A stretch of 64,000 nucleotides of DNA, from the NCBI GenBank assembly GCA_039881145.1, contig JAYKKI010000016.1:7775001-7839000 (forward strand), read 5' to 3'. The stretch comes from Druceiella hillmani (lineage: Eukaryota; Arthropoda; Insecta; Lepidoptera; Hepialidae). The position numbers and the translations under genes were made by a program. The notes below the pieces were generated by a model. The model saw nothing but the letters and a program-made list of their open reading frames with translations. It searched no databases and had not been told where the DNA came from. Of this stretch, positions 1-64,000 are shown one piece after another. Position 1 is the first letter of the stretch, and the number at the start of each line of letters is the position of its first letter.

Positions 1-118
1 TGATCGACTTGAAAAGGCAAAACTCTTTTCTTTTGTAAAAAGAAAACCGTATTTTTAAAAGAAACTAAAAAACAACTTTTTTTTCCACAGAACCCATTGA
101 GATAAATCAAACTAGCTC

Positions 119-270
119 ATTTGTTGTATTACAACATCTTCAGGTGGGATATTAACAAAGATGCTAATATCCCACCTGAAGATGTTGTAATACAACAAAA
201 CCTAGGTCGTGGTAAAGAAATTAAAGAAAGTAGAAATAATACTACATCACGTAGTTTCATTTAATTGTGT
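119..270 (+). repeat. Hammerhead palindrome repeat, copy 1 (left arm truncated)
   Basis: This is a fold-back repeat. A short left arm (about 119-161) is the reverse complement of the start of a longer right arm (162-270). The right arm has the family's ribozyme order: CCAC, CTGAAGA (176-182), a GTTG/CAAC stem, the core purines, CCTAGG, GTC and GTGG (ends at 212). The core here reads AAAA instead of GAAA, so this ribozyme should be dead. The left arm stops before the CCTAGG stem III, so it has no complete ribozyme. The right end is the shared CATTTAATTGTG. Family assignment rests on near identity to the copies at 7.6, 19.9 and 31.9 kb. Confidence 0.85.
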
Positions 271-396
271 ATATATAACTTCACAATTACACAACAAAAA
301 AATATGCGTTTTATCCAAAATCACACTCACCTCAGTCTACTGGTCCAATTGATGTGAAGGACACATACGGTATGAGCGTAAACGTTACATTAAATT

Positions 397-831
397 ATGC
401 CTTGGTGCATACTGGTGAGTATAGAAATAGTCGTAGCTATAACATTGTTAGTTTTTTTAAAAAATAATACATTTGTTTTTGTCGGTCTGAGAAACCAACG
501 AGCGGATGTAGGAAGATTAAGCGATTACTTACCTCTTTATTATTATGCATTAGTAATCTCTTGGATACCAATAAATATAAAAAAACTTGAATTATTTTAT
601 CCCAGATATCCCTTACTCATGGAATATTTCCATGAAATGTTTGGGAAAGTTTCAGAGGAGCTGACCAACTGCTATATAAAGAAAATAAACTTCGTAGCCC
701 GCATCACACACCCGCATAAATTCGATGTTTTATTTCCTTGTCCGATATTTACTACAAGATACAGCTTTCTGACCAAAAGGAACTTTTACAACGTTACGTT
801 CAAGGAACACGATTCAATCATACGCTGCTGA
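397..831 (+). CDS. Unassigned 144-codon ORF with N-terminal hydrophobic segment
   Basis: I do not recognise this protein. The ORF starts with ATG followed by Pro-Trp-Cys. Residues about 4-30 form a strongly hydrophobic stretch that could be a signal anchor. The remainder has a balanced composition (several Trp, Pro, His and Cys, charged residues spread throughout) rather than the Lys/Asn/Ile/Phe bias of chance ORFs in this A+T-rich DNA. It ends with TGA. A GTAATA donor-like site lies a few bases beyond the stop, but no partner exon was found. It could be a decayed exon, a piece of a mobile element or a chance ORF; the evidence is composition only. Confidence 0.22.
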   Translation: MPWCILVSIEIVVAITLLVFLKNNTFVFVGLRNQRADVGRLSDYLPLYYYALVISWIPINIKKLELFYPRYPLLMEYFHEMFGKVSEELTNCYIKKINFVARITHPHKFDVLFPCPIFTTRYSFLTKRNFYNVTFKEHDSIIRC

Positions 832-1130
832 ATATGCCCAGGTAATAACTGGAGACTTATAAGTTTACAAGGATTTTTCTGCTTAAATCTATCCAGCAGG
901 CTTACTCTTCACAACTTCAGACTCACAACTTCAAGAGAACAACTTGACAATTTATTAAATAAAAAAGAGCACGTTTTTAAAAGTTTACCTAATTCTCATA
1001 GTTTTTGAGATATTTACGGTATTTTCATATCTGTGAAAGTTATACCAGGCAATATATTTAGGTGGTGGAAAATAACGTTTATATTTATAAAATGTTAAAA
1101 AATACATTTAAATATTTATATGTATCTAAG

Positions 1131-1186
1131 TATGTACGGAATCCCGGTAGTGTGAGTTCTGTTCGTACTTGACAGGCTTTTATTTA
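1131..1186 (-). repeat. Fragment of CCGGCCAAGTGCGAG-type dispersed repeat
   Basis: The stretch runs TGTACGGAATCCCGG, a GTGAGTTCTGTTCGTACTTG core, then GACAGGC and T-rich sequence. Read on the minus strand it parallels a repeat I recall as common in Lepidoptera, which starts with CCGGCCAAGTGCGAGTC and continues to GGGTTCCGTACA. Better preserved relatives lie at 11.5 kb (minus) and 54.64 kb (plus). This copy is decayed and short, with no coding content. Confidence 0.5.
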
Positions 1187-2026
1187 TTTTAAGAAGTACG
1201 ATGTAGGTAAACGCTTTATTTATTGACTATTTTCTATCCTTCATTTTTCCTCGTCAGATTATTTTCATGGAACTCTGGAAAAGTTTGAAAGTAGTTTATT
1301 AACAACTACTTAAGAATAATAATATAAATAAATATATTCAGATAATATTTGTGTGATAGAAAAACCACACATTTTCCCTTGTTCGATGTTTATTTACAAT
1401 ATAGACGAAGAGTTTCTGATAAACATTGTAACAAACTAAATCTAAAAAAGTCAATTTCGACGATTTTTCACATGGATACTTTGCAATACATTTTTTTTTT
1501 AAATTATAAGGTATTAGGTAATCTAGAACTTTTGGGGTAATCTTAAAAAGTTGAACACCTAGACAGAAAAAAAGGATTTATGGTCTATTTACTTAGATTT
1601 TAAAACGTTACTTTTCTTTTTTAGTTCCATTGGAGGACACCAAAATTAAAATGTAAAATAAAATCACCGATTTGACTGTTCATCGTTCTAGTTTTTTGTC
1701 GCTATATTCAAACCTTTAACGGTCGATTTTAGTACAAAAATAATTCTAAATTTTCTTAACAAAAGTAATAAAATCATTAATAATATTAAAAAAAACAGTG
1801 AGCCGTCACGGAACGCCTGGCAGATGTGAAACATCGTGTTCGTACCAGTAATATGCATAAAAGACAAGATTATTACAGGAACTAAATATAGCATAATGAA
1901 AAAAAAAGTATTACGCATTTCTTACAGAAAATGGTGACTTTATTTAATAAACATTTATTTACAATTAATATAAAAATAATAAAGCACAGGTTATGTGTAC
2001 CGTAGTAAACAACAGCGTCGAACTGA
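1187..2026. other. No gene recognised
   Basis: A+T-rich sequence with scattered short ORFs of biased composition. I see no repeat family, splice-flanked exon or RNA gene here. Confidence 0.5.
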
Positions 2027-2190
2027 GTGAGGAGGAGGTCGCGTAGTCGGTTGCGCATGGCGATACGTCGCCGTACCGTACACTCTACTCCATATATACT
2101 GTATTTATACCTTAGTATAGCGTGGCCACCCGTCGCCACGGCAAACGTCGCCACGCCAACGATCCGGTTTATACCTGCGCCTATAAATTT
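2027..2190. other. Small CpG-rich patch
   Basis: This stretch is clearly richer in G+C and CpG than its surroundings. It contains repeated CGTCGCC words, a GGCGA-TACG-TCGCC mini-hairpin near 2058-2071, and closely spaced GTCGCCACGGC and GTCGCCACGCC copies near 2130-2155. A 66-codon plus-strand ORF crosses it, rich in Arg then Pro/Ala, but I do not recognise it. It may be an old mobile-element fragment or a short promoter-like island. Confidence 0.35.
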
Positions 2191-2530
2191 TTCACATCAA
2201 AAACAAAAATCTGCAAGTATAGCATAAAGGGATTTCGTATATATATTGTTCTTTCAATTTTAAAAAAATAATGAAAAACGTGTGAAAATAAAAAAATAGT
2301 TATGGTTGGTATTTATATAAACCGCAGGCACGATCACTCTTAAATACATTCAAATAAACCTTAATAAATTTTTTTACTTTTAAAATTCTTAATTAATGTT
2401 TAAACTAATTATAAATTTTAGAATTGAGTATTTCATCTCACATCTCAAGACGTCAAAAAACAAATACATGAATATGCACTACCATTTACTAAGGGGAAAC
2501 AAGTAGAATTAATACGAGCCATAAGCGAGC

Positions 2531-2584
2531 TTCGAGAAGTGATTATGCGGTACGTGAGTAGGTATCGCATAATCACTTCTCGAA
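2531..2584. repeat. Perfect 19-bp hairpin
   Basis: TTCGAGAAGTGATTATGCG (2531-2549) is followed after a 16-base loop by its exact reverse complement (2566-2584). It sits at the outer edge of the left arm of the large inverted duplication and has no counterpart at the outer edge of the right arm. It could be a young fold-back, a small-RNA precursor or the tip of a mobile element. Confidence 0.8.
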
Positions 2585-5500
2585 ACCTAAATTTGAGAAC
2601 CAAAAGAAATGTTGCACCGAATCAAATAACGCAATGTTTGAAAATCGGGAATCAAAAGGCATTTCAAAGTTTACGTGCATACAATTCACGACTCAATTAC
2701 AAAATGCTCAATTGTGACGAATAAATTGTTAGTTGATCTTGTATTATATATTTGCCTAAATTATATTTTTATTCATTATGTGACTGAGTACAACTCTCTT
2801 CTTAAACGCAGATAATTACACTCAATTGCCCTTAAAATGAAAGCGCAACCGCGCCCACACGATTTTATAACTATAAACTGGATATTGCATACATTTTACA
2901 ATGTACTCCAGCATAACAGTCCCCCATTAACCCTAATTTGGACATTTACTTCATCATCGCTTTCAATCTAATACGTTGTCCAAAATGTAATGCACAGTAA
3001 CGTCCTTTCGCATCTTGTGAACCTTCACCAGTTCGATGCCAATTAAGTGCAATAAATTATATGTCGATTAAATAGTGTTGCAGCGAGATAATTTATTTTT
3101 ATTTTAAATTTACTTCGAGCCTCCGGGGAATCGAGAATATTGAAAAAAATTACTTCTTAGTCGAGACTGATCAAAAACAACAATGCCAATTAGCAAAGGG
3201 CTTACCTAATAAAAACTCGGACTTTGAGAAAATTGTCTAACAAAAATACATCCTGTTTTATGGTTTTGACAAGAACATTTTAAGAAATATATTTTTTGAG
3301 AAAAAAAATCACTTGCAATGATTTAGTGTCGACTGGCTCTGTTTGTTTATTTCACTCGTTTATGTCACATTGGATATATATTCTCGTCAATAGCTTCTGA
3401 TGGATGTAAAAATTCATATAGCCAAAAATATTATTGTTTAAACATTATATTTTATTGGTCGTGTGGTTCGGTCACTTGCAATAATATGACCGTTAGTCGA
3501 TACGTAGTGCAGAGTAATAAGTATAGACTAACGGTAACAATAAACATACTCATATTTTATAGTTTTTATGAATACTCGTATAATAAGTTATTATTCACCG
3601 CTGAGAGTAAAACATACTTGTATTAAATTTTTTTTATATATTATAATACTATGACCAAAAAAGAAAAATATAACTCGTGAATTAAAATTAAAAAATGACC
3701 TTTGACTGTCTAATCATTAATATTTATATAACTATATATATAAATATGATGTTATTATTGAGGTATCATGTATCCTATTATAAAATATTCATTTTGACTC
3801 TTATAAATGTTACATAATATAATTTTAAGTTTTGTAATGAAATATACATGTGCAAATAACACATAAATCCAAATATCAGGACACATGAGCCTATAAACTA
3901 TTATACATTAAAAACTATCTACACCTTGTACTGATTCAATACTCTAAGTTAATATTTCACCCATAGCCCTGCCATGTATTAGGAATAAATAATAAATATG
4001 TTTATTACTTGCTAAGAAATTACTCGATTTTCCGAGGTAATTTCTAAGATATGTTAGTTTGTGATAGACCATACGTAACCCACATATAGACCACGTATAG
4101 ATCATATGTAAGCAAAATCGAATAATATTTGGTGAAAATGATACTGAGTTGCTGAATAAAATAACAAATATGTAAACGAGTTTTCGTTTTTATAATATTA
4201 TTATAAGCATTGACTATATACTATTAACTAGGACTAGTAATCAGTAAGTTTAAATATCATTTTTGGATCGTTTCACCTTAAAGATAATTAAATCGTTTAT
4301 AACCATACAGCCAAATGCTTCTTGAATCAATTTTAAAGTCAATCATTAATTTATCTGTCACAAAATTTTAAAAACGTTCTTTGTTCGTTCATACAAATTT
4401 CATATTGAACATAAAAAAATTCAACGTCGGACCCTTTTACTATCTTCACTTGATTACAAAGATACGTGCTATGCAAATCCCTAAGCAGAACTTTTGTACC
4501 CACCATATCTTTGCTTAAGAAAATCTGGTCACGTTTCTGAATATATGTTAAGGCTGAACTGATACGTGGCTGGTATCATCTACATGTCATCTGCCTTGTC
4601 CATATTAGGTTAAATAATCCTAACAATCCATCGTACCTGAGTTTCAGATTTACAACCCGATGAGCATAATCTAGGATTATGTTCTGAGAGTCTCCACGCC
4701 TGCTTACTCCCAAATGTAATACATCATTTTATGAGTATTAATTTAGAATGTACATTGCCTTAGTTAAGAGACAACTGTGGAATGAGAAGTTCTTAATTTT
4801 CATGTCTGAGTATGGCTTTGTATTTCCCGATAAATCTTAAGTCCTATGTAATTAAGTAGATACGAATATGTTTTTCATACAGTCGTTAGCAGTTTACCGC
4901 TCTAAATACTTTTTTATTTTAATTAGAATTGTATAGTTATATACAATTCGTAAATTAGCCTTCTGTATTCATGTAGATAAACGTTCGCAAATGAATAAAT
5001 ATTACCAGAAGAACGAAAATTGTTTTCAGCATGTGACATTGCGTTTTTCCATCCTACTTTCTAAATCTATGCGTGAATCACGAAAATGAGTCTGAACTCT
5101 GCGTCTAAACTTCAATTACATGGATTTGACCGTTCGACATTGAATCAAAACCCAATTAGTACTGGAGATCATAAATATTTCAAAATAGTAAAATAAACAA
5201 TTACGCCAAGAATAAAAAAATGTTTAAACAAATTAAATAACCTTTTGATATAAACAAAACTTTAACACCATTTGCAATTTTTATGTTAATGACCTTAGCA
5301 AAACGGCATTGGCGCGCAGTTGGTGTTTGGCGCGGCTTGTTTGAAATTATATAGATTGGGTTTAAAAAAACAAATCACTTAAAACTATCTCAGTGACTAA
5401 ATTACTGAATTTTTTAAATTGCTTTTTGTTGTACGGTTAAGGAACACCATATGGTATATGAGAATGGATTCGTTTAATGTCGAACGGTCAAACCCACATT

Positions 5501-6030
5501 ACCGCATTGAACTAATACCAAAATCGACATTTTTAATTTACTATATCGTTCGATAGTTTTTTGTATATGAATCGCGAAATGATGAAAGGATGTTAATAAA
5601 ACTATTTTAGCTTTTATATTGAAAAGGTGTCTATTATACATACACATGATTCTGTACATCAGATGGAGTATTTGTGTAGCATGTTTTTGTAAAAGAAATG
5701 CGGAAATTGTTTCATTGGAATAGCAAATTTGACAGAGATTTTTCAGAAGTAATTGAATGTTTTCAAAGAGTTTCTTAACTTTTCTACTCAGTTACATAAA
5801 CAAAAATGTCTTTATTACGTTCTTTACTACAACCTGTTTAAATTGCTTTTTGGTATAGACAAAACATGTATAATTTATATTTCATACGTAGCGAATAATA
5901 TTTATATCATATAATAGCAACGAAAACAAGAAATTAAACGATAGAATAAAAACTTTTAAAGATAAATAATTTGAACATTTTCAAGTAACAAACAATTATG
6001 CACTAGTAACAAACAAAATTATATAACTAA

Positions 6031-6290
6031 TTGTCTGCAACTAATTGTTTTCTCATTTTTCGGTTTTATAATTTATGAGCTATGGTAATATTAAAATGGT
6101 AGTACAATTATATTCCAACACAATAACAATTTATGATAAGAGCTTGCTAGCTAATTTTCTGCAACTAATTGTTTTCACTTTTGTATTCTCATTTTTCGGC
6201 TTTATAATTTATGAGCTATGGTAATATTAAAACGGTAGTGCAATTATATTCCAACACAATAACAATTTATGATAAGAGCCTGCTAGCAGA
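6031..6290 (+). repeat. Two-copy tandem duplication, about 125-bp unit
   Basis: TCTGCAACTAATTGTTTTC starts at 6033 and again at 6158. Both are followed by TTTATAATTTATGAGCTATGG, ATTCCAACACAATAAC and ATGATAAGAGC. The second copy carries about 13 extra bases (TTTTGTATTC region) and a few substitutions. No coding content. Confidence 0.9.
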
Positions 6291-6879
6291 CAGACGACCG
6301 CAAACATGGTGTGTGGAAGAAATCATGATAAAACTGTGTTGACATTGATATGCAAAAATATGCCAAACAATTGTTGGTTGAATATTCCAACAAACGTTGA
6401 TTGGCGACATCGGACAGCTTATGGTGTGTAAGTGAATCGGTAGTTATGGTGAATTGATGTTTAAAAGTATATATGAAAGGAGCTACAAAAAAATTTTACT
6501 GGAGAAATTTGAAAGCCACTACGGAAATATTTTATCGTCTTGCTGGAAATTTTGTCTGAAAAATCATATACGAAGCATATAAGATACTTAATTTGCCTAT
6601 ATAATTTGCGTTATATGTGTAAATTGTATGACTACAAGCTGGAGTGCAGAAGTAGGTCTCTTCACATGTCAAATTGGACGTTAATGATGAATCTCTCTTA
6701 AGCTAGGGCAGATATACTAAACTAACATATTGCGTATAATAATGAAGTATGGTTTTAATTGGTGTAATATATTGGTAATATTAATGTCGCTCTTATGTCT
6801 GAAAGGTAAAAATTAGGAAAAATTTAAATTAACCTTAATCTATGTCTAATACTGCCACATATTTTGTTCGTTCTATTTT

Positions 6880-7000
6880 TAAGTTCCGTGCTTCAAAAGG
6901 AGACAAAAATAGAGCTCTTACGATAAAAACTCACGCGTTCGTCCTTCTGTCGGTCACAGTCGACACTCTCAGAAACTCTTCGACGTAAAAACTTAAAATT
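6880..7000 (+). repeat. CCGGCCAAGTGCGAG-type repeat, 3' part
   Basis: The order TTCCGTGCTTCAAAAGGAG, ACAAAAATAGAGCTCTTACG, TCGTCCTTCTGTCGGTCAC matches what I recall of the distal part of this repeat: TTCCGTAC, an AAAAGGA run, a CCTATAAGG-like centre, then a GTC-rich CTGTCTGTC segment. The inverted counterpart at 22.9-23.0 kb lies at the position expected from the large inverted duplication. This suggests the element was present before the duplication. Confidence 0.5.
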
Positions 7001-7644
7001 TGGCATAATTATAAAATATATAACTCTGATACAGTTAAACAGTTAAAAATTCAGAATATTTGTATGTGCATTTTAGAGTATGTACGTAGTATGTAGCTGG
7101 TTACATGAATCTCTAGTCTTTTCTTAAAAATTTATATGAGACAGATTTGAAGATATTGATGGAAATATCCCCAAAAATCCAGATACCGTCTATAATCCCC
7201 AAAAATATTTAAAGAATCCATGAACCATTTTCATGTAAAAATATTTAAATTGCAGCATGTAGTATGTTGATAGTACGGAGATTCCTTGTAAGCATACATG
7301 CATAATGTACATAGGTACATTCCAAAATGAAAATATAACATTAAATGGCAAGCTGATGATTATTTTTTTAAAATATACAAAAACTAATTTCGCGTTAATT
7401 AAAAGCCAAATAATTGAATTCGCTTGTAAAATGTAAAATATAAATATGAGTAAAAAATTAAAAGGTACAAGGTGTAGTTTTTACATGTAGGACCGGTCTA
7501 GTGCATGTTGGAAGACGCACAAAGTAGGGTCCCATAGTTGTCTAGATACCTTGAATTTTTTAACGCGAGTTAAATGTAATAATTTTACACAATTAAATGA
7601 AACTACGTGATCTAGTATTATTTCTACTTTCTTTAATTTCTTTA

Positions 7645-7685
7645 CCACGACCTAGGTTTCGTTGTATTACAACATCTTCAGGTGG
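7645..7685 (-). ncRNA. Hammerhead ribozyme, minus strand, intact core
   Basis: On the minus strand the order is CCAC (stem I), CTGAAGA, one extra T, GTTG-TAATA-CAAC (stem II), GAAA, CC-TA-GG (stem III with a two-base loop), T, C (cleavage after GTC), then GTGG (stem I). All invariant core positions of a type I hammerhead are present (CUGANGA, GAAA, NUH). Very short stem III and an extra base before stem II are traits I recall from Penelope-like element hammerheads, where dimers are thought to help cleavage. Self-cleavage is predicted, not shown. Confidence 0.7.
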
Positions 7686-7723
7686 GATATTAGCAAAGAT
7701 TCGCAAAGATCTTTGCTAATATC

Positions 7724-7764
7724 CCACCTGAAGATTTTGTAATACAACGAAACCTAGGTCGTGG
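7724..7764 (+). ncRNA. Hammerhead ribozyme, plus strand, weakened stem II
   Basis: Same order as its partner on the minus strand. CTGAAGA is at 7728-7734; GAAA, CCTAGG, GTC and GTGG follow to 7764. Stem II reads TTTTG against CAAC, one G lost compared with the family GTTG, so the stem is weaker though the catalytic core is intact. It diverges from the minus-strand ribozyme at 7645-7685. Confidence 0.6.
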
Positions 7765-9592
7765 TAAAGTAATTAAAGAAAGTAGAAATAATACTACATC
7801 ACGTTGTTTCATTTAATTGTGAATAATGAATTTCTACAAAATTAACGCTAAATATATTCAGTAATAATTTTACTTGAGGTATCTATTCAAATGCTAATAT
7901 CTAGAATTAGTTTTTAAATGTTTCAAGGCACCGGTTGAAAAATAAAATAATAGTGGGCAGGACGGGGTTCATATTTTATGACAATTTAACGCTTAATATA
8001 TTTCACAAATGGGCTAAAACATGAAAAATAATATCTAAGTAGAAATTCGCTTTTAATTGAAAGACCAATCGAACGACACCAAACTCGGTGAGCTAAAAAA
8101 TTGTGTTCTCCCCCCATTCGTATAATAAAAAATTACTTACTCTTTATTTGAAATAACTTTCTTAATTCAGGAATAATTATAACATTTTTTAAACGTCATA
8201 GACTTTTATCATAATTGAAAGAAAAAAAGAGCCTCCATCTGAAGCATCCGTTCGCAAAATTCAAAGAATATATTTCTAGAAGAGTAAAAATATGAAGCTG
8301 TGTCAGAGAGATGACTCTTACGAAGATCAGTATTTCTTGTTTCAATATGGGACCCTTAAAATTAACAACAAGTAAACGCTTTTTACATCGTCTTATTTAA
8401 ATTAGTGTTTATAACCCTGAAAAAAAAACAAAAAAATTACCTACGAAATACCCTGAAAGAAAAAAATTATATATTTTCAATACATTACACTCGAAGTTTT
8501 TTGTTTTCTAACTAGTTACATTTCTGATTAAATTTCACAAAAATTAGTCTTTCGTTTTATTAATAATAATTATTAGTTTTTTCTTTATTACAACTTATTA
8601 TACCAATTAATTTTTTTCATATCCCTTGCAAAAATTACATAACACTTTTTAGAGTTTCAGATTAAAATAGTTACAGTCAATTTGTTATGATAATGTGTTT
8701 AGTAGATATTCATATACAGCTATTTGAAAAGAAATTTTATCCATTATAACTTCAAATGAAGCCATTTTCAGTAGACAATATGTGTGGATTAAATAATATG
8801 GTAAGTAATCCAGAAACAGCTTTAACTTTCTGGTTACTTTTACGTTAACAAACGCATATTATGAATGCAAAAGTTTGGACAGACGAATATATAAATGGAT
8901 GTCTATTGCTCTGTAACAGCATAAATTCTAAATCGATTTGCTACAAAGATAGATTATAATTTCGATTAACAATACTTTAATATTACGAAATCTTGAGTAG
9001 TTCCTGAGGGATATCAGCCATTTGTATAATATTTGTTAGGTTCTTACTTAATCACAAACTATTTTGTATAGTGCAATTCTCTAAGTTTTCATTTTAGCAT
9101 GAATTTACTCGTAACGTGTAACCCGAACTCGACACGTATATTGCGAATCTGAGAGTGATGGTTCCAATGAAGTTGCGGGCAGCAACTTGCGTTGTTTCTA
9201 AAATATAAAAATATTGTTGTAAAGAATATAAGTTTTATTTCAAGGTCGTGATAAATTTAAATCATTTCATCAAATGGTTTCAAATTAGTTCTAAGAATAA
9301 CCTATGTGGCAAAATTATAATAGTGCAATAATAGTTTTGAAAAGATAGTAATATTCCAAAATTAGTTTCAATAGTATCTCTAAAGCAGTCTAGTATCCGA
9401 AAATACTCATCTTTTATTTGCTTTTAATATTATTTTTAATTATTATTGTTAATTCGTGGAAATTAAAGTTTTAAAATATTTACTTAAATAATCAGAAATG
9501 TTAATGAAGTTATTAACGAAAATACACCTGAAATATTACTGAGTATTGACCCACGGCACAACGATTTTGTGAGGTAAAAGAATTTTTTTTAA

Positions 9593-9740
9593 CAATCTTT
9601 GAATTGAGGTACAACGACTTCTTTGAAGAATCCTTGAATTGAGATACAACGACTTCTTTGAAGAATCTTTGAATTGAGGTACAACGACTTCTTTGAAGAA
9701 TCTTTGAATCGAGGTACAACAACTTAGTTGAAGAATCTTT
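9593..9740 (+). repeat. Minisatellite, 35-bp unit, four copies
   Basis: The unit contains GAATCTTTGAATTGAGG followed by TACAACGACTTCTTTGAA. Four successive copies carry a few substitutions, and the last is the most diverged (CGAGG, AACTTAGTTG). The array is open on the minus strand because 35-bp shifts cycle the frame, so the ORF there is a by-product. Confidence 0.95.
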
Positions 9741-9974
9741 TACAGCAGTTTGTAGTCTACTAAACCAAAGTAGAAATATTAAGATTATTTACAGGTGTAA
9801 ACACAGATTTATAAAAACACTTGTGTGGTAAAAATGGAAAACAAGTGAGAACCAAGATTCTTCTTCCTCTCATCTCGCGCAGCAGAGAGTTATAAAAATG
9901 CTTAAGTGATTATTTTGAAAATATGTCTATAAAATCGGAAGAGTAGAAGGATTTTTCACCGTTATGTTTGAAAA

Positions 9975-10366
9975 ATTCTGGTCTTTTTTATTTTATAAAA
10001 TTCTTCTTATCTTATTTAAAATAATTCTGGTCTTTTTCATTTTATAACATTCTTCTTATTTTATTTAAAATAATTCTGGTCTTTTTCATTTTATAACATT
10101 CTTCTTATTTTATTTAAAATAATTCTGGTCTTTTTCATTTTATAAAATTCTCCTTATTTTATTTAAAATAATTCTGGTCTTTTTCATTTTATAACATTCT
10201 TCTTATTTTATTTAAAATAATTCTGGTCTTTTTCATTTTATAAAATTCTTTTTATTTTATTTAAAATAATTCTGGTTTTTTCATTTTATAAAATTCTTTT
10301 TAATTTATTTAAAATAATTCTGGTCTTTTTCATTTTATAAAATTCTTCTTATTTTATTTAAAATAA
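9975..10366 (+). repeat. Minisatellite, 49-bp unit, eight copies
   Basis: The unit runs ATTCTGGTCTTTTTCATTTT, ATAACATTCTTCTTATTTTA, TTTAAAATA. Starts fall at 9975, 10024, 10073, 10122, 10171, 10220, 10269 and 10317. Copies differ by single bases, mainly AAAATT against AACATT in the middle, with a one-base deletion in the seventh copy. The first unit lies where the left arm of the large inverted duplication stops; a single related ATTCTGGTC-type word survives at 21.69 kb on the opposite strand. Confidence 0.95.
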
Positions 10367-11502
10367 AACATATATCTCGTAGTCACGAAAGGTAATAAGA
10401 GTGTTTGACTCAAACGAATTCATTCTTATAAAAATATAGATTTGCTGATATTTCAACTGAATACACTTTCACGTTACTTACAAAAACATAATAATTCATC
10501 AAATATAAAGTTTATTCTCATGAAAATGTTTCAGCAAATATTATTCATTTTGTGTACGGTAATATCGTTCAGTGACAATTATGCTAAATGCAGCGTGTAA
10601 TTTAAAAACTAGTAGTGAACTTGTATTAACATCACGATTGGTGTTTGAAAAAACATTTCTGAATGATGACAAATTCGTTTAGTTAGTTTAAGTAACATAG
10701 TATTTTTCAATGTTTCAAGGTATCTAATGATATGTGAATGTTGTTAAATTTCAATACTTAAAACCACGCTTTGATTTAATCTATCGTGCATCTACATATA
10801 AATGGAAAAATAAATAAGAAAATATGATTCATGCATTTACTGTCGAGAAAAATAATTTAGATACTAACGATATATTTAAAGTTGATTAAATGACAGAGGG
10901 CGGAATTTTCTAATTACAACATAAAATATCTTTTATCATACGTCACACATTGACGACAACAGATTTTTGAAAACTTATTTTAGAAAAACTTATTTTGATA
11001 ACCAAACCTAAATTCTTTTATTTTTAAGACTATGATAATTTTTCCTACGCAATTTTTAGATACGTTTTAGAACGCAATATCTCAAACATATTTTCTTTTT
11101 ATCCACGATTCTAAACTATTTCGAATTCATTTCTATACTATTTTTTTTACAATATAATTATGTACTTTGCCACTTTTCTCTAAAGTTCAAGCTTACGTTT
11201 AATAAGATTTCATTTCTGAAAAATAAAGGTATTTCATTTTTATTTCCATAAATAATAATGAAGTTTTTGAAGCAGAAAATGTTATGAAAAATTTATAATT
11301 TAAATGTTTTTATGGATGGTTTTTGTCAAAAATGTGTACACATTGGAGCAATCAGCGCATACACAAATTTAAGCAATTATATGTGAGGTTTTATACTTTT
11401 TATGTGCATTTATGTGCATTTGAAAAATGTACCGGGAAACATACTTACGTGATAAATAATAATATTAATATCTGTAAATAGTTTAATGGAAATACATAAA
11501 AG
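10367..11502. other. No gene recognised
   Basis: A+T-rich sequence between the minisatellite and a short dispersed repeat. I found no coding frame, RNA gene or repeat relation within the window. Confidence 0.5.
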
Positions 11503-11632
11503 TGTACAGAACCCTCATAGTTCGTATTCTGCTCGTACGAGTAGAACTCGCACCATTTTTAATCTTAACCGAACGCACCGTAGCCATTTTTCGCACCGTA
11601 ACCATTTTTAGCACCGTAACCATTTTTAAATC
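11503..11632 (-). repeat. CCGGCCAAGTGCGAG-type repeat start plus a short tandem array
   Basis: TGTACAGAACCCTCATAG, TCTGCTCGTACGAG and AGAACTCGCACC match, on the minus strand, the start of the dispersed repeat that begins CCGGCCAAGTGCGAG. It is followed by about four copies of an 18-base word of the form GCACCGTAACCATTTTT (11,549-11,625), an expansion private to this copy. Confidence 0.55.
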
Positions 11633-11889
11633 AGTAAATATTTTTGTAAATTCTATCCTAATTTGACTTCTTATATAATCTTCGTTCTTATGCATTCTTG
11701 CAGCTCTTATTCTGATCCTTTATTTTTTAATCACTTTTTTTGTCTATTCTTTTTTGCATCCCCGATCAACGTAGTGACATTATCAAATTGTTACTTCTTA
11801 TTTATTTTCATTCATTTTTATTTAAAAATTTCTTTACGTTGGATATCAACTTTAATTTTATGTTATTTTAAATAAATATACATTAGTTT

Positions 11890-11898
11890 ATGTATATA

Positions 11899-11959
<61 letters not shown>

Positions 11960-11982
11960 CATATATATATATATGTAAAGAA
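11890..11982. repeat. (TA)n microsatellite
   Basis: Nearly pure TA dinucleotides, interrupted by GTA/CATA steps. It directly precedes the LTR retrotransposon; a second TA tract follows the element, so the element may have inserted into a TA microsatellite. Confidence 0.95.
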
Positions 11983-12019
11983 AACCTATAGGTATCCTTT
12001 CATTTAAACTTTGCCTCGT

Positions 12020-12336
12020 TATCTATGATAAGTTCCATAGAGGTCTCTGTTAGCTTTCGTATAAAACGTCAAAAGATTTTGAGAGGTTAGATTTGTTTTT
12101 GATTCAGTATTTTATTGTAAAAAGCTTACCTGTCGAATTCAGATGATAAACCCGAAATAAGGGCTTTAAATGTTGTTTCTTTTATCCACAGGTGAGTAAA
12201 TGTTTAGTTTATAAGATAATGTTACTAGCAAATTGTAGAAGGAACGTTTTACAAGTAAATAAATCTTTTATCCACAGAAACGCAATTACGTCTTTATTTC
12301 AACAAGTTCGAAACAGAATCCAATAAAAACATTATA
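12020..12336 (+). repeat. 5' LTR (shared part) with 86-bp extra block
   Basis: Begins TATCTATGATAAGTTCCATAG and ends CAATAAAAACATTATA. Apart from one substitution (CTCTG here, CGCTG in the 3' copy) and the extra block at 12,192-12,277 it equals the 3' LTR at 16,635-16,865. AATAAA close to the end is a candidate polyadenylation signal. The 37 bases upstream, between the TA tract and 12,020, have no match in front of the 3' LTR. Confidence 0.9.
12192..12277 (+). other. Intron-like block in the 5' LTR, absent from the 3' LTR
   Basis: The block starts GTGAGTAAATG and ends TCTTTTATCCACAG, an excellent donor and acceptor pair. The 3' LTR joins the flanks exactly at these points. The same outcome can arise without splicing, because the 14-mer TCTTTTATCCACAG occurs just before the block (12,178-12,191) and at its end (12,264-12,277); deletion between the direct repeats in the 3' LTR would look identical. 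Confidence 0.6.
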
Positions 12337-12370
12337 AAACAACATTTTCTGCATAAATTTCGAGAGAATA

Positions 12371-13497
12371 ATGGATAAGTTAAGATTTGAATTTGCTGTG
12401 AAGACAGCATCCGAGAGAAAAACCAACATTTTATGCATAACCTCAATTACCACAACTAGTGGTCAGATCTATGGAATACCACCGGAATATCAACCAGTGA
12501 ATGAACACAAAGCAATTATGAGTACTACAAACTATGCCAAAATAAAAAAACACATTGCAAAGAAGACACCAAACAAGGAAAATTTGGATAACTTTGACAG
12601 ATGAGATATAGGAAGCATATATGGATGAGGCTCAAAACTTGCAGTTTAATGATGTTTATCTAGAAGAAATAATAGAAACTAAATGTAATCCAGAGTCTAA
12701 ATCTAGTGACTCAAACAACTCTTTGGAAAAACTGTTAGAAAAATTACTCGAAGAAAAAGAACAAAAATCAGAAACTCAAAATCTAGGCAAGATAGCGAAG
12801 AATTTTATGATAGAAAAGTTCACAAGTAAAACCACTAATGCCCACCAGTGGATTAATAATTTTTATAAAGAATGTGAACGTTTCAAAGTCAACGAGGATA
12901 AAAAGAAAATAGAGATTTTGAAAAATTTTATGGAGTCGTCAAGTGTACATTGGTACGACTGTATGCTAATAAAATACACAGTAGAATCAGAGTGGAACAA
13001 ATGGGAGAAATGCTTTTCTGAGACATTTGCAAATAAAGGTTGGTCATCCATGAGATATGCTCTAGGTTTTAAATACCAAGGAGGTTCGTTACTCGAGTAC
13101 CTCTAAAGAAAGAGAAATTATTACTGGAAGTTAGGAAGAACATTGATACTGGGACTCTTATTAATCTCATAGCATTCGGCTTGCCTAATTTTGTTGCCGA
13201 TAATATCGACAGAGAAACTTTGCAACAAACAAAAGATTTGTATAATGAAATAGGAAAACTAGAACACCTCGTTGGGAAACTAAGTATGAAAAAAAAGGAT
13301 TTACAAATTCTGACCTTAAACAAAAAAAAATTGAAGAAAGAAAACCATGCCAAATTTGTGCCAAGGAAAAAAAAGGGAAACGCTATCACCCAGAGGAGAA
13401 TTGCTGGTTTAAAGACAGAACTCAGAAACCAATAGTGAGAATAGTAAATAACTCCGAAATAGAAACAGAACTGAATTACAAGGATCAAAAAAACTAG
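12371..13497 (+). pseudogene. gag: gag of the Ty3/gypsy element, broken
   Basis: Gag is spread over several frames. A first open stretch begins at ATG 12,371 and stops at 12,604. A second (12,621-13,106) holds the capsid-like part, with Trp-rich words such as HQWINNFYKECERF and VHWYDCM. The frame then shifts near 13,105 (capsid C-terminus, TLINLIAFGLPNF) and again near 13,290 in an A-rich run. The last frame carries a zinc knuckle C-x2-C-x9-H-x4-C (CQIC ... YHPEENC, about 13,348-13,404), as expected of nucleocapsid, and ends with TAG at 13,495-13,497. Gag would form the particle and bind the RNA; this copy cannot make it. Confidence 0.75.
13488..13494 (+). promoter_or_regulatory. -1 ribosomal frameshift heptamer A AAA AAC
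   Basis: In the nucleocapsid frame the codons read CAA AAA AAC TAG. The heptamer A AAA AAC fits the X XXY YYZ rule, sits directly before the gag stop, and a -1 slip enters the frame that begins L-E-V-P-P and holds the protease. This is the usual way gypsy-type elements make Gag-Pol. No downstream pseudoknot was worked out. Confidence 0.65.
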
Positions 13498-15460
13498 AGG
13501 TGCCACCATTAATAAAAATAAATTTACTATTGAATGACACTGTGAAAGTAACTGGAATTTATGATTCAGGTTCAAATGTGTCATTAATTAATGCTAAATT
13601 ATTAAATATACGGAATGAAGAAAAAAGTACAGATAATACACAAATAGTAAATTTAAAGACTTTTAATGGTGAGAAAAAAACTAAAGGTATGGTTACATTA
13701 AAAATTAAAATATATAATGTAGAACAAAACATGGATATTTTTGTCATAGACAAAGAAAATTTTAAATATGATTTCCTAATTGGTTTAGATTGTATAAGAA
13801 AATTCAAGCTTATTCAAAACGAAGACTTAAAAATAACACAAAAAGGTCAGAAAGAAGAGCTTAATATAAAAAACGATACAAATGTCAACATTCCTGATGT
13901 ACTAGGAGACAAAACTGAACCAAGATTAGGAAGCCCTAGAAGGGAGAAGGTGAAAAACGAAATAAACTTCAATGAACATATTAAAACTGATAAATTTGAA
14001 AAGATCGTTAATGATCTAGATAAACAACAACAATTAGAGATTGACGAGCTCATAGACAAATTTACGACTGTCTTTGCTAAGGATAAATATGATGTCGGCA
14101 CTGTACGAGATTATGAAGCTCATATTGACCTGATGGTGGATAAATACTGCTGCAAACGTCCATACAGATGTATAGCTGAAGATAGAAGAGAGATAGAAAA
14201 ACAAATATCAAAATGATTAGAGAAAAATTTGATTGAGGAATCATATAGCCCGTTTGCTGCCCCAGTAACTCTGGCTTATAAAAAGGAAGATGAACGAAAA
14301 ACAAGACTTTGTATAGATTTCAGGGAATTGAACAAGATAATCGTCCCACAATCACAGCCATTTCCATTGATTGAAGATCTAATGACAAAAACAGTAAACT
14401 GTAAGTATTGCTCAGCGTTTGATATTAATTCAGCGTTTTGGTCAATTCCATTGAAAGTACAGGATAGGTACAAAATGACCTTTGTTACTCAGGAAGGTCA
14501 TTTTCAAAGGACATGCTTACCATTTGGACTAAAAACTGCTCCAGCCATTTTTCAAAGGATAATGACTAACATCATAAGAAAGAATAAGCACTCTCTGATT
14601 TTGCAGTAAGTTTCATAGATGATATACTCATTTATTCAAAAACCTTTGAAGAACATATATCACATATATCACGGTTACTGGAGGCAATACAAACGGAAGG
14701 GTTTAGACTAAAACTTACCAAGTGCATATTTGCAAGTAGTTATGCCAAGTATTTAGGCCACATAATAGAAAACAATTCAGTGAGGCCTCTAAAAGATTAT
14801 TTGGTAGCAGTAAAAGACTTTCCAATACCAGAAACAAGGAAAAATGTACGACAATTCCTAGGAAAAGTAAATTTTCATCACAAGTTTGTGCCACACAGTG
14901 CTATCATCTTGGACCCGTTACACAATTTGTTAAAGAAAGATGTGAAATTCGTGTGGACTGAAGAATGTCAAAAATCATTTGATAAAATGAAAACACTACT
15001 GTGCTCTGTGCCAATTTTGAAAATTTGTGATCCAGAATTACCAATAAACATTTATACAGACGCAAGTGCAAAAGAAACAGGCGCAGTATTAAAACAACCT
15101 GATAAAAATGGAGACAATAATCCAATTGCTTATTTTTCAAAAAAATTAACAGATACACAATAAAAGAAGCTATAAAATACTGGCAGCATTTGCTTATGGG
15201 AAAGGAGTTTACGGTGTATTCTGATCATAAACCACTAGAAAACTTGAATATTAAAGCAAGAACTGATGAGGAGCTCGGAGACCTAACATATTATTTATCC
15301 CAATACAATTTCAAAATTAAATATAATCCTGGAAAAACAAATATAGAGGCAGATTGTTTGAGCAGAAATCCAGTCCTAGATCCAAGTGAAAATAATGATG
15401 ATGATGCTTTGAAAGTGGTAAATTTAATAACTATAGAAGAAATAAAAATAGATCAAAATT
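13494..15460 (+). pseudogene. pol: pol: protease, reverse transcriptase, RNase H, broken
   Basis: Protease: active site Y-DSGS (about 13,560-13,575) and a later FLIGLD motif. Reverse transcriptase: RLCIDFRELNK (about 14,310), FDINSAFW (about 14,418), LPFGLKTAPA (about 14,519) and the catalytic FIDDILIYS (14,612-14,638). RNase H: IYTDASAKETGAVL (about 15,050), then YSDHKPLENL (about 15,218). Lesions: an in-frame TGA at 14,214-14,216, a frameshift near 14,587 just before the catalytic FIDD, and another near 15,160. The catalytic residues themselves are kept. Confidence 0.85.
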
Positions 15461-16590
15461 TAAATCAAGAAATACAAAAAGATAAAAATGGACTTATACT
15501 AAGAGATGAAATATACTACAAGAAAAATAAAGGAAGAAACAAAATTATACTATCAGAAGGATTAAGCAAAACATTGATAAAAAAAGTACACATTACTTTT
15601 TGCCACCTAGGAACAATACAAATGATAAATAAATCAACACTATACTATTCAGCGAAGAATATCATAGCAAAAATTAAACAGACTTGCGAAGAATGTGAAA
15701 TATGCATTAAAAATAAAACAAGGAGAAAACCGAAATATGGATTATTGTCATTTAGGACCAGCAAGACACCCATTTGAAATTGTATCAATTGATACAATTG
15801 GTGGTTTTGGGGGATCTCGGTCAACAAAAAAGTACCTGCATCTTTTAGTTGATCATTTCACTAGGTATGCTATATCTTGACGTCAAAAAACCAAAGCTCT
15901 AACGATTTTATCAAAACTTATTCAACAAGTGACACAAAGTCATAAAATTGATATGATATTAACGGACCAATATCCTGGTATAAACTCTAAATAATTTAAG
16001 GGATTTCTGAAAGATAACAGTATAAGAATAATTTTTACTGCGGTGGACACTCCTTTTTCAAATGGGCTTAACGAAAGATTGAACCAAATTTTAGTTAATA
16101 AAATAATATGCCAAATAAATGAAAGCAAAAAAAAAGATTGCATGGACAACAATAGCACAGAATTGTGTAAAGAAATAGAATGAAACAGAACACACTGTTA
16201 CCAAATTTGCACCAAAATACCTATTGGAAGGAGAAAATGTAAATATTCTTCCATCAGAACTAAAAACAAGATGTTCAAATGAAGATCTGAGAAGAGATAG
16301 AAAATTAGCATATTTAAATGCAATTAAATCTCATGAGTATAATAAGAAGAGATATGACCTATCAAGGATCCCTCCTTTACTGGGAATATGACTTTAAAAA
16401 AGGAGGTAGAGTCTATGTGGAAAACGGTAATCGACTAAATAGGAAGAAAACAGATGAACTGAGAATACGTACCTACGAGATCTTGAAAAAAAATTTCTAA
16501 TACAATTTATGAAGTAGATGCCGATAACAAGAAGGAAGAATCAAATTTGTTTCATGTTACAAAACTTACTCCATTGTCGATTGATAAAGG
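15461..16590 (+). pseudogene. pol: pol: integrase with GPY/F-like tail, broken
   Basis: The N-terminal zinc-binding region shows H...H then CEECEIC (about 15,587-15,715). The core shows the first Asp in VSIDTIGG, the second in ILTDQYPG and the Glu in SNGLNERLNQ (to about 16,085), an intact DDE triad. YLLEG and then RKKTDEL-RI-RTYEILKK mark the C-terminal GPY/F-type domain, with Gly-Pro replaced by Arg-Thr. Lesions: a frameshift near 15,770, TGA after YAIS (15,878-15,880), TAA in NSK-FKG (about 15,992), further breaks near 16,180 and a frameshift near 16,490. The frame runs close to the 3' LTR; no env follows. Confidence 0.8.
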
Positions 16591-16634
16591 AACAATTACG
16601 TGCAATCACACTTGTAATTGTTCTTCTCTCGGAG

Positions 16635-16859
16635 TATCTATGATAAGTTCCATAGAGGTCGCTGTTAGCTTTCGTATAAAACGTCAAAAGATTTTGAGAG
16701 GTTAGATTTGTTTTTGATTCAGTATTTTATTGTAAAAAGCTTACCTGTCGAATTCAGATGATAAACCCGAAATAAGGGCTTTAAATGTTGTTTCTTTTAT
16801 CCACAGAAACGCAATTACGTCTTTATTTCAACAAGTTCGAAACAGAATCCAATAAAAAC

Positions 16860-16865
<6 letters not shown>
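16635..16865 (+). repeat. 3' LTR, lacking the 86-bp block
   Basis: Matches 12,020-12,336 with one substitution once the 86-bp intron-like block is removed. The flank on the 5' side (CTCGGAG) does not match the flank of the 5' LTR. A nearby inverted repeat AACAATTAC / GTAATTGTT (16,590-16,622) lies where a polypurine tract would be expected. The LTR runs directly into a (TA)n tract. Confidence 0.9.
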
Positions 16866-16907
<42 letters not shown>

Positions 16908-16909
16908 TA

Positions 16910-16945
<36 letters not shown>
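16862..16945. repeat. (TA)n microsatellite
   Basis: TA dinucleotides with a central CATATATATATTTATA interruption, abutting the 3' LTR. Confidence 0.95.
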
Positions 16946-16949
<4 letters not shown>

Positions 16950-19020
16950 CAAGTTAATGTAAAGTTGCATATAGTATAGAAAATCACGCAAAAATAATAT
17001 AAGACAAAAATACATAAAATCAGAAGGAAGTGTAAAGGTTAGTTCCAAAATAAATTTCTTTGAAATGGACCGAAAATTTTAATTATGAAAGAAAATTTAA
17101 CAAACAAATTTAATTTTCTTGGTAGGCGCTAAATAAATGTTAAATATGAAATGCTTGCCACAATAATTAATTTAAGAAATTGCCTAAATTTTGAGAACTT
17201 TTCACGACTACGTCTAATTACTTTTAATTTTAGTTACATTTTAATTATCATTAGAGTAATATTAGTTATTTTATTATAATCTCGAAACACCCCCTACCTA
17301 CATTTCAGCGAGTGATATAAATAGGAATCAAGTGAGGTCAATTAGGTTTCAGATGTACTATTATCGTCAAAGTGACAACCTTAATTTAAGAACGACCCGT
17401 TATTATTATTTATTGTGATTGAAAGACGATCAAAATAAATGGTCAAACAATACAGAGAAATAAGAAAGAAATGAAATTAAGCCTCTTGACTTTTTGTTCA
17501 GACCAGGAAAGGAATAAGTAAAACACTAAAACATTATCTACAAGTCTTTTTTAAAGGCTTGTAACCTTTATAAACAACTTTTTTATAAAGGCCACAAACC
17601 ATAATAAACATTATACATAATAAACATTATATAATTAAACCTCTGTAATATTTCTCTCTGAAATTTACGTAAAGGTTTGTGCCTCACTATCGAGTTAATC
17701 TCGTTGGTATATATTATTAACGAAATTAACTAGGCTGGATATTCTGTGATTTTAATTGCAAAGATATAATTTTTAACTCACATTTCAAGAATGTTCGTAA
17801 ATGAGTTAAAAATAATCTCTACGAGTCCACGTCAAAATGCAAGTCAATACAGAAATAAGTATTTAAAAATATCATACTTCCTAAAAAAGGAAAATTTGTG
17901 ACAACATTTCTACAGGTAAATATTTTATTAATTGCAAAAATATAAAAATTATATTGTAATTAATTAATTTGTTCTCAATCAACCAAATAAACACATGTGC
18001 ATATAGCATAAACATTTTTATACTTACAGAAAATGGCAAAAAATTTATATTAAAGGAAATCATTACCTCATTACATGGTGCAATTTCATGATTAGATATG
18101 GATCTGAATAAATCAACGAAATGTCTCCTGTGGTCTAATAGCATTTATGTATTTTATTAGTTACTTGCCGGCTTCGCCTCCAGCCCTCGTCCCGCTTTGC
18201 ATCTAGATTTTTATACTGCACAACTAATAAACTACTATAACTTCGACAAAGCGTCTTTAAGAAAAATAAAATTCACCATAATTTAATTTCTATTTCCGTA
18301 ACTCGGATTAAGCTTCCAATTCTCACCTCCGAATAATTACACGGCGAGCATTTATTCTTGTTAGCTTTCAAAAGTTCCAATCATTATTTTACGCATTCGA
18401 AAATTATTTTTTTTTAATTATATTTTTATTATAATTACATTTTATTCAAGAAAAAAAGTAATGAGAAAAGAAGGTCCTTATCCCCTTCGAGGTCACCTAT
18501 TTCTCTTTTTGTGATAGGCGCTGATCTTTTATTTTATGAAATTACGTGCTCGAAATGAGTTCTTAATGTATCCTCCGAGTAAGTATCGACCTTTTTTTAA
18601 AAATATCCTTAAGTTTTATTTTAGTATTGATAAAGTATTTAAATAAATAAAAGTTAGTTTTAAGGATAAAATATAATCAATATTATCTTATTATAGAATA
18701 TGTCCGAGAAAGGCTTTGTTGCGGAAATTTAGAACATTCAATTCAGAGATGAAGTAAGTTTCTTATAAAGGAAATACCATCTAAACTTGCAAACTTTTTT
18801 CTTTGTTTACCAGCATTCCGAAGTAGCCTTTATCAACTCACACGTTTTATAAAACTCTTTCTCTTCTTTCTTATGAACTTCTGTTCAGGATCTATTATAG
18901 CAAACAAATGTCAGAATATTATTTGTATTAACAAAAATACTTCGGATACTGTCATCGCTTCGAACCATTCCTTTAACATATGAAGTGTATTTTATTCCTT
19001 TTTTCAAGTTTATAATATAC
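16946..19020. other. No gene recognised
   Basis: A+T-rich DNA. The only notable spot is a G+C-richer segment near 18,165-18,200 (GGCTTCGCCTCCAGC, TCGTCCCGC), reminiscent of the ends of insect mobile elements but not assignable. Confidence 0.45.
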
Positions 19021-19171
19021 TAAATATATTTTGTGTTAATTTTGTAGAAATTCATTATTAAAAATTAAATTAAACTACGTGATGTAGTATTATTTCTACT
19101 TTCTTTAAGTTCTTTACCACGACCGAAGTTTCGTTGTATTCCAGCGTCTTCAGGTGGGCTATTAGCAAAGA
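19021..19171 (-). repeat. Hammerhead palindrome repeat, copy 3 (one arm)
   Basis: Only the left arm is present, but with the full outer tail (AAATATATT, TTAATTTTGTAGAAATTC, AAATTAAAT). On the minus strand the ribozyme core at 19,117-19,157 keeps CTGAAGA and GAAA. Stem III reads CTTCGG instead of CCTAGG, and stem II has several changes (CGCTGG...). The opposite arm is missing after TATTAGCAAAG. This shows that the tail belongs to the family on either side. Confidence 0.8.
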
Positions 19172-19903
19172 ATTTTTTTTTATAATATACTTTTCTAAAC
19201 ATGTTATAATTTGCGATAAACATATTGTAGAAAATTCTGAAAATGCAATTATAATTTATTTACATATTGAAAAATTTATTCACAGGACCATGAATCTTTT
19301 CAGGTAATTTTTTTACGTTCTTTATCGACAAAACTTTTATGGTAACATTCTCACTTCCAAATACGCGTTTTACATATAATGTATATTGTCATATAAAAAA
19401 GTACATCTCTAAAGATATTTACACTATAAATTATTGGACCACAAAGGTCGTCGAGGATTTCCTGAAAAATAACATCAATAGGATGAAAAGTTTTTTTTTA
19501 TTTTTAAAGAAGGTGCACTGGTGGCATATTACAAAAAATTAAAAGGTTGCAGTGTTTTCAAAATTAACCTTATGTCTTGTATTTAATTACTGGGTCGAAA
19601 TTAATCAGTAGGTCTTAATAATTAAGTCTCATATTTAACTTACTTGTTAGGAATAATACCTCAAATAAAACAGCCTAAATTTTTGCAGATACTAATTGCT
19701 CTAATATATCATACTTTCTTGACCCAAGGAAGTAGCCTACCATAAAATAAAAAGTTTATTTTAATTTTTATTTTAATTATTTTTTCATAAATTTTCCAAT
19801 CGTTTTTAGCCTCATTTATTATTTTTTTAATATATATAGTAACACAAATAAAGTGTAAATATTTTGAGAATAGTCGCGTAGTGCATTATTCAATAATAAA
19901 AAA
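19172..19903. other. No gene recognised
   Basis: A+T-rich sequence. A 67-codon plus-strand ORF at 19,339-19,542 has no recognised features. Confidence 0.45.
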
Positions 19904-20160
19904 GAATTAAGTGAAACTACGTTATGTAGTATTATTTCTACTTTCTTTAATTTCTTTACCACGACCTAGGTTTCGTTGTATTACAACATCTTCAGGTGGG
20001 ATATTAGCAAAGATCATATCCCACCTGAAGATGTTGTAACACAACAAAACCTAGGTCGTGGTAAAGAAATTAAAGAAAGTAGAAATAATACTACATCACG
20101 TAGTTTCATTTAATTGTGAATAATGAATTTCTACAAAATTAACGCCAAATATATTCAATA
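19904..20160. repeat. Hammerhead palindrome repeat, copy 4 (both arms)
   Basis: Left arm 19,904-20,013, right arm from about 20,014 with the outer tail to about 20,157. The flanks share a near-identical word: AATAATAAAAAAGAAT just left, AATAAATAAAAAAGAAT just right. This is a plausible target-site duplication of about 13-17 bp. The right-arm ribozyme core (20,021-20,061) has AAAA in place of GAAA; the left-arm core is intact. Confidence 0.88.
19959..19999 (-). ncRNA. Hammerhead ribozyme, minus strand, intact core
   Basis: Identical in every core and stem element to the minus-strand ribozyme at 7645-7685: CCAC, CTGAAGA, T, GTTG-TAATA-CAAC, GAAA, CCTAGG, TC, GTGG. The complementary arm next to it has lost the invariant G. 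Confidence 0.7.
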
Positions 20161-21128
20161 AATAAAAAAGAATCTAAAAATGTGTTCCAAATACTGAAGA
20201 ATAGTAAAATTAAAACTATATGTTACAAACATTGCGTCAAAACAATTTAAATGCTCCGTTATGATGAATGTATCTAAAAATCTAATAAAAAAGCTATTAC
20301 GCCAGTATATAAGGCTAGTTTTGAGTCTTAAAACCGAATGAATAAAGTTTTTAACTGCAGTTAAACATTTTAATTAGATTTTTATTTTAAATTTGGGCTG
20401 AAAAATTAGTTCTCTTTATGATCCATCGTATTATACCAATAAAATGTCTTTATCAATATGCAACATCTAAAAAGTATAAATTAAATATTATACAAGTATA
20501 ATTACTTGAACTTAAACTAAAACGAACGGAACGAAACGGATAAAGGTGTTCCGAGCTTAGTCATTTAATTTTATTAACATGTTGTAAGTTTTTGAATTAT
20601 CTGTTTTGTTATATAAGCGCCTTTAATTTTATTTTATTACTCCCTGAAGTGCCTTTATATTTATGTAGATGAAACGTAAAAAGTCAAGATAGTGCTTTAA
20701 TCGTCGAGATTTATGGGACTTATATCTCATAAAAGGCCGTAAAAATTTAAGAAAAAAATAAATTCATAAAATTATCGAAGAGAATTTACGATCATTAAGA
20801 TTTCATTTCAAACACCGCTACTGGTGTTAACACGTGTCTGCAATTAGTTGGTATGTTAGAAAAATGTGATTATTTATCAATGCACCTTTATACGTCGGTT
20901 ATTATTATTGAAAGTCAAAGATTTTATTTCGAAAGTTCTATTTTTCAAAGATATTGAAATTTTTAAACTATTCTGTTAAAATTACCGTTGGAAAGCATTT
21001 TCGTTAATTTTTTTAATTAACAATAAAATTGCTCTGAGTCACATACTATTATTGCTTTGTATGGCTATGGGGACAAATATATAGAAGTTTTATTAAAGTT
21101 TCTGTTATAATTGATTAAGACTACAGAT
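20161..21128. other. No gene recognised
   Basis: A+T-rich DNA without identifiable coding or repeat structure. Confidence 0.45.
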
Positions 21129-21156
21129 ATCATCATCATCATCATCATCATCATAT
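21129..21156. repeat. (ATC)n microsatellite
   Basis: About nine tandem ATC trinucleotides. Confidence 0.95.
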
Positions 21157-21339
21157 ATATAAATACGCTAAGGTTTTAAGATGTTACTCTCCCTTTTTAG
21201 AAAAAACCTCACAACTAATCCACATAAATTATATATCATTTTATAGATAATTGCTTGCTCTATCGGCATCCACAACTAAACAATTTATTATTGCTATTGT
21301 TTTTGCAAATTAATTAATTATTAAAATTATATACACAAA

Positions 21340-21567
21340 ACAGCAATGCTGCCATCTAACGGCTCAACGTCAATATGATTGACGGTCGGTAAAATTTTTG
21401 TTTAATTTCAAATCCACTCACGTATAAATAAAGTGGCGCTTTACCTCAATGCTTTTGATACTTGCGCCTCTATATGTCAATTTTAGTAAAATATTTGTTT
21501 GATCTGTCATCTGAGCTTCATAATGGAATAAATAATAATGCGAAGACTTCGCACGGGTCACGCTAGT
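21340..21567 (+). mobile_element. Helitron-like 3' end
   Basis: TGCGAAG (21,539-21,545) and CTTCGCA (21,547-21,553) form a perfect 7-bp hairpin. Nine bases later comes CTAG (21,563-21,566) followed by T. A short hairpin, then about ten bases, then CTRR before T is the known 3' signature of Helitrons. Upstream lies TGCCATCTAACGGC, a word I recall from non-autonomous insect elements. The 5' end was not located; the stated start is arbitrary. Confidence 0.45.
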
Positions 21568-22359
21568 TCTATTATATTGTAAGACGACGGAATAAAACGA
21601 TAAAGTGAAGTAAACTACAGAGTGAAGTAAACAAAATGAAGATAAAAGAAAAACATGACAAAAGAAAAGACAAAGTGACAGTAGAAAAAGGACCAGAATT
21701 TTTTACACAAAGGGGTGAAAAACTCTTCTATTCGCCTGATTTCACAGGCATATTTTTATAAAATCTTGTGGCCCTTATATAACATCTTTCCGTGCGATGA
21801 CATGAAGAAGATGAGAGAGACGTGATCAAGTAGGTATGATCACCACAATTTATTAATTTGTGTCTATTTTCTTTCTACTTTGGTTTAGTAACGTTATATC
21901 CAGAATCTTAAAAGTATCTTCGAAAAAATCGTACGCTACGCATATAAAATATAATAAGATTTATTGCAGTTCGTAATAATTTTATTTATTATTTATGTAA
22001 CAAGCTTTTGTATTATGTGAATAAGTTTTGATTTCCACGAGTTGAGCGTAATATTATCAAAAAGATATCTATGTGAAATGAACTATCATTATAATTAAGT
22101 ATAAATCCCATTAAGAATTAAAAAAAAGAATAAAATCAACAACAATCAAAACCTGAGAATTTTCCTATCATTGGAAACTTATTTTGAAACTAGTTTTGGA
22201 ATACAACTACCGTTTCATGCTATTAATATACTATTATAATTTTACTTCAAAGTTTATGCCTAGAATGTAATTTTAAAGCTTATATAAGGTTGTGCTTTAT
22301 TAGTAGGAGCGTGAAATAAAACCTCTGTAATTTACGTAGACATATTTCAGTTTTGTAAA

Positions 22360-22400
22360 CTGCATAAGCTTTCGCCCGCGACTTCGTTCGAAACACACAC
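22360..22400 (+). repeat. CGCCCGCGACTTCG-type mobile-element fragment
   Basis: GCTTTCGCCCGCGACTTCG matches a short word I recall as widespread in lepidopteran genomes near the ends of mobile elements, usually followed by TCCGCGTGG. Here TTCGAAACACAC follows. Only this fragment is identifiable. Confidence 0.4.
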
Positions 22401-22904
22401 GGGTTTCAGGATTCAGCATACATGTTAAGAGTTAATTCATGCTAAAACGAAACTTATGGATTTTTTGTTCTAGATAAACTACGTCATAGGTGGGAACTTA
22501 ACGAACATCATAATGGATGGATTCTTAAGGAGCTAATTTCCGACAAGAAATTTTCCACACAAATATTTCAGAATTCACTGAGTTACAGAATTCACTGAGT
22601 TACTGAGTTACAAACATTCGTTTATACATTCGTCCATCCAAACTTTCGCATTTATACTACGCATTAGTTAGGGTAAAGGTAATCAAATCAAGGGGTGCTG
22701 ATGTTTAGGGATTACCGACCATAACTACTTGCATCACAGTTATTATCTACTGAAAACAACTTGACGTGAATTTAAGTATATATTTTTTTAATAGTTCCAC
22801 GCCAATAATTGATACACAGTTCCCCATAACTAATTGACCTTAAATATTATAATTTCAAACTCTGACAATATTAATATAATTTTGAAAATAATAAATTTCA
22901 AGTT

Positions 22905-22995
22905 TTCTGATCTAACAGTTTGTCAAAAAGACGGCTGTAACCGGTAGGCAGACGGAGATTTATTGTATAAGGTTTCCATACAGAATCTTAAAAAT
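22905..22995 (-). repeat. CCGGCCAAGTGCGAG-type repeat, 3' part
   Basis: GTCAAAAAGACGGC, GGCAGACGGAGATTTATTG and ATAAGGTTTCCATAC follow, in inverted order, the GTC-rich to TTCCGTAC part of the dispersed repeat. It is the partner of 6,880-7,000 in the large inverted duplication. Confidence 0.45.
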
Positions 22996-25990
22996 AATGA
23001 GACAAACATGTGTCATTATTAAACAAGGGTCATTATTAGACAGAAATTAAAATGCATTAAAATGTTTCTTAATTTTTTATCATAAAGACAAGAGTTTGTT
23101 GAAATTGGCAATTCATTACTACTAAACAAAATCCAATATTTCGTTATAATATGCAATCATTAGATTCTAGGATATGATGTGATTTATCACTAACAAACAA
23201 TTTGACTTGTACGACACGCGTCAAATTACGTACATAAAAATAGAGATCAATACATTACGATACATTTTTGCGACCCTGTCATTGTTCATTTTTTAATTTA
23301 ATAAAATTGCACGAATATAATCACAACATCGTTTCTATTACACAATAGTTCAGAAATTCTTAAAGCTGCAATAACTACTAGTTGTTTTATTGAAATTGTT
23401 ATAACATAAATTTTATGGAAATATTAATCGTTATTTAAGTAATATAAATAACCATGTCTTGTATATATCAGAAAAAAATTCATGTTATTTGTTACACCTT
23501 TATAAAAAACATGTATATTATTCACAGAAATCATCCTATTGATCAAATTGAACACAAAATTTTTAGAATCTATATGAGAATTCTTAATCCTTCCCGAAAA
23601 AAAGTCACTGTTAATGTTACGATTTCAATACAAAAACATTTTTTACAAATTCTCTACAAATGTACTAAGTTTGATATCAAAATCATCTTTAAGAATAACA
23701 AACACATTTTTTGTATAAAGCTAAAATTTATTTTAATATCTATTCATTGTTTTCCGATATAAAAAACAGACAAACGACAATAGATTATAATAAATCTAAA
23801 AATATCGTCTCCGGTTCAAGTGTCGATTGATTCAATATGGAAAGTACACAACAGTTACAAAAATATTTAATGTCCAGATATAGGTTGTTTTAGACTCAGG
23901 TTGATAATTTGCGCGTGGGTCCAAAAAGTAAGATTAAAAAACGTTATATTACAAGATCAAAACTAAAAAAAAAATTTTGGTCTTCCAGTAATATTTATTT
24001 ATTTACAAACTTTCGTATGCATAAATAAATAAAACTAATTTCCAAATGGCACATAACTACTCAATTCTAAGTAAAGTAAAATAATATAACGATAAACTGC
24101 TATCGACTGTACGAAATGACCTATGTATATAAATCCATAGAACTTAAGAAATGATATATTCAGATGAATAAAAAGCATTTCCACAGACGTATATAAAAAT
24201 AGAAACAAACGTGTTTCACAATCCGTCTTGTTCCTTAACTAAGCATCATATATTCTATATTAATGGTCATAACACAATGTACTATGTTTGGGAGTGAGCG
24301 TGGGTGTGGAGGCTTTCAGATTGTAATCTTAGGTCCTAAACTCCTCATTTTGTGAATCTAAATCTCAGGTACAATAGATTGCTAAGATTATTTAGCATAT
24401 CAAAGAGAATACAGAGGATATGTTGATTATACCACCCACGTATCAGTTGAGCTTTGATATATGTTCAGACACGTGATAAGATTTTTTAAAGTCGAAGTTA
24501 AAGCGGGTTCAAATCCTTTATGTGGATCTAAATGGCACATATCTTCCTAATGAAGTGAAGGTAGTAGATATTTTCGATAATGAATTAGATAATGGTTGGC
24601 ATGAACTTGATATAAATAGACAAGGGACGATATTAAAATTTTGCGCCAGGAAAATAAATCATTGGCATTTAAAATTCATTTAAGAAGCACGAGGAGGAGT
24701 AACTGGAGACCAGAGACATAGTGTGATTTTTTTTGTTTCGCGATATAATTATCATTAAAGCAAAACCGTTAAAAATGTTAGTCATATTCATTTGCAATAT
24801 CAAAATTATAACGTATATTGAGATAAATAATTAGACATTTCAGGGTCAATCTGTATTATTATTCATTAGTTATAATTTATCTTCTTCTTCACGTAAAGTA
24901 TAGGGAGTATAGAAAGTATTTTGTCTAAAGCTACTCGTCAGACTTTACTAAACTTGATTTATTGATATCAAAGCGATAAATAACAACTAGTGTACAAATA
25001 TTAATATGAAATATAAATAATAATTGTTTACAGAGCAGTATAATGTTTATATAACGTTCAGCACAATATAATGTTTGGGTTTAAAATTTTTAGACAATAT
25101 GCCTTTCTACCTCCATCACAGTCTATTGACGTGTATCGATTAGCATAAAAAGTAATGATGGTAAAAGGAAAGAGAATGCTTATTCAGTGTGACGTAAATA
25201 AGAAAAATAAATAGAGAGAGCAGCAGTAATAGAAATAAACCAGTTGAAAATAAATCAATACAATCAATGCTCTTTCCTTGAAAACTGTATTTCTTAAAAA
25301 GTTCTTGTTAAAAACGGAACACGAGCTGTATTTTTTTAGACAATTTCTGAGAATTTGAGTTTATATTTAACAAGCTCTTTGGTTATTGCTGTTCTTGTTT
25401 CTAAACAGTCCGAATAAGAAGTAAATATTTTCAATATTGTCAATTCCTGGAAGGCGTAAAATAAAAGAAAATATAGGTAATTTATCTCGCTAAGAAAATA
25501 TGAATATAATAATTTATCTGCGAAAAAAATGTTATTTATTGCATTTAAAAAACACGGATCCGGTGAGGGGTCATAAAATGCGGAAGGACCTTACTGTGCG
25601 TCACATTTTGGACGACGTATTGTATCGTAGGTTATAAAGTGATGTTAAAATTAGGGTTGTTGAAGGATTTTACGGTGGATGTGAATTATTGTTGCAAAAT
25701 GTATGGAAAGTTCAGTTTAAGATCATGAAATTGCTTGGGAGCGGTTGACCTTTTATTGTAGATGCTATTGAGTACAATTATCTGAGAGTAAGAAGAGAGT
25801 TGTACCTGATCATACACCCTTTTAAAATCGCAACACAAGATTACGTTGGAAATTATTTATAATTATTTTGTGAATTGCATACATGTACTCTCTTAAAATA
25901 TCCTTTCGAAGCTCACGATTCAAACACTGCGTTATTTAATTTCCTGCCACATTTTGAAATGTTTTGTTATTCAATTCAAGACTTTGTGAT

Positions 25991-26884
25991 GTGCTGGTGC
26001 AATTCATGACTCACCCGTAATTTCTAATGTAGTTATAAGCTTGCATTGATTTGATTTGTTTTTATCCTTTGTTATTAAATTTCTGTTACTGGCACAAGTT
26101 TTCAGTTAGGATAGAAATTTCTTAGAAAATAAAAAAAAATTCTTACTTTCTTATATCCATATAATTGAAGAGTGATATTTCCTGCTTTATAATTGAATAC
26201 ATGTTTGGCATGCATTTTTTAAAACAAGTAAGCAAAACTATGGTAAAATAATTATTTTAAAAATTTGAATGTTATTGACTTTTGTTATTTTGTCAAAGAG
26301 TATACATTTTTAGTCATTGCATTTTTTTTTCATTTTGTTCTGTTACGTCAGCAGAGAGCGTGTAAAATACGTCTAATACATCCCTCAAAATAATTACGCC
26401 ATTTTTTGTATTACATACGCTATTCAAATTTGAATTTGGACTATTCGGTCTATTTTCACGCGAATATATATCTTTTCGACCTATCAATATTCTATATATA
26501 ATGGATAATTTAAACAATAAAATATTCCTACTTACTCACTTTGTTAAAAACACTAATAGCTATATAATAGAGTAAGTCAATTCAGATTGCTGCTATAAAA
26601 TATTCCTTTTAGAACAGGTGTATATTAAGCAAACTATATTTCATTAATATAAAAAACACAGACATCTATTACATAAAATACAAAATAAAAGCTTTTTTTG
26701 CCTTGACATACTTTCTCAGAATATTCAAAAGAAACATTTGAAATCACACAAAATTCTCAGCTCGAAGCTCATTCAGTCAATCTGATATTTTAAAATGCTT
26801 TGGCAACAATCTCTACTCTGTGCATTATGTGTTTGAAATGGACAGTATGAATGTAAACAATGAATCTTTTAGTATTGAAACTTG
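25991..26884. other. No gene recognised
   Basis: Lies between the outer edge of the inverted duplication and the piggyBac remnant. A transposase N-terminus would be expected near its end, but I could not recognise one. Confidence 0.4.
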
Positions 26885-27945
26885 AAATTCGATAATGCAT
26901 CAACGCGTGCAGAGAGAACTACTATCAATCACTTGGCACAAATTCAAGACGTGTTTGACATATTTCTCGAAACTGTTAGGAAGCATGTACACCATTTGAA
27001 TACTTGACTATCGATGAAGAACTTGTGGTCTTTCGAGGAACATATTCCTTTCGTCAATAAGTTCCATCGAAACCGGCCAAGTATGGATTGAATGTTTACT
27101 CGCTTGTGGAACTTGGAAATTTCCTGTGGTAAACATTCTGATGGCAGCCCTTATTCATTGAGTAATAAGTCTTTCCATACTGGAGATCGTTTAGTGGGAT
27201 GTGTGTCTAGAAGCATATTAGCCATGGATGATATTTTTATATGCTATGAAACTGCTAAAAATTTACTCAAAAACCATAAGTTGTTTGTTATTGGTACACT
27301 AAGGTTGAAGAAGACCTACTTTCTACTCCAATTTGACGTGAAGAAAAATGATCTATATTTGGATTCAAAAAAGACATAACTATTGTGTCTTATGTACCTA
27401 AACCTGGGAAATGTGTACACGTGATGTCCTCATTCATGATAATAAGTTTGATCTAGAAAGCGGTGATTAAAGACAGCCACTTGTTATGACATTTACAACT
27501 CGACAAAGAGCGGGGTCGATGTGATTGACAAGCTAGAAAGAACGTGTGGTGTTTCCCGCAATAATAAATGCTGGCCTCATACGTTGTTTCTCTCATTGCT
27601 AAATCATGCCGGTATTAAATTTTTTTTTATTGTGCTTTTATTGATTATATTCAATAACAGTATTAGGAGGAAGAAAAATAATCTTGGAAAGAAGTTCATC
27701 AAGGAATTGGGACTCTAATTGCTTGAAGATCATATCAGGAAAAGAAAAGGCAATCTACGTATTTCTCGAAATAAAAGAAGATATATGCACGAAACTTTGA
27801 AGAGGTCCCACGTCTGCTACAAAGGCCACCAAGAAGATGTCAAAGTTGTTCGTTTTTTCCAATGAATAAAGACAGGAAGACTTTGAATGATTGCTTTAAA
27901 TGTAATGTTTTGATATGTAAGGAACAGATAAAATTAATGTATTGA
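26885..27945 (+). pseudogene. piggyBac-like transposase remnant
   Basis: The fragments read in order as a piggyBac/PGBD transposase: FDNASTRAER, then YLTIDEELVVFRG and, after an in-frame TAA (about 27,058), VPSKPAKYGLN; then GDRLVGCVSRSIL, MDDIFICYETAKNLL, VIGTLR and DVKKNDLY (27,150-27,360). These are followed by SYVPKPGKCVHVMSS in another frame, GVDVIDKLERTCGVSRNNKCWP (27,510-27,560) and a C-terminal Cys-rich region RRCQSC ... CFKCNVLICKEQ ending at TGA 27,943-27,945. The second and third catalytic Asp positions (MDD and GVD) are visible. Several frameshifts and stops disable it. The N-terminal third and the terminal inverted repeats were not found. Confidence 0.8.
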
Positions 27946-28479
27946 TTTAGATAACGAATGATCACACTAAAATAGGTGGTGACAGTAATTGACATTTCTT
28001 TTCGTAAAGTTATATGTTTCTAGTTTTATAATATTAGCTAAAAAGTATACAGAAATATATTTTTTATAAACAATTTATATTTTGATTTTTTATCATTTAA
28101 CCATACTACGCCGAGTTTTAGATAAGACTGTCAGATTTTCAAGTTTCTTTGTAATAAATGTTAAGTTATATTATAGTTTCGTGATTCATACATTAATTTA
28201 ATTACGTATTTAAGGAAAAAAATATATTAAAGTGAGTTTCATTTGACTCATATCCAAAGTAGATATAATGTCTTTTGGGATAAATCTAACCCCACGTTGC
28301 ATAGATGAGGATTTTTTTTGCACCTGGTATGCGGACTAATTTTTAGCATTTCTTCTGTAATTCTGGCAATTTATCTTATATATCACCAGTATTTAAATAT
28401 GTAAATGTCTATGAGTAAATGCCAATTATTATTTGAGATGGCTTTCTTTGAACTAGGTTTCAATCTCGATATAATCTAG
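27946..28479. other. No gene recognised
   Basis: A+T-rich sequence after the transposase remnant. No TTAA-flanked inverted repeat that would close the piggyBac element was recognised. Confidence 0.4.
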
Positions 28480-28480
28480 A

Positions 28481-28521
<41 letters not shown>

Positions 28522-28546
28522 CTATATATATACACATATATATATA

Positions 28547-28595
<49 letters not shown>

Positions 28596-28601
28596 GTATA
28601 T

Positions 28602-28637
<36 letters not shown>
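28480..28637. repeat. (TA)n microsatellite with GTA/CTA steps
   Basis: About 158 bp of TA dinucleotides with regular TGTATA and CATATA interruptions. The plus-strand Tyr/Ile ORF across it is an artefact of the repeat. Confidence 0.95.
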
Positions 28638-28641
<4 letters not shown>

Positions 28642-28934
28642 TTTGCTTACGATAATATAAAAGCTAATCTTCATTTCCTATTTTTTTCTATCAATTACCT
28701 GCTTTAGCGTACATAAGACGTCAACATATACGAACCAACTTAACAACTGATATTTTCCAATTTTTAAATACTATATTTAAAATTACGAAGTACAGCTTCA
28801 GAAATACTATGCAAATTGAAAGGAAATTAGAGTCCCGGAAAACTGTCGTTAGTTACATTCGCTTAAGAAAACTTACGTATATAGCAAGTTTAAATTCGGT
28901 GTAAAAGCTTAAAAATAAAATAGAAGTAGAAAAA

Positions 28935-29350
28935 AATATGCCTGCGCGTAGGAACATTAACCGGCATGCACATATGTCCGCTCTTACGTACCAGCATGTT
29001 TAAGGCCTAACGCACTATGCGGAGCGAATATAATATGTGCGGTTTTAAATTCGCCATGAAAATAATATCGCAATCACGTAATACGCGAACTGCGTTAATT
29101 TTTTTTCAATTCATATCACAATTTTCATTGAAGACACCCGGATAAGTAGCACCAGTTGTATGGTAATGGATTAAAAAAATTCAAACCGGATCTTTCCCGG
29201 ATATCCAACAAATTTAATTTATACCGGCGATACACGCTCGCGCTCATCGCCAACCAGTGAATATCCGGCGTCTGCTCTGCGTCTAGGGAACGGCTGCGGT
29301 TTGAGGAGGGAGGGGGTGGGCGGTTTTTCCCCACAACGGGCGGGTTACAT
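28935..29350. other. G+C- and CpG-richer island
   Basis: CpG words are dense here (CCTGCGCG, TATGCGGAGCG, ACGCGAACTGCG, CACGCTCGCGCTCATCGCC). The end near 29,300-29,345 contains a G-rich GGAGGGAGGGGGTGGGCGG run and GGGCGGG, both like GC boxes. A minus-strand 69-codon ORF (29,125-29,334) crosses it, but the product is not recognised. A TATATAAG word follows at about 29,525. It could be a promoter or first-exon region of a gene that leaves the window, or an old mobile element. Confidence 0.3.
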
Positions 29351-29875
29351 TACATATAGTAAGTAAACAATCCGTGAAAAAAATCTGCCGTAAATTACGA
29401 AATTAAAATACACGTTCAATTCTCTTCCGCAGCGTACGCATATCTATGTGATTCTTATACTTCAAAGATTGCGCGAAAATAATCCATAACAAATTTTATC
29501 GCAGTGCGCGCAGAGCCTTAGTCAATATATAAGCTCATTGTATGTTTTGATCCATAGAAGGCAATGTCACAGTCCGTATTTAGTTCTAGTTGCAGGTGCA
29601 AGCAGTCTGCACTATATGAGCTCATATACTGCATACTTGTTGTTTATTTTATACAATCGCTTAAGTATGCTTTTAATAAACAATTTTAATAAGTCAAGAA
29701 CTTATCTCTGAAAAAATTAAGTATTCGAGTACATTCTTAACCTCTTCATAAGCATAGCAACTTTATGCAGAACGAGGGTAGAAGACGTTTCATAATAGAT
29801 TTGTTAATCTATAAAAAAGTATCGTTTCATATTTGGTATTGTATAAAATTTATTGAAAGGTTAGAAAAGTAATGT

Positions 29876-30745
29876 AAATTACGTCCACGTGTTCCTTCAC
29901 GTTACAAAACCATTATTTTGTGAAGTAATACGTTGAGGTAATTTACGTTCTCTAGGTATATCACCGTCGTGTCAACCTGCAGACTAACCTGCTTTAATAA
30001 ATCCGACAACTCACAGGGATGTTCTATCCTTAGGTACAGAGTAAAGATTATTTCAATTAAGATTTTCAAAGTAATATAAATTACGTCCACGTGTTACTTC
30101 GCACTACAAAATTATTATTTTGCGAAGTAATACGTTGATGTAATTTACGCTTTCTAGGCAAATCACCTTCGTGTCAACCTGTAGACCGACCTGTTTTGAC
30201 AAATCCGACAACTCACAGGGATGTTCTACTCAGGTATAGAGTCAAGTTTATTTCAATTAAGATTTCTAAAGTAATATAAATTACGTCCACGTGTTACTTC
30301 GCACTACAAAATTATTATTTTGCGAAGTAATACGTTGAGGTAATTTACATTCTCTAGGTAAATCACCGTCATGTCAACCTGCCGACCAACCTGTTTTGAT
30401 AAATCCGACAACTCACAGAGATGTTTTAAATTTAAGTATAGAGTAAAGTTTATTTCAGTTAAGATTTCCAAAGTAACGTAAATTACCTTCGCGTGTTAGT
30501 TTATTTCAAATAAGATTTCCAAAGTAACGTAAATTACGTTCACGTGTTACTTTATACTACAAAATTATTATGTTGCAAAGTAATACGTTGATATAATTTA
30601 CATTCTCTAGGTAAATCACTAGTTACGTCAACCTGCAGACCGACCTGTTTTGACAAATCCGACAACTCACATGGATGTTCTACACTTAGGTATAGAGTAC
30701 AGTTTGTATCGATTAAGATTTTCGACGAAGAATTATTTGGCAACC
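29876..30745 (+). repeat. Satellite-like array, about 201-bp unit
   Basis: Starts of the word AATTACGTCCACGTGTTAC recur at about 29,878, 30,080 and 30,280, with diverged forms at about 30,481 and 30,535. So there are four full units plus a partial duplication of about 55 bp between the third and fourth. Each unit holds a hairpin: ACGTGTTACTTCGCA pairs with TGCGAAGTAATACGT around an A+T-rich loop. Each also contains CCGACAACTCACAGGGATG. Minus-strand ORFs of about 62 codons in the units are shared by homology and have no known domain. Confidence 0.92.
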
Positions 30746-30897
30746 AAAATTATGTAGTAAGAACGTTTATCTTAAATCCCATGTCTATTATGTGCTGTAA
30801 ATATTTAAATTTAACAATTTTAGCTCAGATTCATTTTTAAAGTATTCCTTCGTGGAAGAAATAATTTCAAAAAAACGAGTGTGCTAACCACACGACT

Positions 30898-31049
30898 GAA
30901 GTAAAACTTCAAATTCACAAAATATGAACTTTAAAGTGAATTTACAATTTTATTCACTTTATAATAATAATTTATAAAATTGTTCAAGAACGAAATGAAA
31001 TTACAAAATTATCAAAATCTCACCGTTCGCGTAACGCTAGCAAACTCGC

Positions 31050-31127
<78 letters not shown>

Positions 31128-31470
31128 TTCATGCACTGGCTATGAGAGGAAGAGAGAAAGAAAATGTGCGCGCGCACTGTTCTATCTTGCTCCTACAGTG
31201 TAATACAGACAATAAGCTTGCACTGTGTCTTAGATATACGAAACATAACTGGCTATGAGAGAAAGAGAGAAAGAAAATGTGTGCTCGCACCTCTCTCTCT
31301 TGTCCCTACAGTAATATACGAAATGTAACTCTCTCTCTTTCTGTCTTCACTGACTTATATCTCCCTCTCAACTTCCGTTCGCCTCGCCCGATCTCACTTT
31401 TCGTAACGCTCTCGTCACGCATTCACCAGCTTACTCCCCAAGTCAAGCGTCCGTAAAGAAGTTTTACTTC
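30898..31470. mobile_element. Possible MITE with (TA)n core
   Basis: The palindromic 13-mer GAAGTAAAACTTC (30,898-30,910) and its reverse complement GAAGTTTTACTTC (31,458-31,470) bound a 573-bp segment. Inside lie a (TA)n tract (31,049-31,125), two tandem copies of a segment of about 113 bp starting ACTGGCTATGAGAG (31,134 and 31,248), and a CT-rich stretch ending in TTCGTAACGCTCTCGTCACG. The right part resembles the ends of the repeats at 54.0 and 62.15 kb (a short C+T/CpG-rich stretch, then GTAAAAGAACTTCG). No clear target duplication was seen. Confidence 0.35.
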
Positions 31471-31889
31471 AAAAATATAACATACCTTCCATGTGCACAT
31501 AGAGTCGCATCATTCATAGGTAACATTTTGACATAGTTAAAAAATAGTAGCGCCAGTGATTAGTAGAATGTTTCAATTTTAATAAAAAAAAATTACTATT
31601 CTTTTAAATAACATTGCGCGTCGCTGAGATCATCCAACGCATCTACGTTAATTTGAATCTCACACTACTTACTACAAAATTCTTTACGCCAATATAAGGA
31701 AAGCCAAAATAGAAAAGAGCTATGAATTTGTCTGAGTTAAAAATGGTAACATTTTTATGCTCGTAAAATAGCGGATGCAAAGTGTTTAATAATAAAAATA
31801 AAAAAGGTGTTCTTAAATTGGGACTATTTCTGTTTATGTTTGTAACCATTATAAATATTCCATACCATTTTTTTACAGGTCTCCATATT
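31471..31889. other. No gene recognised
   Basis: A+T-rich sequence with a 68-codon minus-strand ORF of no recognised family. Confidence 0.4.
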
Positions 31890-32164
31890 CATAATTAAAT
31901 GCAACTACGTGATGTAGTATTATTTCTACTTTCTTTAATTTCTTTACCTCGACCTAGGTTTTGTTGTATTACAACATCTTCAGGTGGGCTATTAGCAAAG
32001 ATTTCAAAGACAATTTTTGCTAATAGCCCACCTGAAGATGTTGTAATACAACGAAACCTAGGTCGTGATAAAGAAATTAAAGAAAGTAGAAATAATACTA
32101 CATCATGTAGTTTCATTTAATTGTGAACAATGATTTTCTACAAAATTAACGTCAAATATATACA
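31890..32164. repeat. Hammerhead palindrome repeat, copy 5 (both arms)
   Basis: Left arm 31,890-32,010, right arm 32,014-32,122, then the family tail ACAATGATTTTCTACAAAATT to about 32,164. Because the arms are mirror images, both strands hold nearly the same 73-codon ORF. That ORF is not conserved in the truncated copies, so I read it as a by-product. The left-arm core has AAAA in place of GAAA and a CTC instead of CAC in stem I; the right-arm core is intact. Confidence 0.9.
32028..32068 (+). ncRNA. Hammerhead ribozyme, plus strand, intact core
   Basis: CCAC, CTGAAGA (32,032-32,038), T, GTTG-TAATA-CAAC, GAAA, CCTAGG, TC, then GTGA. The core is complete; stem I loses its last pair (GTGA instead of GTGG). 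Confidence 0.65.
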
Positions 32165-34588
32165 ATATGTTTCCATATTTTTAATGGTATTGTTTTGTTT
32201 GTTGGCCTCAATGAGCATGCGCCAAATCTTGCTTCTAAACAGTAATAGTCTACAATATCGTGTAAATTATGAAATGTGTTCATTATTCATAAGATTAGGC
32301 TCTTACGATGACTTGAAATGAATTGCCAGTTTATTATCAAAATTGTAGCGGGATTAGAAATACATTGAATTAATCATATCTAAATATATTGGCAAATAAA
32401 TATTCTCAGTGCAGTCGATCCCCAAGTAGATTTAACTTTTAATAAATATGGAATCCATTTTAATAATTTACAGAAAATGTGTACAGGAAAAGTGTTAGCT
32501 CGAAGTATACTATATAGATGACTACTATATATCTTCAATTACCTGTTAACGTCAGGAATTGCATTCCGTTAGTTACACGCACATTTCAAATAACACCTAT
32601 TAACATTAGTACATTACTTTCATGACTTTTAAACAATATATGTAAAATTATATGGATATAATCTTAGACCTAGTTCTTATTAACATGGGATGCATGATTA
32701 CTGCAGCTGGCACACTATTAAATGAAGGTCGTAACCATCCTGACTTCGCTTCTACTATTACATATCTTACTGTCATAATACTACCCGTTAGATAAAAACA
32801 AAAAATATAATTTCTCTAAGGTCGACTATGAGCCAATAATTAAAAGAATAAATAAAATAGACTGGGATAAGGAATTAAGGGAACTTTACTACATTAATTT
32901 GTAACATATTTTATTTAAAGATAAAGATAAAATTAAGCCGCTTTTATACGAAAGAGAAGTGGCTACATCATTTGTAGGAGAAAATTTAATTAAAAAGTAA
33001 ATGATATTAAAGAAAATAAGAATATTGACGAAAATATTTAAATGAAAAAGATGATAATGAAAATTATAATAGCTATAATTAAAAGGAAAAACAATAATAG
33101 CTTATTGGAAGATAACGATGATGATTTTACCTGAAAAACAAATAATTAAAATTATACGTTTTATAGTTGGTATAACAAATATAATTAGGTATAACGATAA
33201 TTGTATGGTTTAAGTCAATGCATTTAATATTTACTAGATTTGTTTGAATTTTTTTTATTGAAAATACTTTAATTGAAATAATAAAAGAAAATTTAAAAAA
33301 AATAGTAAGCTGAAGGCTTTGTCATAGTTTAGATAACGCACACGGAGTCATTATTATTTTAAATACTGTTATCGAACATTTTCTATATTTTTTATTCTAC
33401 TTCGAAGTAACGTAAAAATGCAGTTTACATAAAGACTAAAAATTGCTTAATTTATCATCTTAGTCCAGACTTTAACTCTGGCACACCTGAGTTCATGAGT
33501 TATTTTTTTTCTAATATTACTTAGAATATTATTTTTTTTTCTCCTGGTTAATATATGATTTCAAGCGATCGGAATTCGAAACTATTACCGACCGTCTTGT
33601 GCATGAAGCAACGTCACTTAAAAGATCCAATTTTACATCCTTAGGGAATTCAATATATTTAAATGGTATTCGTTATTTCATCTACACATTTATAAAACAG
33701 AACATTTCTTGATCCATATCAGCGATCTCTTCATTTATATGTAAATGAGAGCTATCTAGCGGCTTGCAGGTGCAATTCTACAATTTATTATTAACGTGTC
33801 AATCTATTTTGCGAAAAGCTAATGTCAACAGTTAGCAATAGATGGCGTATGCAAATAAATAATTACTAAAATTTTCAAATTCATTACTTTATCTTAAAAA
33901 TTAATATTACTCGGAAAGTGCATAATCTTTACTATTCTAAGATAATTTCATTTCGTTGTCTCGAGTACTTATTTGCTGTGAAATTTATTTTTAGATACCA
34001 ATCTTGCATAATTTTATATACAAACTCTTACATAATTTTTTTTTATTTAAGCAATTATTAGTGAGGTCTATATAATACATATCGGAATAATTAATGGGAA
34101 AAGGGGTATTTCGTAAAAGTATGTTTTAGTTATTGTTACTATGAATATTGGTAGTATTTTTTCGAGATCGTATTAGGTCTAACATATTTGTTTTTGTTTG
34201 AAATTAACAATAATTAAAAATTTGTCAGTTGCTAATAATTTTTTAAGATTTAGCTTTTTAAACCCTAGATGTAAACTAAAGTTCAAATAATATTTTTTGT
34301 CATTACCACTTTTCGTCTCACTTCACTCTTACACGACGGCGGAAATCAATACAAACAAAAACTATTTAATGTGTATTTCATTTATTTTTAGATTTTTTTA
34401 AACCATATAAGGGGTTTTGTCGTATCGAATGTTAAGGAGGGATAATTAACAATATTGAAAATATTCAATGAAAATCAAATTTTGCTGAATCAAAAACTAC
34501 TACATAGAAAATTAAGTAAAAAAGAATCGAAATTATACGAAAGAGATAATTTCACCATTTTAATTATTGATATTAATATACTATATCT
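32165..34588. other. No gene recognised
   Basis: A+T-rich sequence. Words such as GAGCTATCTAGCGGCTTG and CAATAGATGGCG near 33,750-33,850 recall non-autonomous insect elements, but no boundary could be set. Confidence 0.4.
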
Positions 34589-34911
34589 CATGGACCATCA
34601 AAAATCTGATGCAACACATCCAAACACTTTTGTCTTGCTAAATATTAATAACAATTCCAATAAAAGTTACTACTACATGAACATAGGAATCACATGCAAT
34701 GATACCCCATGCTATATACCCCGTGGATTATCAAAAACTTGATGCAACACATCGAAACACTTTTGTTTTGCTAAATGTTAATAATAATTACTACTTCATG
34801 AACCTAGGAATCACATACAACGATACCCCATGAACGATCAAAAACATGATGCAACATATCCAAATATTTTTGTCTTGCTAAATATTAATAATAATTCCTA
34901 TAATAATTGCT
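34589..34911 (+). repeat. Tandem array A, three units of about 90-135 bp
   Basis: Each unit has ATCAAAAAC/TCTGATGCAACACATC, CACTTTTGTCTTGCTAAAT, ATTAATAATAATT, CATGAACATAGGAATCAC and ATACCCCATG. Units start near 34,590, 34,724 and 34,840. The last half of the third unit forms the start of the next array. A 95-codon ORF (34,455-34,742) is partly repeat-derived. Confidence 0.85.
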
Positions 34912-35893
34912 ACTTCATTAACATAGGAACCACAAACAATGAAATGTACACAAATTGTTACTTCCAATAGAATCGCCGCAACGAATAATTACATAGTTCA
35001 AACATTTCAAATATTCCAATGAATTTAGTTTATCCTCTCTTCAATATTTACGCGTGCATAAAAATGATTTAAAGTTTTTTAATTAATAATTTATTCAAGA
35101 AAGACAATTATAATTTACAATTATACTGTTATATATGCATTATTATGCGATCATTAACATATACTTCATTAACATAGGAACCACAAACAATGAAATGTAC
35201 ACAAATTTTTACTTCCAATAGAATCGCCGCAACGAATAATTACATAGTTCAAACATTTCAAATATTCCAATGAATTTAGTTTATCCTCTCTTCAATATTT
35301 ACGCGTGCATAAAAATGATTTAAAGTTTTTTAATTAATAATTTATTCAAGAAAGACAATTATAATTTACAATTATACTGTTATATATGCATTATTATGCG
35401 ATCATTAACATATACTTCATTAACATAGGAACCACAAACAATGAAATGTACACAAATTTTTACTTCCAATAGAATCGCCGCAACGAATAATTACATAGTT
35501 CAAACATTTCAAATATTCCAATGAATTTAGTTTATCCTCTCTTCAATATTTACGCGTGCATAAAAATGATTTAAAGTTTTTTAATTAATGATTTATTCAA
35601 GAAAGACAAGTGTAATTTACAATTATACTGTTATATATGCATTATTATGCAATCATTAACATAGGAACCACAAACAATGAAATGTACACAAATTGTTACT
35701 TCCAATAGAATCGCCGCAACGAATAATTACATAGTTCAAACATTTCAAATATTCCAATGAATTTAGTTTATCCTCTCTTCAATATTTACAAGTGCATAAA
35801 AATTATTTAAGGTTTTTTAATTAATGATTTATTCAAGAAAGACAAGTGTAATTTACAAGTATACTGTTATATGTGCATTATTATGCGATCATC
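34912..35893 (+). repeat. Tandem array B, four units of 251 bp
   Basis: TACTTCATTAACATAGGAAC starts at 34,911, 35,162 and 35,413. The fourth unit (35,652 on) lacks about 15 bp at its start. Units contain AATAGAATCGCCGCAACG, TTTAGTTTATCCTCTC and TACGCGTGCATAAAAATG. Copies one to three are almost identical; the fourth has more changes (ACAAGTGCAT). Confidence 0.95.
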
Positions 35894-36740
35894 TAATATA
35901 ATATCAAGTAGGTTGGTACACAAAGAAAAACACAAGAAAAGTTTTGTCTAACTTGAAATCAATAATAATTTGTGCACGTCATTATGACTATTCGAGAAAT
36001 AAATAAAACAACCAAACCAAGACATTAAAGAAGGCTAAGTTTTAAATCCATTGTTAATGGCGTGTATCTGAGTGAACAATAATAATCTAAGAAATAAACT
36101 TCAGAATTAAAATTTCCAATCGAATAAACTAACGAATAAAAATATGAAAACGTTTGTTTTCTAAAAAAAACTATTTACTTTCGTGCGATTACTCAATTAA
36201 CTACTGAGTGACTAATGCAGCATATGTAACAATTGTGTCTAAAATAAAAAAAACAAGCAAACAATTAAATACAGCAATAATTTTTTTTCATATCTTACGT
36301 TCAAGGTTTATCAAATCATTACATCACTATCCAAATAAACAAGAAAAATTCAATGAATTATTATACCGATATCGATTAAGTACATATTCCAACACAGAGA
36401 AATAAATTTGTCCATCTTGTTAAAAATAATAATTTAATTAACTACCTATGTCATTATTGTTTTTTTTATCAACATGTTGACTATCAAAACATACAAATAT
36501 TATATTGTCCATAATACTCTACCCAAGCAAAAAATTAAGTACCTAAGAATTTGAAAATGGCTTGAGAACGTCATTGAATTATCCACAGTCAACTTATCCA
36601 TTTCTTTTGGTGACACTGTTGTAACTTTTTCATTAAAATCCTAAAGCGTACATTTTGTAATTAATTAAAATTATTTATAGTGCCAAAATATGGTGTGGTG
36701 TGTCGCATAAAAGCATTTTAATATTACATAAAAACAATAT
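35894..36740. other. No gene recognised
   Basis: A+T-rich sequence. A 65-codon plus-strand ORF at 36,208-36,405 is not recognised. Confidence 0.4.
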
Positions 36741-36893
36741 TGAATATATTTAGCGTTAATTTTGTAAAAATTCATTATTAATAATTAAATGAAATCACGT
36801 GATGTAGTATTGTTCCTACTTTATTTAATTTCTTTACTACGACCTAGGTTCCTAGGTTGTAATACAACATCTTCAGGTGGGCTACTAGCAAGA
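36741..36893 (-). repeat. Hammerhead palindrome repeat, copy 6 (one arm, core destroyed)
   Basis: Starts with the outer tail (TGAATATATTTAGCG, TTAATTTTGTAAAAATTC) and runs through TTTAATTTCTTTACTACG and CCTAGGTT to CTTCAGGTGGGCTACTAGC. A duplicated CCTAGG replaces the GAAA segment, so no ribozyme is possible. The other arm is absent. The segmental duplication begins about 27 bp downstream. Confidence 0.8.
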
Positions 36894-37681
36894 TTGCAAA
36901 AACACAATATTTAGTTTTTCAGAAATCGAATCTAATATTCACTCGTAAAATAATCTTATTTATATTCAATCATGTTTACTATTGACTATCGATAAAATGT
37001 TGAGCTATATAGCCAGAAATTATTATTTTTGTCATTTTTAAGCGACCTCTATGTCTCTAGCACGTCCCTATTTGCAGTGTGTGCGATTACGGCGCCAGCT
37101 AGTGGTTATAAATAACAGCGGGCTTAGTCAAAACGAGAAGTAAACAATGTCGTAATGTATATTTATTTCAAATAATTTTTATGATTATAGTGTGCTTAAT
37201 AATGCTGACATTTCCACTTTTAGTTAAAAATGAGCCCATTAATTATCAAAACTGGTTTTCAAACAATCGCATACGGCACCATTTTTCAACTTCAGAACGT
37301 AGTATATATTGAATATTTTCTTTCTTGTTTCTTCGTTCCATATATCGTTTACAGCTTAATACAGCTACTTTTTCACTAATTTATATTCAGCAGCAAACAT
37401 TTTTGGAATTTAAGTAGGATTGGCCTGTGGTTATCCTTTTTGCCTTCAATGAAGAAGCACTAAAATTCCTGTCGTGTGGCTTTGGGCCTATGGCAATCCA
37501 TCAGTACTCAAATAAAACAATAAATAAATTATAGACAAGCTTTGTAAAAATTTGTCTATAATTTATTCTTAACTATCTCCAATGTAAACAAATAGAATTA
37601 AAATGGTTTTTTGCAGTTTAACTCACTTGCTTTATCTCTAAAAGCAATAATCTATTTTTCGTTGTTCTCGTTTCCAACTAG

Positions 37682-37808
37682 AACGTGGAAATTATAGAAC
37701 CTGCACTTTCTCTATTGGCCTTTGTTCTTGCAGTTAACTTTGCAGCAGGTTTTATACAATATCTATATCCTTACTTAATAATACAAGAAAACACATATTT
37801 TTCTGACT
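37682..37808 (+). pseudogene. Possible first coding exon of an SLC46-like transporter, copy A
   Basis: A pyrimidine-rich TTCTCGTTTCCAACTAG precedes a frame reading NVEIIEPALSLLAFVLAV, then a second hydrophobic stretch and IQYLY. The pattern (Glu-Pro-Ala followed by a hydrophobic helix and then Q-Y-x-Y) resembles the first membrane segment of the SLC46 family, but it is short and the rest does not match. In this copy the frame stops at TGA soon after. No other exon was found. Confidence 0.2.
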
Positions 37809-38055
37809 GATGGCAACAGTTTACCCTCCACGAGTTTTCTCTTTCGCCACGTCCTGCGCTACGATCGTTTTCTTTTCTGCCATCACCTACTTCGCACCCA
37901 GCAATTGAAAGACTGTTATATAAGTGAAGTTAGAACTACTGTGATATATAAACACACGTATCACCTACGTAGAATGACCAACGCAGCCAGTGTCGACACG
38001 TTTTAATTTCATACCCTCCTTCTTCCCAGGTCGCTTCTGGTCCTATAGGATAGGA

Positions 38056-38286
38056 TTACATTAGACCAAATTCCAATATCGATGTTATGATTGTGACTAA
38101 AGTGTATTCTTTTGCTGACAAGGGCTCTAGGAAAAGATCCATCTCAATCATACCTGGCACGTGCAAACCGACCACAATCTGTCGTTTGGTGTAGCATGTT
38201 TCGTCAGCTACCTTTTTACCTATAATTTCGGAAACCTTTGAAATATCGACGTGAAATAAATCACAGCTACTATCCAGAAAAACCTT
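38056..38286 (-). CDS. Minus-strand ORF, retropepsin-like pattern, copy A
   Basis: An open frame of 76 codons without an early ATG, preceded by an in-frame TAA. It begins KVFLDSSCDLFHVDISKV, has IVVGLHVPG in the middle and ends YTLVTIITSILEFGLM then TAA. The LDSS start, the central beta-like hydrophobic run and the final ILEFG recall retroviral-type aspartic proteases of insect elements, but the Gly of D-S/T-G is Ser here, so the assignment is weak. Confidence 0.3.
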   Translation of the reverse strand, partial: KVFLDSSCDLFHVDISKVSEIIGKKVADETCYTKRQIVVGLHVPGMIEMDLFLEPLSAKEYTLVTIITSILEFGLM

Positions 38287-40439
38287 TTATAATCCTTGAA
38301 TATCTATTAGGAGGAACGTATATTATGTATTTATTTAAATCCTTTAACCATTTTGGAGTTTATATAGAATAAAAGATATAGAGAAGACAGATATTTAAAG
38401 TTTTGCTGGTGTAATTGATATCTATAGAAACACTCAGACAAAAATGTTAAAAATATTTGAGTTTTTGTATCGTATTAATAACGTAACCCACTAAGAAATA
38501 TTTAAACATTTTGAAATTAAAGAATACTTCAATTTAATTTATATATTTAGATTGTTGAAGTAGCATCAAGTTCAAAGTGTCAAACATTTTTCAATTTTCT
38601 TTTTCCCAAATGATTTTTCCTAATACATCTTCATTTCATTTGATTCTGGTGAATTTCAAAGGAACGCGTTTGTTGTGAGAATAAAATATTTTAACTGACT
38701 TTAAAATATTATCATCAACATTATGTGATTTAGAAATCACAAATTAGTCTGTAGAATTTACATCCGTTGTACGATGTCAAAATTACATATAAAATTTATT
38801 TTTGGGAAATCTCGTAGTCATATATTTTGTATGAAAGTGAACCGGATACTTGGAAAAGAAAACCTATTTTATGATGCACTTTTAGGAAAATAGACAACTG
38901 CTAAACAAGTTACCACCAGTCAGTGAGACCGAAAAGTGATCAGGTCTCATGAGAAATAATACTTTTCCTCCAAATAAAACAATAGATAGAGAAATATAAA
39001 AAATATTGCCCCTAAACATCATAAATTAAGCTAAAATAGTACAAGAAAATAAGACGAGAAATAAATATTATTTACACGGTTTCAATACAAGGTTTGTACA
39101 AGGCGTATTTCGGTTTTAGTTAGGTGAAATTTAACACTAATAAATCATAATTATTTTCATTCACAATAGAGTTACGGAACACAATCCCGAGTTTAAATTG
39201 AAATTCAATCTAGTTATTAAAATTATATTTAAATTAACGCACTTCGAGTTTAATTGTAAATTTATTAAATTTCCCTTTAATTTACGGAGATCATGGTAGA
39301 TTGTATCATTGTTGAATTAATTATCGCTCCATAAAATAGGAATCCGGAAATTGCTAAAGGAAAACATTTTGTTCCAAATTTTTTATATTTTTCCATAGCA
39401 CAAACACAATTTTCTCGGGGCTACTGTAAAATTTAAACAGCTTTTGTCACTGCTGATGTAATAGTAAAGAGAATAGTGATACCTAATCTTAAGTAATCGG
39501 CATATTTGCGGTAATATTTTTAATGATATAGTTCAGAATCAAAATGTATGGTATAAAAAAAGACACATGAAAGATAACTTCCTTAAGGCTGTCAGCCTCA
39601 GTTATTTACATACATACATATGACGGAGAAGAATATAAAAAATGTGTGGGGAAAAACCGAGTTCATCAATTTGTGATGTTTTTATGAGAATTTAATTGAG
39701 GATAATAATACGATATGTTTAGGAAAACCTAAATTTAAGGATAAATGCACTTAGGGAAACCTCTCAATCACAAATGTTATTACGAGTATATCGATGTACA
39801 TTATAAGTATCCGGATCCAGCAAATAATCAAACATATAATATTTGAAACGATCAGGCTATGAATGCAAGAAAGACACTACGTATTCGTTAATGGCTTTAT
39901 CCAGCCTGATCAACAAATTAGTAAAAGATCCACAACGAGACGTTTGCGTAAAATCACTTTCTTAATTTCGTAATCTTACGGTTTATCTTCTATTCTACCA
40001 GAGTTATTGAAATAAATACTTATAAATTTTCTGAACCAAGCGTTTTTTTTATTGTTATTATTTTACATAGATCTTTATAAATATAAATTAAAATACATTG
40101 GAAACACGAATTAGGTAAAAAAGTAATAAAATGCGAGCTGAAACATAATTAGTATTGCGAGATATTATAACCAGTTCTTGATAAACCAATTAAGTTTCTG
40201 AAACATTAGACGAAAATAACCTATAAAATATTTTGATTTGGGCCTTTATAACGGAGAAATAATTTAATTTTCCTTAATAAATTACTTATAATTTTCAACA
40301 TTTTCTGATTCAAAATTTTCATGTAAAAAAATTGGATAAACTCTGCCGGATGCATTAGTACTAAACTCAGTTCACGATATAATAAGCATTCTTCTTCAAT
40401 ATCATATTTCCAGGGCATCTATATTTTTTCTCTCGCTTT

Positions 40440-40830
40440 AGCGTGGCGTCCTATGTCTGTACGGTGAAGAAAAAAATGGGTAAAATTAATACTCGAACGA
40501 GTCGGATTTTTGTTGTTTTTGTGATGTTAATATTCATTCATATCCTCTTCAGCTCGTCCATAGCAGACCTGGCAACCGTCATACGCCTTTTAATTTCGTC
40601 AGTACAACCGCTATTAGGTATTAGCAATTAATGCCCCCAAATAGTCATATGATTGAACCACCTCGCAATTCGCTAGTTTGGTAATTTCGGGCGAGTTATC
40701 GTTAGTACGGTCAACAATCGTCATCTTCATGTGATTAATTTTTAATCCGAATTCAAGGTTGACGTTTTCCATTCTTTATAGTAGGTTTGCTCTATGACGA
40801 ATACTAGTTGCAAAATTGTTTTCCTAAATA
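40440..40830 (-). pseudogene. RTE-like LINE reverse transcriptase fragment, copy A
   Basis: Homologous to the better copy at 46,249-46,690. The minus strand still shows traces of the C-terminal RT region, but stops and shifts are frequent. It was probably present before the segmental duplication, as both copies hold it at the corresponding place. Confidence 0.6.
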
Positions 40831-42816
40831 TAAATAACACAAAAATAATAGTCAAGGACAGTAACTCACATGTGTCAAGAGCGTTAGATAAAGTAAGCTA
40901 CTTTTAATTTACGTTAAATGCATAGTACTACAATATTTAATGATAAAAAATGATTTCGTAATTTTTTAAAAAATACTGACTTTACAATGGACCTTTACCT
41001 ACGTTCCTTGAATATAAGTTATTTTACTCATTATGACTGTTCACTATTTGAATAATAGTTGTCTAGCGAGAAGACGAGAATATTGATTTTACGAGTACAT
41101 TGGTATGTGTCGGAAAATGTACTAAGTAGGATTCTGCAATCGTCTGTATAAACTGAAATATTTTTGGCTTTATGAATTTTCTTCCTACTTCAGAAGTTTT
41201 ATTACCACCTTTCAGCTTCATCATCGGACCCTAACCACGATCTGTGATTAAAGTACTTATAAAGACACTCCAAATGAATTCAAACTTGATATAATTCTTT
41301 TCAAAGGGATTTTTTAACTTTCATGGATTGAAAATTTCTTTAGAAGATTGTAAAGAACCTCTCTGGGACCATTTCCTTTCAAACAAAAAAAGAATAATCC
41401 AAATTGTTCAACGCCGAAACGAGTATAAATTGAAAAATAAATACCCACATACACCATAGTAGCGTATATCGTGAAGTTTAAATAAGCTATCCGTATGCAG
41501 GTTAACGTATTAGTTCATATGTTTATTTAATAAATTCGCCCGTTTCGATAAATATGATACTCTCTCTAACTACCGTGCTCTCCAGTACTCCGTTGGAAAC
41601 GCGAAATTTCCACAGATTCTGGATGCATTGAAGATGAGAAGATAAATTAAGATAATCAGTTGTATATTCAAACTTTAATTTTCAAAAAACCTGGGTGGTT
41701 TTTTTATCGGCATTGCATGTATAATACTTATTCTAGCATAATTTAAGTAACATTTTAATTATGAAAATAACCTTCATTTTTGACAATTTTTTCATTAAAC
41801 ATAATTATTATTTATCGTAAGTTTCAAAGTGACCTTTATGCAATTTTCGCGTAAAATCTCCTCGGTTTAATTATGGTGCTTTATCTTTTATTTCAAGTTC
41901 ATACGATTACACTCCAAAATATATTTTTCGACGGTCATATAAAATAAAAAATCTCATACACGCCAACCTTAATTAGCGTCAGTATTGACTGATGTTGTAC
42001 GCTTTCTGCAATTATTAAAATTTATTGATTCAAAGTAGTATGGAATGATGATACAGAAATCGAATCTAATATTCACTCGTAAAATAATCTTATTTATATT
42101 CAATGATGTTTACTATTGACTATCGATAAAATGTTGAGATATATAGGCAGAAATTATTATTTTTTTCGTTTTTAAGCGACCTCTATGTCTCTAGCACATC
42201 CCTATTTGCAGTGTGTGCGATGACGGCGCCAGCTAGTGGTTATAAATTACAGCGGGCTTAGTCAAAACGAGAAGTAAACAATGTCGTAATGTATATTTAT
42301 TTCAAATAATTTTTATGATTATAGTGTGCTTTATAATGCTGACATTTCCACTTTAAGTTAAAAATGAGCCCATTAATTATCAAAACTGGTTTTCAAACAA
42401 TCGCATACGGCACCATTTTTCAACTTCAGAACGTAGTATATATTGAATATTTTCTTTCTTGTTTCTTCGTTCCATATATCGTTTACAGCTTAATACAGCT
42501 ACTTTTTCAATAACTTATATTCAGCAGCAAACATTTTTGGAATTTAAGTAGGATTGGCCTGTTGGTTATCCTTTTTGCCTTCAATGAAGAAGCACTAAAA
42601 TTCCTGTCGTGTGGCTTTGGGCCTATGGCAATCCATCAGTACTCAAATAAAACAATAAATAAATTACAGACAAGCTTTGTAAAAATTTGTCTATAATTTA
42701 TTCTTAACTATCTACAATGTGAACAAATAGAATTAAAATGGTGTTTTGCAGTTTAACTCACTTGCTTTATCTCTAAAAGCAATAATCTATTTTTCGTTGT
42801 TCTCGTTTCCAACTAG

Positions 42817-43140
42817 AACGTGGAAATTATAGAACCTGCACTTTCTCTATTGGCCTTTGTTCTTGCAGTTCACTTTGCAGCAGGTTTTATACAATATCTA
42901 TATTTTTACTTAATAATACAAAAAAGACATATTTTTCTGACTGATGGCAATAGTTTACCCTCCACGAGTTTTCTCTTTCGCCACGTCGTGCACTACGATC
43001 GTTTTTTTTTCTGCCATCACCTACTTTGCACCCAGCAATTGAAAGACTGTTATATAAGTGAAGTTAGAACTACTGTGATATATACACACACGTATCACCT
43101 ACGTAGAATGACCAACGCAGCCCGTGTCGACACGTTTTAA
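42817..43140 (+). CDS. Membrane-protein-like exon or ORF, copy B
   Basis: Copy B of the same segment stays open for about 107 codons from the acceptor-like CTAG at 42,816. It starts with NVEIIEPALSLLAFVLAV, has a second hydrophobic part with IQYLYFYLII, and ends CYISEVRTT ... VDTF. Similarity to the N-terminus of SLC46-type transporters is suggestive only in the first 30 residues. A CAG-GTTTTAT donor-like site lies at 42,881-42,885. It may be a real exon whose partners lie outside, a duplicated exon fragment or chance. Confidence 0.25.
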   Translation, partial: NVEIIEPALSLLAFVLAVHFAAGFIQYLYFYLIIQKRHIFLTDGNSLPSTSFLFRHVVHYDRFFFCHHLLCTQQLKDCYISEVRTTVIYTHTYHLRRMTNAARVDTF

Positions 43141-43189
43141 TTTCATACCCTCCTTCTTCCCAGGTCGCTTCTGGTCCTACAGGATAGGA

Positions 43190-43420
43190 TTACATTAGAC
43201 CAAATTCCAATATCGATGTTATGATTGTGACTAAAGTGTATTCTTTTGCTGACAAGGGCTCTAGGAAAAGATCCATCTCAATCACACCTGGCACGTGCAA
43301 ACCGACCACAATCTGTCGTTTGGTGTAGCATGTTTCGTCAGCTACCTTTTTACCTATAATTTCGGAAACCTTTGAAATATCGAGGTGAAATAAATCACAG
43401 CTACTATCCAGAAAAACCTT
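43190..43420 (-). CDS. Minus-strand ORF, retropepsin-like pattern, copy B
   Basis: The duplicated copy of 38,056-38,286, open over the same 76 codons, with changes such as Val to Leu after FH and Met to Val after HVPG. Both copies lack stops, which fits either recent duplication or weak constraint. Confidence 0.3.
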   Translation of the reverse strand, partial: KVFLDSSCDLFHLDISKVSEIIGKKVADETCYTKRQIVVGLHVPGVIEMDLFLEPLSAKEYTLVTIITSILEFGLM

Positions 43421-45469
43421 TTACAATCCTTGAACATGTATTAGGAGGAAGGTATATTATGTATTTATTTAAATCCTTTAACCATTTTGGAGTTTATATA
43501 GAATAAAAGATATAGAGAATATAGATATTTAAAGTTTTGCTGGTGTAATTGATATCTATAGAAACACTCAGACAAAAATGTTAAAAATATTTGAGTTTTT
43601 GTATCGTATTAATAACATAACCCACCAAGAAATATTTAAGCATTTTGAAATTAAAGAATACTTCAATTTCATTTATATATTTAGATTGTTGAAGTAGCAT
43701 CAAGTTCAAAGTGTCAAACATTTTTCAATTTTCTTTTTCCCAAATGATTTTTCCTAATATATCTTCATTTCATTTGATTCTGGTGAATTTCAAAGGAACG
43801 CGTTTGTTGTGAGAATAAAATATTTTAACTGACTTTAAAATGTTATCATCAACATTACGTGATTTAGAAATCACAAATTAGTCTGTAGAATTTACATCCG
43901 TTGTACGATGTCAAAATTACATATACAATTTATTTTTGGGAAATCTCGTAGTCCTATAGTTTGTATGAAAGTGAACCGGAAACTTGGAAAAGAAAATCTA
44001 TTTTATGATGCACTTTTAGGAAAATAGACAACTGCTAAACAAGTTATCACCAGTCAGTGAGACCGAAAAGTGATCAGGTCTCATGAGAAATAATACTTTT
44101 CCTCCAAATAAAACAATAGATAGAGAAATATAAAAAATATTGCCCCTAAACATCATAAATTAAGCTAAAATAGTACAAGAAAATAAGACGAGAAATAAAT
44201 ATTATTTACACGGTTTCAATACAAGGTTTGCACAAGGCGTATTTCGGTTTTAGTTAGGTGAAATTTAACACTAATAAATCATAATTATTTTCATTCACAA
44301 TAGAGTTACGGAACACAATCCCGAGTTTAAATTGAAATTCAATCTAGTTATTAAAATTATATTTAAACTAACGCACTTCGAGTTTAATTGTAAATTTATT
44401 GAATTTCCCTTTAATTTACGGAGATCATGGTAGATTGTATCATTGTTGAATTAATTATCGCTCGATAAAATAGGAATCCGGAAATTGCTAAAGGAAAATT
44501 GCTGAAAGAAAAGGGCATTTTGTTCCAAATTTTTTATATTTTTCCATAGCACAAACACAATTTTCTCGGGGCTACTGTAAAATTTAAACAGCTTTTGTCA
44601 CTGCTGATGTAATAGTAAAGAGAATAGTGATACCTAATCTTAAGTAATCGGCATACTTGCGGTAATATTTTTAATGATATAGTTCAGAATCAAAATATAT
44701 GGTATAAAAAAAGGACACATGAAAGATAACTTCCTTAAGGTTGACAAGTTATTTACATACATACATATGACGGAGAGGAATATAAAAAAAGTGTGGGGAA
44801 AAACCGAGTTCATCAATTTGTGATGTTTTTATGAGAATTCAATTGAGGATAATAATACGAAATGTTTAGGAAAACCTAAATTTAAGGATAAATGCACTTA
44901 GGGAAACCTCTCAATCACAAATATTATTACGAGTATATCGATGTACATTATAAGGATCCGGATCTAACGAATGATCGAAGACATAATATATCAAACGATC
45001 AGGCTATAAAGTATGCAAGAAAGACACTACGTATTTGTCAATGGCTGTATCCAGCCTGGCCAACAGACTTGTAAAAGATCCACAACGAGACATTGGCGTA
45101 AAATAGCTTTCTTAATTTTGTAAACTTATGATATATGTTCTATTCTACCAGAGTTATTGACATAAATTCTTATACATTTTCCGAACCAAGCGTTTTTTTC
45201 AATATTATTATATTACATAGATCGTTACAAATATAAATTAAAATCCATGGAAAACACGAATTAGGTAAAAAAAAGTAATAAAATACGAGTTGAAACATAA
45301 TTGGTACAATAAGACTTTCGAAAATGTAAGATGAAAATAACCTAAAACATAATTTGATTTAGGCCTTTATTACGGAGAATTAATTTATTTTTAATAATAA
45401 TATAAATTTCAACATTTTCCCACTTATAATTTTCAACATTTTCCAGTTCAAAATTACGTCTCTCTCAAA

Positions 45470-46240
45470 ATTATTTCGCTATCATCAAAGGAATGTCTAT
45501 GAAAAAAACAATGAAGACATAAATTACAAGTTCTAACTATTTTTCTTTCTGCGAATTAATATTTATATCGCTGTATATTTAAAGCCGAATAAGGTATTTT
45601 TTGTATCATTGCGTCGTCTATTTTTTGGATAAGACCGAGCGGCAGCAGGCGAGCTTTCACGGTAAAGCAGTTAAACCTTGCATTAACGATGAAATAACTA
45701 TCTTGAGAAAGCGATATGATACAAACAAAACACATTGAATATAATCGTCTTACTTTGTCTTCTGGAATCCATAAAAGCTGGTTTACTGTACCAATTTAAC
45801 AAAAATCTACAGTACGAATAGAATACATTGTACTAAAGCTGTTTATTTCGTTTTTAAATTTTATTGAGAATTCAGCAAGTAGAATTTAAAAACTTTGCAA
45901 CTTATGTTACATGTATTTACATTCTTGCAATTTTTTCTTTTTTTATTAGAATTTCCTGGTCGCAGAGAAAATAAAGATTTAGTAATAAGGTCTTAAATTC
46001 ATATTTATTATACATTTTTTCTTCTGCTTAGTGATTACACTCTTAGCAGAGTGGTCGTCGTCATTATGTCAAGTGTCTTACAGATGAGTGATGCGCCATA
46101 GATATCTCTTCATTCCTCTGTATCAGCTGTTCGCTGGGTGCACTCGTGTAGCGGAACATCCATGGCTGCCTTGACCTGCCCTATCTATCTCATCGGTGCT
46201 CTTCTACGTGATTTACAGGGTTTCTATCTTTTTTTCTCGC
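45470..46240. other. Segment private to duplication copy B (first)
   Basis: About 770 bp with no counterpart between the homologous blocks ending near 40,330 and resuming near 40,440 in copy A. It holds CCGAGCGGCAGCAGGCGAGC near 45,636 and TAGCAGAGTGGTCGTCGTC near 46,044. The part near its end (AAGTGTCTTACAGATGAG to CTCATCGGTGC) looks like LINE-related coding sequence on the minus strand, continuing the RTE-like fragment. If so, the difference may be a loss from copy A rather than an insertion in B. Confidence 0.55.
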
Positions 46241-46248
46241 TACGTACG

Positions 46249-46690
46249 TAGCGCCTAGGTCTCTATGGCGTAGAAAAAAATGAGGAAAATTAACATTCGA
46301 ACGAGTCGGGTTTTTGTTGTTTTTGAGATGTTACTATTCATCCATATCCTTGTCAGCTTATTCATAGCAGACCTAGCAATAGTCACACGCCTTTTAATTT
46401 CGTCAGTACATCCGCTATTATTAAAAATTAATGGCCCCAAATAGACGTATGATTGAACAACCTAGCAATTCGCTAGTTTAGAAATTTCGAGCGAGTTATC
46501 GTTAGCATAGTCAACAATCATCATCTTCGTCTTATCGTGATTGATTTTTAATCCGAATTCAAGTTTGACGTTTTTCATAATTTGTAGTAGACTTTCAATA
46601 TGACGAATACTATTTGGGATTTTTTTTTTAATTATATGTAAATAGCACAAAAGTAATAGTCAAGGACAGTAAGTCATATGTGACGACAGC
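46249..46690 (-). pseudogene. RTE-like LINE reverse transcriptase fragment, copy B
   Basis: On the minus strand one frame reads FGLKINHDKTKMMIVD, then after a TAG (46,462-46,464) VVQSYVYLGPLI, and then CTDEIKRRVTIARSAMNKL, NISKTTKTRLVRMLIF and YAIET. This order (KIN..KTK, YLG, EIKRR.AIARSAM, TK.RLVR.L.F, Y..ET) is the distal reverse transcriptase region of non-LTR elements of the RTE type. The catalytic YADD part and the endonuclease are missing. It is 5'-truncated and inactive. Confidence 0.75.
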
Positions 46691-46980
46691 GTTGAATAAG
46701 GTAAGCTATTTGTAATTTTCATTGAATATAAAGTAATACAATATTAAAGATAAAAGACGATTTCGTACTAATTATTTTAAAATATTGGCTTTACCATGGT
46801 CTTACTTACGTTCCTTGAATATAAGATTTAAAGGTATCTTACTCATTATCACTGTTGACTATTCGAATAATAATTATTTAACGAGAACACGAGAACATTG
46901 ATTTTATGAGTACATTGGTATGTGTCGGAAAACGTACTAAGCAGGATTCTGCAATCGTCTGTATGAACTGAAATATTTGA

Positions 46981-48230
46981 AGTTAATTTTCCTAATTATT
47001 TTTTATATAAAATTATAAGCGTATTTAATAAATTTTCGAATTCACTCAAAACCTAGATTTCTTTTAGTTATCTGAAATAGATAGTTGAAAAATAAAGACA
47101 CCTGAAGGACGTTACACATAATTTTGAAACCTAAATTTTCGTAAGCAACACTTAAAAATTAAATTTAAATTTTTTTTAAATATTTACCCTTACTTTGCGG
47201 AGATGTACTTAATATTTTATACTATCATGCTAAAAATGACTAAAACCTTTGTATCTTTTTGTAAGATTGCATGCATATTGGTCTTAACCTAAAGGAATTG
47301 CACGTTTATCAGAGACGAATGGACGGAAATGGTCAAATTATAGGAATTGCTTATTTCACTATGGAACTCTATAAACTTTGACTCTGCTACAAAGAATAAT
47401 TTCTGTTTAAGGTAGTTTTCGTGTAAAATTCGTTGTCGAGAAACTCGCTGAATTTTTGACATATTGTTCAAACTATAATTCTAACTTATTTTAAAATTTG
47501 AAAATTATTTACCGTTTTTCGTTTTTGGTTTCGTTCTCAAAACTTTTATAGTACAACTTTTATACAACTTTTATAGTAATTACAGAAAAAGTATCCCACC
47601 ACACTTTTAATTTTATTTAAAAAATCCGTCGAGCGATTTGTCTAAATAACCAAGTCAATGTAAAATGATATTCAATTAATATTTTGAATTATTTACCGTT
47701 TAGTTTTGATAAAAATCATTCTCAAAAACACTTTTCATTTTATTTTTGATAGAAAACGCATCAAGCTATTTGTTTAAATAAAACAGTCAATGTAAAATAA
47801 TGTTATATTAAAATTTTGAAAAAAAATCATCACACTTCATTTTTTTTTAAACGCCTCGAGCGATTTGACTAAAAAAATAATATAAAAATATTGTTTAGCT
47901 TTCAAAAATTATACAATTAACATTACACGAAAAGTAGATATTTCAGCACACTTATTTTATTGAAAAAATACAGTGAAAAACGTAAAAATATTTTTTTTCC
48001 AAACTGTTCAAATTATGTTATATTAACAGTTTGAAAAAAAATATTTCTACAATAAAACACTGAAAAGAATAAAATAATAATAATACGAATTTTAATTAGA
48101 ATTTTTACTGTAAAATATAGTTTTCACACATGAATAAATTTGGAAAATATTCCAATATTTAGAAAATTTTGGAGCCGGCTGTGAGTAGAATGTGACGCAT
48201 GTGTGTCTGTGTATGAGTGCGCCTACGACG
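46981..48230. other. Segment private to duplication copy B (second)
   Basis: About 1.25 kb absent from copy A, where the flanks meet near 41,160. It has repeated CGAGCGATTTG and TTGAAAAAAAATC-type words at 47,630-48,060, suggesting diverged tandem units of about 120-130 bp, and a GT-rich patch at 48,190-48,225. No coding content is recognised. Confidence 0.6.
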
Positions 48231-49175
48231 ATTTGGCTCTATGAATCTACTTCCTACTTCAGGAGTTCTATCACCATTTTCCAGCTTCACCATCAGACCC
48301 TAAACACAATCTGTGACTAAAGTACTTTCAAAGAGACTTCAAATGAATTCAAATTAGATATGACTTTTTTCAAAGGGGTGTTTTACCATCATGCATTGAA
48401 AAGTTCTTTAGAAGATTATAGAAAAGTACATAATGCAAAAATATGTAAAAAGTATGTGAAGAAATGCTTTAAGTTTGTCGATCATCTACGTTTTCTAAAT
48501 AATATATATCATTATGCATGTTTGACTTTATTTCATTCCCACATACACCACAGCAGCGTATATTGTGGAGTTTAAATAAATTATCCGTAAGTGGGTTAAC
48601 GTATTAGTTCAAATGTTTATTTAACAAATTTTCCCATTTTGATAAATATGTGTCTCTAACTGCCGAACTCTCTAGTACTCCATTGGAAACGTGGAATTTT
48701 CCAGATGGATTTTCAGATTCTGGGTGCATTGAAGATCCGAGACGCATTGACGATAAAATTAAAATCATCAGTTGTTTATTATAATTTTAATTTAAAAAAA
48801 CCTAGGTGGTTTTTTATCGGCATTGTATGTATATTGTAACATATGGTAATTACTCTTGCAAAATTTTTGTAAAATTTTAATTATTGCAATAAACTCCATC
48901 TTTGACCTTTTTTCATTAAATATAATTATTATTTATCTTATGTTTCAAAGTGACCTTTAAGCAATTGTCGCATAAAATGACCTCGGTTTATTTATGGTGC
49001 TTTATCTTGTATTTCATGTTCATACGATTAAACTCCAAAAGATATTTTTCGACGGTCATATAAAATATAAAAATCTCATACATGCCAACCTTAATTAGCG
49101 TCTGTATTGACTGATGTTGTGCATTTTTTGCAATTATTACAATTTACTGATTCAATGCAGTATGGTATGATGGTA

Positions 49176-50851
<1,676 letters not shown>

Positions 50852-51289
50852 AATATTGTAATTTTTAAATGCTTAAATTTTAATTAAATTCAATTTATAA
50901 TTTATTTTTTTTGTATGCAATTTATAATTCAATATTTTATATTTAATTTTTTGATGACTATTTTTCCCAAACATTAAATGAAATTTATTGATTTAAATCC
51001 TTACTTTATATTATTGGTTTGAAAAAATTATAAAATATAACATAAAATATACAAATTAGAGAGAGAGAAAGAGTTGAATGAAAGAGGGCTGCGCTTTTTG
51101 GCGTGGCAAAAATACACTAATATAATCAATAGAAATCTACGTATTAAAGTACGTTTAGAGTTGAAAAAATAATATAAGGAACTTATTCTGATGGGGGTAC
51201 CCCGACCGCACAGTTTTTTTTAATAAGTTTTCAGTATGGATGACTGAAATCAACATTAATATGTGAAGCATAATTTTTGTTTCTTTGTA
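50852..51289 (+). repeat. Left inverted arm of A+T-rich repeat
   Basis: The reverse complement of 52,690-53,163 over about 440-470 bp, close to 90 percent in the inner half. The inner half holds GAGAGAGAGAAAGAGTTGAA, GGGCTGCGCTTTTTGGCG, GGGGGTACCCCGACC and GGATGACTGAAATC. The outer half is A+T-only sequence. Confidence 0.92.
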
Positions 51290-52689
51290 GTTTTATACAT
51301 TAGTATATTTAAAAAAGTTATGTCATATGTGTGTCAATAGACCCAACCTGTCTTTAAATATAGTCACGTCAATTAAAAATGCACGCGAGCATAACCGCGG
51401 ACGAAAACTTGGAATGCGATAATGTAATCACCTATGTTAAGAAGTGTGCGATTGTGCATAACTAGATATTTCTTACAAAACAAGCGAAAATTCGCATGTA
51501 TCTATACAAGTGCAATTGACTGTTATCTAGTTTTTAACTGATTAATGGTCATAAATTGAGTCGAGCCGTGTGCTTCTAATAATTATTTTAGTTACTGCTT
51601 TCTTATACTGCATACTTGCTTACTTGCTATTTTAATATATCATGAAAAAGTAGCATGAACTTAAGATCACACTATATGTTTTGCAAGCATTTATCAATAA
51701 TACTTAGATTTTGTAGGACATTATTGAATTAGTAGTTACTTAAATTAAAGCCCTTCATACATTTTTGAGATGTTATGTATGCAAAATATTACAGACATGA
51801 TTAAATTTGACGTGTTCAAAATAATGAAAGACTTTTGACATCTAACATATATTTTATCCTTTTTACTTTTAACGAAAGAATAATTTATTATATTTGCATA
51901 CATTATTTTTTGACACTCGTTTTATGTATGATCTTAAGAATTATTTTCTTAATTTCTCTATTTGAGATTTTCTCTATAAGGGTCCACGTAAGGGTTGCAT
52001 TTTCCTATTAAATCAACCTTAGCAAGTTGTCTTTATAATTCATATCATTATTACAATGTACTAAGCGGCGATTTTAAAAAAATATTTAAAATATTACTTA
52101 AAAAATAAGTAACCACCTATGGGGCAACGATGAAACTATAGTCGGAGTAAAAGTCCAGTAATTTCTACATTTAGTAAATCAAATAAAACACACTTCGCTA
52201 CTTTACTCGTAATAGAAAGACACTGTACACGGTAATGAAACGTACAAATAGTTAAAAAATACTGAAACTTTATTTAATAAGTATATCCTTGCGATTTCAC
52301 CTGCTGATTATGCTGAACCGCGGTGACTAAACGCCTCTGCTCCGTTTGCCAAACGATTCGATCCTCGGAGCCGGGGGTATTCTGTAGGAATACTCAGGAT
52401 GGTCAGTTAGAAATAACCTGTTACTCTACCGTGGGCTTGTTAAGCAGTTTTCCTGACTTCTGTTACATTTCTTATAAATGCTGTGCCTCTATGAAACGAT
52501 AATATATAGCTCCATAGCGTGACAATGTATACCTTTGTAGAACAATAAATACCTCTAGTAAGTATATATATTTTTTTCTAGATAAATATATATTTCTCTA
52601 GCAAGATACAATATAAATGAATATGTGTATTTTACTCAAAGTATGGGTTTTCTAACAAAATTTATGAAATCGGACTTGTGATATTAGTG
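51290..52689. other. Loop between inverted arms
   Basis: About 1.4 kb between the arms, without a recognised transposase. A tRNA-like segment lies at about 52,305-52,500. The rest is A+T-rich unique sequence. Confidence 0.5.
52305..52500 (+). mobile_element. Possible tRNA-derived SINE
   Basis: GATTCGATCC (about 52,355) fits the RNA polymerase III B box. About 40 bases upstream, GGTGACTAAACGCC could be a degenerate A box. The stretch is unusually G+C-rich for the region (CTCGGAGCCGGGGGTATTC), and a unique body (GTGGGCTTGTTAAGCAG) follows. No second copy is in the window, no poly(A)-like tail is clear and I could not fold a full cloverleaf. Confidence 0.3.
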
Positions 52690-53163
52690 CAAAGAAACAA
52701 AAATTCTGCTTCATATATTAATGTTGATTTCAGTCATCCATACTGAAAACTTATTAAAAAAAACTGTGCGGTCGGGGTACCCCCGTCAGAAATAAAGTTC
52801 CTTATATTATTTTTTCAACTCTAAACGTAATTTAATACGTAGATTTCTATTGATTATATTAGTGTATTTTTGTCACGCCAAAAAGCGCAGCCCTCTTTCA
52901 TTGAACTTTTTCTCTCTCTCTCTAATTTGTATATTTTATGTTATATTTTATTTTTTTTTAATTTTTTCAAAGCAGTTCATTTTTTCAAAGTAAAAATATA
53001 AAGTAAGGGTTTAAATCAATAAATTTCATTTAATGTTTTGGGAACAATAGTCATCAAAAAATTAAATATAAAATAGTGAATTATAAATTGCATACAAAAA
53101 AATAAATTTTAAATTTAATTCAATTTAATTGAATAAAATTTAAGCATTTTAAAATTAAAATAT
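52690..53163 (-). repeat. Right inverted arm of A+T-rich repeat
   Basis: Mirror of 50,852-51,289. It contains GGTCGGGGTACCCCCGTCAG, CGCCAAAAAGCGCAGCCC and the TCTCTCTCTCTC end, then the same A+T-rich outer half. Confidence 0.92.
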
Positions 53164-54065
53164 TATTATTTTATTTATTTCAAAATTGAATTAAATTTAA
53201 AAGTAAATTCGTCATTAAATTTTACTATTCTACCAATTAATGTTTTTTTCCTAATTTATTATTTTATTTTTTTTAATAAATCAAACAAATTATAAAAAAA
53301 TAAAGTTTATTATTATTTAAATTAAGATTAATTTTAATATTATTATTCAAAAAATTTAATATTTTCTTCTCTTCTTCTTCTTCTTATCTTTTTATTATTT
53401 TAAAATTTATTTATTAAATCGATCAAATTTAAAGTTAATTTTAAGTTTTAAATATAATCACGTTAAAAATTTAAATTTTTTTTAGGTTAGTGATTCTAAT
53501 TTTTTTAATAGATTAATAAAATTTAAAATCACTTTTAGAATTAAATTTAGTAATATTAAAATTTATTTATTTTTATTTTAATTTACATTTAAATATTTAA
53601 AAAATTTAAATGAATGTAATGAATTGTTAAATTTATTGAAAAAATCTAAAGTTTATTTAATTAATGAAAATAAATGAATTTGCGGAAATTTTTTTTATTT
53701 ATAAATTTTTAGTGAATTATACAGCAATAATTTAAAATGCAAATAAATACAAATAGATATTGGAAACGGTTTGGCAGATGATTGGCTTACAATAGAAAGC
53801 CAGTAGAATAAAACAAATAAGTTCAAATAATATTTACATGTGTTTAGAATTGAGATGATACAGCTGACCGCCCACAATACTTCTTCACTGCTCGAATGTC
53901 GATACTCGCACGGACAACCGTATATAATAGAGATAGAGACAAAGAGGGGGAAAGGTCGCCTGGAGTGGGCATAATGCTTTTTCCTTGTCCTTACGTGACG
54001 ATTTCTGCCAATTCGCTCTAGTGTAAGCCGAGTAAAAGAACTTCGTTCCAATAATGGCAAATAAA
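53164..54065 (+). repeat. Dispersed A+T-rich repeat, copy 1
   Basis: The last part (about 53,700-54,040) matches 61,740-62,170 in the same direction: GGAAACGGTTTGGCAGAT, ACAATAGAAAGCCAGTAG, ACCGTATATAA, AAAGGTCGCCT, GGGCATAA-GCTTTTTCC and GTAAAAGAACTTCGTTCC. The A+T-rich first part (53,390-53,570) matches 61,190-61,390 only in the opposite direction. The 124-codon minus-strand ORF (53,695-54,069) lies in this repeat, is not open in copy 2 and is probably not a gene. Confidence 0.85.
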
Positions 54066-54246
54066 ACACATTTTTATTATCTAATTATCAGTTTCATTGC
54101 ACAGATTAGTATTCGAGTTTGGATATATTATTTAAACGAAAACTTCACGTTTAAAAAACAATGTAATTTTTAAAGAGAATTGTATAAAGCAGATTTAGCA
54201 TCTATGTATCTACCGATCCTATCCATATAATTTGACCGCAACACAG

Positions 54247-54338
54247 ATAGAGGACGAGTTGGCAATATTTGGAGCGCGGCCTTCGAAGGTTTTGGTAGGG
54301 ATTTAATTCCCAAACGTACACTTGGGTCCTCTATCCAT
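54247..54338. other. Short segment bounded by 9-bp inverted repeats
   Basis: ATAGAGGAC (about 54,247) and GTCCTCTAT (ending about 54,338) enclose a G+C-richer segment with GGAGCGCGGCCTTCGAAGG. No function or family is recognised. Confidence 0.4.
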
Positions 54339-54637
54339 TTGATGGAAACTCACCACCGCATTTAGAGGAGTGATCGGATGTAATGCGAGGCATGAATTGA
54401 CTTAAGTTTCCAGTGTTTTACCGTAAAATTTAATTTCATTTTTAACTATCATAATTACTTCCAAATTTAAGTTATACCAAGTTCATTTGTGCGCTTAGAA
54501 TTTTTCATTTATGTTGTATGCACACGTCTCTTGCAACACGTCTCTTTCGTGTGTTTTTTGGTTAAAAAGTTACAGTATGTAAGAATAGAAGTATATAATT
54601 TACCAATCATATATTATTAAATGTTTGTAAACGAAAA

Positions 54638-54740
54638 ACCGGCCAAGTGCGAAACTGGAGGGTTTCGTACGTTGTTTGAAGCGAAAATGTCTTAGTTACC
54701 AGAAGACATAATTAATATGGACAGCCTGGTGTTATAAATG
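54638..54740 (+). repeat. CCGGCCAAGTGCGAG-type repeat, 5' start
   Basis: AAACCGGCCAAGTGCGAAAC, then GGAGGGTTTCGTACG and, later, ACAGCCTGGTG follow the order I recall for this lepidopteran repeat, where GTCGGACTCGCGCACG normally follows the first word and GGTTCCGTAC comes next. This is the best 5' end of the family in the window. Confidence 0.6.
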
Positions 54741-55922
54741 TTTAAATAAAATTATGTAGAGAGGACATATATATTATGCTGAATATGTAAGACACTATGA
54801 CCTCTAGAATTATTGTTAAAGTTTTATTATAACCTTTAGGAAGGCTTCTGAAATGTCCGATTTTCATAATCATAAGGTTCAAAATTTCGGAAAATGGGGG
54901 ACTGAAAGCATATTATTTACTTATTTTTGAATATATCTCTGAAGACATACTATCTAAAACTAAGAAAAATATTTTTTTGGGACTTATAACTAGCCCTTTG
55001 ACCTGATATCCTACGCTATACACGGTGTTCGGGAATAGATGGCGGGCAAAGAAAGACATGATTCGTTGGCTATAGAGGAATAAATTGTCGTTGAAATAAA
55101 ACCTAAAATATGTCCTTTTTCTATTTGAGAGTATCGCAAGTATCGTGTGTACGAAAAAGATGACAAATAGTTATGAATATTATTTTTACTTTCCTGAAAA
55201 AAAAGCTCTGTTAAATTTTATTTCAATGACAATGTATTTTTTAGTCAAGGAATAACGACTTTCTTTGTCCGACACTTATTCTCGGACACCGTATATATGG
55301 AATTTCGAGTGCTTTATTTTACATTCCAAAAATTTGCAATATTTTTGGGTGTTAGATACTGAATTAATTACTATGTCAATATTACTTTTCTTCATCAAAC
55401 GGAGTGTGAAAAAAAATGGTTTCCTTAGATGGGTAGACCGACACTTTAGTGATCTTATGAAGGTTCTGTTATTCAATTTGAGCTACGAAGCCCCAAAAGT
55501 ATCATACGAATCTGTTTCGCTCATCGTTGAAAAGTTGCGGGATTTTTTATAAGTACATGATAGCGAATTCATGTTAAATGTTATACTTTTTGGTAGTTGG
55601 ATCCTAATGATCCAACTATCACTATGTGACTATTTTTTATAATTTTTTATAAATCTTCGAATTTTCTTTAATTTTTATTAGATTACAAAGTGAAGGAAGG
55701 CTGTCTATCGCATAAATCGCAAATATTAAAATAATGTTCCAGTATATTACAGTCTTTTAAAAATTTGTTACTTTTAAAATAATTTAATTACATGGGGTAC
55801 CACCTCGATATGAAACATCTGCGAGTATGTCCAATCATTCATTTATATTGTGTCAAAATTGTAGTAATTGCGAGGCTGCGATAGACAAACTGGACACACA
55901 AACGAACAGACATCACAGTTTT

Positions 55923-55926
<4 letters not shown>
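54741..55926. other. No gene recognised
   Basis: Contains a 95-codon ORF from TTG at 55,265 (FLRWVDRHFSDLMKVLLFNL) that I cannot assign. The imperfect hairpin GGTAGTTGGATC / GATCCAACTATC lies at 55,594-55,620. Confidence 0.4.

Positions 55927-55981
<55 letters not shown>
55927..55981. repeat. (TA)n microsatellite
   Basis: Uninterrupted TA dinucleotides for about 55 bp. Confidence 0.97.
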
Positions 55982-55985
<4 letters not shown>

Positions 55986-56299
55986 TCACTCACAGGCGCA
56001 TATTTAAAAAAAATATTTTGTTTAAGTGATAAATGTACAAATTCACTATTTTCGGATTTTTTTCTCTACTTGTGTTGTGAGACTTTGCTTTTTGTCAAAT
56101 TTTATGATTCTATGTCAATGGAAAGTACCATACAGGTTGTGATTTATTTGCGAGTATCAAAGTATGCAGCATAAATGGCCGTATTTCTAGGGTTCTTCTT
56201 TATTTCGTTAACTTAAAAACTTGATTTTTTACCGCTCGACGAGACCGTAAACCTAAGTATTGTGTATAATTTCAACTCGATGCCTCCACGCTTACCTGA

Positions 56300-56400
56300 G
56301 AAAAAACGTTTTAACAGATCGACAGATGGAAAACAAAATGATCTTATAAGTTTCTTTTTGTCTCTTTGAGGTATAGAGCCCAAAAACTAGTTCAATTTTC
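56300..56400 (+). repeat. CCGGCCAAGTGCGAG-type repeat, 3' part
   Basis: GATCGACAGATGGAAAACAA, ATGATCTTATAAG, TTTTTGTCTCTTTGAGG and TATAGAGCCC parallel the end of the repeat (GACAGACGGACAACGAAGTG, GATCCTATAAGG, TTCC-TTTTGAGGTACGGAACCC). It may belong to the same insertion as the start at 54,638, with about 1.5 kb between them. Confidence 0.5.
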
Positions 56401-59159
56401 TGTCAAGTCTAAATACGACATATGTTAATAAAAGTTATTTCTAACTTGTGTAAAACTATCAATTTATATATCGTCTTCCATTCATTGCAATTTTAAAAAA
56501 CATTTACTTTAAACATTTTTAATTAGCTAGGAATTTTAAAGAAACCTATTTAAAAAAAAAACCTGAATATTGATTATATGAACATAAAAGGAAAACAGAG
56601 ATAGTTACGTGATCCAGTTTATTATAAAGCACCAAATGAGATTATCAAAACTATTTTTCACAAAAGCTTGATATTTTACCACGGAAAAGTGAAGTTATCT
56701 AAATATTTTGGTGTTTTAACTAGTTGAACAACTATGAAAGGGATTAAATTGCTTACACTAAATGTACTACATACTACGTTATGTAATGTAAATTTGCCTT
56801 TCTCTTTTGTGGTTGAAAAACTATTCAATATTATATTATTATCGAGGAGATATTTCAGACTGAAACAAACCGCAACTGGAAATGTATAAACAAAATGGTC
56901 GTCTGAAAATTTCATAGTCTAGCTTATAACGTGCTTATATGCTTTATGTTACTAATAACTCAACAAATAAATTGATAAAATTCAGTAAATGGTTTTAATT
57001 CTATTCTAGTTCAATCATGTCTAGAGGTCAATTTTATTCTTTGATCGTCACCATTTTACAAATTTAATTAACTTCAAGAACCCAGTGTTTATTTTATACA
57101 CGTATGAATGAAGAACAACTTAAGGTTATATTACCTAAAAAAAATTAAAAACTTGCGTGTAAATATACTTCTTGGTAATTGATATATGTTTCTATGTATT
57201 CAGTAAATTTAGCCTAACTTGAGGAAAAGTAGTGTTTGATCTACAACTATTAAGTTATTATATTCAAATATTCAAATCTCAAATTCATCGGTTAACAGAA
57301 AGTTAATGGAAATGGATGAATTATTTGCGCTTGCCGTGTTAGTTCTTTAGTATTATAATACGTACATGTATTAACTTGTGGTAATTTATACTTTTGCACC
57401 GACTTCTAAGAAATAATCATAACTTGGCAAATTTTTTTTTATCTATCCATATAATAAAATTGTAATAGATTTAGTTCTGTACATGGAAAATATTTTAAAA
57501 ATAGTGATTATTTAGCGTGTAGAATGATAGTAGAAACCAGAAAAACCCATTTTCAGATTTTTTTTTCTTTAATCACGCGAAGTCTACTTTCCTTAATACC
57601 ATCCTGTAGTTGACTTGTAGATGAAAGATTAATTTCTCAGATTTAAGGGAAAAGTAATATTTGGGTTATTATAAGACAACCTAGTTATATTGTGTTTATT
57701 ACAAAATTTCTTCATATATATGCACAGAAAATGAGTAATGCACAAAATCAATTATGGAGATCTTAAGCGACAATAGTAACCTGGTTCCAATTAACCCTAA
57801 ATAGCTTATGACAAACTCCATCTAATAAATAGAGTTGATACTTTGCAGATTCCATCAGGATGGTTTTTGCCTCACGTATACTTAGTTGCTAGAGTGTTAG
57901 CGGTTTATGTGGTTGGAGATTATAATGAGAAATCTTTTAGGCTTCGTATATTTTGGGCGTGACCTCTAAAAGTAAACTTAAATCGTCTATCAATGTATTT
58001 ACAGCTTTCTAAGCAAATAATTTATAATTGGATAAGTATTTAATTTGTTGTAATTTTAAGCATCACTTTTCAAGAGACAATTTCGCTATTTTATTGATTA
58101 ATCTTTATTTAATATTTTGTCAGCATGCCAAAACAAGAGGTTGCTTCAGATTAGGAATTTGATTATATTTAATAAAGATAGTCATCCTTTTTTAATATGT
58201 AGGTTAACTTAATCAATTTATTTTATTTTGCCAACAGAAACGTGCGGTCTTGCATGTACCAAGAATCTTTTATGACTACGCCGTAACCAATTCAATACAT
58301 AAAGAAGACACTCGAAACTGTGCCATTCAGATAAAAAGTAAGCAAAAAAAAATTAAGCGAAACGAGTATATTTTCAGGAATGTGTTGGACTAAACTGAAC
58401 AAAATGACTTTCGAATCATTTCATACTATATAAACGTACATTATTAATAGTAAAAATCCGTCAAAAGTTTATTTTATACCACCCTAGCCCCAGCCCACCT
58501 AAAAATATGGTAAAAAAATAAATGATAAAAGTGGAATTAACGTTTAAGATAAATAGTATCGTAGTTTATTTAGGTTATATAATGATGGGAGCTTGCATTG
58601 TATAACTAAGATGTGTTATTAATTGGTGTTCCAAGTTTATTTCAAATTAAGCAAAAGCTCAGAACAATATTAATTGTACGAAATGGTTCGTATTAATTTG
58701 GCGATTCCTGTGAATGTGTTACCTAAACGTCGGCGTGATACATTGAAGTTGTAATGGTCGCTTTACGGCTGATTTTTCATTCCTCATGTAACTTATTTAC
58801 TTCGGATAACGTTGAGTTTTTGACAGATACTCCATAGAAAAACTATCAAAACGCGAAATTAATCTCTGGATAAATTTTATCTGAGGATTGAACAATCAGT
58901 TGAAAACTTAATTTAAACTATAAAACTATTTTATAGCTTTTTTATTTCTTCTTTTATTAATTATTGATTTGCTCTATATTATTGTAAGTATTGAATTTAA
59001 CGATACTTATGTAAGTTATAACGAAATCAATGCAATTTACAGAATTCACATTGGTACTTTCTTTTTTTATTATTATTTGTAGCTTCGTGTGATATGACTA
59101 CTCGCAATCCAACTCAATTGGAAAATGATTATGAAACAATGAGGCTCCGTACGCTAATA
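56401..59159. other. No gene recognised
   Basis: About 2.7 kb of A+T-rich sequence. Neither strand shows a convincing coding block, tRNA or repeat relation within the window. Confidence 0.45.
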
Positions 59160-59345
59160 TCCACCACACGAGTTTTCATGCGAGTTATACCACGATTTGA
59201 ATGAATGCGCGGTGCAGTAAACAGGCCAGGCGGGGTTGGGTGCGGGTGCCTGTATCGCGGGCGCCAATCGCCAACAGATTCGGCAGGCAACTCGAATAAC
59301 GCGCGGGACGTTGCCAGCTTGCCCGAGCATTATTCAGGTTAATAT
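59160..59345. other. G+C- and CpG-richer island
   Basis: CGCGGTGCAGTAAACAGGCC, GGCGGGGTTGGGTGCGGGTG, ATCGCGGGCGCC and AACGCGCGGGACG stand out from the A+T-rich context. A 69-codon minus-strand ORF covers it without a recognised domain. It may be an unmethylated promoter or exon island, or an old element. Confidence 0.3.
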
Positions 59346-61189
59346 TTTGGTATCGCATAATTTTTCGAGAGTTTAGTAAAATTATAGATTCCACGCTTGT
59401 TTTATATACTTTCGGAAATTTATTACAATATAGGTACTGTAATGTTTTTTATATTAGCAGTTACTACGTATTCAACATACCAGCAGCGTAGAGTATAAAT
59501 AAAGTTGAAATATAATTTTCTTTATAATTTAATAAAAAAATTTTCTATTGAAAATATATTTTGAAGTATTGTTTTGGTCTGAGAATATAGCTTGTCTTAA
59601 AATTATACTGTTTAGATGTTTCAACCTAGACGTTCTTGTCAAAAAATGAATAACATAGATAATTTCTGAAATTAATTCTCTCTTTGTTCGGAAATGAAAC
59701 TATTTCCATAAATAAATACTGTATTCTTTGTAATTTTATGCCGTCACAAGCATATCGTGATCTAGCTTTTGATGGCTTTATTAATGGTTTACGATTATGA
59801 TAACATTGTGTAATACATATAAAAATATTGGTGCACCTGATATCAAGAAAAAAAAACAAAATTAATAAATTAGGCAACCATTCGTTAATTATAAAGTCCC
59901 CAAGTCTGTGAAATTAAAGAAAGGAGAAATTTTGACACAACTTTTTTTATTTAAATTTAATAACATACCACTGCAGCAATACTAAGTGTGGATTGCTTCT
60001 ATAATTCTCAGAGTTGTGGAGCTAATTGCGATCTGCGTGTAGACCAAGGTATTTTGATAAAATCTATAAGACCGTTGAAAATTGTAAGCTCGTCCAGAGC
60101 TAAATACACGATGGTTCCGCTGTCAATAAATTGGTCGGCTCCAACTACACGATTCAAATATGGTGCGCGTTTTCAGACTTTGGTTACCGTTCAATAACAA
60201 AACAAAGCTTGGCAAAAACTGATGGATTACCAGAAAAAAAACCTAGGTCGGACTAAGGGGCCTTACCCGTTTAATACTTTTATGTTGTACAAAAACCTGA
60301 ATAATGATGGTAAAATTCGAACTTAAAATGTATGTGTCATATGGATCGCGCTACTGATGACTTTTCAAATTTCTTGGATAAGGTCCCGTATCAATGACTC
60401 TACTTTACCATAATGGAATTGGATATAAAATAGAGTAATTTTACGATTGAAAATTCAATTATTTTTTTAATTAAAAAGAAAACTATTTTTGTGTGTAAGA
60501 AAAAGAGAACGCAGGAAGCATTTAATAATTTAAAATAGGATAAATGGCTGACTATTAGGAAATTCCCTTTCAACGTAATAGATAGACCTAATATTCTGTC
60601 TACCATGTCACTAGAGATGGCAAGAACAATGTAAAATGTGTTAGTAAAAAAATTTTGAAATAATGAACATTATTTTAATTGATTTTGAGTTGATTGAGTA
60701 AAACAAGAAGGAAACATGATAGGTTATAAACATTATTTTAGCATCAAAACCTTTTTGAAAATATGTTAAAATTTTAACTTATTTTCAGAAAGGTTCAAAT
60801 TAAAAAAAATATTAAAATGCCTTCTTTCCAAACGTAGTATCCATGGTCTATCAAGGTTTCTATCAAAATCCAAAAAATAAACCAGAAATAAAAAAAATTA
60901 ATGAAAGGTGTCATGGGACACTCGGTTGGAATGAAGTTCCATTCGCTATATATTGTGTATTAAATTTATATTATATACAGGAATAAAACCATCTCAGCAT
61001 AATAAAATATTACAAAAAATTTTGGCAAATTAATTTATTTTCATTAATTAATTAAACTTTATTTAGATTGTTTCAGTAAATTTAACGACTCATTCATACA
61101 TATTACTCATTCATATATATTCGACATATTCATTTAATTTTTTGAAATATTTAAATCTAAACTAAAATAATTAAAATAAAACTAAATAA
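59346..61189. other. No gene recognised
   Basis: A+T-rich sequence. A 69-codon ORF starting from TTG at 59,988 has non-biased composition (RPLKIVSSSRAKYTMVPLS) but no recognised family. Confidence 0.4.
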
Positions 61190-62185
61190 GTTTTAATTTT
61201 TAATAAAACTAAATTTAATTCTAAAAGTAATTTTGGATTTGATTTATTAAAAAATTAGAATAACTAACCTTTAAAAAATATAAACAATGAAATTTTAATT
61301 TTAAGATAATTAAATTTAAACTTAAAGTCAACTTTATATTTAATTTGATCGATTTAATAAAAAAAAATTTAAAATGAGAAAAAAATTAATTGGTAGAATA
61401 AGAAAATTTAATTTTAACATTAATTTTAATTAAATTTTGTAATAATTAAAATAAAAATATTTTAATTTTAAAATAATTTATTTTTAATTGAATTAAATTT
61501 AAAATTAATTTTTACATGAAGTTTTATTATTCTAAAAATTAATTTTTTTTATTTCATCAAACAATCTAAATAAACTTTCATTAACAATGAATATAAATGA
61601 ATATGCTGACAATTTATTGTAATTTATTAATTTTAACTATTTAATAAATAATAAAGTAATAATGAAAATAAATGGACTTGCCGAAAATGTACTGTAATTT
61701 ATAAATTTTAAGTATTCAATAATAGATTAAGTAATAATTTTTAATTTATAATGCAAATAAATACATTCCGAATTGGAAACGGTCTGGCAGATAATTATAT
61801 TGACTTACAATAGAAAGCCAGTAGAAAAAAATACATTGACATTATATGTTTTTCGATGTGTTTCGCATGAGAGACAAATTCCATTGCAAGATGATTTTTA
61901 TTGGGCATTTTCACTGTAAATATCAATATAAATAAATTTAAATAAGTTTTAATAATATTTACACGTCTTCAGAATTGAGATTTACAGTTAACCGCGCACA
62001 ATGTTTGCTGCTCTAATGAATACTCGCACGAACACACACACACATATACAACCGTATATAACAGAAAGAGACAGAGAGAAAGGTCGCCTAGAGGGGGCAT
62101 AACGCTTTTTCCTTACGTGATGATCTGCCAATTCGTTCTACTGTAAGCCGCGTAAAAGAACTTCGTTCCAAAAAAAATAAATGAA
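61190..62185 (+). repeat. Dispersed A+T-rich repeat, copy 2
   Basis: 61,740-62,170 is collinear with 53,700-54,040, with an extra segment of about 100 bp (61,840-61,935) and a short CACACACACA stretch. 61,190-61,390 is the reverse complement of 53,390-53,570: TTAAATTTAATTCTAAAAG, ATTAGAATAACTAACC and TTTGATCGATTTAATAAA match the other strand. So the two halves have opposite relative orientation in the two copies. Confidence 0.85.
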
Positions 62186-63842
62186 ATTATATTAGCTTGC
62201 AAATAAATTCTTGAACTATACCTATAGTTGTAAAACCTAATAATATTTGACAAGTTATATATGACAAGAGCCTATTAATAAAGATTAAAAGTTCAGTCAT
62301 TGCTTCTTGCAGATGAAATGAGATCAAATGAAAAAAATTCAGCAACTTTTATGCGCAGTAAAGTTCTCTTAAAAAAAAATTTGTGAGTTTTCTGCTTTAA
62401 AGAGCTGATTGACTAAATGGGTGTTTGGCATATAGCATTTCATATTAGTATAATAATAATCACCGAATAAAATTTGAATTACTTCAAAGCACTCAGATTC
62501 TTAAATTGGCGATCGATATATGATACTGATCAGTAGATTCCATCCAATAGGTGATCGACATAAGATATTGATCACATGGTTTAAATATCTAAGCTGTAAT
62601 GAAAAATATAAATATTTATAATTTCTTTCAAATCTGGAAACCTTTGTCCATTATAATTACTATGTGTAATGAAATCCTTGATATACTGGTAAAATTATTC
62701 ACATAATTTTCCTAAAGTTTACTTGTTATATTCACGATAATTATACAACTGTGACAAAGGTGTGCTAGGCAATATATTTACATCGTGGAAACAAAAGTCA
62801 TTTAATATAAATGTAATTTTAATTAATTTCAATTAAAATTTATTTTAATTTCGTTACATATATATGAACGTAATTGAGTATGGATTTGCTTCTTTTTCCA
62901 ATTTTCGATAAATTCACGTATTTCATTATAAATTTGAAATATTCAATCTCTTTTTAGAAGCAAAAACGTTAATCTAAAGCGACTGATATAAAAAAGTATG
63001 CGTGAAACCGGCAAGCAAATTATTTTTATTTATATTTAATTAAATTATATAATATTCACAATAAAGAAAAATATTAAGGCGTACTGGCCTTATTTTGACT
63101 TATAATTTTATTAAAATAAATAGTGAGTTCAATTATTGAAAAAATTATCTAATACCCGTAATTTGCATTGATTGATCTGCCAAAACAATTGGAAAAGTAA
63201 TTATTACCGTGTTAAATTTGTTGTGTAAATGAACTCATCATAATGTGATTAAAAATAATTATAGAAATGTTATCGATAAATGGTTTTATATTTGTAACTA
63301 AATTTACGAGCCACTTTTAAGTAATAACATTTAGGTGGAACAATAAAACGTTGACCCAGATTGAAAATTTTACGCTTCTGCTGAAGTTCTTTACTGCCGA
63401 AGTTATATCTTTATTGCCGACATTTTATTGGTTTACTGAAACTTGGACTTTCACTTTCCGTAATATTTAATCTGTCCCTGTGTTTAAACGTTTATTAAAT
63501 TACAAGTATCATTTTTGGACGATTTCTTTTAAGTTAACAGATTAAAGTAATGTCGAATCGAATGGCAGATTTTACTCGTGTATCAGTCTGTGTAAATACG
63601 AATATTTGTAAAGTTTCCCTGTTTTGAAATTATACATAAGTTTCTTAAATTAGATTAGTACAATATTTCCCTGCTTCGTATTCTAGGCTGTTATTGATGC
63701 TGCGTTGATATACACTTTATGTCAATTGCAAATTCCCTGTTATAGAACCTTTTTATTAAGTGTTTTATATAAGGATCATGCAATCTCCAATTTTCTTTAA
63801 ACTTTTTTTTAAAACTGGAAACATCAACTTGTGTTGAAATTT
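62186..63842. other. No gene recognised
   Basis: A+T-rich sequence. A small GATCGA(C/T)AT(A)AGATA duplication lies at 62,511-62,570. Confidence 0.4.
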
Positions 63843-63938
63843 TCATGCATGTGTGAGGTCGCGCTCGTGTGCGTGCGTGTGTGCATCTGTGCGAGTGTGC
63901 GTGCGTTTCCGTGTGCGTGTGTACTTATGTGCGTAAAA
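63843..63938. repeat. (GT)n-rich alternating purine-pyrimidine tract
   Basis: Nearly 100 bp of GTGTGCGTGCGT-like sequence with small interruptions. Such tracts can adopt Z-DNA. It has no coding meaning. Confidence 0.85.
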
Positions 63939-64000
63939 AGTATTAAATATTTAAAAAAAAGAAACGAAATCTTTAACAGTAACATTTATTTATTTTATAA

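Follow-up and report, generated by a model that had tools for sequence, protein, structure and literature searches.

Head-to-head repeats carrying hammerhead motifs in Druceiella hillmani as probable products of single Penelope-like insertions

Short mirror-image repeats occur by the thousand across the genome of Druceiella hillmani, and we propose that each of these palindromes is the product of one insertion by a Penelope-like element (PLE), in which both strands of the target break would prime on one short PLE RNA (rough probability 0.7). The family, which we followed from a 64-kb stretch of contig JAYKKI010000016.1 (the window), is huge: exact full-length palindrome centres number 11,536 genome-wide as against 2 for the reversed control, and 11 loci lie in 200 kb of sampled stretches of the 2.59-Gb genome (one 10-kb stretch at 5.0 Mb of each of 20 contigs, which is not a formal random draw). 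A chance origin is excluded, because the window copies are 86-94% identical to each other over 150-278 bp and because the centres so far outnumber those of the control.

The first-pass annotation of the window had described six palindromes with ribozyme-like arms. Such arms, ten in all, are indeed present at all six places, but palindromes stand at only four of them (0.1, 7.6, 19.9 and 31.9 kb, the first degraded), and the copies at 19.1 and 36.8 kb are single arms. In window coordinates the features are:

119-285, plus strand: degraded palindromic copy, with a truncated left arm (120-160 only) and a right arm (162-282) without tail
7576-7588, no strand: left target-site duplication GTAATAATTTTAC of the 7.6 kb copy
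7589-7860, plus strand: palindromic insertion (tailless antisense arm, 10-nt centre, tailed sense arm) bounded by the 13-bp target duplication
7639-7686, minus strand: exact hammerhead motif in the left arm at 7.6 kb, with a cut predicted before GTGG
7723-7770, plus strand: hammerhead motif in the right arm at 7.6 kb; one change, in the first stem II pair; sub-threshold match to RF00163
7822-7860, plus strand: tail of the 7.6 kb copy, on one arm only; the stretch between two putative reverse-transcription start sites
7861-7873, no strand: right target-site duplication GTAATAATTTTAC of the 7.6 kb copy
19022-19178, minus strand: single-arm insertion without inverted arm, flanked by the target duplication TTTATAATATACT (read by eye, 19009-19021 and 19179-19191)
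19908-20161, plus strand: palindromic insertion; target duplication ATAAAAAAGAAT at 19896-19907 and 20162-20173, by eye (automatic longest-repeat searches chose other repeats)
31890-32171, plus strand: palindromic insertion; target duplication TCCATATT at 31882-31889 and 32172-32179
36729-36893, minus strand: single-arm copy with a broken ribozyme core

The window is 68-77% A+T per 2 kb. Our by-eye reading of its frames of at least 120 aa agrees with the earlier statement that it holds no Penelope reverse transcriptase, and neither a PLE reverse transcriptase nor a GIY-YIG endonuclease was seen by eye among 36 open frames of at least 110 aa in 264 kb.

We compared 36 palindromes, 27 of which were picked by similarity to one window copy, and their anatomy can be read directly from the sequence. 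All follow a common plan, in which a tailless, inverted pLTR-like arm meets, at a head-to-head centre, a direct arm with a tail of about 40 nt. One tailed and one tailless arm are found in 36/36 palindromes, in 16/17 copies whose arms end at the predicted ribozyme site (ribozyme-cut copies; in the exception, L058, the tail is absent from both arms) and in 19/20 mixed copies with one truncated arm; single-arm, half-truncated and ribozyme-cut versions all have the same ends and tail. Exact flanking repeats of at least 12 bp bound 22 of the 36 palindromes, as against 1 of 701 shuffled pairings; their length varies between copies with a mode of 12, and those of at least 10 bp (25 copies) are 85% A+T. 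The inner ends of the arms fall at one RNA position, and the centres between them are nearly all different, at 0-24 nt plus 59 and 260 nt in two cases. Of 18 fillers, 5 match their own arms or flanks better than shuffles do (P at most 0.022). A tail of about 30-40 nt that only one of two inverted pLTRs carries, together with a short target duplication in an A+T-rich target, is a PLE-type combination, so the annotation's assignment to the Penelope type agrees with our data, and we also judge it right in calling the elements non-coding, head-to-head and bearers of a type I hammerhead.

In the mechanism that we propose, a PLE endonuclease would cut A+T-rich DNA with a stagger of about 12 bp, and both target strands would prime on the same template, a short RNA that represents the 5' region of a PLE transcript and bears a minimal hammerhead. 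Priming at a distal site would give the tailed arm, and priming about 40 nt further upstream the tailless one. Both cDNAs would run off the 5' end of the RNA and their 3' ends would be joined through microhomology or filler, which would leave a target duplication on either side of a head-to-head inverted repeat. Had the ribozyme cut the RNA first, both arms would start at GTGG rather than at the uncut 5' end. The PLE enzyme, the single RNA behind both arms, the end joining and the ribozyme, rather than another nuclease, as the cutter are what we infer from this anatomy. More tentatively, and at slightly less than even odds, two reverse transcriptases may travel in convoy on one RNA, one per break strand, with starts about 40 nt apart, the hammerhead having acted in vivo beforehand and set the 5' end of part of the templates.

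Type I hammerheads have the core elements CUGANGA, GAAA and a UH cleavage triplet between three stems, with stem I open, and the consensus of the 72 arms of the 36 palindromes follows these rules. The annotation's claim that every core rule is satisfied holds for this consensus and is overstated for single copies: CTGAAGA is kept in 10/10 window arms, CTGAAGA, GAAAC and GTCGTGG together in 4/10 (7.6 left, 7.6 right, 19.1 and 19.9 left), and the exact motif first described in only 2/10 (7.6 left and 19.9 left). CAAAA stands in place of CGAAA in the 0.1 right, 19.9 right and 31.9 left arms, and the 36.8 kb copy lacks the GAAA box. Rfam gave no match in the window at the gathering threshold. Taken by itself, the 83-nt right arm at 7.6 kb matches Hammerhead_1 (RF00163) in the expected register at 16.5 bits, below the cut-off of 34 bits (E = 0.084 over 4227 families); the lack of a covariance hit, which the annotation had named as grounds for giving up the ribozyme, is thus found at the Rfam cut-off only. 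At lax thresholds the palindrome matches mainly microRNA precursor families, all below their own cut-offs, a result that we would expect of any long hairpin. Four pieces of 44-46 nt, folded as single strands, gave z-scores of -0.38 to -1.37 and mostly folds other than the hammerhead, so that folding neither supports nor excludes a ribozyme. A plain hammerhead consensus scan was set aside, since its fixed spacing did not fit and it missed real sites, returning one unrelated near-match; no exact copy of the motif turned up in viral_contigs or genome_contigs.

In a subclass of arms the end points favour cleavage where the hammerhead is predicted to cut, at GTC|GTGG. Both arms reach GTGG at 335 places genome-wide, as against 18 for the control, and among 50 listed places both arms end exactly there in 33, one arm in 9 and neither in 8; in the 9 one-arm places the other arm is longer, in some perhaps by mutation of the next base. 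A slid version of the pattern found 277 places (control 106), and the 100 ends at 50 listed places fall at offsets +1, +2, +3 (the site), +4 and +5 in 6, 4, 32, 0 and 4 cases. When GTGG places were fetched, 17/20 proved to be real two-armed insertions, 10 of these 17 with flanking repeats of 10-16 bp. By extrapolation about 221 palindromes, a minority, are cut in both arms exactly at the site. That these ends instead reflect pausing by the reverse transcriptase or the action of a cellular nuclease seems rather unlikely to us. Such a reading would sit well with a motif that scores below the Rfam cut-off and folds weakly by itself, and the ribozyme cut is itself a prediction from sequence. However, a pause at stem I should presumably fall 3' of the stem and not at its first base, and a peak one base wide in the listed places of the slid pattern, at a site usually shared by both arms (33 of the 50 places listed for the first pattern), resembles a true RNA 5' end. 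We regard the ends as probable evidence, read from the genome, of in vivo cleavage by a minimal hammerhead of the PLE type, with the ribozyme as the putative cutter.

The two arms of a copy also tend to agree. If their templates were independent, 11,536 full/full and about 221 cut/cut copies would predict about 3,200 cut/full ones; we estimate about 73 (from 3 of 100 listed rows of 2,418, by eye), and this rarity of cut arms paired with full arms suggests a shared template RNA. At variant site 71 both arms have the same base in 34/36 and 17/18 copies, and among 8 variable sites tested concordance was found at P < 0.02 in 4 and not in the other 4. Concordance is incomplete, because of the one-arm GTGG places and of L014, which joins one cut arm to one full arm. 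Arms within a copy differ by 5.7%, and left and right arms across copies by 6.6% (0/2000 permutations as low), so that the case for copying from one RNA rests on the shared variants and ends, which a common source locus could also explain. We rejected T at sites 61 and 96, seen in right arms only (6 copies each), as inherited arm-specific variants: only the query has both, backgrounds and fillers differ and the arms match the query's, so we judge this an effect of how copies were chosen.

The annotation had suggested a stand-alone palindromic family, and in this form the palindrome itself would be mobile, a foldback element or dimeric retroelement that is copied in one piece as hairpin RNA or DNA. 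Very high copy number and source variants common to both arms would be expected of it, and by eye 14 of the 50 full/full centres listed have one joint in common, a 2-nt AT overlap, so that some of these may have been copied from a palindromic source. Right arms are also closer to each other (4.2%; left arms 6.3%) than left arms are to right, although the tail or the choice of query may cause this. Against it, the centres of the 36 copies are nearly all different, even among those sharing one variant, the arm body shows no left- or right-specific consensus difference, and the single-arm, half-truncated and ribozyme-cut versions share ends and tail. We give it little credence and find the stand-alone family unsupported: because centres mostly differ, arms share variants and the consensus of the arm body is the same left and right, the palindrome appears to be made anew at each insertion and not to copy itself. 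The diverging ribozymes noted on both strands are present, and would on the single-insertion reading be a by-product; in a transcript of the palindrome the motif would face its own complement.

Just as unlikely, in our judgement, is self-priming, by snap-back or on an antisense template as parts of PMC3846280 propose for rotifer PLEs. It predicts head-to-head repeats with concordant arm variants and inner ends, but a snapped-back arm should copy tail and target, whereas the second arm is tailless in nearly every scored copy and stops at one site. Zero-length joints and filler are also unlike a hairpin loop, truncation can affect either arm (the tailed in 12, the tailless in 7 and unclear in 1 of the 20 mixed copies), and arms that end at the ribozyme site of the sense strand suggest that the template was sense RNA. 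MITEs and foldback transposons have two equal ends and a target duplication of fixed length. Such a DNA transposon with a chance hammerhead-like stretch, although also short, palindromic, numerous and set in A+T-rich targets, is hardly credible here, given flanking repeats of variable length, one tailed end, arms truncated from the centre, single-arm copies and no transposase seen between such ends in fetched copies.

PLE integration, inverted tailed pLTRs and in vivo cutting by minimal hammerheads are treated as open in the portions consulted of PMC3846280, PMC11167929 and PMC7761336. Titles and abstract openings of the open-licence papers listed gave no account of such palindromes, and the terms Penelope, hammerhead, inverted repeat and palindromic together gave no match there. 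The genome supplies thousands of records of single insertions, each preserving both ends, both arms and the joint, so that start sites and template 5' ends, as well as ribozyme cutting and joining, are accessible to statistical study. The palindromes may offer genomic evidence on the origin of inverted pLTRs. If convoy copying is true, it would account together for the tail of PLEs, their inverted pLTRs and the target duplication, and head-to-head pairs would be the normal primary product of PLE integration.

Among known systems, the hammerhead group of Lunse et al. 2017 reportedly has a very short stem III, an association with pLTRs and an extra base before stem II. The motif described here has all three, and differs in that the evidence for its cleavage is read from genomic insertions. 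For that group, a review calls activity and role in vivo "still a mystery" (PMC7761336). A PLE (Poseidon) protein of the anole cleaves and extends both strands in vitro, uses two adjacent internal starts that define the tail, and has a hammerhead near the reverse-transcription start sites and A+T-rich targets (PMC11167929), all of which resembles our elements. In that system no start-site difference was seen between strands, insertion continued when the ribozyme was mutated, ribozyme activity depended on protein, and the RNA-seq data held no reads with an end at the ribozyme site (PMC11167929); these results count against the mechanism proposed here. In D. hillmani, unlike the anole, the start site differs between the arms of nearly every scored copy, and palindromes of this kind are not described in the main text of PMC11167929. 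Animal non-LTR retrozymes are short tandem repeats with type I hammerheads, expressed as circles (PMC7229834) and thought to be mobilised by PLEs (PMC7761336). Our elements, likewise short and non-coding with type I hammerheads, are unlike these retrozymes, as far as described there, in being dispersed and mostly head-to-head pairs with target duplications, tandem copies being absent from the 264 kb examined. Similar in architecture to our palindromes are the Pen families of Adineta vaga (PMC3846280), in which the pLTR on the 5' side is inverted, one of the inverted pLTRs has a 31-bp tail, target duplications measure 8-10 bp and the arrangement is head-to-head with palindromes at the junction; the paper favours self-priming on an antisense template and leaves alternatives to experiment. 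The inverted pLTR, one-sided tail, target duplications and head-to-head order are common to both, whereas the D. hillmani copies seen here differ from Pen in having no coding body between the arms, a very high copy number, a fixed inner end and a ribozyme-cut subclass.

Ten arms related to the reported hammerhead motif are found at six places in the window. The first-pass annotation had described six palindromes sharing this motif. Arms are present at all six places, but only four are palindromes, and the exact motif occurs in just two of the ten arms, the left arms at 7.6 and 19.9 kb. CTGAAGA, GAAAC and GTCGTGG are all kept in 4/10 arms. The features, in window positions, are as follows:

0.1 kb: degraded palindrome lacking the tail
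7.6, 19.9 and 31.9 kb: complete palindromes
19.1 and 36.8 kb: single arms
12020-12191 and 16635-16806: 172-bp direct repeats of a Gypsy-type element, 99.4% identical
12612-15777: broken polyprotein frames inside the Gypsy-type element

The Gypsy-type element (12020-16806) is a young-looking LTR retrotransposon, typed by eye from its frames. A 3.26-kb direct duplication (36920-40154 and 42054-45306, 95.8% identity) adjoins the 36.8 kb single-arm copy, and weaker repeat pairs surround the duplication (40406-41163 and 46211-46978; 41441-42054 and 48535-49176). Tandem repeats with spacings of ~35, 49, 200-250 and 250 bp lie at 9570-10460, 29843-30740 and 34580-35900. The palindrome at 7606-7803 resembles several microRNA precursor families of Rfam, all below their cut-offs; transcripts of such hairpins might enter small-RNA pathways or confuse microRNA annotation.

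The genome comprises 181 contigs totalling 2.586 Gb. Searched for sequences similar to the 7.6 kb copy, it yielded 2,997 candidates, 40 of which were scored. Twenty 10-kb stretches, each taken at 5.0 Mb of one of 20 contigs, contain 11 family loci, which extrapolates to roughly 140,000 in the genome, with a wide error. The comparison set of 36 palindromes combines 3 window copies, 6 copies in the sampled stretches and 27 taken from the 39 best further matches to the window copy, so that most were picked by likeness to one window copy. Two of the other sequences, L010 and L015 (minus strand), contain long frames that by eye resemble mariner/Tc-type transposases.

Oriented with the longer arm on the right, the palindromes share one plan. 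The left antisense arm ends at model position 110-126 and the right sense arm at 149-157 in 36/36, and the difference is a tail borne by one arm in every copy. In the sense direction, copying starts at about TTTAATTGTG in the tailless arm and about AAATATATTCAATA in the tailed arm, some 40 nt apart. The inner ends of both arms lie at one position, TCTTTGC, with at most a few bases of TCGAA ahead of it. Exact flanking repeats of at least 12 bp are found in 22/36 palindromes (mode 12), a length reached by 1 of 701 shuffled pairings. The centres joining the arms measure 0-24 nt, save two of 59 and 260 nt, and their sequence is almost always distinct from copy to copy. Of 18 fillers of at least 7 nt, 5 have a longest match to the arms or flanks of their own copy that exceeds that of shuffled fillers (P ≤0.022).

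Each insertion seems to make its palindrome afresh. At variant site 71, both arms of a copy carry the same base in 34/36 palindromes, with no A/T mixture, and copies having the same variant have different centres. Such concordance reaches P <0.02 at four of the eight variable sites tested and falls short of this at the other four. The consensus of left arms agrees with that of right arms throughout the arm body; the flagged differences are confined to the tail, a region in which left arms have passed into flanking DNA. Half-truncated copies retain the plan, the tailed arm being truncated in 12 of 20 fetched copies and the tailless arm in 7 (L081 is unclear), and single-arm copies exist, the one at 19.1 kb with a target duplication by eye. 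A palindromic source could instead lie behind copies that share a joint, and by eye 14 of 50 listed full/full centres (both inner ends uncut) have in common a joint whose arms overlap by the 2 nt AT; annealing of self-complementary cDNA ends could also yield this joint repeatedly.

Cleavage by the hammerhead between GTC and GTGG would make run-off cDNA end at that G. Palindromes with both arms reaching GTGG occur at 335 places genome-wide vs 18 in a reversed-pattern control. In the first 50 places listed, 33 have both arms ending exactly at the GTGG base, 9 have one such arm and 8 have none, which gives 75/100 arms; a few of these ends probably belong to arms with a mutated next base. Because this pattern cannot reveal ends short of GTGG, a pattern slid outward was run, matching 277 places vs 106 in the control. 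Among 100 ends (first 50 places listed), offsets were 0 (45), +1 (6), +2 (4), +3 (32), +4 (0), +5 (4) and beyond (9); the predicted cleavage site is +3, and, judged from the control, the offset-0 ends are mostly background. Twenty places were examined further: 19 taken from the 33 in which both arms end at the site, and L051, where one arm runs on for three more bases. In 17/20 the insertion is two-armed and each side starts at model position 1 or 2; L051 has a more complex structure, and L053 and L064 gave no profile match. Flanking repeats of 10-16 bp accompany 10 of the 17, and 16 have one tailed arm, L058 being tailless on both. Cut copies are a small minority of the family.

The pairing of arm types bears on the number of templates. 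Exact full/full centres number 11,536 genome-wide (2 in the control), and cut/cut centres about 221 (335 x 33/50), so that independent RNAs for the two arms would yield ~2 x sqrt(221 x 11,536), some 3,200, cut/full centres. The mixed short/full pattern has 2,418 places vs 0 in the control; by eye, in the first 100 rows listed, the shorter arm ends exactly at GTGG in 3, 1 is ambiguous, and in 4 (3 places) a base is mutated but the arm continues. Cut/full centres are thus estimated at about 73, with a wide error as this rests on 3 rows. In a profile check of these cases (L072, L088, L079), two end at the site and the third a few bases upstream, overlapping the other arm; L014, among the first 36 palindromes, also has one arm at GTGG and the other full. 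Given this deficit, one RNA molecule probably served as template for both arms. A common source, or a common time of activity with uniform processing, is a possible alternative. Site 71 in cut copies is 14 A/A, 3 T/T and 1 A/T, a mixture by which they are not a separate subfamily. Two enzymes beginning at different positions of a single RNA would be in keeping with the strict tail asymmetry.

Overall, insertion of the Penelope-like element (PLE) type that makes each palindrome anew appears the best explanation (probability roughly 0.70). That head-to-head pairs, copied from a single RNA with priming from both target strands, are the normal PLE product, with the hammerhead acting beforehand in vivo, we hold at slightly under an even chance. 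Both judgements are tempered by the shared AT joint and the one-arm GTGG cases.

In rotifer PLEs an inverted pLTR is reported, one member of the inverted pair bearing a 31-bp tail, together with target duplications of 8-10 bp; self-priming on an antisense template is the suggested origin (PMC3846280). For an anole PLE, both target strands are cleaved and extended by the element's protein, whose two adjacent start sites define the tail; the hammerhead of this element needs protein in order to cut, and insertion still occurs with ribozyme mutants (PMC11167929). Membership of the family among PLEs is likely, and its anatomy points to a PLE-like mode of insertion: tail, inverted arms and target duplication all match the PLE plan.
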